47,193 nucleotides of DNA from Bacillota bacterium (GTDB lineage Bacteria > Bacillota > Sulfobacillia > JAJZYS01 > JAJYTV01), in the NCBI GenBank assembly GCA_021793315.1, contig JAJYSZ010000016.1, positions 1-47,193 of the forward strand, read 5' to 3'. Below are positions 1 to 47,193 of this stretch, one piece after another. How positions within the stretch are numbered: position 1 is the stretch's first letter; every line of letters begins with the position of its first letter. The notes under the pieces are model-generated. The model saw nothing but the letters and a program-made list of their open reading frames with translations. It had not been told where the DNA came from and searched no databases. The position numbers and the translations under genes were made by a program.

Positions 1-47
1 GCAACACAGCATACCATCCAAACCGAAGACGAGGGTGGAGGTGCGGT

Positions 48-128
48 GTGGATCTCAAGGCCTTTGCCGTCACCTTTGGACTGGTATTTCTGGCTGAATT
101 AGGCGATAAGACACAGCAACCTCATTGA
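48..128 (+). pseudogene. 5' fragment of a TMEM165/GDT1 (UPF0016) family cation transporter gene, cut by the ICE
   Basis: The frame starts at GTG 48 behind GGTGGAGGTG. It encodes a hydrophobic first helix ending in ELGDKTQ, the signature motif of the GDT1/TMEM165/UPF0016 family of membrane Mn2+/Ca2+ transporters. After DKTQ the frame runs into element DNA and stops at 126-128 as QPH-stop. The missing continuation (LTTMMLAARTRSP...) is found at the other end of the window, so the gene was split by integration and is not a natural short gene. The split falls directly behind the first ExGDKT motif, so this fragment cannot be functional alone. Family assignment rests on the motif and the hydrophobic context only. 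Confidence 0.85.
108..117. other. attL core, left ICE-chromosome junction
   Basis: AAGACACAGC here is repeated exactly at 47112-47121. Joining the sequence left of this copy to the sequence right of the other copy restores an uninterrupted GDT1-type reading frame (GDKTQLTTMML). This identifies the copies as the crossover cores. Serine integrases exchange at a central dinucleotide, so the true crossover point lies somewhere inside these 10 bp. Confidence 0.88.
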
Positions 129-309
129 CCATGATTCAGACGCATCCACGGTGCTGCCTCTGCACCGCAAGGTGCCCTTGCGAAAACCGGGGCGGAAGGC
201 GGTTGGGGCTGACCGATAAGCCTGTTTGGGGACGTCTCCACGAAACAGGGCAGCGGCTCGCCAGTGCGGCGAACTCGCTGCCCTCATCTTTTGTATGGGA
301 GGGATTCAC
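118..309 (+). other. left end of the element: integrase tail in the circular form, then leader
   Basis: No independent gene is visible here in the integrated state. If the element is circularised through the 10-bp core, bases 118-219 stay in frame with the integrase and add 33 codons before TAA 217-219. The predicted tail is basic near its end (RKVPLRKPGRK). Bases 220-309 are the leader of the next gene and end in a GGGAGGG ribosome site. Confidence 0.5.
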
Positions 310-687
310 ATGAGCGTTACGGCGGTTGAACGCCACCCCTGGACCCACGAGGAAATCGACACACTCCAAACGATGGCGGACGAAGGAATGGATGCAGTCG
401 ACATCGCCCTGCGACTCAGCCGCAGTGTCGGGGCCGTGAAGGCGAAGATCGCTGTCCTCGAACAGGCGCGGCGATTGCGAGAAGAGGCGCAGCGCGCCGA
501 GCAGGCGGACACCGCACAGGCCGGCAGGGTTGTGACGTACCGACTGATGGAACCGCTGACCGAGGACGAAGCCTTCGCACTGGGCTTATCTCTGCCGGAC
601 GCGGAACGCCATGCCGATGCGCTCGGCTACCTCGCGCCATTCCGCTCCGCTGTCGCCAAGATCGAGCGGGCGATCTCCTTGCGTTGA
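310..687 (+). CDS. SANT/Myb-like helix-turn-helix protein
   Basis: A 125-residue protein starting at ATG 310, with GGGAGGG at 298-304. A longer frame is open upstream but lacks a ribosome site. Residues 11-46 (WTHEEIDTLQTMADEGMDAV followed by a second and third helix with VGAVKAKI) match the SANT/Myb-like or GcrA-like HTH pattern, in which a leading Trp packs the helical core. The middle is charged and helical (RRLREEAQRAEQ), and the C-terminal part is unassigned. It is the first gene inside the left end, so in the circular form it lies directly downstream of the integrase. It is probably a DNA-binding regulator of the leading region. That role is inferred. Confidence 0.6.
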   Translation: MSVTAVERHPWTHEEIDTLQTMADEGMDAVDIALRLSRSVGAVKAKIAVLEQARRLREEAQRAEQADTAQAGRVVTYRLMEPLTEDEAFALGLSLPDAERHADALGYLAPFRSAVAKIERAISLR

Positions 688-727
688 TCGCCACCAGTCC
701 TGCAGGTCATCCAAAGGAGGTGCTTAC

Positions 728-949
728 TTGAGCAGACACCGGAGCTCCCGCCTCGGCGGTACCGTGCCTGCGCGGCGCGACGTCCCACCCGAACCGGCGC
801 CCGACGAAGAGGACCTTGTCTTTAGCAAGCGAGGCGGAGACTTCATGGCGACCGAAGCCGAATACGAGGGTTGGGGCGGGCCCCGCAACTACCACCACGC
901 TCTGACGGCTCAGGGCCTCCACGTCACTCGCGCCCCTGGCCGGCATTGA
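728..949 (+). CDS. small hypothetical protein
   Basis: A 73-residue protein with TTG start at 728, placed 7 nt after a strong AAAGGAGGT (712-720). The ribosome site decides the start, because the frame is open further upstream inside the preceding gene. The N-terminus is Arg/Ser-rich (SRHRSSRLGG), followed by an acidic stretch (APDEEDL) and an aromatic segment (EYEGWGGPRNYHH). I recognise no domain. It lies between a regulator and the ardC gene in the same orientation. Confidence 0.45.
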   Translation: MSRHRSSRLGGTVPARRDVPPEPAPDEEDLVFSKRGGDFMATEAEYEGWGGPRNYHHALTAQGLHVTRAPGRH

Positions 950-1006
950 CGGCATTCTAGGGCCCGGCGCCGCTTCGATGGCCATCCATGCCCACCATCT
1001 TGTCCA

Positions 1007-1034
1007 GGCCGGTCCAAAACCTTGAGGACCGGCC
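1007..1034 (+). promoter_or_regulatory. inverted repeat upstream of ardC, shared with the resolvase leader
   Basis: GGCCGGTCC (1007-1015), a 10-nt spacer and GGACCGGCC (1026-1034) form a perfect 9-bp inverted repeat, 29 nt before the ardC start. Its first 14 bases, GGCCGGTCCAAAAC, recur exactly at 40516-40529 before the resolvase gene. The alignment extends to 23 of 26 matching bases. There is no T tract, so an operator, attenuator or single-strand promoter fold is more likely than a terminator. Confidence 0.5.
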
Positions 1035-1063
1035 TTCAGCATGCCACCCACGGAGGGTAACCC

Positions 1064-1993
1064 ATGGCTGATGCTGCAGAACTTGTTCAACGCCTGGAAC
1101 TGGGCGTGCAGGAGATCATGTCGTCCGACGGGTGGCGCCGTTACCTGGCGGCGCAGGCCCGATTCCACCAGTACAGCGCAGGCAACGTGCTCCTGATCCT
1201 TGTGCAGCGCCCCGATGCGAGCCAGGTTGCGGGATACACGACCTGGCAGGGTCTCGGGCGGCAGGTTCGCAAGGGGGAGAAGGGCATCGCGATCCTCGCG
1301 CCGGTCTTCCCCCGGCGAGACACCGCGACACAGCAGGATGCCGGGGGAGGGGAGGAGCAGCTCGCACAAGACAGCGGTGAGGGGCAGGGGACCCGATCGC
1401 CGATCCGGTTCCGCGTCGCCCATGTGTTTGACGTTTCGCAGACCGAAGGCGAGCAGCTGCTTGAGCCGCCGATCCATCGCCTCGAGGGAGACAGCAGCGA
1501 GGCGCGCTGGCTCCTCGAGCGCCTGTTCGAGGTGGCACGCGACGAAGGCCTCAAGGTGGAGATGGCCGCGACGGACACCGGGCAAGCGAACGGGTTCTAC
1601 CGGCCGCTGACGCAAGAGATCCACGTGGCGCGAGGGCTCGCCCCGGACCAGCAGGCCAAGACCCTCGCCCATGAGATAGCCCACCACCTCCTGCAGCACG
1701 GCCGCGGTCGCGACCCGGGCCGGCACGCCGAGGAGGCCGAGGCCGAGGGGGTCGCGTTTGTCGTCTGTTCCAGGTTCGGACTCGACACGTCCCAGTACAG
1801 CTTCGGGTACGTGGGCGCCTGGGCATCACGAGGCAAGGAGGGCATCGCGACGGTCAAGGCGGTGTCGACCACCATCCAGCGGACGGCCTCCGGGCTGATC
1901 GACCGGCTCGAGCCCACACAGATTCGAGAGGAGGACTCCGCAGCCCGCCGTCGTCCGGCGGCTTCTCATGTGTCAGGGGGCACCGATCGGTAG
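1064..1993 (+). CDS. ardC: ArdC-type antirestriction protein (ssDNA-binding domain plus zincin domain)
   Basis: A 309-residue protein with a GGAGGG site just before ATG 1064. The N-terminal part (about residues 10-85: RYLAAQARFHQYSAGNVLLI, YTTWQGLGRQVRKGEKGI) is the typical ArdC N-terminal domain, which binds single-stranded DNA in characterised relatives. The C-terminal part carries a zinc-metallopeptidase motif, HEIAH, at residues 203-207 inside KTLAHEIAHHLL. A downstream EAEAEGVAF supplies the usual third ligand region. ArdC proteins protect transferred DNA from host restriction during conjugation, which fits its place in the leading region next to the element's end. The gene appears intact. 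Confidence 0.88.
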   Translation: MADAAELVQRLELGVQEIMSSDGWRRYLAAQARFHQYSAGNVLLILVQRPDASQVAGYTTWQGLGRQVRKGEKGIAILAPVFPRRDTATQQDAGGGEEQLAQDSGEGQGTRSPIRFRVAHVFDVSQTEGEQLLEPPIHRLEGDSSEARWLLERLFEVARDEGLKVEMAATDTGQANGFYRPLTQEIHVARGLAPDQQAKTLAHEIAHHLLQHGRGRDPGRHAEEAEAEGVAFVVCSRFGLDTSQYSFGYVGAWASRGKEGIATVKAVSTTIQRTASGLIDRLEPTQIREEDSAARRRPAASHVSGGTDR

Positions 1994-2031
1994 CCCCGCA
2001 CTCGACAAACTCGGCAGTCGGAGGCAGAAGC

Positions 2032-2295
2032 ATGGCGCACAACGGGACGCGGTTTCGATCGGCGTCAAAGGAGACGGGAGCTGCTGGGGCACGTCGCCAC
2101 CAGGTGATCGCGCCGTACGACCTACGGCTCATGGCACTGATGCGAGCGGGCCCGCGCTGCCGGGCCTGCGGCTGTACGGAGTTCAACCCTTGCGACGGGG
2201 GCTGCTGGTGGGTCGAGGCAGACCTCTGCAGCGCCTGCGCTCCCGCGGACCACCCGGGGCTTTGCCGACTGCCTGACGGGACGGTTCTCCAGTGA
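2032..2295 (+). CDS. small Cys-rich (zinc-finger-like) protein
   Basis: An 87-residue protein with a GGAGGC site ahead of ATG 2032. The second half has CRACGCTEFNPCDGGCWWVE then DLCSAC, a compact treble-clef-like Cys arrangement common in small phage and plasmid proteins. The N-terminus is basic. It overlaps the next gene by GTGA (2292-2295), so translation is probably coupled. A metal-binding structural or DNA-binding role is inferred from the cysteines alone. Confidence 0.6.
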   Translation: MAHNGTRFRSASKETGAAGARRHQVIAPYDLRLMALMRAGPRCRACGCTEFNPCDGGCWWVEADLCSACAPADHPGLCRLPDGTVLQ

Positions 2296-2567
2296 GCCGG
2301 CAAACTCGGTCGCAGCTCTCTGCACCAATCGTCGCGTGCCTCGAGATGCTTCGCGGCGGGCCGTCCGCGGGCATCTGGACCTTCTGCAAGACAGGCACGA
2401 TCGACGCGTGCGAGCGGCGCGGCCTGATCCGGGACACCGGGCGGCGCGACAGCCAGGTACTGCGTGTCTTCGAATTGACCGCTGCCGGCCGCGACGCGCT
2501 GCACAGAGCACCGTCGCTCGTTGGTAGAGACCTATGGGACCGACAGGGAGGGATGGGCGTTGAGTGA
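2292..2567 (+). CDS. small winged-helix-like protein
   Basis: A 91-residue protein with GTG start at 2292 overlapping the upstream stop. The order of helices and the turn GLIRDTGRRDSQVLRVFELT followed by AAGRDAL resembles a winged-helix transcription factor (DNA-binding helices, then a beta wing). It overlaps the ParB-like gene by 8 nt, so the three genes 2032-4146 form one coupled unit. The family assignment is tentative. Confidence 0.45.
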   Translation: MSRQTRSQLSAPIVACLEMLRGGPSAGIWTFCKTGTIDACERRGLIRDTGRRDSQVLRVFELTAAGRDALHRAPSLVGRDLWDRQGGMGVE

Positions 2568-4146
2568 GCGTTTCGATCCGAGGCTGCTGATCGCGGAGAT
2601 CCACGTGACGCACAACGTACGCCGGCACTTCGACGGCGAGGCCCTCGCGGGCCTCGCAGAGTCGATCAAGGCGTGCGGCATCCAGGAGCCGCTGATCGTA
2701 CGCCCAGTGGAGCAGGGCTACGAGCTGGTCGCCGGCGAACGGCGGCTGCGTGCGGCGCAGATGGCGGAACTGACCACCGTTCCGGTGATCGTCCGTGACA
2801 TGGATTCCAGCACAGCCGCCCGCCTGCAGCTCCTCGAGAACCTCCAGCGCAAGGACCTTGACCCGGTCGAGGAGGCCGAGGGGTTTGAACGGCTGATTCG
2901 CGACCATGGCCTGCGCGCAAAGGAGATCGCGCGCCAGCTCGGTGTCTCGGAGCCGTACATCTCGAACCGCCGGCGCCTGCTCAAACTCCCGCAGGAGGCC
3001 CTCGACAACATTTCGCACGAAAAGCTCTCGTCCAGTGTGGCGCTCAGCCTGGTCGAGTTCGCCGGCAATGCCGAACTGACCCAGCGCCTCGCCGGCAAGC
3101 TCGTCGAGAAGAACGCCACGCAGCAGCAGGCGCCCGAAGTGATCGCGGAAACGCTGGCGACGACGTGCCCGATCGTGGCCACGAACGGCTACGTCTACGG
3201 CAACGAGAACCGCACGTGTGACGCGGACGCGCACAAGGACTGTCCCTGCCGACGGCACGTGAAGCCGCGCTACTCGTCCGAAATGGTCGTGTGCGTGGAC
3301 CCGCAGCACTACGCCGAGGTCGAAGGCGCGGCGCAGGCCAAGATCGACGCGAAGAAGGCGAAGGCACTCGCAAAGGCCGAGGCCTCCGACGACGGCATCC
3401 TCGACCTCAAAGCGCTCAAATGGACAGATTACGGCCGCGAAGCCCAGTACCACGACGTCACGTCGCCCTACGGAGACCCCAAGGCGTGCGATGGCGACCA
3501 CACCCAGTGTGCTTGCCTGCGCCATGCGCGTGGACCGCACGAGAACGAGCATGTGCGTCTCATCTGCATCGACCCGAAGGCCTTCAACAAGATAGAGCGC
3601 CAGACGAAGCGCGAGCAGACCAAGACCGCGATGGCCGACCTGCAGACGGAGAACGAGAAGCTGTCCACGTGGGCGCTTGGCGAAGTCGAGGAGCTGATGA
3701 GCGAGGGCCTGACGACTATCCTCGGCCACCCGGACCTCGCCTACCTGGCCGCGTGGGTGCTGAGCTCGTGCGACGTCCATAACGGACCGACCGGTGTGCC
3801 GCGTGCTGACCGCAAGAAGTACCTCGAGGGACTCGGCATCGAGATCAAGTTCGGCAGCAGCTACCTGCAGAGCCAGCGCCGCGAGATCGCAGACGCGTTC
3901 ATGGCTGCGACGCCAGATGCGCTGCTCCGGATCATCTACGAATGGCCGCTGATCGCGCAGGGCAACGCGCCGTACGCGCTCGGCCACTGGTACCGCGCAC
4001 AGATTGACCCAGAGGTCACAGAGGCCGAGAAGGCTGCCGTCACCGCGGCGCTGGGCGAGATCTACGGCGACGAGGACGAGCCCGGAGGTGACTTGGGCGA
4101 CCCGGAGGGCGACGAGGCCGCCGTCCAAGCGATCGCCCAGGGGTAG
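2560..4146 (+). CDS. ParB-like protein with two Cys-rich motifs
   Basis: A 528-residue protein. I chose TTG 2560, which has GGGAGGGA just upstream, over the open TTG 2521. Residues 1-100 are a ParB/Srx nucleotide-binding domain: GERRLRA at 59-65 and ENLQRKDLDPVEEA near 92-105. An HTH follows at about 121-140 (AKEIARQLGVSEPYIS). The C-terminal half is unusual. It has two related Cys-rich blocks, each with a CxxxxHxxCxC-like core and a later CxDP (about 220-247 and 308-339), then a helical tail. ParB proteins bind palindromic parS sites and use CTP. No ParA is adjacent, although MinD-like proteins occur in the Tad cluster. It may act in segregation or as a regulator. Confidence 0.82.
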   Translation: MSERFDPRLLIAEIHVTHNVRRHFDGEALAGLAESIKACGIQEPLIVRPVEQGYELVAGERRLRAAQMAELTTVPVIVRDMDSSTAARLQLLENLQRKDLDPVEEAEGFERLIRDHGLRAKEIARQLGVSEPYISNRRRLLKLPQEALDNISHEKLSSSVALSLVEFAGNAELTQRLAGKLVEKNATQQQAPEVIAETLATTCPIVATNGYVYGNENRTCDADAHKDCPCRRHVKPRYSSEMVVCVDPQHYAEVEGAAQAKIDAKKAKALAKAEASDDGILDLKALKWTDYGREAQYHDVTSPYGDPKACDGDHTQCACLRHARGPHENEHVRLICIDPKAFNKIERQTKREQTKTAMADLQTENEKLSTWALGEVEELMSEGLTTILGHPDLAYLAAWVLSSCDVHNGPTGVPRADRKKYLEGLGIEIKFGSSYLQSQRREIADAFMAATPDALLRIIYEWPLIAQGNAPYALGHWYRAQIDPEVTEAEKAAVTAALGEIYGDEDEPGGDLGDPEGDEAAVQAIAQG

Positions 4147-4206
4147 TTGCTGTGTCAGTAGGCCGGGCAGATCCACTGCGTAACCCGGCAAAGGAGGAAG
4201 AGAACC

Positions 4207-4464
4207 ATGCCTGATGCGACCAGTCGAATCGAGGAGGGCTTCGGAGAGAACCGCCTGGCATTGCGCGGCAACGACCTGCATTCCGGCGACCCGATCGAAC
4301 TGCAGGTCCGGGGCGCGTGGGCGCCGGCGCGCGTCGAGTGGTCACCGAACTTGGGGTGGTACGCCCTCGTCCGCCAGGGCAAGAACGACCACAGAGATCT
4401 CACCGTGCTGTTGCGCCCGGGTCTGGCGGCGCGCCCCATTCGCGATCGCTCGTATGAGCGGTAA
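4207..4464 (+). CDS. DUF5348-like small protein
   Basis: An 85-residue protein with AAGGAGG before ATG 4207. The pattern NDLHSGDPIELQVRGAWAPA, then a variable part, then WYAL and a closing LLRPGLAARP matches the small DUF5348 family known from Firmicute mobile elements. No biochemical function is established for that family to my knowledge. It is co-directional with the ParB-like gene and the nuclease genes. Confidence 0.5.
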   Translation: MPDATSRIEEGFGENRLALRGNDLHSGDPIELQVRGAWAPARVEWSPNLGWYALVRQGKNDHRDLTVLLRPGLAARPIRDRSYER

Positions 4465-4525
4465 TTCGCGGCCCCGCAACGTGTGTCAGACCGCCCTGAA
4501 TCCCAAGATTGGAGGGCTGCGTGCG

Positions 4526-4852
4526 ATGCGTCGCGTGGTTTCCGCCAGTGAGCTCGCCAGGTTCTCGTACTGCGAAGTGCAATGGGAGATCGAGAACCGA
4601 TTCAGGTTTGATGCGATGAGCGACCACCACCTCGCGCGCCTCGCACGGCGCGGGCAGCGCAGTCGAGATCCGCACGCGCACGCGCTCGGCTTGGCGGCCG
4701 CGGCCCACCTCCAGCGCGTCCGCCCGGCGCTCCTTGCCGGCGAACGCTACCACACCGAGGACGCGCGCAAGCGCGTTTCCCGGCCGCGGCCGCTCACCGC
4801 TTTCTTCGTCGTTCTCGCGGCCTTGGCGCTGCTCGCCCTGGCCATTCGATAG
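4526..4852 (+). CDS. N-terminal piece of a membrane-anchored Cas4-like (PD-(D/E)XK) nuclease
   Basis: A 108-residue protein from ATG 4526 with GGAGGGC at 4511-4517. It opens with VVSASELARFSYCEVQWEIE, which matches the start of Cas4/Dna2-type nucleases, including the N-terminal Cys of their Fe-S cluster. It closes with a hydrophobic segment (AFFVVLAALALLALAIR) directly before the stop. The remaining Cas4 parts are encoded by the next gene, which begins 1 nt after this stop in another frame. The intact family form, as I know it, is one chain with a two-helix hairpin in the middle. Here the break falls between the two helices. Either two subunits assemble or a frameshift occurs. No CRISPR array is present. 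Confidence 0.62.
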   Translation: MRRVVSASELARFSYCEVQWEIENRFRFDAMSDHHLARLARRGQRSRDPHAHALGLAAAAHLQRVRPALLAGERYHTEDARKRVSRPRPLTAFFVVLAALALLALAIR

Positions 4853-4853
4853 G

Positions 4854-5387
4854 GTGACCGCCGTGTTGTACGTCCTGGCGCTTCTCGCGCTCGTTGCCGG
4901 CGTGGTCGTCGATTCGGCCTTCCATCGCGGGTCCCATATTCTCTACTCGGATGCGGATCACCGCACACTCCGGCCGGCGCGGGCGCTGCGGGCCCCACGG
5001 CTCGGGCTCCTCGCCAAACCGGACTATGTCTTGCGCGAAGACGGAGAGCTCGTGGTCGAGGAAGTGAAGTCCGGTTGGGTTCGAGGGGCTCCCTACAGCC
5101 ACCACGTCATCCAGCTCGGCGTCGAGATGCTTGTCGTCGAGGAGGCCTTCCGCCGGCGGCCGCCTCGTGGACGCCTTCGCTACCGCAACCGCACGATCGC
5201 GATCGCCAACACGGAGGGACTGCGCCAGCAGGTCCTCGAGATGGCGGACCGTTACCGGGCCGTGGCGGATGGCCAGCAGTCACCTATGCCAACCCGGGAC
5301 GTCGCGAAGTGCCGCAAGTGCCCCGTTCAAGCGCTCTGTCCGATCGGCTCCGCGAACGCTCCGGGAGTTGGACATCATGCAGACTGA
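4854..5387 (+). CDS. C-terminal piece of a membrane-anchored Cas4-like (PD-(D/E)XK) nuclease
   Basis: A 177-residue protein starting at GTG 4854, 1 nt after the previous stop. There is no good ribosome site, so coupled translation or frameshifting is likely. It starts with a transmembrane helix (VLYVLALLALVAGVVV). The PD-(D/E)XK core follows: KPDYVLREDGELVVEEVKSG (catalytic Asp and ExK), then QLGVEMLVVEEAF, and a C-terminal CRKCPVQALCP carrying three Cys, as in the Cas4 Fe-S cluster. The fourth Cys lies in the preceding gene. Likely role: DNA end processing near the membrane, perhaps during transfer or in defence. Both are inferred. Confidence 0.68.
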   Translation: MTAVLYVLALLALVAGVVVDSAFHRGSHILYSDADHRTLRPARALRAPRLGLLAKPDYVLREDGELVVEEVKSGWVRGAPYSHHVIQLGVEMLVVEEAFRRRPPRGRLRYRNRTIAIANTEGLRQQVLEMADRYRAVADGQQSPMPTRDVAKCRKCPVQALCPIGSANAPGVGHHAD

Positions 5388-5607
5388 CAAACTCGATCGC
5401 GGCAGCCGGCTGTCCCGCCCCATAGCCCGTGATGCGGCGATCGTGGCGTGGCTTCGCGAGGCGCGACAGCTCCTCAACGAACGCGGGAATGTTCGGTCAG
5501 TTGCAGCGTTGGACGTCGTGACCGCTGCGCTGCGACATCGGGACCCTCCTGCGCTGGTTCTGCAGAGCCTAGTCCTGCTGATCCCAAGCCAACACGACGA
5601 GGAGTGA
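5377..5607 (+). CDS. small hypothetical protein
   Basis: A 76-residue protein starting at ATG 5377, overlapping the nuclease stop by 11 nt. A GGGAG lies at 5363-5367. It is mostly helical by composition (AIVAWLREARQLLNERGN, DVVTAALRHRDPPALVLQSL) with an acidic end. No family is recognised. The overlap suggests it is made together with the nuclease pieces. Confidence 0.45.
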   Translation: MQTDKLDRGSRLSRPIARDAAIVAWLREARQLLNERGNVRSVAALDVVTAALRHRDPPALVLQSLVLLIPSQHDEE

Positions 5608-5724
5608 GACTTTGGGGCAGGGCCGATCGACGCAACCGACCCGCCCCCCTCTCCTCGCTGTGCTCGTCATATCCCCCCACCGCTCTGCTCTTGGGGGGAG
5701 GCAGGATAAAGGAGGGTCCACACA

Positions 5725-5743
5725 CAAGCGGCTGTGCCGCTTG
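5725..5743 (+). repeat. 8-bp hairpin in the region upstream of the RHH/relaxase genes
   Basis: CAAGCGGC-TGT-GCCGCTTG is a perfect 8-bp stem. It is followed after 8 nt by TTTTT (5752-5756). It could be the terminator of the upstream operon or a structural element of an origin of transfer. It lies within the 246-bp gap 5608-5853, which otherwise holds only the iterons listed separately. Confidence 0.5.
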
Positions 5744-5760
5744 GACCGGGCTTTTTCGCC

Positions 5761-5806
5761 ATCCACACTTGCCGTTCGGTATCCACACTGCCATCCACAC
5801 GTGCCG
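5761..5806 (+). repeat. three DnaA-box-like iterons ATCCACAC-TGCC
   Basis: ATCCACACTTGCCG (5761-5774), ATCCACACTGCC (5781-5792) and ATCCACACGTGCCG (5793-5806) are direct repeats. A further GTCCACAC lies at 5716-5723. The middle copy, in TATCCACAC, matches the DnaA box TTATCCACA at 8 of 9 positions. They sit 48-93 bp before the RHH gene. Candidate roles are replication origin, relaxosome binding, or autoregulation by the RHH protein. Confidence 0.55.
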
Positions 5807-5853
5807 TGAGGCCGTGTCCAGAACGGCATTGAGGCCAAGTGAGGTGCTGACAA

Positions 5854-6336
5854 TTGACTACCGTACGTCCCCACCGTAAGGCTACCGAGGAGATCCATGT
5901 CGCGTTTGATTCGGAGACCTACCGCCTGTTGAAGGAGGCTTCGCTACGCCGCCATGAACCCGTGGCCGCGATCATCCGCCGCGCAGTGGACCGCATGCTC
6001 CGGGTAGAAGCCGCTGACGCAGGAGCCCAGGTCCTCGCCGAGGCCGTTCGCGGCGTGCTGCGAGAGGAACTGCGCCCCGTCCGACGGCTCGCGTATCTCG
6101 CGGCTTTCGAGGCCGCTGCCGCCCACAAGCTTAGTCGCAATACACATGGGGATGTGCTGACCCACATGAAGGTCGGCCGGGAAGCGATCGCCCAGAGGGT
6201 CGACGCACTGGACACGGACGCCCGGAGATGGGCGGCGAACCGGAGCAGGGATCCGGAGCCCGCGGATCCTATGGACGCAGCGCCCGCCCTGCCCCTTCCG
6301 AAGGCGGATGAAGAGATCGATTTGGGCGCCAGTTGA
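5854..6336 (+). CDS. ribbon-helix-helix relaxosome accessory protein (MobC/TraY-like role)
   Basis: A 160-residue protein with TTG start at 5854 behind GAGGTGC. Residues 12-50 (EEIHVAFDSETYRLLKEASL, then RRHEPVAAIIRRAVDRML) fit an RHH fold: a short beta strand followed by two helices. The rest is a long helical region (REELRPVRRLAYLAAFEAAA) and an acidic tail, as in relaxosome accessory proteins that pair with relaxases. It lies directly upstream of the relaxase gene. The function is inferred from fold and position. Confidence 0.58.
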   Translation: MTTVRPHRKATEEIHVAFDSETYRLLKEASLRRHEPVAAIIRRAVDRMLRVEAADAGAQVLAEAVRGVLREELRPVRRLAYLAAFEAAAAHKLSRNTHGDVLTHMKVGREAIAQRVDALDTDARRWAANRSRDPEPADPMDAAPALPLPKADEEIDLGAS

Positions 6337-6345
6337 CGAGGCCAA

Positions 6346-6498
6346 TGTATGACATGCCCCGCACCGCTCCCGGGCCGCTCTGAGGGCTCTGGCTACGCCG
6401 CCATGTATGACACTGGCGGCTGCCGCGGCGCGTATCATACCTTTTCGCCTCCGTTCGCCGTCCAGGCCGCGCCCAGCGCGGCTCCAGGCGGTATGACA
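6346..6498. repeat. candidate oriT region: three GTATGACA repeats and an inverted repeat
   Basis: In the 187-bp gap before the relaxase gene, GTATGACA occurs at 6347-6354, 6405-6412 and 6491-6498. The first two are within TGTATGACA. The middle copy sits inside a perfect inverted repeat, GCCGCCA (6397-6403) and TGGCGGC (6414-6420), with a 10-nt spacer. Position beside the relaxase gene, a short inverted repeat and flanking direct repeats are typical of oriT and relaxosome sites. The nic site cannot be placed. Confidence 0.5.
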
Positions 6499-6523
6499 AA
6501 GCACTAAAACTGGAGGTGGTCTC

Positions 6524-7957
6524 ATGCGGCCGCTCGTGGTCAAGGTCCACATCTACCGGCCCGGCGGGGGGCGTTCCTACGGTCTCCCAGCTGCCTGTGG
6601 CCATCTGCGGTACATGAACAGCCCGAAGAAGGAGGAGCTCGTGACCGACGCAGCCTCCATGCGCGAGCAGCTCCAAGACGAGGCTGCGATCCACGCCAAG
6701 TACATGGATGAGCGGCCAGGATCGCAAGGACTCTTCGCGACAGACCCCGACCACCCGCCTGACCAAGCTACGCTCCAGCGGGAGATCGCAAAGCACCAGG
6801 GCCCCGTTTGGCGGCTTTTCGTCAGTGTGCACGAGGACGACGCACGGGAGATGGGCGGCGCGCTGATGCGCCGCCAGTCCTGGGAGGACGCTTGCCGGGT
6901 CGTGCTCCCCAAGATGGCGGAGGAGATGGGGATACCGGCCGGGCAGATCCGCTGGGCGGCGGCCATGCACCGGAAGGAGGGACATCCGCACATCCACCTG
7001 CTGATCTGGAGCCAAGATCCGGGGAAGGGGTTCCTCGGACGGGACGGCCTGGACAAGTCCAAGCGCGCTTGGGTGTCCGCCCTCTACGCGCCCGAGCGCG
7101 AGCGGCTGGGAGAAGAGAAATCCGCGCTGCGCGCCGCGATCGGCGAGGAGTTCCGCGAGGCGCTCGGTCGCACCACCACGGATGAGTTCGCCCGTCGCCT
7201 CACGGGGATCGCGGCGTCCCTGCCAGGGCAGGGGCGCCTAGCCTACGGGTACATGCCGGCATCCGTGAAGCGGCAGGTCGACGAAGCCGTAGACCACCTG
7301 CTCCGCGCGAGCCCCGAGCTGAGGGCGATGGCGGACAGGTTCGCCGACATCGCGGCCGAGATGGCGAAGCACTACTCGTACAAGGCCGAGCGACACGAGG
7401 CGGCAAGGGAGAAGGCCATGGCCGATCTTCGCCAGCGTCTCGGAGGAGCGCTGCTGCGCGCTGCCGTGGCAATGGACGAGCGTACGGCCTGGCAGTCCGT
7501 CGCTAACGAGGTAGCCCACGCAGCCATGGGGCGTTCCGAGGCATCCCCGACCCTGACCGCCTTCGTGCGCGAGGAAGTGTCGCGCCTGGCGCAGGATCCG
7601 TCCGAGAAGGCCGCGCTCGATGCCGCCCGCAGGCTTCTCACGAGCCACGAGATGGCAGAGAGAGTACGGGATCTCCTCGAGAACGCGGCGCGTCGAGGCC
7701 CCGCCGATGGTGCGGCGGAGCGCGCGGCCCGAGCGCGGGAGCGGCTGGAGGCGACCGTCGCCGGCAGGCTCCTGGGATCCGCCGAGTACGTCCGCGACGC
7801 GCGGCGGTTCAGCGTGGGCCAGATGTACTCCGGCATCGGCCGTGCCCTCGCGGCCACGATCCAGCAGGCGGAGCGCGATGCCCGTCTCGCCGAGGCGCAG
7901 GCCCTCGAGGAAGAGGCCCAGCGACGGCGGCAAGCCGCTGCCCAGCTCGGCGGCTAG
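6524..7957 (+). CDS. MobL/MobP-type relaxase
   Basis: A 477-residue protein from ATG 6524 with GGAGGTGG upstream. The N-terminal domain has GHLRYMNSPKKEEL (about residues 26-39), VWRLFVSVHEDDARE, and the metal-binding HUH motif in AMHRKEGHPHIHLLIW (His at 154, 156, 158). This is the arrangement of the MobL/MobP relaxases of Firmicutes. The C-terminal half is long, charged and helical (RHEAAREKAMADLRQRLG and similar), without a helicase domain. The enzyme would nick the element at oriT and lead the strand into the T4SS. The catalytic Tyr is probably the one in RYM. That is from family knowledge, not proved here. Confidence 0.82.
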   Translation: MRPLVVKVHIYRPGGGRSYGLPAACGHLRYMNSPKKEELVTDAASMREQLQDEAAIHAKYMDERPGSQGLFATDPDHPPDQATLQREIAKHQGPVWRLFVSVHEDDAREMGGALMRRQSWEDACRVVLPKMAEEMGIPAGQIRWAAAMHRKEGHPHIHLLIWSQDPGKGFLGRDGLDKSKRAWVSALYAPERERLGEEKSALRAAIGEEFREALGRTTTDEFARRLTGIAASLPGQGRLAYGYMPASVKRQVDEAVDHLLRASPELRAMADRFADIAAEMAKHYSYKAERHEAAREKAMADLRQRLGGALLRAAVAMDERTAWQSVANEVAHAAMGRSEASPTLTAFVREEVSRLAQDPSEKAALDAARRLLTSHEMAERVRDLLENAARRGPADGAAERAARARERLEATVAGRLLGSAEYVRDARRFSVGQMYSGIGRALAATIQQAERDARLAEAQALEEEAQRRRQAAAQLGG

Positions 7958-8007
7958 GGGTCGCGACACACCGCTGGACGTTGCCGCAATGCAGCAGTCG
8001 TTACCAT

Positions 8008-8033
8008 GGCCGCTGTCCCTCCGGGCAGCGGCC
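8008..8033 (+). terminator. hairpin after the relaxase gene
   Basis: GGCCGCTG (8008-8015) and CAGCGGCC (8026-8033) form a perfect 8-bp stem, extended inside by CCC/GGG pairing. No clear T tract follows. It sits in the 147-bp gap between the relaxase and parM-like genes. It may separate their transcripts. Confidence 0.4.
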
Positions 8034-8104
8034 TGCTTCGTGCACGGCGCGGGGCAGGGGCCCGCAGCCATCCAGCAGTGATTCCAGTGGGGAGGTCACA
8101 GACC

Positions 8105-9085
8105 ATGCGGATCGCAGTGGACGTCGGATACGGCTTCAGCAAGGGGGCTTCCGAAACCGGGCGAAAGATCAGCCTGCCGAGCACGTTGAGCCCGGTCCGG
8201 ACTTCACGTGGACTTTCCGAGGCGTTCGGAGACGGCAAGCAGCGGGACGGCCACGACCTGGTGCTCACCATGGACGAAGTGGAAACGCGCTACACCGTTG
8301 GCTCCGTCGCGGGGCAGCGTTCGTGGTCTTCGGACGCCAGCGAGCGTGCGGGTTACGGCCCACTCGTGCTGACGGCTGCTTACATGGTGGGCGCCGAAGG
8401 CACCATCGACATCGCGGTGGGGCTGCCGCTCAGCACCTGGCTGCAGAAGGACCAGCGCAAGGCGTTGCGCTCCGGGCTCAGCGACCTGCGGGCCAGCGTG
8501 GCGCTCGACGGCAAGCGGGCACGGGAGATCCACCTGCACGAGGCGCGCGTCTTCCCGCAAGGTGCTGGCGCCTTCGCCCTGGCCGTCGCCCAGGACCCGA
8601 GCCTCGCCCAGAAGCCCACCGGGCTGATCGACATCGGATATCGCACGACCGACTACCTCGCGATGCGCCGGGTCCAAGGCACGGTCGCACCAGACGAGGC
8701 TGCCTGCGGGAGCATCGACCTTGGCGCCGGCAGGATCTTCGCCAACGTCCGGCGCGCCCTGTCCGACCAGACCGGTGTGATGGTGCCAGAAGGCGCGATC
8801 GAGGACGCGCTCGCGAACTACGGAGGACGGCTCTTCCTGCGGGGCAAGGAGCACGACGTCACCGCCCTTGTGGAGGCCGAGGCCAAGCTACTCGCCCAGG
8901 GCATCGAGGAGCAGCTCCGGCGACTGTGGACCGACCGGCTCGACCTCATGGGGGCCGTCCTCATCGCCGGCGGCGGCGGCGAGATGGTACACCGGCACTT
9001 GCGCCACATCCACCCGAGCACACGACTCATGCGCGATCCCATCTACGCCAACGCGGCGGGATACCTCGCGATGGCGGGCGCCTGA
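8105..9085 (+). CDS. ParM/Alp-type actin-like segregation ATPase
   Basis: A 326-residue protein from ATG 8105 (GGGGAGG upstream). Actin-fold motifs appear in order: phosphate-1 DVGYGFSKG at residues 5-13, phosphate-2 LIDIGYRTTDY at about 174-184, and the adenosine motif IAGGGGE near 287-293. The length is normal for bacterial ParM/Alp proteins, whose filaments push plasmid copies apart. The gene is followed by a repeat-rich gap and an RHH gene, which resembles a type II partition locus (ParM plus ParR plus centromere). Its presence suggests that the excised element is maintained as a plasmid for some time. Confidence 0.8.
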   Translation: MRIAVDVGYGFSKGASETGRKISLPSTLSPVRTSRGLSEAFGDGKQRDGHDLVLTMDEVETRYTVGSVAGQRSWSSDASERAGYGPLVLTAAYMVGAEGTIDIAVGLPLSTWLQKDQRKALRSGLSDLRASVALDGKRAREIHLHEARVFPQGAGAFALAVAQDPSLAQKPTGLIDIGYRTTDYLAMRRVQGTVAPDEAACGSIDLGAGRIFANVRRALSDQTGVMVPEGAIEDALANYGGRLFLRGKEHDVTALVEAEAKLLAQGIEEQLRRLWTDRLDLMGAVLIAGGGGEMVHRHLRHIHPSTRLMRDPIYANAAGYLAMAGA

Positions 9086-9106
9086 TTGGGCGGCCGCCAT
9101 CGGCCC

Positions 9107-9120
9107 TTTTCGTACGAAAA
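9107..9120. promoter_or_regulatory. perfect palindrome TTTTCGTACGAAAA (site 1)
   Basis: A perfect 14-bp palindrome 22 nt after the parM-like stop. Close relatives occur at 17611-17624 and 42062-42075, a weaker one at 36646-36659, and one inside the parB-like gene at 3010-3023. It may be an operator or a parS-like site for the element's own ParB. A small GGCCG/CGGCC stem just before it could also use its T run as a terminator. Confidence 0.6.
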
Positions 9121-9175
9121 TGCCTTCTCTGCCCATTCTTCGGGCACATGCCGGATGCTTGACGGCGGCGACGCT

Positions 9176-9315
9176 GTCTGACGGGTCCAATCCGCACCAG
9201 CCCTGGCTTCGCAGGGTGGCGCAGAGCAAAACGTCTGACGCCCAACAGACCGTCAGACACTTGGCAACGCGAATGCCCTGCATCTCGTTCCTGGCGCGGT
9301 CCCAGGGCGTCAGAC
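9176..9315. repeat. four GTCTGACG boxes in two inverted pairs (centromere or operator candidate)
   Basis: GTCTGACG is at 9176-9183 and 9233-9240. Its complement CGTCAGAC is at 9251-9258 and 9308-9315. The inner pair is separated by 10 nt and the outer pair by 124 nt, giving a symmetric nested layout centred near 9245. It lies directly before an RHH gene and after a ParM-like gene. Such clusters are typical binding sites for ParR-like RHH proteins, and the last box is 25 nt before that gene's start. Confidence 0.6.
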
Positions 9316-9340
9316 ATTGCTAGAAAGGAGATGTGCAGCG

Positions 9341-9613
9341 GTGCGCATCACCGTTCGGCTGGCTCCGGAAGTCGTGCAGGCGCTCGACACATTGGCAGCA
9401 GGGCGGTCCCAGTCGGACGCTGTTCGTGACGCCATTCTTCTGGCGGCTCGACTATCACCAATCCTCGCCCGCCTCGATCGGATCGAGGCGGCGCTGGCCT
9501 CGGGTGTCGTCCTCGAGACGGGCAGCCAACCCGAAGGCTCAAGAAACCAAGATGATGCAGCCCGCCAGGTAATCGCCACCCTGGGGGCCTGGGGTGCCGA
9601 CGACGACGAATAG
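9341..9613 (+). CDS. ribbon-helix-helix protein (ParR-like or relaxosome accessory)
   Basis: A 90-residue protein. GTG 9341 is used, 10 nt after AGGAG. An upstream TTG in frame lacks a ribosome site. It begins with RITVRLAPEVVQALDTLAAG then RSQSDAVRDAILLAAR, a clear RHH pattern (beta strand, helix A, turn, helix B). The acidic tail ends in ADDDE. It lies between the GTCTGACG boxes and the coupling-protein gene, 11 nt from the latter. It could be the ParR partner of the ParM-like protein, a relaxosome factor, or an autorepressor of the conjugation operon. Confidence 0.65.
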   Translation: MRITVRLAPEVVQALDTLAAGRSQSDAVRDAILLAARLSPILARLDRIEAALASGVVLETGSQPEGSRNQDDAARQVIATLGAWGADDDE

Positions 9614-9624
9614 GGGGTGCCGCC

Positions 9625-11622
9625 GTGACGAACCGTGCGAAACGCTTCCTGACCATCGCGGTCTTCGGATTCGGCCTTTCGGCCTTGACCCTCCCGACAC
9701 CGATCAGCCTCTTTCCACTCGTGCTTGAGCCGGGGCTGGCCGCTTCGACCCCAACAGCCCGTCGCGCGGTCATCGGCCACCTATGGCACCAGTGGCTCGC
9801 CGGCCAGGACTACCTGCCCTGGCACGCCTGGCCTGCGATCGCTGGCAGCAGCCTCGCGCTGCTCGCCTGGATCGTCTTGGCAGGGGCACTCACCGGCCTC
9901 CTCGCCTACGGCGCTCTTCGTACGCGCCGCACGGGACAGGGGTACGGCGGCCCGCCAGCCGCGGGGAAAGGTGAGCATGGCACCGCCAGGTGGCGCGGCG
10001 CGGGCGAGATCAGCCAGACCTTCGAACTCTGGCAAGGGAACCGCCAGGAGAACCCCTCGGGCATCTATCTCGGAGCGGGGCCGCAGCCCGGCACGGCTTG
10101 GGTGCTGACCTCGGACCAGCATGTTCTGCTCGTCGGCTCGCCGGGTGCCGGCAAGTCGCGCGGGCAGATCATCCCCACGATCGCCGTAATCGGATCGGCG
10201 CGGCGCGAGAGCATGCTGATCGCCGACCCCAAGGGCGAGCTCTACGCGCACACCGCCGCGTGGCTGGAGAGCCAGGGGTACCGGATCGTCCGCTTCGACC
10301 TGCGCGAACGTAGCCGCGGCAACCGGTGGAACCCCGTCAAGGCAGTCGCCCAGGCACTCGCCGAAGGCAGGCGGGACCACGCCTCCGCACTCTCCTGGGA
10401 CATCGCGCACGTCATCACCTACTCCGTCGAGCAGCGCGGCGACCAGCTGTGGCCCCAAGCACAGGAGGCGCTGATCGCCTCGCTCATCCTCGCCGTGGCA
10501 CAGGGTAGACCTCCCGCGGGCGGCATCCTGCCGGAGGACGACGAGCCTTGGCGTTGGCCGACACCCGAGGAGCAGCACATGGGCAGCGTCTATGCGGCGC
10601 TCCTTGCCGGCGGCCCGGGCGGCGGGCGAATCGACGACTGGATCAACCAGTTCCCCCCGGACCATCCGGCATACCGAGCCTACGGGCCCGTCCGGCTCGC
10701 GGTCGAGCGCACGAGGGCATCGATCCTTACTGGCGCGGCAGCGGAGCTCCGCCTCTTCGCCGACGACGAGATCGCATGGCTCACCGCCCTGCAGGACCAC
10801 GACCTCGCGGACCTTGGGCGCCAGCCGACCGCAGTGTTCCTTGTCATCCCCGACGAGCGGGCGACCAGGTACCCGCTTGCAACCCTCTACATCCAGCAGA
10901 CCCTGCAGGCGCTCGCGGCGCTTGCGGACGAGCACGGCGGGCGGTTGCCGATGGGCGTCAACGTGTTGCTCGACGAGTTCGGCAACCTCCCCCAGATCCG
11001 CGACTTCGACAAGACAGTGGCCGTCGCCAGAGGACGTGGAATCCGCCTGCTCCTGGCGGTCCAGGACCTTGCGCAGATCAAGCGCCACTACGGCGATGCG
11101 GCCAACACCATCAAGGGGTCGACCAACACCTGGCTCTACCTGCGCACCGCGGAGATCGACACCGCGCGGGAGATCACGGCGAAGCTCGGCCAGTACACCG
11201 TCGCTGCGGAGAACCTATCCATTCCGCGTGTGACGTGGTGGACGTCGTCCCCGACCGTCGGCACGGCCAGCACGACACACAGCATGCAGGCGCGGGACCT
11301 CCTGACGCCGGAGGAGATCCTCCGATGGCCGCCCGGCCAAGCGCTCGTCATGCAGGCAGGGTGGCTTCCGACGAGGCTGCCGCTGCCGGACCTCTCGGCA
11401 TGGTCGAAGATCTGGCCCGACATCCAGACCCGCAAGGTGGAGCCGCCGGCGTCGCCGGTGGCTCCACCTCGCTTCTGGCGGCCGCCGGATCTCGGCGGGG
11501 AAGGGGGTGAGGCGTCCGAGGAGATCGAGGTTGACCCTGAGCTCGCAGCGTTCCTGGGCGGCGGCTCCGCGCAGGACCTGACGAGCCCAGGCGACGCAAG
11601 CGACGACGCAAGCGGTTGGTAG
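9625..11622 (+). CDS. VirD4/TraG-type coupling protein (T4CP)
   Basis: A 665-residue protein from GTG 9625. Two membrane segments lie near residues 8-30 and 70-95 (AGSSLALLAWIVLAGALTGL). Walker A is VGSPGAGKS at about 171-179, and Walker B is LLDEFGNLPQI at about 449-459. The motif TAREITAKLGQYTV and the C-terminal LLTPEEILRWPPGQALVM are typical of Gram-positive VirD4/TraG proteins. It would bring the relaxase-DNA complex to the T4SS at the cytoplasmic membrane using ATP. It starts the conjugation gene block, and the following genes to 17598 run in the same direction with little spacing. Confidence 0.92.
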   Translation: MTNRAKRFLTIAVFGFGLSALTLPTPISLFPLVLEPGLAASTPTARRAVIGHLWHQWLAGQDYLPWHAWPAIAGSSLALLAWIVLAGALTGLLAYGALRTRRTGQGYGGPPAAGKGEHGTARWRGAGEISQTFELWQGNRQENPSGIYLGAGPQPGTAWVLTSDQHVLLVGSPGAGKSRGQIIPTIAVIGSARRESMLIADPKGELYAHTAAWLESQGYRIVRFDLRERSRGNRWNPVKAVAQALAEGRRDHASALSWDIAHVITYSVEQRGDQLWPQAQEALIASLILAVAQGRPPAGGILPEDDEPWRWPTPEEQHMGSVYAALLAGGPGGGRIDDWINQFPPDHPAYRAYGPVRLAVERTRASILTGAAAELRLFADDEIAWLTALQDHDLADLGRQPTAVFLVIPDERATRYPLATLYIQQTLQALAALADEHGGRLPMGVNVLLDEFGNLPQIRDFDKTVAVARGRGIRLLLAVQDLAQIKRHYGDAANTIKGSTNTWLYLRTAEIDTAREITAKLGQYTVAAENLSIPRVTWWTSSPTVGTASTTHSMQARDLLTPEEILRWPPGQALVMQAGWLPTRLPLPDLSAWSKIWPDIQTRKVEPPASPVAPPRFWRPPDLGGEGGEASEEIEVDPELAAFLGGGSAQDLTSPGDASDDASGW

Positions 11623-11656
11623 GTACCGAAAGGCCCAAGGCGAGGAGGTTGATGGT

Positions 11657-11899
11657 TTGGGCACTCCGACGTTCATCACGCACATCAGCACGTTCCTCTC
11701 GTCGGCCGGTGGCTGGATCGCTGGTCTCGGATCGGGCGGCGGCGGCGTCATGCTCGGCTACCACGCCCTGATGCGCAACTTCAACGACGACCCGCAGGCG
11801 ACGTCGCACCACACCGCTTCGATGAAGAAGGTCCTCGTCGGCACCGCGATCGTGGCTGCGAGCGGCGCGATCGCTGCCGTCGCCGGCAAGATCCTCTAG
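11657..11899 (+). CDS. small membrane protein of the T4SS (VirB2/PrgF-like position)
   Basis: An 80-residue protein with TTG start at 11657, 8 nt after GAGGAGG. It has a glycine-rich hydrophobic segment (GGWIAGLGSGGGGVMLGYHA) and a second hydrophobic C-terminal helix (VLVGTAIVAASGAIAAVAG). Size, two-helix layout and position between the coupling protein and VirB6 match the small VirB2-like or Maff2-type proteins of Firmicute conjugative elements. Identity as a T4SS pilin-like subunit is inferred from position. Confidence 0.6.
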   Translation: MGTPTFITHISTFLSSAGGWIAGLGSGGGGVMLGYHALMRNFNDDPQATSHHTASMKKVLVGTAIVAASGAIAAVAGKIL

Positions 11900-11917
11900 A
11901 CCTGACGACCAAGAACG

Positions 11918-11940
11918 GGGGCCCCGTAGGCCGGGGCCCC
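11918..11940 (+). terminator. GC-rich hairpin between the small T4SS gene and virB6
   Basis: GGGGCCCCG-TAGGC-CGGGGCCCC is a perfect 9-bp stem without a T tract. It may reduce read-through or protect the upstream mRNA, so that the abundant small subunit is made in excess over VirB6. Confidence 0.45.
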
Positions 11941-11957
11941 GGACGGGAGGGACAATA

Positions 11958-12836
11958 GTGGGCGGTCTGATCGTCTCGGGATTCTCCTACTTCGTGCAGA
12001 ACACACTCATCGATCCCGCTCTCCAGTTCCTGAGCTGGCTCTTCGTGGGCATCAGCCAGGGAGCGCTACTGCAGGCCCACCTGCCGTGGGTCTCCCAGGC
12101 TGTCGCGGTGAGCACCACAGTTGCCGGCGGACTCCTCTTCGTAAACCTCGCATGGCGCGCCCTCACGGAGTACGTGCTCTGGAACGAGGGCAGTTCCAGC
12201 GACGCTACAGGCACCCTCGGCAAAGGCGTGCTGCGCGTCGCCATCTACGGTGCTGCGGGGACATGGCTCGCCTACAACGTCTTCCAGTTCGGCATATGGC
12301 TCGCCGGAGCGTACATGGCTGCGCCGCTCCTGGGGAATGTCCAGGTCACCCACAACCTTGCAACCGACATCGCCTCGGTGCCGAACGTTGCCGTCGGCAC
12401 CATCCTCTTTGTGCTCTTCGGTGTTCTCGCAGTCGTCGTCGTGCTCGTCATCGTCACGCTGCAGATGGCGGTGCGGGCGGCGGACCTCGTGCTCTACATC
12501 GTTGCGGCGCCGCTCGTGGCGCTCGGACAGATGAACCGCGACGGAGGCGTGTGGAGCAACTGGTGGCGTTCTCTCATTGTTCTCTCGCTCTCGCAGGCGG
12601 TGCAGCTTCTCAGCCTCAAAGGCATGCTCGCCTCGACGCAGCTGCTGATGACCGGAACTGGGTCCTCCGCCACCACCGCGCAGATGATGCTCGTCATCCT
12701 CTGGATGCTCGGATGGGGTTGGGTGACAATCCGGGGGCCGCATCTGCTGCAGCAGTGGAGCTATCGGACCGGTTTCGCACAGGGCGGGCAGGCGATTGCG
12801 ACACAGGTTATTACCTCCCGCTTCCTGCGAGGATGA
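11958..12836 (+). CDS. VirB6/TrbL-like polytopic T4SS membrane protein
   Basis: A 292-residue protein from GTG 11958 with GGGAGG ahead. Several hydrophobic segments are visible: residues 15-35, 48-66, 95-120, 140-165 (VGTILFVLFGVLAVVVVLVI), 170-190 and 230-255. Such proteins form the inner-membrane channel of T4SS. The sequence MAVRAADLVLYIVAAPLVAL, then the loop MNRDGGVWSNWWRSLIVLSL, is typical of the TrbL/VirB6-like family in Gram-positive elements. It lies directly upstream of PrgI and VirB4, the usual order. Confidence 0.78.
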   Translation: MGGLIVSGFSYFVQNTLIDPALQFLSWLFVGISQGALLQAHLPWVSQAVAVSTTVAGGLLFVNLAWRALTEYVLWNEGSSSDATGTLGKGVLRVAIYGAAGTWLAYNVFQFGIWLAGAYMAAPLLGNVQVTHNLATDIASVPNVAVGTILFVLFGVLAVVVVLVIVTLQMAVRAADLVLYIVAAPLVALGQMNRDGGVWSNWWRSLIVLSLSQAVQLLSLKGMLASTQLLMTGTGSSATTAQMMLVILWMLGWGWVTIRGPHLLQQWSYRTGFAQGGQAIATQVITSRFLRG

Positions 12837-12840
12837 TCAG

Positions 12841-13083
12841 ATGAGCCTACTCTCGACCGCTCTCCTACTGTCCGGACAGGGCACATGCCCATGCTGCACC
12901 ATGCGCTGGCAGCCGCTCGGCGACCGGGCGTTCCTCCGGGGCGTGATCGTCTGCCCGCGATGCCTCACGCCCAGCCGGCTCGACCACGGGCTCCACTCTT
13001 TGAAGTCCGCGCTGCTGCCCGGGATCTCGTCGCGCGAATCCGTGCACCTGCAGCTGCAGGTGGAGGGAGGCAGGGACCGATGA
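12841..13083 (+). CDS. small zinc-ribbon-like protein
   Basis: An 80-residue protein with ATG 12841, 8 nt after GAGG. CPCC at about residues 16-19 and CPRC near 38-41 make a two-knuckle zinc ribbon. The N-terminus is mildly hydrophobic. The stop overlaps the prgI start (ATGA, 13080-13083), so it is made together with the T4SS proteins. No function is known to me. It is an uncommon member of a VirB6-PrgI-VirB4 block. Confidence 0.5.
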   Translation: MSLLSTALLLSGQGTCPCCTMRWQPLGDRAFLRGVIVCPRCLTPSRLDHGLHSLKSALLPGISSRESVHLQLQVEGGRDR

Positions 13084-13388
13084 ACCGCTATCTCATTCCG
13101 CGCCGCATCACCCAGCGCTACGAGCTCTTTGAAGGGTGGGGCTGGCCCGAAGTGCTCTCGGCCCTCGCCGGCCTCGGGATCGGCGCTCTCCTCTCCCTTC
13201 TGGCGACGCTCCTCCGTCTGCCGCTCGCCCTGTGCGTGTTGCCGGGGATTCTGGCCGGCGGCACGGGGATCGCCATCGCGAGGCCCATGCCCACCGGGGA
13301 GAACCTGCTCACGTTCCTGCGCAGCGCCAGGGCATACACCCGCACCCGCCGCTTCTACCTGTACGACTTCGGGAGGGATGACGCTTGA
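13080..13388 (+). CDS. PrgI/VirB3-like T4SS membrane protein
   Basis: A 102-residue protein from ATG 13080. YLIPRRITQRYELFEGWGWP leads into two adjacent membrane helices (ALAGLGIGALLSLLATLL and LALCVLPGILAGGTGIAIA). It then has the typical closing sequence RSARAYTRTRRFYLYDF. This is the PrgI layout, the Gram-positive counterpart of VirB3, which anchors VirB4 to the membrane. It overlaps both neighbours by 4 nt, which supports coupled translation. Confidence 0.83.
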   Translation: MNRYLIPRRITQRYELFEGWGWPEVLSALAGLGIGALLSLLATLLRLPLALCVLPGILAGGTGIAIARPMPTGENLLTFLRSARAYTRTRRFYLYDFGRDDA

Positions 13389-14038
13389 GGCCCCCAAGCA
13401 TCCTCCGCAAGTCCACCGCCAGAACGCCCGCGCCATCCGCCGGGGCGATGTCTTCCCCCGCGGCCGCGCAAGACTGGCTTCCCCTCGCAGACCTGCGCGA
13501 CGGCTGCCTTGTCCGCCCGGACGGCGCGACGGTCGGGGGGGTCGCGGTGGCGCCGCTCTCGCTCGCGCTAAAGTCGGAGAACGAGAAGCGGACGATCATC
13601 TCCGCCGTGCACGCGGCGGTAAACGCCCTGACGGTGCCCTGGCAGATCCTCTCGCTTTACCGCCCCGTGGATCTCGACGCCTACCTGGCGGGCCTGGACC
13701 GACTGCTGGGGGATGCGGACAACCGGCGCAAGACGGTGCTGCGCGACTACCTCGGTTGGGTGCATGGGCTCGTCCGCTCTGGCGAGGCCGTCGAGCGCAG
13801 GTACTACATCCTCGTCACCCGCACCGGCGACAGTGCGCTCCTCGAGCACCGCACGGCGCTGCCCGCCCTCGCCGAGGACCTGCAACGCGTTCGAGGGATG
13901 CGGGCGCGCGTGTTGACGGACGCCGACTGGCGCGAGCTGCTCTTCCTCGCCTTCCACTCCGGGCAGGCGGCGTATGAGCCGGTGCCCGATGGAATGCGGA
14001 TACCGCCGATCTATCGAGGAGGGCTCACCGTTGACTAA
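13385..14038 (+). CDS. VirB4 N-terminal-domain protein (TraC-like)
   Basis: A 217-residue protein with TTG start at 13385, overlapping the PrgI stop, and GGGAGGGA upstream. DWLPLADLRDGCLVRPDGAT, then VAPLSLALKSENEKRTIISA and PWQILSLYRPVDLDAYL, match the N-terminal part of Gram-positive VirB4/TraC proteins. The ATPase domain is absent here and is encoded by the next gene, which overlaps by 8 nt. VirB4 is thus supplied as two chains. The same split is known in some Firmicute elements, so it need not be a defect. Confidence 0.72.
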   Translation: MRPPSILRKSTARTPAPSAGAMSSPAAAQDWLPLADLRDGCLVRPDGATVGGVAVAPLSLALKSENEKRTIISAVHAAVNALTVPWQILSLYRPVDLDAYLAGLDRLLGDADNRRKTVLRDYLGWVHGLVRSGEAVERRYYILVTRTGDSALLEHRTALPALAEDLQRVRGMRARVLTDADWRELLFLAFHSGQAAYEPVPDGMRIPPIYRGGLTVD

Positions 14039-15830
14039 GCCCGTGAGGCAGACCGCGCCGACCCCTGGCGCTGCGCTGCGCAATGCCTTCGCGCCGAGCG
14101 CACTGCAGTTCACGCAGCGAAGCTTCGACTCCGGCGACCAGTGGGGCCGGGTCTACGCCATCACCGACTTTCCTCCCAGCGTGGACGCGGGCTGGCTCGC
14201 CACGGTCGCGAATCTTGACGGGATCGTGCTCTCCGTCCATGCGCTTCCGACCGACCCGACCGCCATCACGATGGCGATGAGCCGGGCGATCTCGCTCCTC
14301 GCGGGGCAGCTCTCCACCGGAGGGACCGCCCTGAGTCAGCAGCGGCAGGAGCAGCAGCTCCAAGACGCGCAGGCCCTCCTGCGCAAGATCGACGCCGAGC
14401 AACAGAGCGTCTGGACCGTCGGCGTCGTCCTCCTCGTAAACGCGCCCGACGAGGCCACCGGCCTGCGACGCTCGAAGCGCCTCGAGGGTCTGCTCGCGGC
14501 CGCCGGGATGCGTGCTCGCCCTCTGGCCTTTCGCCAGGAGGAGGGGCTGAAGGCCGTGGGCCCGTGGGGGCTCTTCCCGGAAAGCCTGCGCGGTGGCGCG
14601 CCTTTCCAGTTGCCGGCGGAGACGCTCGCCGCCGCCTTCCCGTTCAGCAGCGGCGGCATCAACCACGGCCACGGCATCGTGCTCGGGCACGACTCGTCGG
14701 GGGGGCTCGTGCTCGTCGACTGCTGGAATCCGCCGCCTGACGCAGGTATCTCGAACAAGAACTTCGCGATTCTCTCGCCGCCCGGTGGCGGCAAGAGCCA
14801 CGCGGTGAAGCTCAGGATGCTGCGCGAGTGGGCCATGGGAGCCCGCGTCATCGTCGTTGACCCCGAGCGTGAGTACCGCATCCTGTCCCACAACCTCGGC
14901 GGCGCGTGGCTGAACGCGGCCGGCGGCGCGACAAAGATCAACCCGTTCCAAGCGCCGGCACTCCCCCCCGACACGGACGATACGGGTCTCGAGCTGGCCG
15001 TCACGTCGATCGGAATCCACATCCAGCGTGTGCAGGGCTTCCTCACGACCTACCTGCCCGACCTCACGGCGATGCAGCGCGCGCTGCTCGATCAGGCGGT
15101 GGAGGAGGTCTACCAAGCCAAGGACATCACCTTGACGACCGACCCCGCGACCGTCGCTGCCGAGGGCTGGCCACACATGGGCGACCTTCACCGCGCCTGC
15201 AAGGCGCACGCGGAAGCGGAACCGGCGACGGAATGGCCGACCATCGCGGCGCTCCTACGCAACGCCGGCGAGGGCACGACGGCCCAGCTTTGGGCGGGGG
15301 CATCGACCGTACCGGACGTGCAATCCGCCGACTTCGTCGTGCTCGACATCCACGACCTTCAGGACGCGCCGGAGAACGTCAAGCGAGCCCAGTTCCTCAA
15401 CGTACTCGGCTACGCCTGGGACTTGATCCGCGCCGATCGCTCCGAGAAGAAGCTGCTCGTGGTGGACGAGGCATGGATGCTGATCGACCCGAAGGCACCC
15501 GAGGCGCTCAAGTTCATGAAGAGCCTCAGCAAGCGCATCCGCAAGTACAATGGGAGCTTCTCCGTCGTCACGCAGAACGTCGTCGACTTCTTGCACGATG
15601 CGGTGCGTGGCGACGGGGAGCAGGTGCTCACCAACAGCGCCTTCACCCTATTGCTGCGCCAAGGCGGGCGAGACTTGACGGCACTGACGGACCTCTTCCA
15701 ACTCTCGGAGGCCGAGCAGGAGAAGCTGCGCAACGCCCGCGTCGGCGAGGGTCTCCTGATCGCCGGCAACCACCGCGCCTGGGTGACGATCGACACAGCG
15801 CCGCATGAGACGTCGCTCATCTACGGATAA
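14031..15830 (+). CDS. VirB4 ATPase of the conjugative T4SS
   Basis: A 599-residue protein. I chose TTG 14031, 7 nt after AGGAGGG. An earlier in-frame start at 13974 lies inside the preceding gene. Walker A is SPPGGGKSHAVK near residue 253, and Walker B is KLLVVDEAWMLID near 475. VDPEREYRILSHNLGG and SVVTQNVVDFL are typical VirB4 motifs. The N-terminal part (YAITDFPPSVDAGWLATVAN) is the membrane-proximal domain. VirB4 energises assembly and substrate transfer at the inner face of the membrane. Confidence 0.92.
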   Translation: MTKPVRQTAPTPGAALRNAFAPSALQFTQRSFDSGDQWGRVYAITDFPPSVDAGWLATVANLDGIVLSVHALPTDPTAITMAMSRAISLLAGQLSTGGTALSQQRQEQQLQDAQALLRKIDAEQQSVWTVGVVLLVNAPDEATGLRRSKRLEGLLAAAGMRARPLAFRQEEGLKAVGPWGLFPESLRGGAPFQLPAETLAAAFPFSSGGINHGHGIVLGHDSSGGLVLVDCWNPPPDAGISNKNFAILSPPGGGKSHAVKLRMLREWAMGARVIVVDPEREYRILSHNLGGAWLNAAGGATKINPFQAPALPPDTDDTGLELAVTSIGIHIQRVQGFLTTYLPDLTAMQRALLDQAVEEVYQAKDITLTTDPATVAAEGWPHMGDLHRACKAHAEAEPATEWPTIAALLRNAGEGTTAQLWAGASTVPDVQSADFVVLDIHDLQDAPENVKRAQFLNVLGYAWDLIRADRSEKKLLVVDEAWMLIDPKAPEALKFMKSLSKRIRKYNGSFSVVTQNVVDFLHDAVRGDGEQVLTNSAFTLLLRQGGRDLTALTDLFQLSEAEQEKLRNARVGEGLLIAGNHRAWVTIDTAPHETSLIYG

Positions 15831-15841
15831 GGGGGAATCCC

Positions 15842-16039
15842 GTGAATCCCCAGCGCCACCATGCCCTCGTCGGCCGCCTACGCGTCGTCGTGGCGGCCGA
15901 ACTGGTCCTCATCACAGCGGATCCTGTGCTCTTGACCATCCCCGCATCCCCCGCACAGGCGGCCTTCGGCTACATCGACACAGGGCTACTCCTCGCCACG
16001 CTGATCGGACTCGGATGGATCGCGCTCGCGTTCTGCTAG
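15842..16039 (+). CDS. small predicted membrane or secreted peptide
   Basis: A 65-residue protein with GTG start at 15842 after AAGGGGG. A basic N-terminus (PQRHHALVGRLR) precedes two hydrophobic stretches (VVVAAELVLITADPVLLTI and YIDTGLLLATLIGLGWIALA). An AQA sequence after the first one could be a signal peptidase site. Its place between virB4 and the virB1-like gene suggests a T4SS accessory or a second VirB2-like subunit. That is inference. Confidence 0.45.
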   Translation: MNPQRHHALVGRLRVVVAAELVLITADPVLLTIPASPAQAAFGYIDTGLLLATLIGLGWIALAFC

Positions 16040-16085
16040 ACGGTGCCACTGCCCGCCGCAAGGACCCCCGAAGGGAGTTGAGCAC

Positions 16086-17147
16086 ATGGACGAACAGCAG
16101 GGCCTCGGGGAACAACTGCTCCGCGTTGGCGCGGAGCAGGGTCTCAAGAAGGCCGCCGGCTGGATCGGTGGCGGCGCGCTCGGGCTCATCCTCCTGTTCA
16201 TCGTGGTCATGGCCGCCATCGCCACCTTCTTGGGCGGAGGACTGGGCGGTGGGCAAGGGCCTCCGATCGGGACGTCCCAGGCGCGCCCAACGCTCTGGCT
16301 GACCTACCCGGCGCTGCAGCAGAGCGGTCTGCCCAATGTCCTTGTTCTCAGCGTCATGGCGCACGAGAGCGGCGGCCGCATTTTCGCCACCGACTACAAC
16401 TGCAGCGGCGGCGTCCCTTCGACGCAGCCGTGCAGCCGGGCATATCCCGGTTCCCGTACGCTATCCGAGGACGCGGGGCTCATGCAGATCAACTCCGGCG
16501 GCTGGCCGGTGCCCCAGAACGCGCGTAAGTGGCAGTCACTCGGCATCGCCCAAGACCCCTTCGACCCAGCGAGGAACCTGCAGTCCGGCATCGCCGAACT
16601 CGCGGCAGACGTGCACCGGACGGGCTACCTAGAGCCTGCGCTCGAGGACTACAACTCCGGTCGGGCGCAGGGCGATGCGGCCTACGCGCAGGCGGTGCGC
16701 AGATACCTCACCGCCTATGAGGCGGGTCCGACGATCGCCGTCTGGAGCACCGCCGAGTACACGCACGGGCAGTGGCAGGTCCAGGCGCATGAGCGCGTCT
16801 GGGTCGTCGTGGCGGCCGCAGGGCCCTACGGGGCGCGGTTCTTGCTGCCCTGGGCCCCGGGCCCGCCGAAGTGCACCACCGAGACAGTTCAAGGGAAGAG
16901 CACAACGGTGTGCAAGCCAGGGCCGCCGCAGCTGCTGAAAGGCCGCGCCCTCGTGCCGCCGGCGAGCGTCACGCTCAACGGCAGGGCGATCGCGTCCTCT
17001 GCACCGAACGCGCCCCTCTGGCCGGGGGAGCAGGCATTTTCCGCCGAGGTCACGGGACCTGGCCCCTACACCGTCGTCGCGACATGGCGGGGGACGCCGA
17101 CGGACACGGCGACAGCCGATATCGTTCTCAAGGAGGCGATCCAATGA
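16086..17147 (+). CDS. VirB1-like lytic transglycosylase of the T4SS
   Basis: A 353-residue protein from ATG 16086 with GAAGGGAG upstream. One transmembrane helix lies at about 29-50 (LGLILLFIVVMAAIATFLGG), placing the rest outside the cell. The SLT/lysozyme-like domain has the catalytic Glu94 in MAHESGGR, then AGLMQINSGGW, and a closing ALEDYNSG. The C-terminal part (about 255-350) resembles a small beta domain (SVTLNGRAIASS, GPYTVVATWRGTPTD). It would open the peptidoglycan locally for the conjugation channel. Confidence 0.84.
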   Translation: MDEQQGLGEQLLRVGAEQGLKKAAGWIGGGALGLILLFIVVMAAIATFLGGGLGGGQGPPIGTSQARPTLWLTYPALQQSGLPNVLVLSVMAHESGGRIFATDYNCSGGVPSTQPCSRAYPGSRTLSEDAGLMQINSGGWPVPQNARKWQSLGIAQDPFDPARNLQSGIAELAADVHRTGYLEPALEDYNSGRAQGDAAYAQAVRRYLTAYEAGPTIAVWSTAEYTHGQWQVQAHERVWVVVAAAGPYGARFLLPWAPGPPKCTTETVQGKSTTVCKPGPPQLLKGRALVPPASVTLNGRAIASSAPNAPLWPGEQAFSAEVTGPGPYTVVATWRGTPTDTATADIVLKEAIQ

Positions 17148-17293
17148 CCCTTCTTTACCATGGCGCGTGGCTCGTCTACGACGTCCTGCACCTAAACCGT
17201 CCCTGGGACCTCTTCTTCGTGGCCATGAGTCTCTTGGCGATCGTCCGCGCGCTCCGCTGGTACCGGCGACCGCGCAAGGGAGGATGGTTCTGA
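17144..17293 (+). CDS. small membrane protein
   Basis: A 49-residue protein starting at ATG 17144, overlapping the upstream stop (ATGA) behind AAGGAGG. One hydrophobic segment (WDLFFVAMSLLAIVRAL) is followed by a basic tail (RWYRRPRKGGWF). It is the penultimate gene of the T4SS block and overlaps the next by 1 nt. The function is not recognised. Confidence 0.5.
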   Translation: MTLLYHGAWLVYDVLHLNRPWDLFFVAMSLLAIVRALRWYRRPRKGGWF

Positions 17294-17598
17294 TGATCAA
17301 CCCAGACCTCGCGCACCTCCTCGTCGACTGTGCGACGGAGACCGGCACGGGCGACGGACACGAGCGCCAGTACCTTCTCCACACAGAGGCCCCGCGAGAT
17401 CTCCTGCGCGACCTGCGCTACGCCGGCCGCACGGACTTCGTGACGGCCTGGCAGTCCCCGCGCTATCGGGCGATCCTCCTGGCCGCGGAAGGCGGGGGAA
17501 GGATCGTCGCCTTCGCCGACCAGGCGCACTTCCGCGAAGCTGTCCAGCTCGCGCGCCAGGGCATCCTCCCCGAGGTGGCGCAGGTCCGCGAACGCTGA
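17293..17598 (+). CDS. small hypothetical protein at the end of the T4SS block
   Basis: A 101-residue protein. ATG 17293 is 9 nt after GGGAGG. ATG 17284 in the same frame is too close to that site. It is a mixed alpha/beta soluble protein (LLVDCATETGTGDGHERQYL, DFVTAWQSPRYRAILLAAEG). No family is recognised. It is the last gene before the palindrome at 17611 and the Tad cluster. Confidence 0.5.
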   Translation: MINPDLAHLLVDCATETGTGDGHERQYLLHTEAPRDLLRDLRYAGRTDFVTAWQSPRYRAILLAAEGGGRIVAFADQAHFREAVQLARQGILPEVAQVRER

Positions 17599-17610
17599 CA
17601 ACGTCCCGCC

Positions 17611-17624
17611 TTTTCGCACGAAAA
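17611..17624. promoter_or_regulatory. palindrome TTTTCGCACGAAAA (site 2), before the Tad cluster
   Basis: A near-perfect palindrome, one base from that at 9107-9120. It lies in the 48-bp gap between the last T4SS gene and the first Tad gene, 23 nt before the start at 17647. An operator for the pilus operon or a parS-like site are the main options. No convincing -35/-10 pair is visible beside it. Confidence 0.6.
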
Positions 17625-17646
17625 TTCCGTTGGGAGGTACGCGCCC

Positions 17647-18861
17647 ATGCTGATCGGCTCGCTGCTCTCGGACGGTCACCCCTGGCGCGCCGAGGCGGCA
17701 GCGATCGGGACCCTCGTCTGGCAGGGCTCCGTCGACACTCTGACGGCCGCGGCTCGTGCGCCTGTCGACCTGCTCCTGGTCGACGCCGGGGATCTCGCCG
17801 TGCAGGATCTTCCGGATCTGAACGCATACCGCATCGCCCGGCCCGCCACGCGCATCCTCGTCGCGCTACCGCCGGACGCTCAGCCGGGAGATCCCCTGTT
17901 CGAGGCCCTGGCGCGGATGGGTGTCTACGACATGACCTCGGAAACTGCACTCGCGGCCGCGATCGCCAACACCGCATCCTACGCGGACGCCGCCCGCTGG
18001 CTGCCTCCTCCCGAGGCGAGCCAGCCCGCGCCCCGTGGATCCTGGCTCTTTGCGCAGGTCGCGGCCTCCCGCCGCAGCGCTTGGCGCCGCGATATCGCGG
18101 CCGGGCCGGAGCCAACTCCGCATGATGCCGACGATGCCCCCGCAGCCCCGGCTCGCGGCCGCCGGCCCGTGCTCGTCGCCGGCCGCAGCATCGCGATCCT
18201 GGCAGCCCACGGAGGCGCCGGCGCCACGACCGTCACCGCGCTGCTGGCCCAGGTTTTCGCTGCACAGGGATTGCACGTCGGCATACTCGAGGCCGATCCC
18301 GGTGGGGGACAGCTCCTGCGGCTCTTCGGGCGACCCCTGCTCGAGGCGGGGGTCGAGTCCGCCCAGTCGCCCGCTGAAGCCCTTGTCGCCTGCGGACCGC
18401 GCATCTCGGTCCTGGCGCGAGGCTTCGGTGCGGGCGCGGCCCTCGGCACACCGGACGTCGAACGCTCGCTTTCCTATTTGAGAGGGATCAGCGACGTGAC
18501 GCTCGTGGACGCCGGCAGGGGTACCGTCGGCCTCGGGATCGCCGGGCCCTACGCCGATCTGCTCGTGCTGGTCGCGGAACCGACGCCCACCGGGGCCGCC
18601 GCAGCGGTGCGGATCGCAAACCTCCTCAAGACGACGAGGGTGCCGCAGCTCGCCGGAGCCGTGCTCAATCGGCGCCCGACGAAGCGCCTTACGGCGGCCG
18701 ACCTCGGCGACGCGCTCGGCTGCCGCATCCTGGCGGACATCCCCGCGCTGCCCGCCGAGTGCTTCCATCTCGCAGACTCTGGACGCGCCGGCAAGGAGCT
18801 CCTTGGGTTTCTCGGGCCGGTTGCCGACATGCTGCTCACCCAAAGGAGGGCTGCACTTTGA
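17647..18861 (+). CDS. CpaE/TadZ-like protein with a degenerate P-loop
   Basis: A 404-residue protein from ATG 17647. Residues 1-130 look like a receiver-like domain (VDLLLVDAGDLAVQDLPDLN, TRILVALPPDA), as in CpaE/TadZ. A MinD/ParA fold follows from about 180. The deviant Walker A of ParA (KGGxGKT) is replaced by AAHGGAGATTVTA near residue 188, lacking both lysines, so ATP hydrolysis is unlikely. TadZ proteins place the pilus machine at a cell site. It overlaps the next gene (TTGA, 18858-18861), which is a paralogue with an intact P-loop. The pair may form a heterodimer. Confidence 0.72.
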   Translation: MLIGSLLSDGHPWRAEAAAIGTLVWQGSVDTLTAAARAPVDLLLVDAGDLAVQDLPDLNAYRIARPATRILVALPPDAQPGDPLFEALARMGVYDMTSETALAAAIANTASYADAARWLPPPEASQPAPRGSWLFAQVAASRRSAWRRDIAAGPEPTPHDADDAPAAPARGRRPVLVAGRSIAILAAHGGAGATTVTALLAQVFAAQGLHVGILEADPGGGQLLRLFGRPLLEAGVESAQSPAEALVACGPRISVLARGFGAGAALGTPDVERSLSYLRGISDVTLVDAGRGTVGLGIAGPYADLLVLVAEPTPTGAAAAVRIANLLKTTRVPQLAGAVLNRRPTKRLTAADLGDALGCRILADIPALPAECFHLADSGRAGKELLGFLGPVADMLLTQRRAAL

Positions 18862-20066
18862 TCGAATGGGCCGACACCAACACCGGAATCATCGCCCTCT
18901 GCCTGCCGGAGCCGCACGGCTCGCGGCTCGCCGCACTCCTGCGCGGGCGCATGGGTCTGGAGGTCGTGGCACAGGAGAGCTTCCAACCTGTCGCGGGGGC
19001 GTCCGTCTATATCGTCACCCCGGAAGACGCCCCGCGCATTCTGCCGCACAAGGGGGGTGCCGACGTCGCGATCGTCTTCGGCACCCGCGGCCCGAGCGAC
19101 GCCGACCGCCTACGCTACCCGGGGGCCGTGTTTCTCACCGGCGCGCTGCCCGGCACCGTCACCGACTGGCTTGAGAGTCGTGGCGTGCCGGTGGAGTCTC
19201 TGGACCTCACATGGGCCGAGACGCTGCACCAACCTGCCGCCCACCAGTCCGGCGCGAAATCCGTTGCCGTGTACTCTTCCGGCGGCGGGGTGGGGAAGTC
19301 CACCGTCTCCGTGTACCTCGCCGCGGTTGCGGCGGCCGAGCGCGTCCCGACGGGACTCGTCGAGTTGGACGAGGACCGCCGCGGCATCCTCACGTACTTC
19401 GACCGCAAGCCGAAGAACGGACTCGATACGCTGCAGCCGACGGACTGGGAGGACCCTGCGCGCTTCGCCGCAGCCATGGCGGCCACCACGGTGGCGGTCG
19501 GGGCACGGCTCACAGTCGTGCCGATGGTCGGCACAAAGTACGGCATGCAGTACCAGACGTCCATGGACACGGAAGACCACCTCCAGCACCTGTTCGACTG
19601 GGCGGGCAAGGAGTTCGCGCTCACGGTCTACGACCTCCCGGCGCGCGTGCGCGACCACGTGGTGCTCCAGACCCTGCAGAACGCCAGCCACATCATCCTT
19701 GTGGTGGAGCCGACCGAAATCATGGTCGACTCCACCATGAGCTATCTCAACCTGATCCACTCGATCAAGGGCGTCGGGCCGCAAATGGTTGGCCGGATGA
19801 GCCTCCTCGTCAACAAGGTTCCCCGCCAGCGCCGCGCCGCGATCCCCTCTCGCCAGATGGCGGACGCCCTCGGCGTGCCCCTCCTCGGCGAGGTTCCGCT
19901 CGACCCCGAACGATACATGACGGCCATCAACCAACACCGGATCCAGCTCGACCCAAACTGGAAGGCGATCTACGCGGCCTTGGACCTTCCGCACGCGGCA
20001 GGGTCGGCAAAGACCGGCACGGACAGGGAGAAGGTCGGTCTCTTCCGGCGTCTCCTCGGCAGATAG
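18858..20066 (+). CDS. CpaE/TadZ-like MinD-family ATPase
   Basis: A 402-residue protein with TTG start at 18858 after AAAGGAGGG. An N-terminal receiver-like domain lies at about 1-115. The MinD domain follows with a canonical deviant Walker A, SSGGGVGKSTVS, near residue 140, and VELDEDRRGILTYF after it. HIILVVEPTEIMVDST and RMSLLVNKVPRQRR are typical MinD/CpaE motifs. It resembles CpaE proteins that recruit the Tad/Flp pilus apparatus. Position directly before cpaF and after the degenerate paralogue supports this role over chromosome or plasmid partition, though ParA-like partnering with the ParB-like protein is an alternative. Confidence 0.78.
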   Translation: MIEWADTNTGIIALCLPEPHGSRLAALLRGRMGLEVVAQESFQPVAGASVYIVTPEDAPRILPHKGGADVAIVFGTRGPSDADRLRYPGAVFLTGALPGTVTDWLESRGVPVESLDLTWAETLHQPAAHQSGAKSVAVYSSGGGVGKSTVSVYLAAVAAAERVPTGLVELDEDRRGILTYFDRKPKNGLDTLQPTDWEDPARFAAAMAATTVAVGARLTVVPMVGTKYGMQYQTSMDTEDHLQHLFDWAGKEFALTVYDLPARVRDHVVLQTLQNASHIILVVEPTEIMVDSTMSYLNLIHSIKGVGPQMVGRMSLLVNKVPRQRRAAIPSRQMADALGVPLLGEVPLDPERYMTAINQHRIQLDPNWKAIYAALDLPHAAGSAKTGTDREKVGLFRRLLGR

Positions 20067-20089
20067 ACAGCACCGTCAGGAGGTCTACC

Positions 20090-21604
20090 ATGGAGTCCCC
20101 AGCAGAGATGCGTCTCTACCAGCAGACCCGTCGCGCTGATCTCGCCAGTCTCTCGGTCATTGCGGCGCGCTTGACGGAAAACGGATCCGCACGGCAGCCC
20201 GAAGGTACGGAGGAGCCTCTTCAGATCGGGCTTCGCCAGGTGCGCGAAGCCCTCGCGCGCGAATACGCCGACCTTCTGCGCGATCGCGTGGCGCACCGCG
20301 AGGCCATCCTCACCGCGATCCGCGACAAGCTGCAGGCGACAGACCTCACCTCCGACGAACGCCATCTCGCCTACGAACTGCTCAGCACGGACTACTTCGG
20401 CTTCGGGCGGCTCGACCGTTACATGGCGGACCCGAACGTCACCGAGATCATTGTCGACAGCCCAAGCCATGTGGACGTCGAGGTGGGTGGCCAGCTCCAT
20501 CGGGTGCCGGTCTCTTGGCGTTCGGATGAGGACTTGCGCGAGTACATCAAGGGGCTGATCCGCGACACGGGCCGCCCGCTCGACACGGCGCACCCCATCG
20601 TTGACTGCGAGGTGGGCGGGGCGCGCGTCAACGCGACGTCGCCCCCGGTCTCCAAGCACTTCACGCTCAACATCCGCAAGTCGACGGAGCAGACCCGCCG
20701 CTACACCGCGGAGGAGTACATCCGCTCGGGCGCGATCAACCTCGTCGGCATGCGGCTGCTGCTGTCCTGTGCGCGCGGCGCGGCGACGATCCTTGCGTGC
20801 GGCGCCACGGGCTCGGGTAAGACGACGCTCGCGCGCATCCTGATCGAGATGGGCGCACGGGACGACCTGCGTTGGATTGTGCTCGAGGACGTACGCGAGA
20901 CGGAAGCACATGTGGAGCGCTTCGTCTCGCTGCAGACGGTCGAGCGCAAGGAGAACCCGATCACCGTCGACGACCTCTTCGCAACCACAAAGCGCAAGCG
21001 GCCGGATCGCATCGCCGTCGGTGAGGTGCGCTCCGGCGATCACGCGGCCCCGTTCATCCTCTCTACCCTTGCCGGCCACGAGGGGCCGATTACGACGCTG
21101 CACGCCGGCAACGAGTACGATGCGGTCTTCAATTTCATCTTCTTCCTGAAGATGTCTGGTCTGCCTGTAGCTGAAGACTTCCTCGAGCGCATGCTGCACC
21201 GCCAGCTCAACATCCTCGTCTTCGTGCGGCGCTTCCGCGACGGCCGACGCCGCGTCACCCGCATCGTCGAGGTGCTGCCGATGGGACAAGGCAACGACGG
21301 CTTTCAGGTGCTGATGGAATGGGACAAGGCGACGGATCAGCTCGTGTGGCGCAACCCCATCTCAAACGAACTCGCATACCGCCTTGATCTCAACGAGACA
21401 GTCGTACCGACGCCGGACGACGACGTGACCTGGGACAACTACCTCGACCTCGACACCTTCGCGGAAACGCCACCCGTGGAAGAGGTGGAGAACATCCCGG
21501 CGCCCATCGACACTGCATCCGTGGCGCGTGACGAGGACCAGGCACCGGCGGACAAGCCCACCGCCCGCCGTGGCTACAGGCTACGGCGGAGGTTTGCGCC
21601 GTGA
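20090..21604 (+). CDS. cpaF: CpaF/TadA-family secretion ATPase
   Basis: A 504-residue protein. ATG 20090 follows AGGAGG. A much longer frame upstream is antisense-like and lacks a site. The N-terminal domain is followed by FGRLDRYMADPNVTEIIVDS, typical of CpaF. Walker A is GATGSGKTT (about 239-247), the Walker B region is DRIAVGEVRSG (about 306), and the His box is TTLHAG (about 335). It powers Tad pilus assembly with TadB and TadC, whose genes follow without a gap. VirB11 is a relative, but Gram-positive T4SS lack VirB11 and the neighbours here are Tad genes. The acidic C-terminal tail ends in a basic patch. Confidence 0.9.
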   Translation: MESPAEMRLYQQTRRADLASLSVIAARLTENGSARQPEGTEEPLQIGLRQVREALAREYADLLRDRVAHREAILTAIRDKLQATDLTSDERHLAYELLSTDYFGFGRLDRYMADPNVTEIIVDSPSHVDVEVGGQLHRVPVSWRSDEDLREYIKGLIRDTGRPLDTAHPIVDCEVGGARVNATSPPVSKHFTLNIRKSTEQTRRYTAEEYIRSGAINLVGMRLLLSCARGAATILACGATGSGKTTLARILIEMGARDDLRWIVLEDVRETEAHVERFVSLQTVERKENPITVDDLFATTKRKRPDRIAVGEVRSGDHAAPFILSTLAGHEGPITTLHAGNEYDAVFNFIFFLKMSGLPVAEDFLERMLHRQLNILVFVRRFRDGRRRVTRIVEVLPMGQGNDGFQVLMEWDKATDQLVWRNPISNELAYRLDLNETVVPTPDDDVTWDNYLDLDTFAETPPVEEVENIPAPIDTASVARDEDQAPADKPTARRGYRLRRRFAP

Positions 21605-22482
21605 TCGCATTCGTTGCCGCGCTCGCACTCGGCGTCGCAGCATACCTCTGGGCAACGCGCAACACCCTCCCGTCGCGTCTGGAGCGCGCGAAGCCGCGCC
21701 CGCAGGCGGCTTCGGTTCAGAGAACCGCCTCAAAGGGATGGTCCGTCACAGAGCGTAGCTGCAAGGTGCTCGGGATGCCCCTGGCCCGCCTGCGTATCTA
21801 CTCGTGGCTGGCGGCCTTAGTGGTTGGCATGCTCTGGTGGCTGGCCGTGCAGAACTTGCCAGCGGGCGTCTTCATGGGCGCCATCGGCTTCCAGCTTCCC
21901 GGCTTCTGGATCGAGCTGCGTGCGGCGAAGGCGCTCGACCAGCTCCAGCGCCAGATGTCCGTATTTGTAGGGACGGTCAACGATGCGCTGCACGGTCGCG
22001 GAGCCACGGCGGAAGATGCCATGCTCGCCGCGGCCCGCACTGTCCACGGCGGCCCCATGGCCCCCATCGCCCAGACGTACCTGCAGCGCACCGAGGCGGG
22101 CGTCGCCTTCGAGGACCGCGTGCGGCTGCTCGGACGCGAGGTAGACCTGCCGAGCTTCCACTTCTTCACGGACCTCATGCAGCTTCGTGAACGCACCGGC
22201 GTTGAGCGCATGGCCAAAGCGTTCGACCTCATGGACGAGAAGTTCCGCGACGACGAGCGCATGCAGGCATCCGTCCGTGGCGAGCTCAGCATTTACATGG
22301 GGATGCTGCTCGGGTCGCTCGCGGTCAACGTCGTCGTGTTTCCCGTAACTCGCCTGACCAGCTCCGGCTGGCCGCTCATCGCAGCGCACCTCGGCATCCT
22401 CATCAGTCTCTCCGCCCTTGGCTCCGTCGTCGTGTTCTCGGGCGTGCGCCGCTTCGCCAGGGCGCGCGTCATGACCGAATAG
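21601..22482 (+). CDS. tadB: TadB-like pilus platform protein (T2SSF domain)
   Basis: A 293-residue protein with GTG start at 21601, overlapping the cpaF stop. Membrane segments lie at residues 1-18, about 60-100 and two near the C-terminus (MGMLLGSLAVNVVVFPVT and GILISLSALGSVVVFSGV). The cytoplasmic T2SSF-type domain between them contains FVGTVNDALHGRGATAEDAM and LGREVDLPSFHFFTDLMQLR. This is the usual TadB arrangement. With TadC it forms the inner-membrane platform moved by CpaF. Confidence 0.8.
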   Translation: MIAFVAALALGVAAYLWATRNTLPSRLERAKPRPQAASVQRTASKGWSVTERSCKVLGMPLARLRIYSWLAALVVGMLWWLAVQNLPAGVFMGAIGFQLPGFWIELRAAKALDQLQRQMSVFVGTVNDALHGRGATAEDAMLAAARTVHGGPMAPIAQTYLQRTEAGVAFEDRVRLLGREVDLPSFHFFTDLMQLRERTGVERMAKAFDLMDEKFRDDERMQASVRGELSIYMGMLLGSLAVNVVVFPVTRLTSSGWPLIAAHLGILISLSALGSVVVFSGVRRFARARVMTE

Positions 22483-22493
22483 GAGGTGGTGCC

Positions 22494-23315
22494 CTGCTTG
22501 CCGTCATCGCGGCCGTCGCCCTGGCGGTGGCCGTTTATCTGTTCGTGGGGATCTCGCCAGCAGAAAGCCTGCGGGCGGAAATCGCATCTGGACTGCGGCC
22601 CAAGGCTCCATTAAAGCAGAGACTGCGCGAGCGTCTCGTCGCCCTGGCGACGGGGCGCTTCGTCTCGCAGACCGTGCGCCAGCAGCTCGATGCCACGGGC
22701 CAGACGCTCGCGGCGTACCTGCAGCGCGCTCTTCTCTACATCATCGGCGGAGCCGTTCTTGTCTGGCTCGACGCGGGGCCGATCGGTGCGCCGGTCGGCG
22801 CTCTACTCGGACTGGGTATTGCACGGCTGCTGCTCTGGCGGCGCTACAATTCCTGGCTTCAGGAGGTGGTGGGAGAAGCGGGAGATCTCGTTACGTACCT
22901 GCAGGTCCGGCTCCATGCCGGCAGCACCGTCGAGCAGGCGGTCGCGGCAGTCGCCCCGCAGCTCCGCGGGCCGCTGCGCGTGGAGTGGGAGCGGATGCTC
23001 GCGCAGCGCCGCAGCGGCGCGTCGATGCGCGACGCGATCCTACGGCTCTCTGATCGCGTCTACGACCGCGACTTCGGCGCGGTGATGAGCCAGCTCGTCG
23101 TCTACGACCGCGAATCCGTGCCGGAGGAACCCTTCGGCAACCTCGCCGGCCACCTCGCCCGCATCCGGCAACTGCGGCGGGAATACCTCGTCCACAGGTC
23201 GACGTCCTCCATCACCGTCCTCACGGGCATTGCGGTGTTCATGGCCATCGCGTCGGCGGTGGCGCCGACGCTCTACCTGCTCTGGGTCCAGTCCATCGGA
23301 CAGATGCAACTCTGA
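22494..23315 (+). CDS. tadC: TadC-like pilus platform protein (T2SSF domain)
   Basis: About 273 residues if translated from CTG 22494. The next in-frame standard start is GTG 22527. I favour CTG 22494 because AGGAGG (22481-22486) is 7 nt before it and the added residues (LLAVIAAVALAVAV) complete an N-terminal membrane helix. The T2SSF domain has LVTYLQVRLHAGSTVEQAVA and RRSGASMRDAILRLSDRVYD, with terminal helices TVLTGIAVFMAIASAV and TLYLLWVQ. It follows TadB by 11 nt. Confidence 0.78.
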   Translation: MLAVIAAVALAVAVYLFVGISPAESLRAEIASGLRPKAPLKQRLRERLVALATGRFVSQTVRQQLDATGQTLAAYLQRALLYIIGGAVLVWLDAGPIGAPVGALLGLGIARLLLWRRYNSWLQEVVGEAGDLVTYLQVRLHAGSTVEQAVAAVAPQLRGPLRVEWERMLAQRRSGASMRDAILRLSDRVYDRDFGAVMSQLVVYDRESVPEEPFGNLAGHLARIRQLRREYLVHRSTSSITVLTGIAVFMAIASAVAPTLYLLWVQSIGQMQL

Positions 23316-23337
23316 AAGCGCGAAAGGGGTTTCAGAA

Positions 23338-23484
23338 TTGGGCAGCAACGATCAGTACATCACGGCAGGAATCATCCTGCTCGTCGCCATCGGCATCGGT
23401 GTAGCCGTCCACACCTTCCTTCCGGGAACGGTGTCCACGTTCATCACCACTACGGTCCAGAACATCCTCTCCCAGTTCCCTTGA
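23338..23484 (+). CDS. small Flp-pilin-like protein
   Basis: A 48-residue protein with TTG start at 23338 behind GAAAGGGG (23322-23329). It has a short polar start (GSNDQY), one hydrophobic helix (ITAGIILLVAIGIGVAVHTF), then PGTVSTFITTTVQNIL, which resembles the C-terminal part of Flp pilins. There is no leader peptide and no G/xxxxEY processing site. The position right after tadC fits the major pilin, which would then need no peptidase. It could instead be an accessory membrane peptide. Confidence 0.55.
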   Translation: MGSNDQYITAGIILLVAIGIGVAVHTFLPGTVSTFITTTVQNILSQFP

Positions 23485-23515
23485 TCGGTACGGACGCGAT
23501 CGCCACGAAGAAGGG

Positions 23516-23547
23516 GAAGGCCGGGATGCCCATGCACCCCGGCCTTC
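23516..23547 (+). terminator. hairpin after the small pilin-like gene
   Basis: GAAGGCCGGG (23516-23525) and CCCGGCCTTC (23538-23547) form a perfect 10-bp stem. There is no T tract. It may stabilise the pilin mRNA or partly stop transcription before the large adhesin gene, a common way of making much pilin and little adhesin. Confidence 0.5.
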
Positions 23548-23574
23548 GTCACGACAACGGTTGGGAGGGATCGC

Positions 23575-23631
23575 ATGGCATACGGCATAGTTCGCTTCCG
23601 CCCTCCGTTTGAGAGCATTCCTCGGGGCTGA
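23575..23631 (+). CDS. possible 18-residue leader peptide
   Basis: ATG 23575 lies 5 nt behind GGGAGGG and opens an 18-codon frame (MAYGIVRFRPPFESIPRG) ending in TGA 23629-23631, 37 nt before the adhesin start. The strong ribosome site is the only evidence. It could be an upstream ORF that tunes expression of the adhesin, or chance. Confidence 0.3.
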   Translation: MAYGIVRFRPPFESIPRG

Positions 23632-23668
23632 GTACCCATTCCCCGTAGATCCATTAGGAGGTGAATCC

Positions 23669-26600
23669 ATGCGACGTCTACTTCTCAAACTGTGGCGCGA
23701 AGAGGCCGGGGTCGCTCAGTACGTCGCGCTCGCCATCGCCCTGCCGATCCTCCTGATGGCGGCGGTGGCGGGCACAGCCCTGATCGAGACGGTCTCCGCG
23801 CAGTCCGTGCTGCACAACACGGCCGAGATCGTGGACCGCTCGCTTGTCGCAGACGGCTGCCTGACGCAGAACGCGCTGACTGCCGCGCAGCAGACGCTCC
23901 AGGCAAACAACATGAACCCGAACCAAGTCTATCTCGACACGACCGGAGGTTCCGGCGCGCAGCAACTCTACGGGCAGCGCGGCCTCTCGGTGAACATGGG
24001 CTACGATCTCAACCTCAACGTGCCCGGCACGAACTGGTCGGTTGCCAAGGACTATGTGCGGGCCCAGGTAGCTAGCGACCAGAGCCAGTACGTCCCGAAC
24101 GTTGTCAATAACTCGTCCTGCATCTCCACGACGGCGATGCAGACGGCTTTCCAGGGCACGCGGGGCCAGAATGGTGTGCAGTTGGCTGGTGGTTCCAGCT
24201 CGGGCGTCACTCCTCCGGCCACGATGCCGACCGCGATCACCGAGGCTGCGACTCCGACGACCGCGACGGTCGGTGAGACCGTGACGGTCAGCGGCCAGGT
24301 GTTGGAGAGCGGCTCGCCCGCTCCGGCCGGGGTCGCCGTTGCCATCTCCTCCTCGCAGGCCAACGCCACCGCGCAGACGAACGCGCAAGGCGGCTACACG
24401 GCCACGCTGACCTTTTCGCAACCCGGTACCGTGCAGATTGGCGTGATGGCCGGTTTGGTCACACAGACCGCCACGGTGGACGTCATCCCCGCGCAGCCCG
24501 CGACCATCCAGATTTCCGCGCCTAGCGCGATCGTAGTAGGCCAGCCCTTCACCATCTCCGGCACGGTGCTCGACGCTGCGGGCCAGGCCGTCGCCGACGG
24601 CACGCAAGTGTCGATCACCTCGAACGACGCCGCGGATGTTTCGAACCAGACCACTACTACGACTGCCGGACAGTTCATTTTCGATGTGTCGAGCGGCATC
24701 ACGTCGCTCGCGACGAACCCTGTCACGGTAAGCGTCTCGGCAAGCCCCGCCTCGCAGAGCGCATCCATCCAGGTGCAGCCGGGTGCGCCGCAGAGCGTCA
24801 GCTTCTCGGCAACACCCTCGTCCGAGACCGCCGGATCGCAGGTCTCCGTGAGCGGGCAGGTGCTCGGCCCGGACGGCACAGCCGTCGCTGCGGGGACGCA
24901 GGTCACGATCCAGTCCCCGAACGACACGGCGGACACCTTCCCGGTCCTCACAACGGACGCACAGGGTAACTTCTCCGGCACCGTGACACTTGATGAGGCC
25001 GGGCAGATCGACATGTACGCGAGCGCCGGCAAGGTGCAGAGCGCGCAGCAGACGGTGCAGGTGAGCGCGGGAGTGCCCAACCAGGTCGCAGGGCTCTCGG
25101 CGGATCCGAGCCCCGTGAACATGGGTGCGAACGACATCGTCTCCGGCACCGTGTTCGACCAGTACGGCAACCCGGTAGCTACGGGAACACAGGTCACACT
25201 GACATCGACGGGCTTCGCCTCGCCTGTGTCGGCCACCACCGGGGCCGGCGGCGAGTTTGCCACGACCGCGGTATTCCAGTCCTCCGGCATGCAGGTCGTG
25301 TCCGTCCAGTACCAGGGGGCAACTCTGCTCAACGGCACCGCTACTGTGAGCGTCAACATGCAGGGGGCCTATTCGCTCGTCGCTACGCAGTCGGCGACGA
25401 CGATCGTCGCTGGACAGACCCAGGCCGTGACTTTCACGCTCGAGGACTCGAACGGCAATCCGGTGGCCGGCGACACGATCGACTTCACGGAGACGCCCGA
25501 GGGCACTAGTTCGCTTTCGGCAACGTCTGCGACCACGAACTCCGCTGGCCAGGTCACGATCAACTTCTCGCCGACCGAGGCCGGCAATGCGGTGCTCACC
25601 GCTTCGCTCGCAGCCGACAACGGCACAACGACGGGAACCGCGGCGTGGATTGTCTCGGCGGCTTCCGAGAGCACCATCGACCCGCCTGCGATCACGCCGA
25701 GCGTCGTGCAGAGCATCAGCTACGGGGGCACCGTGGACCCGCAGATCAGCGGCATCGCGCTCGACCAGTACGGCAACCCGATCGCGGGAGCGACCGTGAC
25801 CATCACCGGCGGATGGGATCCCGGTGTCAACTTCACGGGCACGACGGACAGCACGGGCACGTTCAACATCTCCCTGACGCCTGTTGACCTCGGCGGGCCG
25901 TTCTACCCGACGATCACGGTCCAGTCGTCCCAGGGCACGACAACGCAAACGTATACGGATACCAGCCTCTCGGTGGTCAAGCAGCTCTACTACCTCACCG
26001 TGACCTCGCTCAGCGGCGCGAACGTCCCGGCCGGCACGCCCGAGGGCTTCGTGGCCACGCTTTCCGAGTACGGCGGCAACTCGAATGTGCCGGTTGCAGG
26101 TGCCTCGATCACGCTCGACGTCAGCTCCTCTGACAGCGCAAGCAGCAGTTGGAGTACCGCAACGCCCACACTTGCCGGCCCGACCAGCGTCACGGTCACG
26201 ACGAACAGCCAGGGGCAGGCGACCGCTAACGTCGCCTTCGAGAACAACCTCGGGTCGCAGACCGTGGAGGTTTCCTACCCCTACGACTCCACCCAGGGCT
26301 CCACCACGGTCAATGTGACCGCCAACACCGCGACGGCAGCATACTGGGGGTCTTCCAGCCCCAACCCGGTCGTAGCCGGTCAACCGTTCAAGTCGTCCGT
26401 GCAGCTCGTGGACAGCTACGGCTTCCCGGTGGCGGCGGGTGAGGCGGTCGGCCTCGCGTTCCCCGGTTCTACGGGTGCGACGTGGACTACCGCAGCCGGC
26501 GGCCAAGCCTCGGGCAGCGTCACCTCGACACTCGCGGGCAGCGGCTCCGTCACCGTGACGTCGATCGCGGGGCAAAGCGTCAGCGGTCTGCAGGCTTCTA

Positions 26601-27760
26601 GCCTCGAGACCGTCGTACCGGCGCCGATGGCGTACTTCTACCCGAAGCTGGGGCCGGCCAACAACACCGGCGGCACCATGCTCTCGGGCAACTCCTGGAC
26701 CGCCCCCAGCAGCCCCGCACAGGGACCGACCAACGCTTTCGGCACCCTCTCGGACCCACCGACCGGCGGCAGCACGTACTCCGTCGCGGGCGTCGGCTTC
26801 GACCAGTACGGCAACCAGGAGACGTCCGCTTCGGCGACCCTGAGCTGCGCCGCGGCGAGCGGCGGAGCCTGCCCGTCCCTGCCGGCCTCGGCCAGCGCCG
26901 GTTGGCAGAACGTCGGGGCCTTCGTCAGCGGCGCCTACACCCTAACGCTTACGCCCTCGAGCAGCTCCGGCGGCATCGCGTCGGCGCCTACCACAACGCA
27001 CCTCACGTTTACCGTACCCGGCCTCGTCGGCTGGAACGTCCAGGTGACTGGCAGCGCAAGCGCAGAGGGCAACTACGGCAGCACGATCAACCTCGGCACG
27101 TTCAGCGCTTCGTCAATCTCGCTGCAGTTCAGCGTCGAGGGCATCGACGAGAACGGCAACCCCTTCGTCGGCTACACCAACAACGGCACAGGCCAACTCG
27201 CCATCTCTGGCGCGGCCACGGTCCCGCTCGGATCCGCTGGCACACCGAATGGGTGGACGGCATGGAGCGGCAGCGCAACCTTCGGGCCGGGCACGTACAC
27301 CCTGACCATACCGGCGGGCAACTACGGGGCTGCAGGCGGGCAGAACTGGACGCCATCCGACAACACCTCCATTACGTTTACGGTGGCCAGCTCGCCCTAC
27401 CCGATAGTCAGTTCCGTGACAGTTCAAACCTGCACATCGGGTGGCAACACCTATGGTTCGGCCGTGTATATCTACGGCTCTGGTTTTGGCACCGGCGGGA
27501 CGATGACGCAATCACACACAGGATACGATCCCGGACCAAACGGCGGAGAGATCTGGCTTTACAATGCGGTCTTCAGCTACAACGTGGGGAACTCTGGCTC
27601 CTACCATTGGTACTCGGTGTCGTGGTCGCCAACCTTTATCGAGGTTGATTACCCCTTCGCTTGCAACGCATACGGCTATGGTTTCCAGATGGGCTACAAC
27701 AACATCTTGATCTACAACCCCCAAACGATGTACCAGACCACCTACTCGTGGGACTGGTGA
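23669..27760 (+). CDS. giant pseudopilin-like adhesin: TadE-type N-terminus plus many Ig-like domains
   Basis: A 1,363-residue protein from ATG 23669 behind TAGGAGGTG. Residues 1-45 (KLWREEAGVAQYVALAIALP, then a hydrophobic helix) resemble the start of TadE/TadG pseudopilins but lack the usual Glu at +5. A globular segment to about 175 holds two Cys. About eight to ten Ig-like/Big domains follow, each with the phrase FDQYGNPVATGTQVTLTS or a close variant. The C-terminal domain (about 1235-1363) is rich in Tyr, Asn, Gly and Trp, with YGSAVYIYGSGFGTGG as in IPT/TIG folds. It is likely a tip adhesin of the Tad pilus or a surface protein anchored by its helix. Confidence 0.75.
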   Translation: MRRLLLKLWREEAGVAQYVALAIALPILLMAAVAGTALIETVSAQSVLHNTAEIVDRSLVADGCLTQNALTAAQQTLQANNMNPNQVYLDTTGGSGAQQLYGQRGLSVNMGYDLNLNVPGTNWSVAKDYVRAQVASDQSQYVPNVVNNSSCISTTAMQTAFQGTRGQNGVQLAGGSSSGVTPPATMPTAITEAATPTTATVGETVTVSGQVLESGSPAPAGVAVAISSSQANATAQTNAQGGYTATLTFSQPGTVQIGVMAGLVTQTATVDVIPAQPATIQISAPSAIVVGQPFTISGTVLDAAGQAVADGTQVSITSNDAADVSNQTTTTTAGQFIFDVSSGITSLATNPVTVSVSASPASQSASIQVQPGAPQSVSFSATPSSETAGSQVSVSGQVLGPDGTAVAAGTQVTIQSPNDTADTFPVLTTDAQGNFSGTVTLDEAGQIDMYASAGKVQSAQQTVQVSAGVPNQVAGLSADPSPVNMGANDIVSGTVFDQYGNPVATGTQVTLTSTGFASPVSATTGAGGEFATTAVFQSSGMQVVSVQYQGATLLNGTATVSVNMQGAYSLVATQSATTIVAGQTQAVTFTLEDSNGNPVAGDTIDFTETPEGTSSLSATSATTNSAGQVTINFSPTEAGNAVLTASLAADNGTTTGTAAWIVSAASESTIDPPAITPSVVQSISYGGTVDPQISGIALDQYGNPIAGATVTITGGWDPGVNFTGTTDSTGTFNISLTPVDLGGPFYPTITVQSSQGTTTQTYTDTSLSVVKQLYYLTVTSLSGANVPAGTPEGFVATLSEYGGNSNVPVAGASITLDVSSSDSASSSWSTATPTLAGPTSVTVTTNSQGQATANVAFENNLGSQTVEVSYPYDSTQGSTTVNVTANTATAAYWGSSSPNPVVAGQPFKSSVQLVDSYGFPVAAGEAVGLAFPGSTGATWTTAAGGQASGSVTSTLAGSGSVTVTSIAGQSVSGLQASSLETVVPAPMAYFYPKLGPANNTGGTMLSGNSWTAPSSPAQGPTNAFGTLSDPPTGGSTYSVAGVGFDQYGNQETSASATLSCAAASGGACPSLPASASAGWQNVGAFVSGAYTLTLTPSSSSGGIASAPTTTHLTFTVPGLVGWNVQVTGSASAEGNYGSTINLGTFSASSISLQFSVEGIDENGNPFVGYTNNGTGQLAISGAATVPLGSAGTPNGWTAWSGSATFGPGTYTLTIPAGNYGAAGGQNWTPSDNTSITFTVASSPYPIVSSVTVQTCTSGGNTYGSAVYIYGSGFGTGGTMTQSHTGYDPGPNGGEIWLYNAVFSYNVGNSGSYHWYSVSWSPTFIEVDYPFACNAYGYGFQMGYNNILIYNPQTMYQTTYSWDW

Positions 27761-27802
27761 CGGCCGTTAGCGTTTACGTGTAACGAGTTAGTAAGGTAAA
27801 CG

Positions 27803-27833
27803 GGACAGGCCCAGGCAATGTCTGGACCTGTCC
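27803..27833 (+). terminator. hairpin after the adhesin gene
   Basis: GGACAGG (27803-27809) and CCTGTCC (27827-27833), with further CAG/CTG pairing inside, form a stem. The following bases (TGGAGCGTTG) are not T-rich. It may be a weak terminator or a stability element between the adhesin and the next gene. Confidence 0.4.
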
Positions 27834-27856
27834 TGGAGCGTTGAGGAGGTAGTGCC

Positions 27857-28486
27857 GTGCTGGCTATTGTGCTCGTGATCCTTGCTCTCGTCGCCGGCGT
27901 CATGACGGTTGTTCGCATTCGCTCCGGCAAGGGTGCCGTCATATTCGCCGTGTCTGCGGCCGTCCTGCTTCTCGGAGGCGTCCTGCTCCTGGTCTCGGCC
28001 CGGACACAACCGACATCCGCCGCAAGTCCGGGCGTTGTCGCGAGCGGCATTTCCGCTCCCGTGAACTACCACATGATCTCTGTGCTGGCTCCTTCGGGTC
28101 AGGAGATGCTGCTCAACGCCCAGAACTATCCCGTCCTCTTCGTCAGCCAAAATGACAGCATCAAGAGCATTGCGACCGCCTACGCCGCCATCCACAAAGC
28201 CAAGCGACCACTCATCCTCGTCGCGACGTACTTCCATACCGCGAACGCCAAGGCAGCGGCCAAGGAGGTCACTGCCTACCTGGCGGGCCAGGCCCCCGGC
28301 TTCCCCTGGGCTCTGCAGACCGGCCCCGCAGCCGAGTACGTTCAGTCCACCCCGACGCTCGTCTACTATGACCGGGCCGGGCGGCTGCATACGGCCACAG
28401 GCTCGGCTATCCTGTCCGACCTAAAGGCGGCCGTCCTGCTGCCGAGCAACCCGGCCGCCACCAGGACAGGAGGAACGAAGAAGTGA
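27857..28486 (+). CDS. membrane-anchored thioredoxin-fold-like protein without CxxC
   Basis: A 209-residue protein from GTG 27857 with GAGGAGG upstream. Two N-terminal membrane helices (LAIVLVILALVAGVMTVV, AVIFAVSAAVLLLGGVLLLV) are followed by an external domain. RPLILVATYFHTANAKAAAK and STPTLVYYDRAGRLHTATG have the strand-helix and cis-Pro loop pattern of thioredoxins, but the domain has no cysteines, so it is not a redox enzyme. It could be a folding aid or structural part of the surface machine. The stop overlaps the cpaB-like start. The fold assignment is from pattern only. Confidence 0.5.
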   Translation: MLAIVLVILALVAGVMTVVRIRSGKGAVIFAVSAAVLLLGGVLLLVSARTQPTSAASPGVVASGISAPVNYHMISVLAPSGQEMLLNAQNYPVLFVSQNDSIKSIATAYAAIHKAKRPLILVATYFHTANAKAAAKEVTAYLAGQAPGFPWALQTGPAAEYVQSTPTLVYYDRAGRLHTATGSAILSDLKAAVLLPSNPAATRTGGTKK

Positions 28487-29247
28487 GCAGAAAGGCTCGC
28501 CAGCGCGGCATCTTCCTCGCCCTCCTGGTGGGAATCGCGACGCTGGTCTTCGCGTGGGCGGGCGGCTCTGCCCGCGCAGGACGCACAACACAGATCGTCG
28601 AGGCGACGCAGAACCTGCAAGCAGGGGAAATCCTCTCGGTCTCGGACCTGACGACCGCGACAGTCTACAACCAGGGCACGAGCGGATACGTAACCGGCAT
28701 ACCATCCGTACAGGGCAAGCCGCTGCTCTACGACGTCGTGAAGGGCCAACCGATCATGAAGTCCGACATCTCGGGCACGGTGGTCAGGCAGGGTCTCGGG
28801 CAGGGGCAGGTCGGCGTCTTCTTGCCGGTGAACCTCGCCTCGTCGGCTGAAGTCGTTCCGGGCGACTATGTGGACGTCGTGTGGACCGGCTCTGCCAGCA
28901 CTGCCGCGAGCCAGGGAAGCGCGGGCTTTACGCCGGGGACTACGATCCTCACGCATGCCAAGGTCATCTCGGTGGTCACGAGCAATGGGGCACCCGTAGC
29001 CGCCACCACTGCCAGCGGATCGACAGTCGGTTCCTACGCGGCCAGTGTGCCGTCCGCAGTCGAACTGGCCGTGCCGCAGTTCCAGGCGCCGGACCTTGCT
29101 GAAGCCGCCGCCTCGGGCACGCTCTGGCTTGTGGTCGATCCGTGGGGGGTGTCCAGCACGGCACCTGCCTACATCCCACCGTCCGTTACAGTCCCGGCCA
29201 CCAACTCGCCTTCAGGCACGTCCAAGGGCACAACCACAAAGCCGTAA
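28483..29247 (+). CDS. cpaB: CpaB/RcpC-like SAF-domain pilus protein
   Basis: A 254-residue protein with GTG 28483 overlapping the upstream stop. An N-terminal membrane helix or signal (GIFLALLVGIATLVFAWAGG) precedes a SAF domain: QIVEATQNLQAGEILSVSDL, then a part with KGQPIMKSDIS and VFLPVNLASSAEVVPGDYVD. This is the Tad-pilus CpaB/RcpC pattern. The tail is Ser/Thr/Pro-rich. In monoderms CpaB may bind the cell wall or pilus base, since there is no outer membrane. It confirms the Tad identity of the locus. Confidence 0.78.
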   Translation: MSRKARQRGIFLALLVGIATLVFAWAGGSARAGRTTQIVEATQNLQAGEILSVSDLTTATVYNQGTSGYVTGIPSVQGKPLLYDVVKGQPIMKSDISGTVVRQGLGQGQVGVFLPVNLASSAEVVPGDYVDVVWTGSASTAASQGSAGFTPGTTILTHAKVISVVTSNGAPVAATTASGSTVGSYAASVPSAVELAVPQFQAPDLAEAAASGTLWLVVDPWGVSSTAPAYIPPSVTVPATNSPSGTSKGTTTKP

Positions 29248-29254
29248 GAGCCGC

Positions 29255-29295
29255 ACCGACCCGGCCTTTCCGTCCTGGACGGGGGCCGGGTTGGT
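29255..29295 (+). terminator. terminator-like hairpin after cpaB
   Basis: ACCGACCCGGCC (29255-29266) pairs with GGCCGGGTTGGT (29284-29295), 12 bp with one G-U pair. No strong T run follows. It separates cpaB from the glycosyltransferase-like gene. Confidence 0.5.
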
Positions 29296-29341
29296 CATGT
29301 CCGGCCCATTGCCGAAGCACGGGATCGAGGGAGGTGTTCTG

Positions 29342-30742
29342 TTGGCAGGCAATACCCGCTTCGTCGCTATCTTGACGGCAGTGGCTGCCCTGATCATGCT
29401 CGCCGCGACCTCGGCGCACGGCTTCGCGGGCGACCTGCTCATGGACATCCAGAACGGCCGCTGGATTCTTGCGCACGGCGTCATCCCCCTGCACGACTTC
29501 ACGACGCAGGCCATGTACGGGCGCCCCTGGTCGGACAGCGAGTGGCTCTACTGCGTCTATGCCGCGTGGCTCTACAGCCACTTCGGACGCATGGGCGTCT
29601 TCTGGGGGCTCTTGCCGTTGACCGCGATGATTGCCCTCTTCATTTCCTTGTTCGCGGTGCGCGCTGGACGTACTTGGGGTGTTCTCCTTGCGATCCTCGC
29701 GGCATCCGCCATGACGATCGTGATGAACCCAAGACCACAACTCGTCTCCTACGCCCTCTTCGCTTTCGGCCTCTGGGCGGTGATGCAATACCGCAACGCA
29801 CAGAGCTGGCCCATCTGGGTTTTCGTCGCCACGGTGCTGCTCTGGGCCAACGCCCATGCCTCGGCGGTGCTGGGCCCGGCGCTGCTTCTGTCGGAACTCT
29901 TGTTGGGGGCAAGCGAGCGCAGGCGCGGTCTCGTGGTGCCGACTCTCGTTGCGATCGTGTTTGTCTTTGCGCATCCCGGAGGTCTTCATTCGGGCAGCAG
30001 TTTCCTCGCGCAAATCTTCTCCCCAGGGATCCTTAGTACGATCCAAGAGTGGATGTCGCCGAACTTCCAGACGTACACAGGGCTATTGATTTTGCCGTGG
30101 ATCATCCTGTCGCTCTCGTTCCTGGTCCCGGCTGCCTACCGGGCACGAGACTGGGCCGGCCTCTCCTGGGCGCTCCTCGGCCCGTTGGCGGCGCTCTTCG
30201 CGGTGCGCTTCGCGCCCTACATGATGCTCGGCTCCCTGGCGCTCGCGGGAGCCTACTGGCCCGAGCGGCTTCGCCGCATGGACGCGCCGAAGATGGCGAC
30301 GGTGGCAGCCAGCGCCTTCGCTCTGTTTCTCACGGCCTCGACGGCGATCGCGGCGGCCGAGGGGACTTTGTTCCCGGTGCGCGAGCCGGTGGCGGCCATC
30401 GCGTACCTCAAGGCGCATCACGCCAAGGACGTGCTGGCATTCTATCCCTTCGGCGACGCCTTGGAGTTCTATGACGTGAGGCCATTCGTGGACGGCAAGG
30501 CGGAACTCTGGACCGGGCGGCCCTGGTGGCCCGCCTACATCGCGGCGCAGACGGAACAGGGCGGCATCGCCCGGTTCGCGGCGACGTGGGATCCGCGGGT
30601 TCGCTGGATCCTCTGGCCGGTGAACGGCTACGGCGGTTCGCAGCCGCTGCGTGCCACCGGCTGGAAGCTCGTCTACGTCAATCACCACGGCAGCGGCGGG
30701 ATCGACGCCGGGGTGTGGGAGCGGGCGGCAACAGTGACTTAG
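29342..30742 (+). CDS. GT-C-fold glycosyltransferase-like membrane protein
   Basis: A 466-residue protein. TTG 29342 follows AGGGAGGT. ATG 29297 is in frame but overlaps the terminator-like region and lacks a site. About ten membrane helices are visible. The first external loop, GRWILAHGVIPLHDFTTQAM then GRPWSDSEWLY, matches GT-C enzymes of the PMT/ArnT type, in which acidic residues in this loop are catalytic. A C-terminal soluble domain follows (FYPFGDALEFYDVRPFVDGK). It could glycosylate pilus or adhesin proteins from a lipid-linked donor on the outer face. Substrate unknown. Confidence 0.62.
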   Translation: MAGNTRFVAILTAVAALIMLAATSAHGFAGDLLMDIQNGRWILAHGVIPLHDFTTQAMYGRPWSDSEWLYCVYAAWLYSHFGRMGVFWGLLPLTAMIALFISLFAVRAGRTWGVLLAILAASAMTIVMNPRPQLVSYALFAFGLWAVMQYRNAQSWPIWVFVATVLLWANAHASAVLGPALLLSELLLGASERRRGLVVPTLVAIVFVFAHPGGLHSGSSFLAQIFSPGILSTIQEWMSPNFQTYTGLLILPWIILSLSFLVPAAYRARDWAGLSWALLGPLAALFAVRFAPYMMLGSLALAGAYWPERLRRMDAPKMATVAASAFALFLTASTAIAAAEGTLFPVREPVAAIAYLKAHHAKDVLAFYPFGDALEFYDVRPFVDGKAELWTGRPWWPAYIAAQTEQGGIARFAATWDPRVRWILWPVNGYGGSQPLRATGWKLVYVNHHGSGGIDAGVWERAATVT

Positions 30743-30784
30743 GGCTTACGTTAGTCAGCCCCTCGGAGAAAGGAACTGGTCACG

Positions 30785-31714
30785 ATGCCGGAAAGGATCC
30801 CTTCTGGCGACTATGACGTCTTCTTCACCTTGGAGCACCTCTGGTTTTTGGGCCTTGGCCTGGGGCTATGGCTGGCCATGGGACAGATGCTCCCGCAGTT
30901 CCTCTATCCGACCGGCGTCATCGGCCTTCGCGTCAACGCTACGATTATGTATCGCGATCTGAATATCTTGTTGCTCCCGCTGCTGGGCTACGTCGGCACC
31001 TTCTTCGTCGCCAACATGCTCTTGGCGCTCACCTTGCAAACGCTACTTCGACAAGTACAAAAGAGACGCCACCAGCCACACACCACTCGCGGCCAGCCCC
31101 AACCCACCGCCCCCCCACAAGATCCCGCACAGCGCTTTCCGTTTCCGCTCGCCTTCCTGACCGAGGGTTGGGATGATCAGATCGACGAATCTGAAACCGT
31201 CGCTCCGCAACCCTTTCAGCTTGTACGGTGCCAAGGCGCTGAACCCCACAAAGCTGTCCGCAATGCCGAAGGCCAGACCGAACCCATCCAGGCTTCGGGC
31301 GATAGCCACGTAGACAGCCAAGGCGGCCAGATTGGCCAGCACGCCTCCACCGACGACGAGAGGGCTTCGATGGGCTGGCCCTCGGGTTTCGCCACCGCCC
31401 CCGACCCAAAGTCCCAGAAAGACGTCGCACCTGCCGATGCGGCAGCACTTCCAACTTGGGCGGCCGACCCGAACGCTTGTTGCCGGCAAACCGACGCAAC
31501 GCCGAGCCAGGACATGGCCCGCCTCGTGGAGAGCGATGCTCAGCCAATAGCCTGTGTAGACCAGAACCCCGAACAGCAGCAGCCGCATCCTTCCCAACCT
31601 CTCCGCGACCGCATCCTCGACTTTGGTGTACGCTTTGCCATCTTTGCCGCGACGACCTCCATCAGCATGGTCACCGCACGCCTGGTCGCCGTCCTTACCG
31701 TCCCAGCTCGTTGA
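30785..31714 (+). CDS. membrane protein with unreliable C-terminal half
   Basis: The ATG 30785 frame (GAAAGGA upstream) gives 309 residues. The first ~90 look genuine, with two hydrophobic segments (LWFLGLGLGLWLAMGQML, LLPLLGYVGTFFVANMLLAL). From about 31046 the frame runs antisense to the M50 protease gene, and its product turns polar and rich in Gln and Pro. It is probably a short membrane protein whose stop was lost, or a gene cut by arrival of the protease gene. No family is recognised. Confidence 0.35.
   Translation: MPERIPSGDYDVFFTLEHLWFLGLGLGLWLAMGQMLPQFLYPTGVIGLRVNATIMYRDLNILLLPLLGYVGTFFVANMLLALTLQTLLRQVQKRRHQPHTTRGQPQPTAPPQDPAQRFPFPLAFLTEGWDDQIDESETVAPQPFQLVRCQGAEPHKAVRNAEGQTEPIQASGDSHVDSQGGQIGQHASTDDERASMGWPSGFATAPDPKSQKDVAPADAAALPTWAADPNACCRQTDATPSQDMARLVESDAQPIACVDQNPEQQQPHPSQPLRDRILDFGVRFAIFAATTSISMVTARLVAVLTVPAR
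31043..31588 (-). CDS. M50 (site-2 protease-like) membrane metalloprotease
   Basis: A 181-residue protein read on the minus strand from ATG 31588, with GGAGAGG upstream. SIALHEAGHVLARR contains the HExxH zinc motif (21-25) in the first helix. GGGVLANLAALAVYVAIA carries the Asn-containing second motif region, and RFVDLIIPTLGQEGERKRK leads into a last helix. This is the minimal core of site-2 proteases, which cut transmembrane anti-sigma factors or signal peptides (Eep in enterococcal conjugation is a relative). It is the only minus-strand gene in the Tad region and lies entirely opposite the plus-strand frame 30785-31714. A signalling role is inferred. Confidence 0.7.
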   Translation of the reverse strand: MRLLLFGVLVYTGYWLSIALHEAGHVLARRCVGLPATSVRVGRPSWKCCRIGRCDVFLGLWVGGGGETRGPAHRSPLVVGGGVLANLAALAVYVAIARSLDGFGLAFGIADSFVGFSALAPYKLKGLRSDGFRFVDLIIPTLGQEGERKRKALCGILWGGGGLGLAASGVWLVASLLYLSK

Positions 31715-32056
31715 CTGCCCGTGATCGCTAGAGAGGGAGGCAAGGGGCGCTGCGCTCGGCTGCGCAGCCCTTACCCTTTGCGCCGAGGCGTCGCCCATGT
31801 AGTACCATGTACCTGGCAACAGGCGGAAAGGCATGACGCCTCGCAGATCCTCCGGGGAAGCCGTAATGCCGCACCGAGCTGCGGGCCTGGGTCCAATCCG
31901 GAAACGATACACGACACACACAAGAGAATAGGAGACCAATGTCGAAGGATTGTGGAAGTGGATGTGACCAATGCGGTATCTATTGCGTTGGAATAGCGGT
32001 ATGATACTGGTAGAGGGTTTGCCGCTTTTCCACGATACAGAACGGAGATGAAGCCG
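31589..32056. other. intergenic region with a hairpin at 31742-31772
   Basis: This 468-bp stretch upstream of both the minus-strand protease and the plus-strand surface gene should hold both promoters. The plus-strand frame from 30785 runs into it as far as 31714. A strong fold is visible at 31742-31772 (GCTGCGC at 31749-31755 with GCGCAGC at 31762-31768). A TATGAT at 32000-32005 could be a -10 for the gene at 32057, though no good -35 is present. No further gene is seen. Confidence 0.4.
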
Positions 32057-32923
32057 ATGGTGCGCAAGCTTCTGCTCGCCGGGATCCTGGTCCTCGCCAT
32101 GGGGGCGCCTGCGGCCTTCGCCGCTACGAGCCCGTTGGCCGGCTACACACTCGTGCAGTGGGTCTTCATGGGGCCGCCGCAGTTTCCGCAACCTACCATA
32201 GAATTCGTCTACGACAATGGTGCTGTGCAAGAGCCCTTCGGGTTGCCCATCTATCACGAAGCCGGTACCCCGGGCGGATCGGCCCAGAGCCAGTGGTTTG
32301 CGGCGTACAGCAAGATCGACCAGGGCTGGGGCGGCTGGGACAACCCCGCAGCGCTGCTCTGGTATGCGAAGAACGTAAACGCCACATGGATCGGGCAAAC
32401 AATGCTCGCCCCAGGTGTCATCTACACTTCACACTTAGTGCAGCAGATGAACGCCGCGCACTTCGCTCCCTCGATGGTCGGCGGCTGGAACCCGCCCGGC
32501 ATTACGAGCGCGGCATCCACATCGCCCTCGACGCCTCCTGCCACGTCGAGCTCCAGCGGCGGCACCACGGAGCCCTCCGGCGGCACGACACCGCCCGCGC
32601 CGTCCGGCGGCAACGGCAGCGTGAAGCCCTCCGGGACCACCGCGACGACTCCGTCAGCGCCCGCGCCCACGTCCACCACACCAAGCGCGCCCGCCGCAGG
32701 CTCTACATCCGCGACGCCGACCCAACCGATCGAACCGCAGGCTGTGCTGCAGGGCACACCCTCCGCGATCTACGCCGCGCGCTCGCGCAACGACGAGACC
32801 GCGCTTGGACAGATCCCCAAGCACAAGGCCGGTACGCCGTGGGGCGCCGTCGCGGCGGCCGCCGCGGTTGTCCTCCTGGCAGGCGGGACCGTCGTCCTCC
32901 TGCGGCGCAGACGCCTCGCCTAG
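32057..32923 (+). CDS. secreted surface protein with Pro/Ser/Thr stalk and C-terminal membrane anchor
   Basis: A 288-residue protein. ATG 32057 (VRKLLLAGILVLAMGAPAAF) is preferred over ATG 32048 because GGAG lies 9 nt before it. A signal peptide ends near AFA-ATS. The globular part has WFAAYSKIDQGWGGWDNPAA. Residues about 150-230 are a Ser/Thr/Pro/Gly-rich stalk. The end has one membrane helix (AVAAAAAVVLLAGGTVVLL) and RRRRLA, as in wall-spanning anchored proteins. The family is not recognised. It may be a target of the nearby glycosyltransferase-like protein, since the stalk is rich in Ser and Thr. Confidence 0.65.
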   Translation: MVRKLLLAGILVLAMGAPAAFAATSPLAGYTLVQWVFMGPPQFPQPTIEFVYDNGAVQEPFGLPIYHEAGTPGGSAQSQWFAAYSKIDQGWGGWDNPAALLWYAKNVNATWIGQTMLAPGVIYTSHLVQQMNAAHFAPSMVGGWNPPGITSAASTSPSTPPATSSSSGGTTEPSGGTTPPAPSGGNGSVKPSGTTATTPSAPAPTSTTPSAPAAGSTSATPTQPIEPQAVLQGTPSAIYAARSRNDETALGQIPKHKAGTPWGAVAAAAAVVLLAGGTVVLLRRRRLA

Positions 32924-32937
32924 CCTTCTCGATCCGT

Positions 32938-32974
32938 ACGGGAGCCGCCCATCCGGGCGGCTCCCGTCATTTTC
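32938..32974 (+). terminator. strong intrinsic terminator
   Basis: ACGGGAGCCGCCC (32938-32950), loop ATCC and GGGCGGCTCCCGT (32955-32967) form a perfect 13-bp stem followed by CATTTTC. It ends the surface-protein gene upstream and isolates the next gene. Confidence 0.85.
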
Positions 32975-32991
32975 CTGGAAGGAGGAAGACT

Positions 32992-35559
32992 ATGCGCAAG
33001 AGACTCTGGCATGCCCTGCTGGCGATCGTGGCCATCGCCTCGCTGCTCGCCGTCTTCGCCTCCGCCGTGCACGCGGCGGATATGCCCACCTACGACAATT
33101 CGAGCAGCCGCCTGCGCTTCATCCAGTCCCACAGCAGCTCGCAGCTCTACATGGACCTGCCGCTCTATCTCGAACTGCCTGCGGGGCAGCAATCCTTCTC
33201 GACGCCGACCGTCGTCGGCGACACGCTCTACCAGTACACCTGGGATTCCTCGGGTCAGGGCCATCTCTACGCGCTGCAACTCCCGGGCACGGACTACAGC
33301 CAGGTCTTCCAGCAGGCAGGCAGCACCCCCTACGTCATCAACTCGGCCAGCTACGCACAGCCGCCGATCACGTTCAACGCAGGCTTCACGCCGGGGAGGC
33401 TCAACGCGGCGGCGGGGCAGGACTCGCTCTCGACCGGGCCGTACCAGGGTGGTGCGCCCGATGGCGCACAGTACCAGGCCATCGCCGTCGGCAAGTACCT
33501 CTACACCTGGCCCGCCGGAAGCTACCCGCAGGGAGGAACGCCGCCAACGGGCCAAGTTATTATCGCTAACCCCAGCAACACGAACTACCAGGTCGACGAG
33601 AACCCGCTGATCACGCCGCCTGTGACTATATCCGGGCTCGGCGCCTCCGGCAGTCCGACCACCTGGCAGTCGCCGGTCGCGGTCGTCGGCTCCTGGGACG
33701 GTGGGCTGATCGCCTGGCCGACGTACGTGCCCTCGGGATATACGACGAACCAGGTGAGGTACCTAACATCCTACGACTATACGCACTCCGTCGCCGCCCT
33801 CACATCCGACCCCACCTGGATCGGCTCCTGCTCCGTCGGGTCCGCGTGTGTCGCCTTCGGCGTCGCGGGCGCGCACCCGCGCGTCGTCCTTCTCGACGTC
33901 ACGACGGGGAACTACAAGGTCATCGGCACTGGCCTGATCGGCGCGCAGGTGGCGGACACGGTGGTCTACGACAACACGGGGCCCCAGGCGGGCAACCCCC
34001 TCCTGATCGTCCAGGACGAGTACGGCAAGATCTACTCCTTCAACCTGTCCGGCAGCCTGCTCGCTACCTACCCGAGCGGGAGCCAGAACCCGTCCTGGAT
34101 CAATCGCAACAGCCTCATTCTCGGCAAGGACATGTCGGTTCTGACCGACCTGGCCGGCCAGACGCTCTTTGCCATCGGCGGCGGCGGCGCGATGTTGGGC
34201 GCCTTCGATCCCGCGACCCTGTCACCCATGGACGCTCCTACCGCAGGCTTCAGCCCCGGCGTCGATTCACCAACCTCCATGGTCAACGCGAACGGCAACG
34301 CCACGGTCGTCCTCTCGAACAGCAATGGCGACCTCTATCTCTTCGGAGCCGGTTCCCTCTTTACGGGAGCCCTAGGGAACACCTACAACCAGACGATCGC
34401 GACGCCTTCCGGCACCGCCTACGTCGGCTACGGGCCGGACGAGGGGCCGAAACACTGGCTCGTCGGTTGGACGAACGGCGACCCGCACAGCCGGCCGGCG
34501 ATCGTGGCCTTCGTGCCGCAGCCGTACATCGTGGGCGCCTCGGTGAACCCCAGCGATGTGCAGAGCGGCTCGAGCCTTATCATCACTGGCAGGCCGTACC
34601 CGGCCGGCGTGACCTTCGACAACGGCTACAACGGCAACGGTCCCAACGGCAACGCACCCCTGGAAGCGCAGATCGAGAACGCACAGGGGCAGCCCGTCAC
34701 GGGCATGATCCCGATGACCCACGAGGCTCCGGACCAGTGGACGGTGAACTGGACGCCGCCTGCGAACACGACCGGTTCGCCGGTCGAGTACCAGGTCGTC
34801 GTGTACGCCTGGAGCGAGATCGGCCAGACGGCGCAGTCGAGCCCCGTGTCCTTCACGGTGGAAGCCGCGGCACCGCCCACGCAGCAGCCCCAAGGATCAA
34901 GCGGCGCACTGAGCATGACTTGTGGTTACGGCCACGGTGGTCTGCCGATCGTGGTCTCGCACACCTGCACGATCCCGTCGGCTCTGCAGGGTAACAGCAC
35001 AAGCTGGTTCGCCTACAACTACAACTACGGCGCGAAGTTCGGCGACACGCTCGACTTCAATCTCGCGATCCCGCAGCCGAAACTGCCAAACCTTCGGGTT
35101 GTCGCGCTGACGGGGGTGCAGCTCACGGCCTCGATCCAGCACCAGGTCGGCTACCCAAACCTGCCGGGCTACCAGGGATACAATCCGGGCAACGCGGCGC
35201 TCTACAATTACTATCCGCAGACCACCGCCATGACGCAGATTGGGCAACTCACGGCGCAGGCAAACTTCGTCGAATCCTGGTCCGGCTACCCGCCGCCGCA
35301 GCCGCTCGGGACCACCGTCTGGACAGGCAACATGACGGCGGACTGGAAGGCGATCGTCTCCTACTCCTACCAGCAACGGGTTCCACCATACCAGATCTGT
35401 GTGCCGGCGAACCCGAAGCCCGGTCAACAGCCCGTCTGCACGACGGTCTACAACTACCGGACAGAGACAGGTCAGTTCACGGAGACAGGCAACGCCTCGG
35501 CACCGCTCGCGATCAACGGCAGCGACTACTACACCATCTCGACGCCGGCGGGTTACTGA
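32992..35559 (+). CDS. large secreted beta-propeller-like surface protein
   Basis: An 855-residue protein from ATG 32992 behind GGAAGGAGGAAG. The signal peptide (HALLAIVAIASLLAVFASA) ends near HAA. Residues about 50-500 contain repeated strand patterns with short Gly/Asp turns (VVGDTLYQYTWDSSGQGHLY, AVVGSWDGGLIAWPT, LLIVQDEYGKIYSFN, NSNGDLYLFGAGSL), as in PQQ/WD-like propellers. An Ig-like region follows (about 515-640), then a Tyr/Asn-rich domain with QHQVGYPNLPGYQGYN. There is no membrane anchor. It may bind to the pilus or envelope or act as an adhesin. The exact family is unknown. Confidence 0.62.
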   Translation: MRKRLWHALLAIVAIASLLAVFASAVHAADMPTYDNSSSRLRFIQSHSSSQLYMDLPLYLELPAGQQSFSTPTVVGDTLYQYTWDSSGQGHLYALQLPGTDYSQVFQQAGSTPYVINSASYAQPPITFNAGFTPGRLNAAAGQDSLSTGPYQGGAPDGAQYQAIAVGKYLYTWPAGSYPQGGTPPTGQVIIANPSNTNYQVDENPLITPPVTISGLGASGSPTTWQSPVAVVGSWDGGLIAWPTYVPSGYTTNQVRYLTSYDYTHSVAALTSDPTWIGSCSVGSACVAFGVAGAHPRVVLLDVTTGNYKVIGTGLIGAQVADTVVYDNTGPQAGNPLLIVQDEYGKIYSFNLSGSLLATYPSGSQNPSWINRNSLILGKDMSVLTDLAGQTLFAIGGGGAMLGAFDPATLSPMDAPTAGFSPGVDSPTSMVNANGNATVVLSNSNGDLYLFGAGSLFTGALGNTYNQTIATPSGTAYVGYGPDEGPKHWLVGWTNGDPHSRPAIVAFVPQPYIVGASVNPSDVQSGSSLIITGRPYPAGVTFDNGYNGNGPNGNAPLEAQIENAQGQPVTGMIPMTHEAPDQWTVNWTPPANTTGSPVEYQVVVYAWSEIGQTAQSSPVSFTVEAAAPPTQQPQGSSGALSMTCGYGHGGLPIVVSHTCTIPSALQGNSTSWFAYNYNYGAKFGDTLDFNLAIPQPKLPNLRVVALTGVQLTASIQHQVGYPNLPGYQGYNPGNAALYNYYPQTTAMTQIGQLTAQANFVESWSGYPPPQPLGTTVWTGNMTADWKAIVSYSYQQRVPPYQICVPANPKPGQQPVCTTVYNYRTETGQFTETGNASAPLAINGSDYYTISTPAGY

Positions 35560-35562
35560 CGC

Positions 35563-35610
35563 CGGCGGCGGGGAAGGAGGCAGGCCCGGCGGCATCCTTC
35601 CCCGCCGCCG
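35563..35610 (+). terminator. 16-bp perfect hairpin after the propeller gene
   Basis: CGGCGGCGGGGAAGGA (35563-35578) and TCCTTCCCCGCCGCCG (35595-35610) are perfectly complementary with a 16-nt loop, starting 3 nt after the stop codon. There is no T tract. It is probably a terminator or 3'-end stabiliser. It includes an AGGAGG sequence, but no start codon lies at a suitable distance. Confidence 0.65.
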
Positions 35611-35784
35611 GGCACCGACATGCTCAGCCGCTTCATCCTCTTGCAGACCCGCGCCGTGGCTCGAGTGTGGCTGGAGATCCGAGGTCCAGAGGACCCGCCG
35701 GGTATGATGACGTCGCAGTGCTTGTTAGGCAAGCAGCCGCGCTTTCCCTCGTCGTAATGGATACCTGCGATGGAGGTGGCTACC

Positions 35785-35892
35785 GTGTACCACTTGTTGA
35801 CCGCCGCGCTATTCGGAGTCGCCATTGTCGCTGCCAGCGGACTTGTCGCGTTGATAGGCAACGCCCTTCTGGCTGTGCTGCACAGGCTCTAA
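35785..35892 (+). CDS. 35-residue membrane peptide
   Basis: GTG 35785 lies 8 nt after GGAGG (35772-35776). The peptide is almost wholly hydrophobic (HLLTAALFGVAIVAASGLVA, LIGNALLAVLHRL), a single membrane helix. It lies just upstream of the TadE-like gene, 23 nt apart and co-directional. It could be a pilus accessory peptide. Confidence 0.42.
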   Translation: MYHLLTAALFGVAIVAASGLVALIGNALLAVLHRL

Positions 35893-35915
35893 CTAACTTC
35901 CGAGGCGGTGACGAC

Positions 35916-36419
35916 ATGCGAAGGTTCCTCAAGTCCGAACGCGGCGACGCCGGGATGTACTTCCTCGCCGCCATCATGGTCTGGCTCACGCTGACGCTCT
36001 CAGTGGCCTACGCGGTGATCCACACGGTCGAGATCGGCCGCGCGCAGATGAGCGCGGACCTCCAGATCGCCATGCGCCAGGCGGCGAGCCAACTCAACAC
36101 CGTTGGCGCGGTCCAGGGGACTCAAGGCGTCACGCCCACCGAGGCGTCGGCACTGGTGGCCTCGGACCTCGCACAGATCGCACCCGCCACATGGCACTAC
36201 AGCATCACCGGCGTCCAGGTCTTTGACCAGTCGCAGGCAGGCGCGCCCGCACCTTCCGGCGTACCGGGAGGTGTTATTCCAGGCGCGGGTATTTATGCCG
36301 CAGTCGACCTGATATGGCCGCTTCCTGTCCCCCTGGTTAACCACGTAACCATCAACATACCGGAGTGGATGTCCGCGAACGTCTTCGTGCAACCCACGCA
36401 GACCTGGAACGGCGGCTAG
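35916..36419 (+). CDS. TadE/TadG-like minor pseudopilin
   Basis: A 167-residue protein from ATG 35916 with GAGGCGG upstream. RRFLKSERGDAGMYFLAAIM then a hydrophobic helix is the TadE-type start (basic residues, Gly cleavage site, helix), but Tyr replaces the usual Glu at +5. The following helix (SADLQIAMRQAASQL) matches the amphipathic part of pseudopilins. The rest is a small beta-rich domain. It would help initiate or prime the Tad pilus. It is the last recognisable gene of the pilus region. Confidence 0.68.
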   Translation: MRRFLKSERGDAGMYFLAAIMVWLTLTLSVAYAVIHTVEIGRAQMSADLQIAMRQAASQLNTVGAVQGTQGVTPTEASALVASDLAQIAPATWHYSITGVQVFDQSQAGAPAPSGVPGGVIPGAGIYAAVDLIWPLPVPLVNHVTINIPEWMSANVFVQPTQTWNGG

Positions 36420-36620
36420 ACTCGACGCACTTCTTTCCGCCCACACCGCGCGAGCGCAGCATTCCTCTTTGGGGGAGTCCGGCGTCCCATGTTCTTTGAG
36501 CCCGGCCGGGTGACAACGATAGCGCTTACCCAGCGCTCCGGCGCAGAGCGATCGCTCTGCGGGCCGCCAGCCAACCGCGATCGTGTCCGTCACGCAGCCA
36601 CACGGCCATGACGTCACGAA

Positions 36621-36650
36621 GGCGCCCCGCAAGGGCGCCCCAATCTTTTT
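36621..36650 (+). terminator. intrinsic terminator after the Tad region
   Basis: GGCGCCC-CGCAA-GGGCGCC (36621-36639) followed by CCAATC and TTTTT (36646-36650). The T run overlaps the palindrome-like element at 36646-36659 (TTTTTGCGCGAAAA). It closes the pilus region inside the 289-bp gap 36420-36708, which holds no other gene. Confidence 0.7.
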
Positions 36651-36659
36651 GCGCGAAAA
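36646..36659. promoter_or_regulatory. weak member of the TTTTCGYRCGAAAA palindrome set (site 3)
   Basis: TTTTTGCGCGAAAA matches the perfect site at 9107 in 11 of 14 bases and keeps near-dyad symmetry. It lies 50 bp before the rep start, in the same sort of intergenic place as the other copies. Listed at low confidence. Confidence 0.35.
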
Positions 36660-36708
36660 GCGGCGTGGTTGACGCCGCAACAACCCTAAATACTTGGGAG
36701 GTAACCGC

Positions 36709-38016
36709 ATGCGGCAAAAGGGAGGCGCCTCCCCGAGCACGGGAGGCGCCGAACCGCACGTCCCTAGTGTAGTCCAGAAGGAAGACGGCACGCAAGAGCA
36801 GCGTGCCGTCTTCTTTTCCGGCGGCACCGACCGGCGGCTTACCGAAGGCTACACGCAGATCCCCAACGCCATCCTGCGCGCCACCGGCATCTCCGCCGGC
36901 GCCAAGATGCTGTACGGCCTCCTCCTCTCCTATGCCTGGCAGGCGGCCGTCTGCTGGCCGAACCAGGCGACCCTGTCCTCGGATGCGGGATGCAGCGTCC
37001 GCAACGTCCAGCGCTGGCTCGCCGAACTCGAGGATGCGGCCTTCATCAAGATCCACCAGCAGGGGCTCAACAGGCCCAACCTGTACGAGATCCTGCCGAT
37101 TCCGACCGCGCCGGGTGCGGCAGTTCCGGACACGACAAATCTGTCGCATCCGGACACGACAGATTCGTCGCGTCTGGAGGCGACAAGGCTGTCGCACAAA
37201 GAAGACTCACCGGAAGAAGACTCAAAAGACAACAACGCGGGCGCGTGCGAAGGTGGGGCCATGCTCCCGGTTGTTGTCTCCTCGGCTCCGCCTCCGGGGC
37301 CGGGACACGACACAGCAGAAGGGGGCCGCCCTTCCGGAGAGCCACCCGAAGAGGAGCCAGGGGAGGACTTGCGCGGAGGAAAGGACGTACACGAGTCGGG
37401 GGCATCCCTAGGGGACGCCCCCGAACTCCTCTCGGAGCTGCTGGACCGTGTCCCGGATCTCCCGCCGGCGGCGGCCGAAATGCTCATCCGCACCCACGGA
37501 GCCGCGGCCGTGCGAGAACGCCTGCTCTGGCTGGAGGCCGAACAGGCCGCCCTGGCGGCCGCCCACAAGCCCGCGATCGCTTCTGCGGGCGGCTGGCTGC
37601 GTCGCAGCTTCGCATGGGTCCGCGGGCCGGCGTCCTACCGCAAGATCCAGCAGCAGACGGAGCGCGGCCGCCGACGCGCGGAGATCGAGGAAGAAGCCGA
37701 GCGTGCCCATGCCGCCCGAGAAGCGCAGCTGGCGGAGAGCGCTGCCCGGCTCCGGACCGTCACCGACTGGTTCCTCGGGCTTCCTGAAGACCGCCAGTGC
37801 AGCATCGACGCGCAGATCCGTTCCGAGCTCGGGTCCATGCTGGCCCTGCAGGCTACTGGGATTCCGCCCTTGCCAGAGGTCCTCACGGGAAGCGGCCTCG
37901 CCGCCACCCTGTGGCGGGACCGTCTGGCACTCTGTTTCGCCGAAGCCGCTGCCGCGGCGCAGGAGACGTCTCATGCGCAGATTGGGGGCGCGGCGCCCGG
38001 GACCCCGAGACTCTGA
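36709..38016 (+). CDS. HTH_36/RepA-like replication initiator candidate
   Basis: A 435-residue protein. ATG 36709 has GGGAGGT upstream (36696-36702). Residues about 47-125 (YTQIPNAILRATGISAGAKM, CWPNQATLSSDAGCSVRNVQ, RWLAELEDAAFIKIHQQG) form the winged-helix HTH_36 domain of many plasmid and phage initiators. A long acidic linker follows (about 160-235), then a helical C-terminal part (TERGRRRAEIEEEAERAHAA). The neighbours are a primase and a resolvase, supporting a replication module. The first 110 bases of the gene contain two hairpins, one a complete intrinsic terminator, listed separately. Initiation function is inferred. Confidence 0.65.
   Translation: MRQKGGASPSTGGAEPHVPSVVQKEDGTQEQRAVFFSGGTDRRLTEGYTQIPNAILRATGISAGAKMLYGLLLSYAWQAAVCWPNQATLSSDAGCSVRNVQRWLAELEDAAFIKIHQQGLNRPNLYEILPIPTAPGAAVPDTTNLSHPDTTDSSRLEATRLSHKEDSPEEDSKDNNAGACEGGAMLPVVVSSAPPPGPGHDTAEGGRPSGEPPEEEPGEDLRGGKDVHESGASLGDAPELLSELLDRVPDLPPAAAEMLIRTHGAAAVRERLLWLEAEQAALAAAHKPAIASAGGWLRRSFAWVRGPASYRKIQQQTERGRRRAEIEEEAERAHAAREAQLAESAARLRTVTDWFLGLPEDRQCSIDAQIRSELGSMLALQATGIPPLPEVLTGSGLAATLWRDRLALCFAEAAAAAQETSHAQIGGAAPGTPRL
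36720..36750 (+). repeat. tandem complementary segments in the rep 5' coding region
   Basis: GGGAGGCGCC (36720-36729), GGCGCCTCCC (36724-36733) and GGGAGGCGCC again (36741-36750). The middle segment can pair with either the first or the last, giving mutually exclusive folds just inside the start codon, upstream of the terminator at 36781. Such a switch could control transcription or ribosome access. Confidence 0.6.
36781..36817 (+). terminator. intrinsic terminator inside the rep reading frame
   Basis: GAAGACGGCACGC (36781-36793), loop AAGAGCA and GCGTGCCGTCTTC (36801-36813), then TTTT. It is a perfect 13-bp stem with a following T run, located at codons 25-37 of the rep gene. It should stop untranslated transcripts early, while a translating ribosome would prevent the fold. 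Confidence 0.75.
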
Positions 38017-38064
38017 TCCTGCCGGGGATGTAGGCCGCCACATCCACGCCGATCGGCTCGTCCG

Positions 38065-38091
38065 CGGGCCCGCCTTGCGGGTCCGTTATTC
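38065..38091 (+). terminator. terminator after rep
   Basis: CGGGCCCGC-CTT-GCGGGTCCG (38065-38085), 9 bp with one G-U pair, followed by TTATTCTT. It lies in the 97-bp gap before the HD-GYP gene. Confidence 0.65.
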
Positions 38092-38113
38092 TTCGCGCGG
38101 GAAGGGGAAACGC

Positions 38114-38767
38114 ATGCCACCAGCTTTCGTACCGTACGCCCGCCATCTCGCACGGCTTGTGTCGAACCACGAGGATGGTCGGGCACAAGGTCACTCGCTT
38201 CGCCTCGAGGCCCTGGTGCGGGCCATCGTCGGGGCACTTCCACCCAGTCTCCAACTGCCGGACGACGCGGATCTCTGGCCCTGGGCGATGCTCCCGCACG
38301 ACATCGGCAAGCTCGCGGTTTCCCCATCGATCCTGCGCAAGCCGGGGCCCCTGACCCCCGAGGAGTACGGACTTCTGCGCATCCATGCGCCCCTCGGCCG
38401 CGAGTGGCTCGAGCAGCTCGCGGCGGAGACGCAGGCGCGCGACGCCGCCGATGCCCGCTTCTGGTATCTCGCGGCGCGGATCGCCGGCGGCCACCACGAG
38501 CGACCAGACGGGCTGGGATACCCCCTTGGCCTGAAGGGGGACGCGCTGCCGCTTGTGCTGCGCGTGGCGCGCACGGCGGACGTCTACGACGCCTTGACGG
38601 CTCGGCGCTCTTACCGCGAGGCACTGCCGCACCGCGACGCGCTGCGCATGATGCGAGACGAGATCGGCGGCTTCGATGAGGAGCTCCTCGAGGCGCTGTT
38701 CATCCTCACGGAAGCGTCCGACACCGTGGCCGCCGCCATTCCAGGGCCCCAAAGGGGGTGGGAATGA
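38114..38767 (+). CDS. HD-GYP domain phosphodiesterase (cyclic-dinucleotide type)
   Basis: A 217-residue single-domain protein from ATG 38114 (GAAGGGGAAA upstream). HD at 62-63 in LPHDIGKLAV, then KPGPLTPEEY, IHAPLG, HHERPDGLGYP at 127-137, and ARTADVYDALTARRSYREAL give the full HD-GYP signature. All metal-binding residues seem present. Such enzymes break down cyclic di-GMP, or cGAMP in some bacteria. There is no sensor domain. Carried next to replication genes and the Tad cluster, it may shift the host between pilus or biofilm and motile states. The upstream start 37448 is a read-through of rep in another frame. Confidence 0.85.
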   Translation: MPPAFVPYARHLARLVSNHEDGRAQGHSLRLEALVRAIVGALPPSLQLPDDADLWPWAMLPHDIGKLAVSPSILRKPGPLTPEEYGLLRIHAPLGREWLEQLAAETQARDAADARFWYLAARIAGGHHERPDGLGYPLGLKGDALPLVLRVARTADVYDALTARRSYREALPHRDALRMMRDEIGGFDEELLEALFILTEASDTVAAAIPGPQRGWE

Positions 38768-38840
38768 GCGGTGGAGGCGCGATCCGTCGTTGCGCAGTAG
38801 CCCGGCACCGTCGACAAACGCCACACGGGAGGGATTCGGG

Positions 38841-39128
38841 ATGAAGATCGAGGCCAACCACATGCACGTGTTCGAGAACCGCGACGACAAACTCCTCGGG
38901 ATCTGCGACGTCACGCTCGACAGCCAGTTCGCCATTCGCGGTGTCCGGGTCCTGGACAGCCAGAATGGCCCGTTCGTGGGCCTGCCCTCGTACAAGGACC
39001 GAGACGGCAAGTACCAGGACGTGGCCTTCCCGATCACCAAGCAGGGGCGCGAGGACCTCAACAAGGCGGTGCTCGAGGAGTACGACCAGAACCGCCAGAA
39101 GGCCGCCACGGCGGTCGCCGAGCGGTAG
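38841..39128 (+). CDS. spoVG: SpoVG family regulator
   Basis: A 95-residue protein from ATG 38841 with GGGAGGG upstream. LLGICDVTLDSQFAIRGVRV, then GPFVGLPSYKDRDGKYQDVA and FPITKQGREDLNKAVLEEY, are clear SpoVG motifs at normal length. SpoVG binds DNA and RNA and affects sporulation, septation and surface traits in Bacillota. Its presence on the element points to a Bacillota host and could adjust element genes to growth phase. Confidence 0.85.
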   Translation: MKIEANHMHVFENRDDKLLGICDVTLDSQFAIRGVRVLDSQNGPFVGLPSYKDRDGKYQDVAFPITKQGREDLNKAVLEEYDQNRQKAATAVAER

Positions 39129-39145
39129 GACGAACGCTGAGACTA

Positions 39146-39180
39146 CAGGGGCGGGCCATGGGCCCGCCCCTGCTTGTTCT
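39146..39180 (+). terminator. terminator after spoVG
   Basis: CAGGGGCGGGCC (39146-39157), ATG and GGCCCGCCCCTG (39161-39172) form a perfect 12-bp stem, followed by CTTGTTCT. It separates spoVG from the primase gene. Confidence 0.7.
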
Positions 39181-39195
39181 GGAGGGATGGTCACC

Positions 39196-40473
39196 ATGCG
39201 TACTGACGAATTCTTCGAAACGATGACCACCGGCGCCACGGGGCACCTCGAGATCCGTCTCCTGAACGAGCAGACGGGGCACGTGTCGCAGCGCTTCTTC
39301 CCGCTGCCGGCAGGGCAGGCGGCCGCGGCCGAGTTCGCTGCGGCGCGATCGGGGAAGGAGCACGTCTTCTTCGGCGTCTACCCGAGGTCTCGCCCGAGAG
39401 GTCACGACGATGCCGTGCAGACCATCCAGTGCCTCTTCGCTGACGTCGATGCGAAAGACTTCGCCGGCGGGGAGGAGGAGGTACAGCGGCGATTCCTCGA
39501 GCTCTCCGTCGACGGCTACCCCCCGTCGATCCTTGTCCGCTCCGGCGGCGGAGGACGTCACGCATACTGGCTGCTCGAACAGCCGATGGAGCTGCCCGCG
39601 GACGACGGGGGTCTGCGCGACCAGGTGCGATCGACCCTCTGGGCGATCGGCGATGCCCTCGGGATCGCGCCGAAGGCCAACGTCGTCCACGACCTGGCGC
39701 GTGTCTTGCGAGTCCCGGGCACCACGAACATCAAGGCCAAGTACCCGGAGCCCCTACCGTGCACGGTCGAGTACACCAACCCTCGCCGCTACCGGTGGGA
39801 GGAGCTCGCGCCGCTGCGTGACGCCCACCCGCGACCGGCGGACCGCCTGCCACCGCGACAGTGGGTCGCGTTTTCCGATGCCTCTCCCGAGCCGGCCCTG
39901 GACCCGGAGACCCTGCTGGCCGACCTTTCCCTCAGCACCGCCATCAAGGGGCTCATCCGCTTCGGTGCCGAGTCGGGCCAGCGATCGGAGCAGGACCAGA
40001 AGGTGATCGTCGCGCTCGTGCGAGCCGGAGCCAGTCCGGACCGCATCCACGCGATCTTCGCCCATCCAGACCTGGCGATCGGCGAGAAGTTCCGGGCCCA
40101 CGGGTACCCGGAACGCTATCTCGGCTACTCGATCAGCAAGGCCCAGAGCTGGATCGCGGCACACCCCGAGCGCTACCCCGTCATGGACCAGAGCCTCCCC
40201 ATGCCGGACGAGGCGGCACTCGCCGCCCTCCTCCAGAGGGTCCGGCCGGAGCTACGACACATGCTTAAGTCGACCAAGGAGGGGCATCAGATCGCGGCCC
40301 TCGTGGAGCTGCGCTCCAAGGGCGCAACGTCGGGGGCCCTGTTCGCGGCGGCGATCTGCGCGGCGCCGGCGAGCGCCCCGACCGCGGCGCGGCTCTACCG
40401 ATACGCGATGGAGATCGCGAACCGCCCCCGGCCGCTGCCGACACCTCGTCAAGCGAGCGGCCTCGACCGCTGA
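39196..40473 (+). CDS. RepB-type DNA primase (archaeo-eukaryotic primase fold)
   Basis: A 425-residue protein from ATG 39196 with GGAGGG upstream. QTIQCLFADVDAKDFAGGEE holds the catalytic acidic pair (DVD), and SILVRSGGGGRHAYWLLEQP is the second AEP motif with the nucleotide-binding His. HDLARVLRVPGTTNIKAKYP gives the third. The C-terminal part is a helical domain (about 240-330) as in RepB/PriCT primases of plasmids. It would prime replication of the circular element or of the transferred strand in the recipient. Confidence 0.82.
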   Translation: MRTDEFFETMTTGATGHLEIRLLNEQTGHVSQRFFPLPAGQAAAAEFAAARSGKEHVFFGVYPRSRPRGHDDAVQTIQCLFADVDAKDFAGGEEEVQRRFLELSVDGYPPSILVRSGGGGRHAYWLLEQPMELPADDGGLRDQVRSTLWAIGDALGIAPKANVVHDLARVLRVPGTTNIKAKYPEPLPCTVEYTNPRRYRWEELAPLRDAHPRPADRLPPRQWVAFSDASPEPALDPETLLADLSLSTAIKGLIRFGAESGQRSEQDQKVIVALVRAGASPDRIHAIFAHPDLAIGEKFRAHGYPERYLGYSISKAQSWIAAHPERYPVMDQSLPMPDEAALAALLQRVRPELRHMLKSTKEGHQIAALVELRSKGATSGALFAAAICAAPASAPTAARLYRYAMEIANRPRPLPTPRQASGLDR

Positions 40474-40515
40474 AGGAGGGTCCGATGGACCGGCTGCTCC
40501 TTTCCTTGCCCCAGA

Positions 40516-40541
40516 GGCCGGTCCAAAACGTTTAGGAACGG
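40516..40541 (+). repeat. 26-bp element shared with the ardC leader
   Basis: GGCCGGTCCAAAAC (40516-40529) followed by GTTTAGGAACGG. It matches 1007-1032 in 23 of 26 bases. Its centre CCAAAACGTTTAGG is close to a palindrome. It ends 13 nt before the resolvase start and may be an operator or recombination-related site. Confidence 0.5.
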
Positions 40542-40554
40542 GGCGGAACGTCGC

Positions 40555-41154
40555 ATGAGGGTAGCACTCTACGCACGCATCAGTACGAATGATCGCAACC
40601 AGGACCCCGAGACGCAGCTGCTCGCCTTGCGGGACTTCGCCCGGGCGCAGGGATGGGATGTGCATGCCGAGTATGTGGACCGCGCGCCGGCGAACGATCC
40701 CGGGCACCGCACCGCCTGGCGGGCGCTGCTGGACGACGCCGCGAAGAAGCGCTTCCGGACGGTTGTGGTCTTCCGGCTGGATCGGGCGTTCCGCAGCGTC
40801 AAACACATGCACGACACGCTCTCGGTATGGGAAGCGGAGCAGGTCGACTTTCGCAGCCTCACGGAGGGCTTCGACACCGGAACGCCACTCGGGCGACTGC
40901 TCCTCAATCTGCTGGCCAGCCTCGCCGAGTTCGAGCTCGAGGTCCTCCGCGATCGCGTGCACGCCGGCATGGCCCGGGCGCGACGTCAGGGAAAGCGCAT
41001 CGGCAGACCGCCGATCATCGAGCGCCCCGAGGTGGCGCGGCTCTGGCCGACCGTCGAGCTGCGGATCCTCAACGGCGAGATCTCCCTGCGAGAGGCCGCT
41101 AAGCTCCTCCGCATCGGCAAGACGACGGTTCGACGTCTCCTGGAGAAGGACTAG
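40555..41154 (+). CDS. small serine recombinase (resolvase/invertase family)
   Basis: A 199-residue protein from ATG 40555. Catalytic Ser10 lies in ALYARIST. VVFRLDRAFRSVKHMHDTL carries the conserved Arg residues and LLLNLLASLAEFELEVLRDR leads to the long E helix. A C-terminal HTH (ISLREAAKLLRIGKTTVRRL) completes the family's normal size of about 190. It probably resolves dimers of the circular element or inverts a segment. Its target may be the repeat-bearing region just upstream. Confidence 0.87.
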   Translation: MRVALYARISTNDRNQDPETQLLALRDFARAQGWDVHAEYVDRAPANDPGHRTAWRALLDDAAKKRFRTVVVFRLDRAFRSVKHMHDTLSVWEAEQVDFRSLTEGFDTGTPLGRLLLNLLASLAEFELEVLRDRVHAGMARARRQGKRIGRPPIIERPEVARLWPTVELRILNGEISLREAAKLLRIGKTTVRRLLEKD

Positions 41155-41170
41155 CCTAATCAGGCGAGAG

Positions 41171-41199
41171 CGCCGGCAGGTGCAGCGCATCTGCCGGCG
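41171..41199 (+). terminator. terminator-like hairpin after the resolvase
   Basis: CGCCGGCAG (41171-41179) and CTGCCGGCG (41191-41199) with an 11-nt loop, followed by TTCTGTCGTTTG. The rest of the 295-bp gap to 41450 holds only the hairpin at 41324. Confidence 0.55.
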
Positions 41200-41323
41200 T
41201 TCTGTCGTTTGCTGGACCGGCACTTGAGGCTGCAGCGCGCCCAGTTTGTCCGTGTCCCTAAACGGGGGTGCGCCAGGACGATGCCTGCAGGCCGTTCTGA
41301 TGCACCTCGTTGCTCTATCGCAA

Positions 41324-41357
41324 GCCTGTCCCAAAAGGAACTCCTTTGCGGACAGGC
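41324..41357. repeat. long hairpin upstream of the ParB-domain gene
   Basis: GCCTGTCC (41324-41331) pairs with GGACAGGC (41350-41357), and inside it AAAGGA pairs with TCCTTT. The fold is nearly continuous and could be a bidirectional terminator or attenuator. Confidence 0.45.
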
Positions 41358-41449
41358 AGGAGATGGAGGATTCGGATGGAAGTGACGCCTAACATGCCAT
41401 GATTCGACACACCTGGCGCATTGCCGGGATGACGTGAGGGGGCTTCATT

Positions 41450-41875
41450 GTGGCTGTGGCCGAGTTGGAACCGCTGGGCGAGCCCCAAAGATACCCTGTC
41501 GCAAGCCTGTTGCTCGACCTTGAGAACCCACGCTTCAGACACCCGGTAGACAGCCAGAAGGCAGCGCTCCGAGAACATCTCGCTATGGAGCGGGACAAGA
41601 TCGTCAACTTGGCCCGAGACATCGCAACCCAGGGAGCGGTGAATCCTACCGAGTTGCCAGTGATCATGGAAGAAGACGGTCATCTGGTTGTGATCGAAGG
41701 CAATAGGCGATTGGCTGCCTTGAAGTTGCTTCTAACACCCGTCCTGGCCGATGGAGATGCGTCGACGTTCAGTAGCCCACGATACGACTTCCGGTTCAGC
41801 GCTCGCCGTTTCGATCGCGATCCCCCTTCTCCTTCCGCCGGCGGGTTGAAGCCGCCCATCGGTCGCCCCGCCTGA
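41450..41875 (+). pseudogene. truncated ParB/Srx-domain protein
   Basis: The frame starts at GTG 41450 and gives 141 residues. Residues 15-95 (VASLLLDLENPRFRHP, KIVNLARDIATQGAVNPTEL, VVIEGNRRLAALKLLLTP) are a typical ParB N-terminal domain of the longer, about 400-residue, defence-like family. After residue 105 the sequence becomes arbitrary (RRFDRDPPSPSAGG) and stops. The expected C-terminal two-thirds are missing, and the 257-bp gap behind it holds no recognisable continuation. It is probably a decayed cargo gene. The DNA here also seems less GC-rich than the surroundings. Confidence 0.55.
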
Positions 41876-42061
41876 CGGCAACATCCGGCCGGATCCCAAG
41901 GGCCTCGCACGATTCAACGTATCGTGCCCGACCTTCCTCGACTCTGTCTCTACCCATGGTCACACCCCTTTCGCGCGGAGCCTACCACGAGAAGGGAGGA
42001 AAATCGCCAGCGGCCGCCGCTCTCGGACCCGCGACTCCAGACGTCCCGCGAAAGGGGCGGC

Positions 42062-42075
42062 TTTCCGTACGAAAA
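42062..42075. promoter_or_regulatory. palindrome TTTCCGTACGAAAA (site 4)
   Basis: Differs from the perfect palindrome at 9107 by one base. It lies between converging genes (stop at 41875 on plus, stop at 42133 on minus), a place where a promoter operator is not expected. That favours a structural role such as a parS-like site. The rest of the gap 41876-42132 shows no gene. Confidence 0.5.
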
Positions 42076-42132
42076 GTTCTTTCATAATCATTGTCTGTCA
42101 TTCATTTGCTTTCCATGATGAAAGTGCCCTGC

Positions 42133-42315
42133 TTACTCATCCTGCGCCAGCGCCATTGCCAGCAGTTCCAAAACACTTTTTCTCGTCAAGGGGCTTAGAT
42201 TCTTCAATCGGCGTACCAGCTTACATACTTCAGTACCCGTCGCCTGGCCGCCCCGATCCTCCGGAGGAGGGTTACCCGGTCCGTTCGCTCGCCCATCCTT
42301 CGGAAGAAGGATCAC
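42133..42315 (-). CDS. small helical protein downstream of the XRE regulator
   Basis: A 60-residue protein read from GTG 42315, 1 nt after the stop of the upstream XRE gene. A longer frame to 42387 would overlap that gene by 71 bases. It has a Gly/Pro-rich first half and a helical end, LVRRLKNLSPLTRKSVLELL, typical of small partners in regulator operons. Coupled translation is likely. The function is unknown. Confidence 0.5.
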   Translation of the reverse strand: MILLPKDGRANGPGNPPPEDRGGQATGTEVCKLVRRLKNLSPLTRKSVLELLAMALAQDE

Positions 42316-42316
42316 A

Positions 42317-42889
42317 TTATCCCCGAGCCGCGTCCACCGAACCCGGCTCTTCTCCCGTGTCGTCGCCCACGTCGACCGGTTCTCCACCTCCCGGCTGGCC
42401 GCTGTCTCGGGGGGTGCCCATCAGCTGCATCATCAGCATGCGGAGATTCTCCTGCGCGATCTTCTCGCCTTCGCGCGCCGCCCGGTCAGCCTCGCGGGAC
42501 GCGCGCTCCGCCTCGCGCGCGATCTTCTCAGCCTCGGCCCGTGGGGCCTCCACCTGTTCGATTCTCAGGCGCTCATTCTCTTCGCGCATCTTCAGAGCTG
42601 TGGACAAATCCTCCGCTAGTCTCATCAAGCGTTCCGTAGGACCCTCTGCCGCCACCAGCCCATCAGAATGGGGAACCGGTGATGGATTCGCCTCGGATGT
42701 CACTAGATCTTCAAGCCTGACTCCGTACAACGCAGCGAGGCGCTGCAAGGTCTGAAGCCGTGGCTCCTGCTCGTTGTTCTCCCACTTGCTCACGACGGTG
42801 CGGCTCGTGTCTAACGCGCGAGCTACCGCCAGTTGACTTATGCCCTTGGCGCTCCTTGCTAGCCTCAGACGTTCTCCTAACGTGTCCAT
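42317..42889 (-). CDS. XRE-family repressor with C-terminal coiled coil
   Basis: A 190-residue protein from ATG 42889 on the minus strand. Residues 5-62 are an XRE HTH (ERLRLARSAKGISQLAVARA, VVSKWENNEQEPRLQTLQRL, LYGVRLEDLV). Residues about 85-150 form a long charged coiled coil (EKIAREAERASREADRAARE). The end is acidic and Gly-rich. It is transcribed away from the small XRE gene at 43023, and both share the 133-bp control region. This is the layout of ICE and phage maintenance switches (ImmR or CI type). Confidence 0.8.
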   Translation of the reverse strand: MDTLGERLRLARSAKGISQLAVARALDTSRTVVSKWENNEQEPRLQTLQRLAALYGVRLEDLVTSEANPSPVPHSDGLVAAEGPTERLMRLAEDLSTALKMREENERLRIEQVEAPRAEAEKIAREAERASREADRAAREGEKIAQENLRMLMMQLMGTPRDSGQPGGGEPVDVGDDTGEEPGSVDAARG

Positions 42890-42955
42890 TGGTCACATCC
42901 TACCCGGCGGGTCGCTTGGCAGCAACGGAGGTTCCACATGCGGGGCGCTAAACGC

Positions 42956-43000
42956 TTGACACGGTGCCTTGAAGGCTACACAATGTTCCATAGTAGGAAC
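42956..43000 (+). promoter_or_regulatory. promoter and operator between the divergent XRE genes
   Basis: TTGACA (42956-42961), a 17-nt spacer and CACAAT (42979-42984) form a good -35/-10 pair for the plus-strand XRE gene. Directly after the -10 is the inverted repeat GTTCC-ATAGTA-GGAAC (42985-43000), which would cover the transcription start. It is the most likely operator for one of the two XRE proteins. A lone GGTTCCAC at 42930 is a possible second half-site. Confidence 0.65.
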
Positions 43001-43022
43001 TACCCTTTGAGGGGGTGAGCTA

Positions 43023-43223
43023 ATGGCGACGCGCCTACGAGAAACCAGACGGGCCCAGCACCTCACTCAGGACCTAGTGGCCGAACGCGTCGGGATCAGC
43101 CGCACGTATTACAACCACATCGAGGCTGGCAGACGCCTGCCGTCCCTCAAGGTAGCATTTGACCTTGCGCGTATTTTCGCCGTTCCTGTCGAGGACCTCT
43201 TCCTGGCCGACGACGTCTCGTAA
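43023..43223 (+). CDS. small XRE-family regulator
   Basis: A 66-residue protein from ATG 43023 with GAGGGGG upstream. It is almost entirely an XRE HTH: LRETRRAQHLTQDLVAERVG, ISRTYYNHIEAGRRLPSLKV, FAVPVEDLFL. It lies opposite the larger XRE gene and behind the promoter at 42956. Small proteins of this kind often act as Cro-like or activator elements in ICE decision circuits. Confidence 0.8.
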   Translation: MATRLRETRRAQHLTQDLVAERVGISRTYYNHIEAGRRLPSLKVAFDLARIFAVPVEDLFLADDVS

Positions 43224-43318
43224 CCGCCCAGCACCCCGCAGCCCTATCGAACGGTACGGCGTACCACACAGATGCACTCGGGGACGCATAGACGCCCCCG
43301 GAATTGAGGGGGAGCACT

Positions 43319-43981
43319 ATGCCCACAGGGGGACGAGGTGCGATTCGGCGAGCTCGCCAGGACCGGGATCGCGAGTACCACACGATCATGCGAATGATGG
43401 CGCGACAGCGCATCGAAAGCCAAGTCGCCGATGCGATGGGGCCAGAGCACCCGCACCTGGGCGGGAAAGGCAACCGGTACGTCGGGCACGGAAGCCGAGC
43501 CAGCACCGCCGAGTGGGCTGCCCGCGACGCCTACCTGGAAGACCCTGAAGCGCTGGCCGACGATGGCACCCTTATCTGTGAGGCGTGCGGCGACCACGTG
43601 CCTCTCCTCGAATTTCGAGAGACCCGGCGAGCCATTCACATCCGCTGCATCACCGCACGAAAGACGGTGCCACGTCAGCGCCAGATCTGGGCACTCAGAC
43701 AGTCAACCCTTCCTGACCGCCCGTCCGCGCCGCTCCCAGAGGCCCTTCCCCTGCACGTAGACGGGCAGACCAACACTTGGTATGCCCGCGTGGGAACCAG
43801 GTCCATTCTTCTACACACGGAGGACGGGGGCACGATCCCGGCACTCCGCCCCGACCAGCCCGACATCGATACCGCTCGCGTGGCGGAAGCCGCAGCCGAA
43901 CGGCTGCGGCAGAAACTCCTGCCGCGTCGCCCGACCGATGCGAGGGCCGCCCGCCCGAAGATCCCGAGAGACTCGACCTGA
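43319..43981 (+). CDS. hypothetical protein with a CxxC motif
   Basis: A 220-residue protein from ATG 43319 behind GAGGGGGAG. The N-terminal part is basic and helical (RRARQDRDREYHTIMRMMAR). The middle has ICEACGDHVPLLEFRETRRA, one CxxC with a later HIRC, perhaps a zinc site. The C-terminal part is helical and basic. No family is recognised. It lies between the regulator and the toxin-antitoxin genes. Confidence 0.5.
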   Translation: MPTGGRGAIRRARQDRDREYHTIMRMMARQRIESQVADAMGPEHPHLGGKGNRYVGHGSRASTAEWAARDAYLEDPEALADDGTLICEACGDHVPLLEFRETRRAIHIRCITARKTVPRQRQIWALRQSTLPDRPSAPLPEALPLHVDGQTNTWYARVGTRSILLHTEDGGTIPALRPDQPDIDTARVAEAAAERLRQKLLPRRPTDARAARPKIPRDST

Positions 43982-44039
43982 GTGCCTCAAACGGGCGGGT
44001 GCCGCAGCGCCGTGGTAGACTACATCAGAAGGTGAGGCA

Positions 44040-44279
44040 ATGCACGTGGTCCTGAAAGTGATCGTCCACCATAAGACCGATGGCCCTGGGTACCTTGCGG
44101 CATGTCCAGAGCTCCAAGGGTGTCACGCCGAAGGCGACACTGTGGGCACGGCGATCGACAACCTGCAGGACGTCGCCCGCACTCTCCTCGAACTGCGCAG
44201 AGCGGATGGTAGCCCCACTCCCGAGCCCTTGAGCCAGGCTACCGCCGCAATGGATGGAGTCTTGACGGTGAGCCTTTAG
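44040..44279 (+). CDS. hicB: HicB-type antitoxin
   Basis: A 79-residue protein from ATG 44040 (GTGAGG upstream). GPGYLAACPELQGCHAEGDT then TAIDNLQDVARTLLEL is the partial RNase-H-like HicB fold. There is no added DNA-binding domain, so autoregulation may need the complex or another protein. It precedes the HicA gene by 8 nt, antitoxin first, the reverse of the classical hicAB order but common. Confidence 0.83.
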   Translation: MHVVLKVIVHHKTDGPGYLAACPELQGCHAEGDTVGTAIDNLQDVARTLLELRRADGSPTPEPLSQATAAMDGVLTVSL

Positions 44280-44287
44280 CGACGGCC

Positions 44288-44518
44288 ATGACCTACCGAG
44301 AGCTGAAAGCCTTTCTTCGAGAGAACGACTGCGAATTTCGCCGGGAAGCCAAAGGATCTCACGAGATCTGGTGGCACCCGGCGAAACGTTTGTATACCAC
44401 CGTGCCAAGGCACTCCGGCGACATCGACACCGGCACGTTGCGGAAGATCCTTTCCGACCTCGACCTGCCGAGGCCTCGCTCGCTCCGTCGCGACAGACAC
44501 CTCGACGCTGACCGCTGA
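44288..44518 (+). CDS. hicA: HicA-type mRNA interferase toxin
   Basis: A 76-residue protein from ATG 44288. TYRELKAFLRENDCEFRREA then KGSHEIWWHP, with the catalytic His25, and VPRHSGDIDTGTLRKILSDL give a complete double-stranded-RNA-binding-like HicA fold. HicA cleaves mRNA when free of HicB. On an ICE the pair would favour retention of the element after excision. Confidence 0.85.
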   Translation: MTYRELKAFLRENDCEFRREAKGSHEIWWHPAKRLYTTVPRHSGDIDTGTLRKILSDLDLPRPRSLRRDRHLDADR

Positions 44519-44528
44519 TCTCTTGCAC

Positions 44529-44558
44529 ACCGCCCGGCAGGCAGCCGGGCGGTATTTT
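44529..44558 (+). terminator. intrinsic terminator after hicA
   Basis: ACCGCCCGGC-AGGCA-GCCGGGCGGT (44529-44553) followed by ATTTTG. Stem of 10 bp, loop of 5. Confidence 0.85.
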
Positions 44559-44605
44559 GTGCTGCAACCAAGGAGGCACGCCCAACTGGACGGGAGGCTA
44601 AGACA

Positions 44606-45085
44606 GTGGACGAGGAATGGGTTATCGTGATGGTGGAGGCCGTGCCGTTGGGTGGTGGGGAGGCCCGACCGATGGTGGGCATCTGCCCCGTGAGCGTGTC
44701 CGATCCGCACAGCGACGTCGCGATCTGTCCGGACGAGGAGTCGGCCGCATATGAGGCCGCGGCGGTTGCCGAAGCGCTGGGCCTTCCGCTCTACGACGGC
44801 GCCGATCCCCACCCGATGCCGCTGGACGCCGCCCGCTACGTCGACCGAGACTGGGACGGCACCGACCGCTACGCCGAGGCGGCGGCAATAGCTCGCCGCG
44901 ATGGCGCCCCAATGCCACAGGTCCCGAGCATCCAGGCAAAGGTACACGCACGGCTAGAGACGTCATCCCCCGGAACCGTTCACCTAAACCCAGGTGGATC
45001 CAGCAGGGCGTTGCAGCGGGCGCAGAATCGCGACGGCGCGAGGCGGCAGAAGCATCCCGCCAACGGCAGAGGAGAGGACAGGTAA
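44606..45085 (+). CDS. hypothetical protein
   Basis: A 159-residue protein with GTG start at 44606, 8 nt after GGGAGG. The N-terminal part is acidic and beta-rich (DEEWVIVMVEAVPLGGGEAR). The middle is Ala/Asp-rich (EESAAYEAAAVAEALGLPLY), and the C-terminal third is basic and low in order. No family is recognised. Confidence 0.45.
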   Translation: MDEEWVIVMVEAVPLGGGEARPMVGICPVSVSDPHSDVAICPDEESAAYEAAAVAEALGLPLYDGADPHPMPLDAARYVDRDWDGTDRYAEAAAIARRDGAPMPQVPSIQAKVHARLETSSPGTVHLNPGGSSRALQRAQNRDGARRQKHPANGRGEDR

Positions 45086-45154
45086 CAGGACAGACACGAG
45101 GCCGCCTGAGCGCCGGCCCTCGCCGCTAGAGCCATCGACGGACATTGTCTTAGG

Positions 45155-45195
45155 TCCCGGACACCGAGGCGTCTCGGTGGTCCGGGATCTTTCGT
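45155..45195 (+). terminator. intrinsic terminator before the integrase operon
   Basis: TCCCGGAC-ACCGAG, loop GCGT, CTCGGT and TCCGGGA (45155-45187) form a long stem with one bulge, followed by TCTTTCGT. It lies in the 200-bp gap 45086-45285, where the integrase promoter should also be, although no clear -35/-10 is seen. Confidence 0.7.
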
Positions 45196-45285
45196 GTTGT
45201 CACAGCGCGATCACACAAGCGGGGCACGGGACAAGCCCTGTTGCGCCACCGACTTACATAGCTTGTCGCGGAGGAGGGGAAGCTC

Positions 45286-45480
45286 ATGGCCCTAGAGACC
45301 CAACCGACGTCGGGACGACGGCGCGGGCGTGGCCGCCGGCTTGAACTTAAGGTCGTCGTGGTCCAAGATCCCGATGTCGCAAAGTTTGACGAGTTCCTTC
45401 ACCTACTGCACGGCCTGATCCAGACCTCCATCGCTGAGGCAGGTGTCAACCCCTTCAGCCGCGAAGGACCGGAGCCGTGA
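45286..45480 (+). CDS. small basic protein before the integrase (possible directionality factor)
   Basis: A 64-residue protein from ATG 45286 with GGAGGGG upstream. The N-terminus is very basic (RRRGRGRRLELKVVVVQD), followed by a beta strand and a helix (EFLHLLHGLIQTSIAEAG). It ends 15 nt before the integrase start and is surely co-transcribed. Small basic proteins in this place are often recombination directionality factors. Nothing in the sequence proves it. Confidence 0.5.
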   Translation: MALETQPTSGRRRGRGRRLELKVVVVQDPDVAKFDEFLHLLHGLIQTSIAEAGVNPFSREGPEP

Positions 45481-45495
45481 GAGGGGGGGACTGCG

Positions 45496-47133
45496 TTGAC
45501 GCAGCGAGCTGCGCTGTACAAGCGCGTCTCAAGCTACGCGCAGGTCAAGGAAGGCTACTCCCTCCAATTCCAAGCGGAGATCATGCGCGACTTCTGCCAG
45601 AGGCAGGGGCTCGAGGTTGCAGCCGTATACGAAGACAGCGGGCGCACCGGTTCAAACACGGAGCGCGAAGGGCTACAGCAGCTCGTCAAAGACGCGAAGA
45701 CGAGAAGCTTCGAAGTCGTGCTGATCTTCCGCGTCGATCGCTTCAGCCGCGACCCCCTGGACCTCCTCTACCTCGTTCAGGAGCTCAACAAGCGGGAGAT
45801 CAAACTGAGATCCGTAACCGAGGCCGTGGATGCGAGTGACCCAGCCGGAGAGCTGATGCTCACAATCCTCGGAGCCATCGGAAAGTTTGTCCGTGCCAAC
45901 ATCATGCAGAACGCCGCGCTGGGCAAAACCAAGCGTGCAGAGTACGGACGGTACAACGGCGGCCGGGTGCCTTTTGGGTACATCGTGGGCGATGACGGCC
46001 ATTTCGCCCCCGACTCGGCTGACTGGTGGAACGGAATGACCGTCTCGAGCGTTGTCGGGTTTGTCTTCGACGCCTTCCTCCGCATCTCCGCGACGCAGGG
46101 TGGCGGCATTCGGGGCGTTGCCCGCTGGTTGGACAGCCAGGGGGTGCCAACGCCAACCCGCAGTGCTGCGGGCTGGGGTCCAGGGGTAGTGCGCCAGCTG
46201 CTGCGCAATCCCGTCTACACAGGCGACTACGCCTACGCCAAGACGAAGCAGGCGATGCACGGAACCGCGCAGCCTCGTCCGAGCGGCGAATGGGTAGTCT
46301 CGCAAGACGCCCACGAACCCTTGGTTACGCGTGACACTTGGAAGCGCGTCCAGGCCCTCCTCGACAACAACCGCTCGATCACTGCTTCCCGGTCGACCCA
46401 TCCCGGCGCAACCGAACTACTCACCGGGTTTCTGCGCTGTTCCCTGTGCGGATCGGCTCTGGTGGCCAGGTACCCGTCCAAGAAGACACGCTACCTCTAC
46501 TACACCTGCGGCAGCCGTTACAACGCCTCGCGTCGCAAACAGAACTCGCCTTGCGCTTTCCCCTTCATCCGGAGCGGCGATCTGGAGCGCGCGGTCTGGG
46601 ATCTCGTGACCACTACCGCCTCTGACGCGGAGGCCGTAAGACGCCTCCTGGAGGTCGAGACACAAGACAACGGGCGCCTGGCACTGATCGAGCACCGCCT
46701 TGAACAGGCACGCAAGGCGATTGCCAAGGCGGAACACGACGAGGAGCGTCTCATGGACTCGGCGCTGCAGGGCGTCTTTCGTCCGGAACTCATCGCACAG
46801 CGCGCTGCCGACGTGCGACAGCGCCGCGACGCGGCGCAAGGCAAGATCGCTCTCGCCGAGAGGGAACTCCGTGACGCCTTGAGGGCCCAGCCATATGAGA
46901 TGGCCGACGCAGCCAAGTTGCGGGCCTACATCGCTCCCCTGCTCGCAGGCAAAGCGCTGACGCTGCAGACGAAACGCGACATCCTCTCCCTCCTGGTTGG
47001 CCCTCGCGGCATCGCCGTCGCACCGGACGGGGTGATCGAGATGAGGCTGCGCGTGCCCTCAGACATACTCAAGAGCACGGTACTAAACATCGTCAGAAAG
47101 GAGCCTGCGTCAAGACACAGCTCACTACCATGA
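45496..47133 (+). CDS. int: large serine integrase of the ICE
   Basis: A 545-residue protein in the integrated state, with TTG start at 45496 behind GAGGGGGG. The resolvase domain starts with ALYKRVSSYAQVKEGYSLQF (catalytic Ser12), and VVLIFRVDRFSRDPLDLLYL follows. The recombinase domain contains GVARWLDSQGVPTPTRSAAG. A zinc ribbon at about 315-352 (CSLCGSALV, YYTCGSRYN, a final Cys) is followed by a coiled coil (IEHRLEQARKAIAKAEHDEE) and a last domain. The last codons cross the attR core, and the stop (TGA 47131-47133) lies in host DNA, overlapping an ATG of the split transporter gene. In the circle the frame would continue for 33 codons instead of three. Confidence 0.93.
   Translation: MTQRAALYKRVSSYAQVKEGYSLQFQAEIMRDFCQRQGLEVAAVYEDSGRTGSNTEREGLQQLVKDAKTRSFEVVLIFRVDRFSRDPLDLLYLVQELNKREIKLRSVTEAVDASDPAGELMLTILGAIGKFVRANIMQNAALGKTKRAEYGRYNGGRVPFGYIVGDDGHFAPDSADWWNGMTVSSVVGFVFDAFLRISATQGGGIRGVARWLDSQGVPTPTRSAAGWGPGVVRQLLRNPVYTGDYAYAKTKQAMHGTAQPRPSGEWVVSQDAHEPLVTRDTWKRVQALLDNNRSITASRSTHPGATELLTGFLRCSLCGSALVARYPSKKTRYLYYTCGSRYNASRRKQNSPCAFPFIRSGDLERAVWDLVTTTASDAEAVRRLLEVETQDNGRLALIEHRLEQARKAIAKAEHDEERLMDSALQGVFRPELIAQRAADVRQRRDAAQGKIALAERELRDALRAQPYEMADAAKLRAYIAPLLAGKALTLQTKRDILSLLVGPRGIAVAPDGVIEMRLRVPSDILKSTVLNIVRKEPASRHSSLP
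47112..47121. other. attR core, right ICE-chromosome junction
   Basis: Second copy of AAGACACAGC. To its right the GDT1-type frame resumes (KTQLTTMML). To its left is element DNA within the integrase gene. The deduced attB is the joined chromosomal sequence, and the deduced attP lies inside the integrase 3' end joined to the left-end leader. Confidence 0.88.
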
Positions 47134-47193
47134 TGCTGGCCGCACGCACGCGCTCACCGCTGCTGATCTTCGCAGCGGCAGGTCTTGCCCTCG
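47112..47193 (+). pseudogene. 3' part of the TMEM165/GDT1 family transporter gene
   Basis: Reads KTQLTTMMLAARTRSPLLIF and on to the window edge, the natural continuation of ELGDKTQ in this family. ATG 47130 overlaps the integrase stop as ATGA, so a protein lacking the first 26 residues, including the first ExGDKT motif, could be made by coupled translation. The gene continues beyond the window. Confidence 0.83.

What the first reader, a model, noticed from the sequence alone, without database searches (positions are those of the whole stretch)
17647..36419. A full Tad/Flp pilus assembly locus carried by a conjugative element
CpaE-like proteins, CpaF, TadB, TadC, a pilin-like peptide, CpaB and two TadE-like proteins lie between the T4SS and the replication module, all in one orientation apart from a protease gene. 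Tad pili bind surfaces and other cells. On an ICE they could act as a mating-pair-forming device for a monoderm host, which otherwise lacks long conjugative pili. About 40% of the element is devoted to it, which argues for a transfer-related benefit.
Basis: partly seen in the sequence, partly recalled or inferred. Interest (0 to 1): 0.88.

Follow-up and report, generated by a model that had tools for sequence, protein, structure and literature searches.

The report
Conjugative element carrying a Tad pilus
A complete mobile DNA element from a Bacillota bacterium carries, directly behind its DNA-transfer machine, genes for an adhesive Tad-type pilus; the same two machines recur together in many related elements, in swapped combinations, so the pilus probably helps the element catch recipient cells, though nobody has tested this.

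Summary
A MobL/VirD4/VirB4 conjugation module (6.5-17.1 kb) is followed on the same strand by a Tad module (17.6-36.4 kb): two CpaE-like ATPases, CpaF, TadB, TadC, a small pilin-like peptide, a TadE-adhesin fusion, CpaB and a second TadE-like protein. It is not a "full" Tad set: no secretin was found, no prepilin peptidase is on the element, and the pilin-like peptide has no visible leader.

The contig holds a whole ICE. Copies of AAGACACAGC at 108 and 47112 interrupt a GDT1-type gene, and the joined flanks match an intact site 189/189 bp in a relative.

Among 24 related T4SS loci, 9 have CpaF within about 35 kb (1.55 expected), always co-oriented; the window and Sulfobacillus plasmids pY0017/pL15 do too. 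These CpaFs lie outside the chromosomal CpaF clade. One T4SS family pairs with at least four Tad lineages, and the window's Tad subtype also sits behind a different T4SS. About half of related elements lack Tad, so it is an exchangeable accessory, not an obligate part.

The first "CpaE" is largely a T4SS-family gene, present in Tad-less relatives. Best reading: accessory mating-pair pilus, with function untested. T4SS+Tad plasmids were already described.

The parts
108..47121 (.). Whole integrative and conjugative element; 10-bp core AAGACACAGC at 108-117 (left) and 47112-47121 (right)
   Evidence: Joined flanks restore a GDT1-like frame and match G007:C14 189/189 bp
6524..7957 (+). MobL relaxase
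   Evidence: PF18555 6e-22
8006..9085 (+). ParM-like actin
   Evidence: PF21522 6e-23, PF17989 1e-21
9625..11622 (+). VirD4-type coupling protein
   Evidence: PF02534 4e-54
11657..11899 (+). VirB2-like T4SS pilin
   Evidence: PF18895 1.4e-4, below cut-off; conserved at this place in the family
11958..12836 (+). TrbL (VirB6-like)
   Evidence: PF19597 3e-27
13080..13388 (+). Small membrane protein, VirB3/PrgI-like by position and size (inference); homologues in most relatives
   Evidence: no Pfam match
13385..15830 (+). Conserved 217-aa ORF, probably a split-off VirB4 N-terminus (inference), plus VirB4 ATPase (from about 13974/14022)
   Evidence: PF19044 2e-17; family
16086..17147 (+). SLT transglycosylase (VirB1-like)
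   Evidence: PF01464 9e-7
17647..18861 (+). CpaE1: receiver-like N-domain (T4SS-family gene) plus MinD/CpaE-like ATPase
18858..20066 (+). CpaE2: MinD/CpaE-like ATPase
   Evidence: PF10609 2e-9; TIGR03815 3e-13, below cut-off
20090..21604 (+). CpaF/TadA assembly ATPase
   Evidence: PF00437 1e-18; CpaF structures 6.5e-87
21601..22482 (+). TadB
   Evidence: PF00482 0.005; 43-44% to Sulfobacillus TadB
22527..23315 (+). TadC
   Evidence: PF00482 4e-8
23338..23484 (+). 48-aa pilin-like peptide (TTG start), no prepilin leader
   Evidence: 39-40% to peptides at the same place in G065; no Pfam Flp match
23669..27760 (+). TadE-adhesin fusion, 1363 aa, Big_1 and CarboxypepD_reg repeats
27857..28486 (+). 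Membrane-anchored protein, also in G030:C72 Tad locus
   Evidence: 30%, 1e-6; no Pfam family
28483..29247 (+). CpaB/RcpC
   Evidence: PF16976 4e-10; TIGR03177 2e-15
29297..30742 (+). Polytopic membrane protein, no family
31043..31588 (-). Putative M50-like protease (HExxH)
   Evidence: PF02163 0.11 only; motif by eye
32048..32923 (+). Exported protein with C-terminal TM
   Evidence: sequence; no family
32992..35559 (+). Large exported protein, no family
   Evidence: 41% homologue in G001:C22
35916..36419 (+). Second TadE-like protein (leader plus TM only)
   Evidence: sequence; no profile match
36694..38016 (+). HTH_36 replication-type protein
   Evidence: PF13730 4e-12
40555..41154 (+). Resolvase
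   Evidence: PF00239 6e-35
45496..47133 (+). Large serine recombinase (integrase)
   Evidence: PF00239, PF07508, PF13408

Best explanation
The window is an integrative and conjugative element of about 47.0 kb, inserted by a large serine recombinase into a GDT1-like gene. It carries an exchangeable Tad-pilus module next to a Gram-positive-type T4SS. The module makes a thin Tad-like filament: CpaF, TadB and TadC assemble it, CpaE/TadZ-like proteins place it, and CpaB is a wall-side part. It presents a TadE-adhesin fusion that grips potential recipients, or the surface on which they meet, so that the T4SS can form a channel. Shown: gene content, element ends, recurrent co-oriented pairing with T4SSs, exchange of Tad types between T4SSs, purifying selection on Tad genes in relatives. 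Inferred: that a filament is made, that the adhesin sits on it, and that it raises transfer. The T4SS can also exist without it, since many relatives lack it.
For: Att sites and empty site. Tad follows the T4SS on the same strand, with no terminator-like site on + between 9105 and 22509. CpaF on the VirB4 contig in 9 of 24 scored relatives, 1.55 expected, all co-oriented; 5 directly downstream, 0.07 expected; also pY0017/pL15. Order kept in T. wiegelii and P. roseus at about 20% CpaF identity. Linked CpaFs outside the chromosomal clade, in several lineages. Same Tad subtype behind a different T4SS in G065:C131. TadE-adhesin fusion conserved in G065 and G030:C72. dN/dS 0.05-0.22. Precedent: TP114 type IV pilus with adhesive PilV needed in broth, not on solid support (PMC9045228, 73).
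Against: About half of related elements have no Tad on the contig, and Tad presence on the VirB4 tree is no more clustered than shuffled labels. No prepilin peptidase on the element (42), pilin-like peptide without leader, so a working filament is not assured. No transfer, expression or microscopy data. The chance model treats loci as independent.
Confidence: 0.58

Rival explanations
1. The Tad module is cargo that benefits the host cell: an adhesive or biofilm pilus that helps carriers persist on surfaces, with any effect on transfer incidental.
For: Tad pili are adhesive in other bacteria, and C. acnes tad plasmids are discussed as colonisation factors (PMC5696575). Close T4SS relatives lack Tad.
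Against: Recurrent placement beside T4SS genes, co-oriented, with different Tad lineages and with a second T4SS type; ordinary cargo should not keep that place. Hosts often have chromosomal Tad-type CpaF already.
Confidence: 0.27
2. The CpaF/TadB/TadC module exports proteins (T2SS-like) or takes up DNA rather than making a mating pilus; the adhesin and exported proteins are its substrates.
For: The pY0017 locus was described as a putative T2SS (PMC6803676). An Flp locus is required for transformation in Micrococcus luteus (PMC4322843 title/abstract; discussed in PMC5696575). The window pilin-like peptide has no leader.
Against: TadE-type minor pilin domain and CpaB are pilus parts; other linked loci have prepilin-like small proteins with a leader and pY0017 a prepilin peptidase.
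Confidence: 0.12
3. The T4SS and Tad genes are side by side only by chance or assembly error.
For: The contig flanks match another genus of the family better than the genome it is filed under, so binning is doubtful. The genome has further CpaF loci.
Against: The Tad genes lie between the two att sites; the window CpaF is outside the chromosomal clade (39); linkage recurs far above the chance expectation, including in complete plasmids.
Confidence: 0.03

Closest known systems
Sulfobacillus thermotolerans plasmids pY0017 and pL15 and the Kr1 plasmid-like region (Deane & Rawlings 2011, cited in PMC6803676)
   Same: Same T4SS family (VirB4 54-55%), MobL, ParM-like protein, SLT, and CpaE/CpaF/TadB/TadC on one conjugative backbone.
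   Different: Circular plasmids; Tad upstream of the T4SS, different Tad lineage (CpaF 27%), own A24 prepilin peptidase, pilin with leader, no TadE-adhesin fusion seen.
Cutibacterium acnes linear tad plasmids (PMC5696575)
   Same: Conjugation genes (VirB4-like, TcpC-like) next to a tad locus in a Gram-positive; TadE-type pilin detected at the surface and appendages seen.
   Different: Actinobacterial linear plasmid; sequence relation to this element was not tested here; the authors call the link to conjugation unclear.
R64/TP114 thin pili (IncI plasmids; PMC9045228)
   Same: Works like: a T4SS element with a second pilus whose minor pilin is an adhesin, needed for mating in broth.
   Different: A type IVb PilS/PilV system of diderms with a shufflon; not a Tad (type IVc) system, homology not tested here.
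Chromosomal Tad/Flp loci of the same Bacillota (e.g. G000:C8, L034)
   Same: CpaF, TadC and related assembly genes.
   Different: Their CpaFs form a separate clade with no T4SS-linked member.

Membership tests
Tad/Flp (type IVc) pilus locus | CpaF/TadA ATPase with TadB and TadC | tested here: met
   TadB below the Pfam cut-off but met by homology and position
Tad/Flp (type IVc) pilus locus | CpaE/TadZ and CpaB/RcpC | tested here: met
Tad/Flp (type IVc) pilus locus | TadE-type minor pilin | tested here: met
   N-terminus of the adhesin gene
Tad/Flp (type IVc) pilus locus | Flp prepilin with leader and G-xxxx-E-Y motif | tested here: inconclusive
   48-aa peptide at the right place, no leader, Q-Y instead of E-Y, no Pfam match
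Tad/Flp (type IVc) pilus locus | TadV/CpaA prepilin peptidase in the locus | tested here: not met
   PF01478 in own genome only on C19 and C89; it may act in trans, so a complete locus is not claimed
Tad/Flp (type IVc) pilus locus | RcpA/CpaC secretin (diderm systems) | tested here: not met
   no secretin match in ORFs scanned; not expected in a monoderm
Integrative and conjugative element | relaxase, coupling protein and T4SS ATPase | tested here: met
Integrative and conjugative element | integrase and direct-repeat ends with empty site | tested here: met
Integrative and conjugative element | excision and transfer | not testable with these tools
   needs experiment
Conjugation-associated adhesive pilus (R64/TP114-like role) | pilus and its adhesin raise transfer in liquid | not testable with these tools
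   analogy only (PMC9045228)

The most novel reading that the evidence does not exclude
Bacillota conjugative elements have, as a general strategy, a two-machine mating apparatus: a T4SS whose own TadZ/CpaE-like ATPase marks the assembly site, with an interchangeable Tad pilus bearing a TadE-adhesin that sets recipient choice. This would be a missing mating-pair pilus of Gram-positive conjugation, here with a leaderless pilin subtype that needs no element-encoded prepilin peptidase.
Probability: 0.3. Interest if true: 0.85.

Novelty: new variant of a known kind. Interest (0 to 1): 0.62.

Why it matters
How Gram-positive conjugative elements form mating pairs is described as largely elusive because they appear to lack pili (PMC11730352). 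A T4SS family that repeatedly carries Tad pili, in swapped combinations and next to closely related elements without them, gives natural with/without pairs that make the question testable, for example in culturable Sulfobacillus, Thermoanaerobacter, Moorella or Paenibacillus hosts.

Tried and rejected
Contig circularity: no overlap between the ends; the ends turned out to be att sites. VirB11 instead of CpaF: rejected. CpaE1 as proof of a pilus: rejected, because its N-domain is in Tad-less T4SS loci. Tad tied to T4SS lineage: not supported, 8 changes against 9.1-9.2 shuffled. One common Tad for all elements: not supported, several lineages, though long branches make deep joins unsure. ORF 30785-31714 (+) judged non-coding, since it overlaps the protease on the other strand. 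Hairpin after the pilin gene: stronger than shuffles in the window and L108, weaker in L027, absent in L133, so not claimed as conserved. Pfam gave no Flp or TadE match for the small proteins. The primary paper on pY0017/pL15 is not held, so it is cited through PMC6803676. Plasmid search with CpaF hit its 5000-record limit with weak matches and told little.

Full report
WHAT IS THERE. The window is one whole 47,193-bp contig (C2) of an unnamed 3.5-Mb genome. Profile searches give, in order on the + strand: ArdC, ParB, a PD-(D/E)XK nuclease, MobL relaxase, ParM-like actin, VirD4 coupling protein, a VirB2-like T4SS pilin, TrbL, a small VirB3-like protein (by position), VirB4 with a preceding conserved ORF, and an SLT transglycosylase. 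Then come CpaE1, CpaE2, CpaF, TadB, TadC, a 48-aa pilin-like peptide, a large adhesin, CpaB and further membrane or exported proteins. Last are an HTH_36 replication-type protein, an HD protein, SpoVG, a resolvase and a large serine recombinase.

THE ELEMENT IS A COMPLETE ICE. AAGACACAGC occurs only at 108 and 47112 in the window. Joining the flanks at these copies restores an open frame of a GDT1/UPF0016-type transporter (family named from my own knowledge of the sequence, not by a profile search). The joined 189 bp match an intact site in G007, a genome of the same family but another genus, at 189/189 bp. The recombinase gene runs into the right end. The genome the contig is filed under has its own intact copy of that gene, only about 82% identical, so the contig may belong to a G007-like organism rather than to G000.

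TAD GENES IN DETAIL. CpaF is CpaF rather than VirB11 (6.5e-87 against 1.8e-54). A TadE profile built only from pY0017, P. roseus, DX2.bin40, T. wiegelii and Caloramator loci finds one place in the window, the N-terminus of the adhesin gene (3.1e-7). The adhesin is therefore a minor-pilin fusion with Big_1 and CarboxypepD_reg repeats; the same fusion occurs in G065 and G030:C72. The small pilin-like peptide has homologues at the same place but no prepilin leader, and no prepilin peptidase lies on the element, whereas pY0017 has one. "Full" is therefore not shown; the two A24 enzymes elsewhere in the genome could serve the TadE proteins (inference).

CPAE1 BELONGS TO THE T4SS. Its N-terminal ~118 residues match a protein near VirB4, nearly always downstream of it, in 22 of the 31 loci that the genome scan returned, including loci without Tad. 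The predicted fold is receiver-like plus MinD-like, and the two-domain structure 3fkq is among the matches, at low TM-score. So this T4SS family carries its own TadZ/CpaE-like ATPase; the presence of "CpaE" alone does not show a pilus.

PAIRING WITH T4SS ELSEWHERE. The VirB4 alignment found 31 loci in named genomes, and a plasmid search added pY0017 and pL15. Whole-genome searches with CpaF and VirB4 alignments place a CpaF on the same contig within about 35 kb, same strand, in 9 of 24 scored loci: LSA3.bin48 C72, Thermosediminibacter, a Clostridia MAG, M. mulderi C21, T. wiegelii, Desulfoscipio, Caloramator, P. roseus and a Thermosediminibacteraceae MAG. The expectation from genome-wide CpaF density is 1.55 (tail about 7e-6), and for directly downstream 0.07 against 5 seen. 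This simple model treats the loci as independent. In T. wiegelii and P. roseus the order slt - cpaE1 - cpaB - cpaE2 - cpaF - tadB - tadC - small protein - tadE is kept although CpaF identity to the window is only about 20% (gene names there are by position, size and match, not each by profile).

MIX AND MATCH. In the CpaF tree, 18 unlinked CpaFs, including one of the host's own, form a clade without any T4SS-linked member; linked ones fall in several other lineages (some long branches). In the VirB4 tree, Tad presence changes 8 times, about as often as for shuffled labels. In G065:C131 the window's Tad subtype sits behind a different T4SS, with a VirB4-like ATPase (4e-11) and a T4SS pilin match (5e-5). 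Selection on Tad genes of close pairs is purifying (dN/dS 0.05-0.22). Modules that are exchanged yet keep being found together and under constraint suggest a working partnership, but do not prove it.

INTERPRETATION. Most likely the Tad module is an accessory mating-pair device. In TP114, a different type IV pilus with an adhesive minor pilin is required for transfer in broth but not on solid support (PMC9045228). For C. acnes tad plasmids the functional link is called unclear (PMC5696575), and for Gram-positives generally mating-pair formation is called largely elusive (PMC11730352). The main rival is adhesion for the host's benefit; the many Tad-less relatives keep it alive.

NOVELTY. T4SS plus CpaF/TadB/TadC on one conjugative backbone was already described for pY0017, pL15 and Kr1 (PMC6803676). 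Not found described in the papers searched: a bounded ICE with this pairing, the TadE-adhesin fusion, the swapped pairings, the T4SS-resident CpaE-like protein and the leaderless pilin subtype. Limits: "no Tad" means none on the same contig; many contigs are short; there are no transcript, filament or transfer data; the monoderm state of the host is inferred.

Noticed in passing
1-107 and 47122-47193: The chromosomal flanks are 100% identical to G007 (same family, other genus) and only about 82% to the intact copy in G000 (C78): the contig may be binned into the wrong genome.
   Followed up: partly
G009:C65:3566-4597 and G002:C349:9383-15890: Partial copies of the GDT1-like gene start (residues 1-26) lie 1-6 kb from an intact copy, as if other elements had used the same integration site; it may be a hotspot.
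   Followed up: no
L035 (G000:C121) and L022 (G000:C189): The genome holds a second T4SS of the same family (VirB4 67%) on a short contig, and another short contig with SLT followed by a pY0017-like CpaF; they may be two pieces of a second Tad-bearing element.
   Followed up: partly
L033 (G000:C173) 7247-10274; L114; L115: A distant VirB4-like ATPase next to a CpaF/VirB11-like ATPase; a similar VirB4-like match appears in most same-genus genomes. Another, unexamined VirB4+CpaF pairing.
   Followed up: no
13385-15830: VirB4 seems split: a conserved 217-aa ORF precedes a 600-aa ATPase in nearly all relatives.
   Followed up: no
32992-35559: Large exported protein without family; a 41% homologue stands beside the Tad-less T4SS of G001:C22 in opposite orientation, so it may belong to the element rather than to the Tad locus.
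   Followed up: no
L051 14175-16268: In a Syntrophomonadaceae element the CpaE1-type N-domain is part of a 698-aa protein with a GGDEF-like stretch (by eye), hinting at a c-di-GMP link.
   Followed up: no

Follow-up and report, generated by a model that had tools for sequence, protein, structure and literature searches.

The window, i.e. the whole stretch of DNA analysed here, is the entire contig C2 of genome G000, 47,193 bases long and of metagenomic type, in which a mobile element is flanked by host sequence of just 107 bases on one side and 72 on the other. The element encodes a MobL relaxase, a coupling protein (T4SS-DNA_transf), a TraG-type ATPase (TraG P-loop) and TrbL (TrbL_4), along with a lytic transglycosylase, ParB, an ArdC-like protein and, besides a large serine integrase, a second small resolvase. 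Because relaxase, coupling protein, T4SS ATPase and integrase occur together, the element is best described as a predicted integrative and conjugative element. A 1383-aa protein with Ig-like and carboxypeptidase-regulatory domains (23609-27760) is likely a surface protein of the element.

The integrase has the architecture of the large serine integrases: a Resolvase catalytic domain, a Recombinase domain and a zinc ribbon (PF00239, PF07508 and PF13408, all over cut-off and all within residues 5-371), and a coiled coil that appears as long paired helices (378-425 and 430-463) in an AlphaFold2 model. The NCBIfam XisF and CcrB profiles also match it, below their cut-offs. The features of the locus are collected in Table 1.

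Table 1. Features at the integrase end and the two junctions of the element (window positions).
Feature	Position	Strand	Remarks
Large serine integrase ORF, integrated form	45496..47133	+	545 aa, TTG start; Pfam Resolvase, Recombinase, Zn_ribbon_recom; residues 1-539 lie before the probable crossover, RHSSLP and stop are host DNA
64-aa ORF directly upstream of the integrase gene	45286..45480	+	candidate directionality factor by position alone; no family match
Second, small resolvase	40555-41154		helix-turn-helix hint
Left core copy (attL)	108..117	+	probable crossover 108/109
Right core copy (attR)	47112..47121	+	probable crossover 47112/47113, between integrase codons TCA and AGA
P half-site of attP, 25 bp, within integrase codons	47088..47112	+	dyad
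GTCA motif of P half-site	47092-47095		18-21 bp from centre; also in integrase arms of G084 and G105
P' half-site of attP, 25 bp	109..133	+	dyad; TGAC at 126-129 mirrors GTCA of the other arm
5' fragment of interrupted host GDT1	48..128	+	now reads VDLKAFAVTFGLVFLAELGDKTQQPH and stop; GDT1 in the empty site
3' part of host GDT1, to contig end	47113..47193	+	its ATG at 47130 overlaps the integrase TGA (ATGA)
Circle-only extension of the integrase frame	118..219	+	33 codons and TAA; coding potential equivocal

The halves of the host gene, joined outside the cores, read VDLKAFAVTFGLVFLAELGDKTQLTTMMLAARTRSPLLIFAAAGLAL, a GDT1-family protein (PF01169). The joined flanks (window 1-117 and 47122-47193) are identical at 189/189 bases to an uninterrupted GDT1 gene on contig C14 of G007, a genome of another genus in the same family as G000, and agree with G000's own GDT1 copy (C78) at merely 124/189 positions in an ungapped comparison, so the window contig has possibly been binned with the wrong genome and its host strain is likely G007-like. 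Whichever bin is right, empty and occupied alleles of one sequence exist. At 47130-47133 the integrase stop codon (TGA) and the start codon (ATG) of the remaining GDT1 part share bases (ATGATG), as they do in G084 (L052). Upstream of GDT1, no Rfam family matched at the gathering threshold (L046).

The attachment site within the integrase frame

Two copies of the 10-bp core AAGACACAGC, and no more, are present in the window. The integrase ORF traverses the right-hand copy, with zero stops ahead of the crossover, and ends as ...EPAS/RHSSLP-stop in the integrated state. When the ends of the element are joined, the resulting attP shows a dyad with 18/29 positions paired and its centre between 47112 and 47113, a score equalled by 20 of 20,000 mononucleotide shuffles at the best of 40 centres, and GTCA lies 18-21 bp from this centre in both arms. 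The site fits the two-arm attP described for serine integrases (positions compared with PMC3783163): a short, simple attP whose inverted half-sites are each about 25 bp long, with an outer motif near positions 16-24. We infer that the crossover falls at the left edge of the core, on a codon boundary, where the central dinucleotide would be AA, within the Lys codon of GDKT. Because the dyad is centred there, the integrase-side half-site is integrase coding sequence, with roughly the last eight integrase codons before the crossover doubling as the P half-site. Exchange anywhere else within the shared 10 bp would leave the protein products unchanged. As the next 9 bases are common to host and element, the residues RHS are identical in the integrated and circular states.

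Joining position 47121 to 118, as in the deduced circle, keeps the frame and adds NLIDHDSDASTVLPLHRKVPLRKPGRKAVGADR before a stop at 217-219, so that a circle form of 539 + 3 + 33 = 575 aa would be made if the element circularises and this frame is translated. The earlier note had placed attP inside the integrase frame, with integration adding only SLP from the host (545 aa) and the circle adding 33 residues from 118-219 (575 aa); coordinates, residues and lengths are all correct, the core does sit in the last codons, and a C-terminus that depends on the integration state is a sound deduction for a circle deduced from joined ends. The frame could have been lost at the circle junction or closed by a stop before the core in related elements; the deduced junction keeps it, and the five nearest homologues have no such stop.

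The length of the 33-residue tail is what is expected by chance: when 118-310 is shuffled, 33% of the shuffles leave the tail frame open for at least 33 codons, an opening of this length is reached from 63% of all window positions, and a neighbouring frame in the tail region is open for 64 codons. The codon score is equivocal, falling between coding and non-coding: the 25 codons beyond the half-site score -2.6, compared with a mean of 13.6 (sd 9.5) for in-frame and -15.9 (sd 10.3) for out-of-frame stretches of the same length, and an equally high score is reached by 7.8% of the out-of-frame stretches, an equally low one by 6.6% of the in-frame ones. Over 118-216 the integrase frame scores best of the three (-1.1 versus -16.7 and -28.1). 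The tail contains the strongly basic stretch RKVPLRKPGRK and terminates in ...AVGADR, in which no ssrA-like ending was seen on inspection by eye. An AlphaFold2 model of the integrated form, built from a six-sequence alignment and weak overall (mean pLDDT 71.6, pTM 0.35), offers no confident fold for the C-terminus: the last helix spans 522-525, and residues 526-534 and 540-545 fall below pLDDT 50.

In public data, a 21-base pattern of the circle junction had 0 matches in viral contigs, the integrase alone as query found none there, and a four-sequence alignment retrieved just 5 distant loci (23-29% identity); among plasmids there was no near match to window 40000-47112, and the genome contig collection yielded one distant locus (25%).

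Related integrases and their sites

We compared the integrase with 61 relatives, all 154 genomes of the class and 398 genomes drawn from the phylum; in the phylum draw, matches with an E value of 1e-70 or better came from the window's own genome alone. Its five closest homologues lie in G109 (54% identity), G084 (52%), G105 (50%), G007:C2 (35%) and G001 (32%). In G084, G105 and G109 the site is the same GDT1 codon, and in G007:C2 and G001 it lies in a gene for a P-type ATPase, at the codons for DKTGTLT (L047, about 1600-1660; L048, about 6750-6770), the identity of the gene having been checked for G007. A/AGAC is common to the DKTGTLT and GDKT sites, and one integrase clade has moved between these two conserved Asp-Lys-Thr motifs. 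All five homologous integrases have zero stops before the crossover and end 3 to 9 codons into host DNA, with host-side endings that vary widely (RRSWPP, KLN, YPQVLRRI, RPAPSHATR and RPAP, next to RHSSLP in the window). The crossover, placed by the dyad in the window and by analogy with A/AGAC in the five others, lies on a codon boundary and in the same codon phase in 6/6 elements. This shared phase argues that a site within the reading frame is more than chance, and because the six are related they do not count as six independent events. In the four proteins of GDT1-site elements, V533 is nearly the sole fixed residue near the end and is encoded by the GTC of the half-site motif; a DNA-level motif thus appears to fix C-terminal codons.

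In G109 the integrase gene faces the 5' half of GDT1, i.e. the opposite orientation (L073, about 1620-1690; L051), and its strand has TT at the centre versus AA in the others. In serine integration the orientation follows from the central dinucleotide, a rule with which G109 agrees.

Among the 22 more distant loci listed, which include some cut by contig ends and are not part of the 6/6 count, the integrase frames of L011, L014 and L020 apparently continue into a gene for a sporulation sigma factor (the SigK profile was run on the locus of L020 only), and that of L012 seems to stop roughly at its junction. Apparent reading of more distant integrases into a SigK-type gene, a skin-like site, is noted at L102 (about 12150-12530), L103 and L104; the left half of the SigK-type target gene was not found in the sequence stretches inspected.

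The other ends of the homologous elements, from which their circle tails would be read, were not recovered with a 47-aa GDT1 query in 7 genomes, with degenerate ELGDKT patterns (8 genomes, then 3 genomes) or by reading the homologue contigs, and an ELGDKT pattern match in G084 was rejected because it lies inside an unrelated 676-aa ORF. Apart from one weak match, window ORFs other than the integrase matched nothing in the homologous elements. Fragments holding only the 5' part of GDT1 in G002, G006, G009 and G007:C74 were considered as attL of related elements and rejected; their frames were not used as tails because three of them seem to go back to a single old event, shared between them and lying next to an intact gene, and none has an integrase attached. 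In three genomes some 900 bp separate such a fragment from an intact GDT1 downstream of it, and similar DNA follows the fragment. The fragments (L044, about 6800-6900; L045, reverse strand, about 230-310; L026, about 580-660) end at or near the attachment codons and may be either a truncated paralogue or the scar of an old, shared event.

Possible readings of the predicted C-terminal change

We favour, at a probability of roughly 0.7, a compact module of integrase gene and attP in which the changed tail is a tolerated by-product. In its favour speak the frames and the core, the perfect empty site, the attP dyad, the codon phase and host-borrowed stop common to 6/6 elements, V533 as part of the half-site motif, a tail opening of chance length with an intermediate codon score, the low pLDDT near the end of the protein and the widely differing host-side endings. 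The integrase would bind a P half-site encoded in its own gene, a 25-bp half-site that is coding sequence, and would exchange strands at the AA, between two integrase codons, with the GDKT codons of GDT1. With the half-site coding and the crossover between codons, the gene carries no stop codon upstream of the crossover, and each exchange would swap the last codons and the stop: in the integrated state the frame borrows its stop a few codons into the interrupted GDT1 gene, and in the circle it would borrow one from the other end of the element, 33 codons on. The protein core (Pfam domains, 5-371) would be unaffected, and the codons at the end of the frame are probably held by DNA recognition rather than by the protein tail. 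On the other hand, the integrase frame scores best over 118-216, the tail holds a strongly basic stretch and the AlphaFold2 model is weak overall (pTM 0.35); moreover, in 6/6 elements the roughly 19 codons that separate the crossover from the last folded segment are free of stops, which could reflect selected read-through.

The frame preserved over the deduced circle junction, RKVPLRKPGRK and the layout common to six elements would also suit a state-dependent switch, in which the basic tail of the circle form alters stability, DNA affinity or directionality; integration, by removing the tail, would then fix the element in place, and excision would bring the tail back. We regard such a switch as unlikely, given a tail of chance-level length with an equivocal codon score and no ssrA-like ending by eye, and given that no tails could be read for the relatives, whose other ends were not found. 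The earlier note's proposal that a switch of stability or activity makes recombination self-limiting is not supported, on these same points and for want of a confident C-terminal fold in the model. Improbable too, in our estimate, is a clade of serine integrases that dropped its own stop so that recombination rewrites the C-terminus, the basic circle tail favouring integration and the short host end idling the enzyme until excision. Selection might instead act on the integrated side, with the borrowed stop, which in the window as in G084 shares bases with the ATG of the remaining GDT1 part, coupling translation of the integrase to that of a truncated GDT1; yet the stop lies elsewhere in G105, G109 and G001, the overlap follows from conserved host codons and a fixed phase, and the remainder is without the ELGDKT segment, which makes coupling very improbable. 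Hardly credible is a frame crossing that is accidental or an assembly artefact of this locus only: the window is a whole metagenomic-type contig with short host flanks that match another bin, but the empty site is perfect, attP forms a dyad and five homologues have the same layout.

If the tail does act, a recombination product would directly edit the recombinase, a directionality control built into a family that otherwise leaves direction to a separate factor. The arrangement has practical consequences also if the tail is a by-product: integrases of this clade predicted from integrated copies get host-encoded C-termini, and cloning such enzymes as tools would miss the native circle form.

Comparison with known systems

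No paper describing a serine integrase whose frame crosses attP turned up in the literature searched, which covers part of the journals. The phiFC1 integrase (AF124258) is, like that of the window, a large serine recombinase with attP at the 3' end of its gene, 27.6% identical over 78% of the query; its annotated CDS, however, ends at 1426 and the attP core lies at 1445-1447, so that its frame terminates at a stop of its own, 19 bp short of the core. The skin, gin and fdxN (XisF) elements resemble the window in that a serine-recombinase element splits a host coding gene, and differ from it in that the window's target is GDT1, of a divalent-cation antiporter family, with no sign of programmed excision. 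State-dependent tails had been put forward as a precedent among repressors and integrases of actinobacteriophages. As described in PMC6109161 and PMC9934374, the precedent concerns repressors, in which integration-dependent immunity places attP in the 3' end of the gene, the circle form has a longer C-terminus and the piece lost on integration is an ssrA-like degradation tag. In the window, by contrast, the integrase rather than a repressor carries attP, and no ssrA-like tag was seen by eye. The archaeal suicidal (SSV-type) integrases come near in another way, as attP lies within the integrase gene and integration, which splits it, alters the integrase; the review PMC8371274 calls self-disrupting recombinases exclusive to archaea. 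Those enzymes are tyrosine recombinases whose gene is split and inactivated, whereas the window's enzyme is a serine recombinase, not a tyrosine recombinase, and its gene is not split, with 539/545 residues before the crossover and a change in the last residues only. Were it true that the clade gave up its own stop to have its C-terminus rewritten, it would be a bacterial, serine-family and non-destructive counterpart of the archaeal suicidal integrases.
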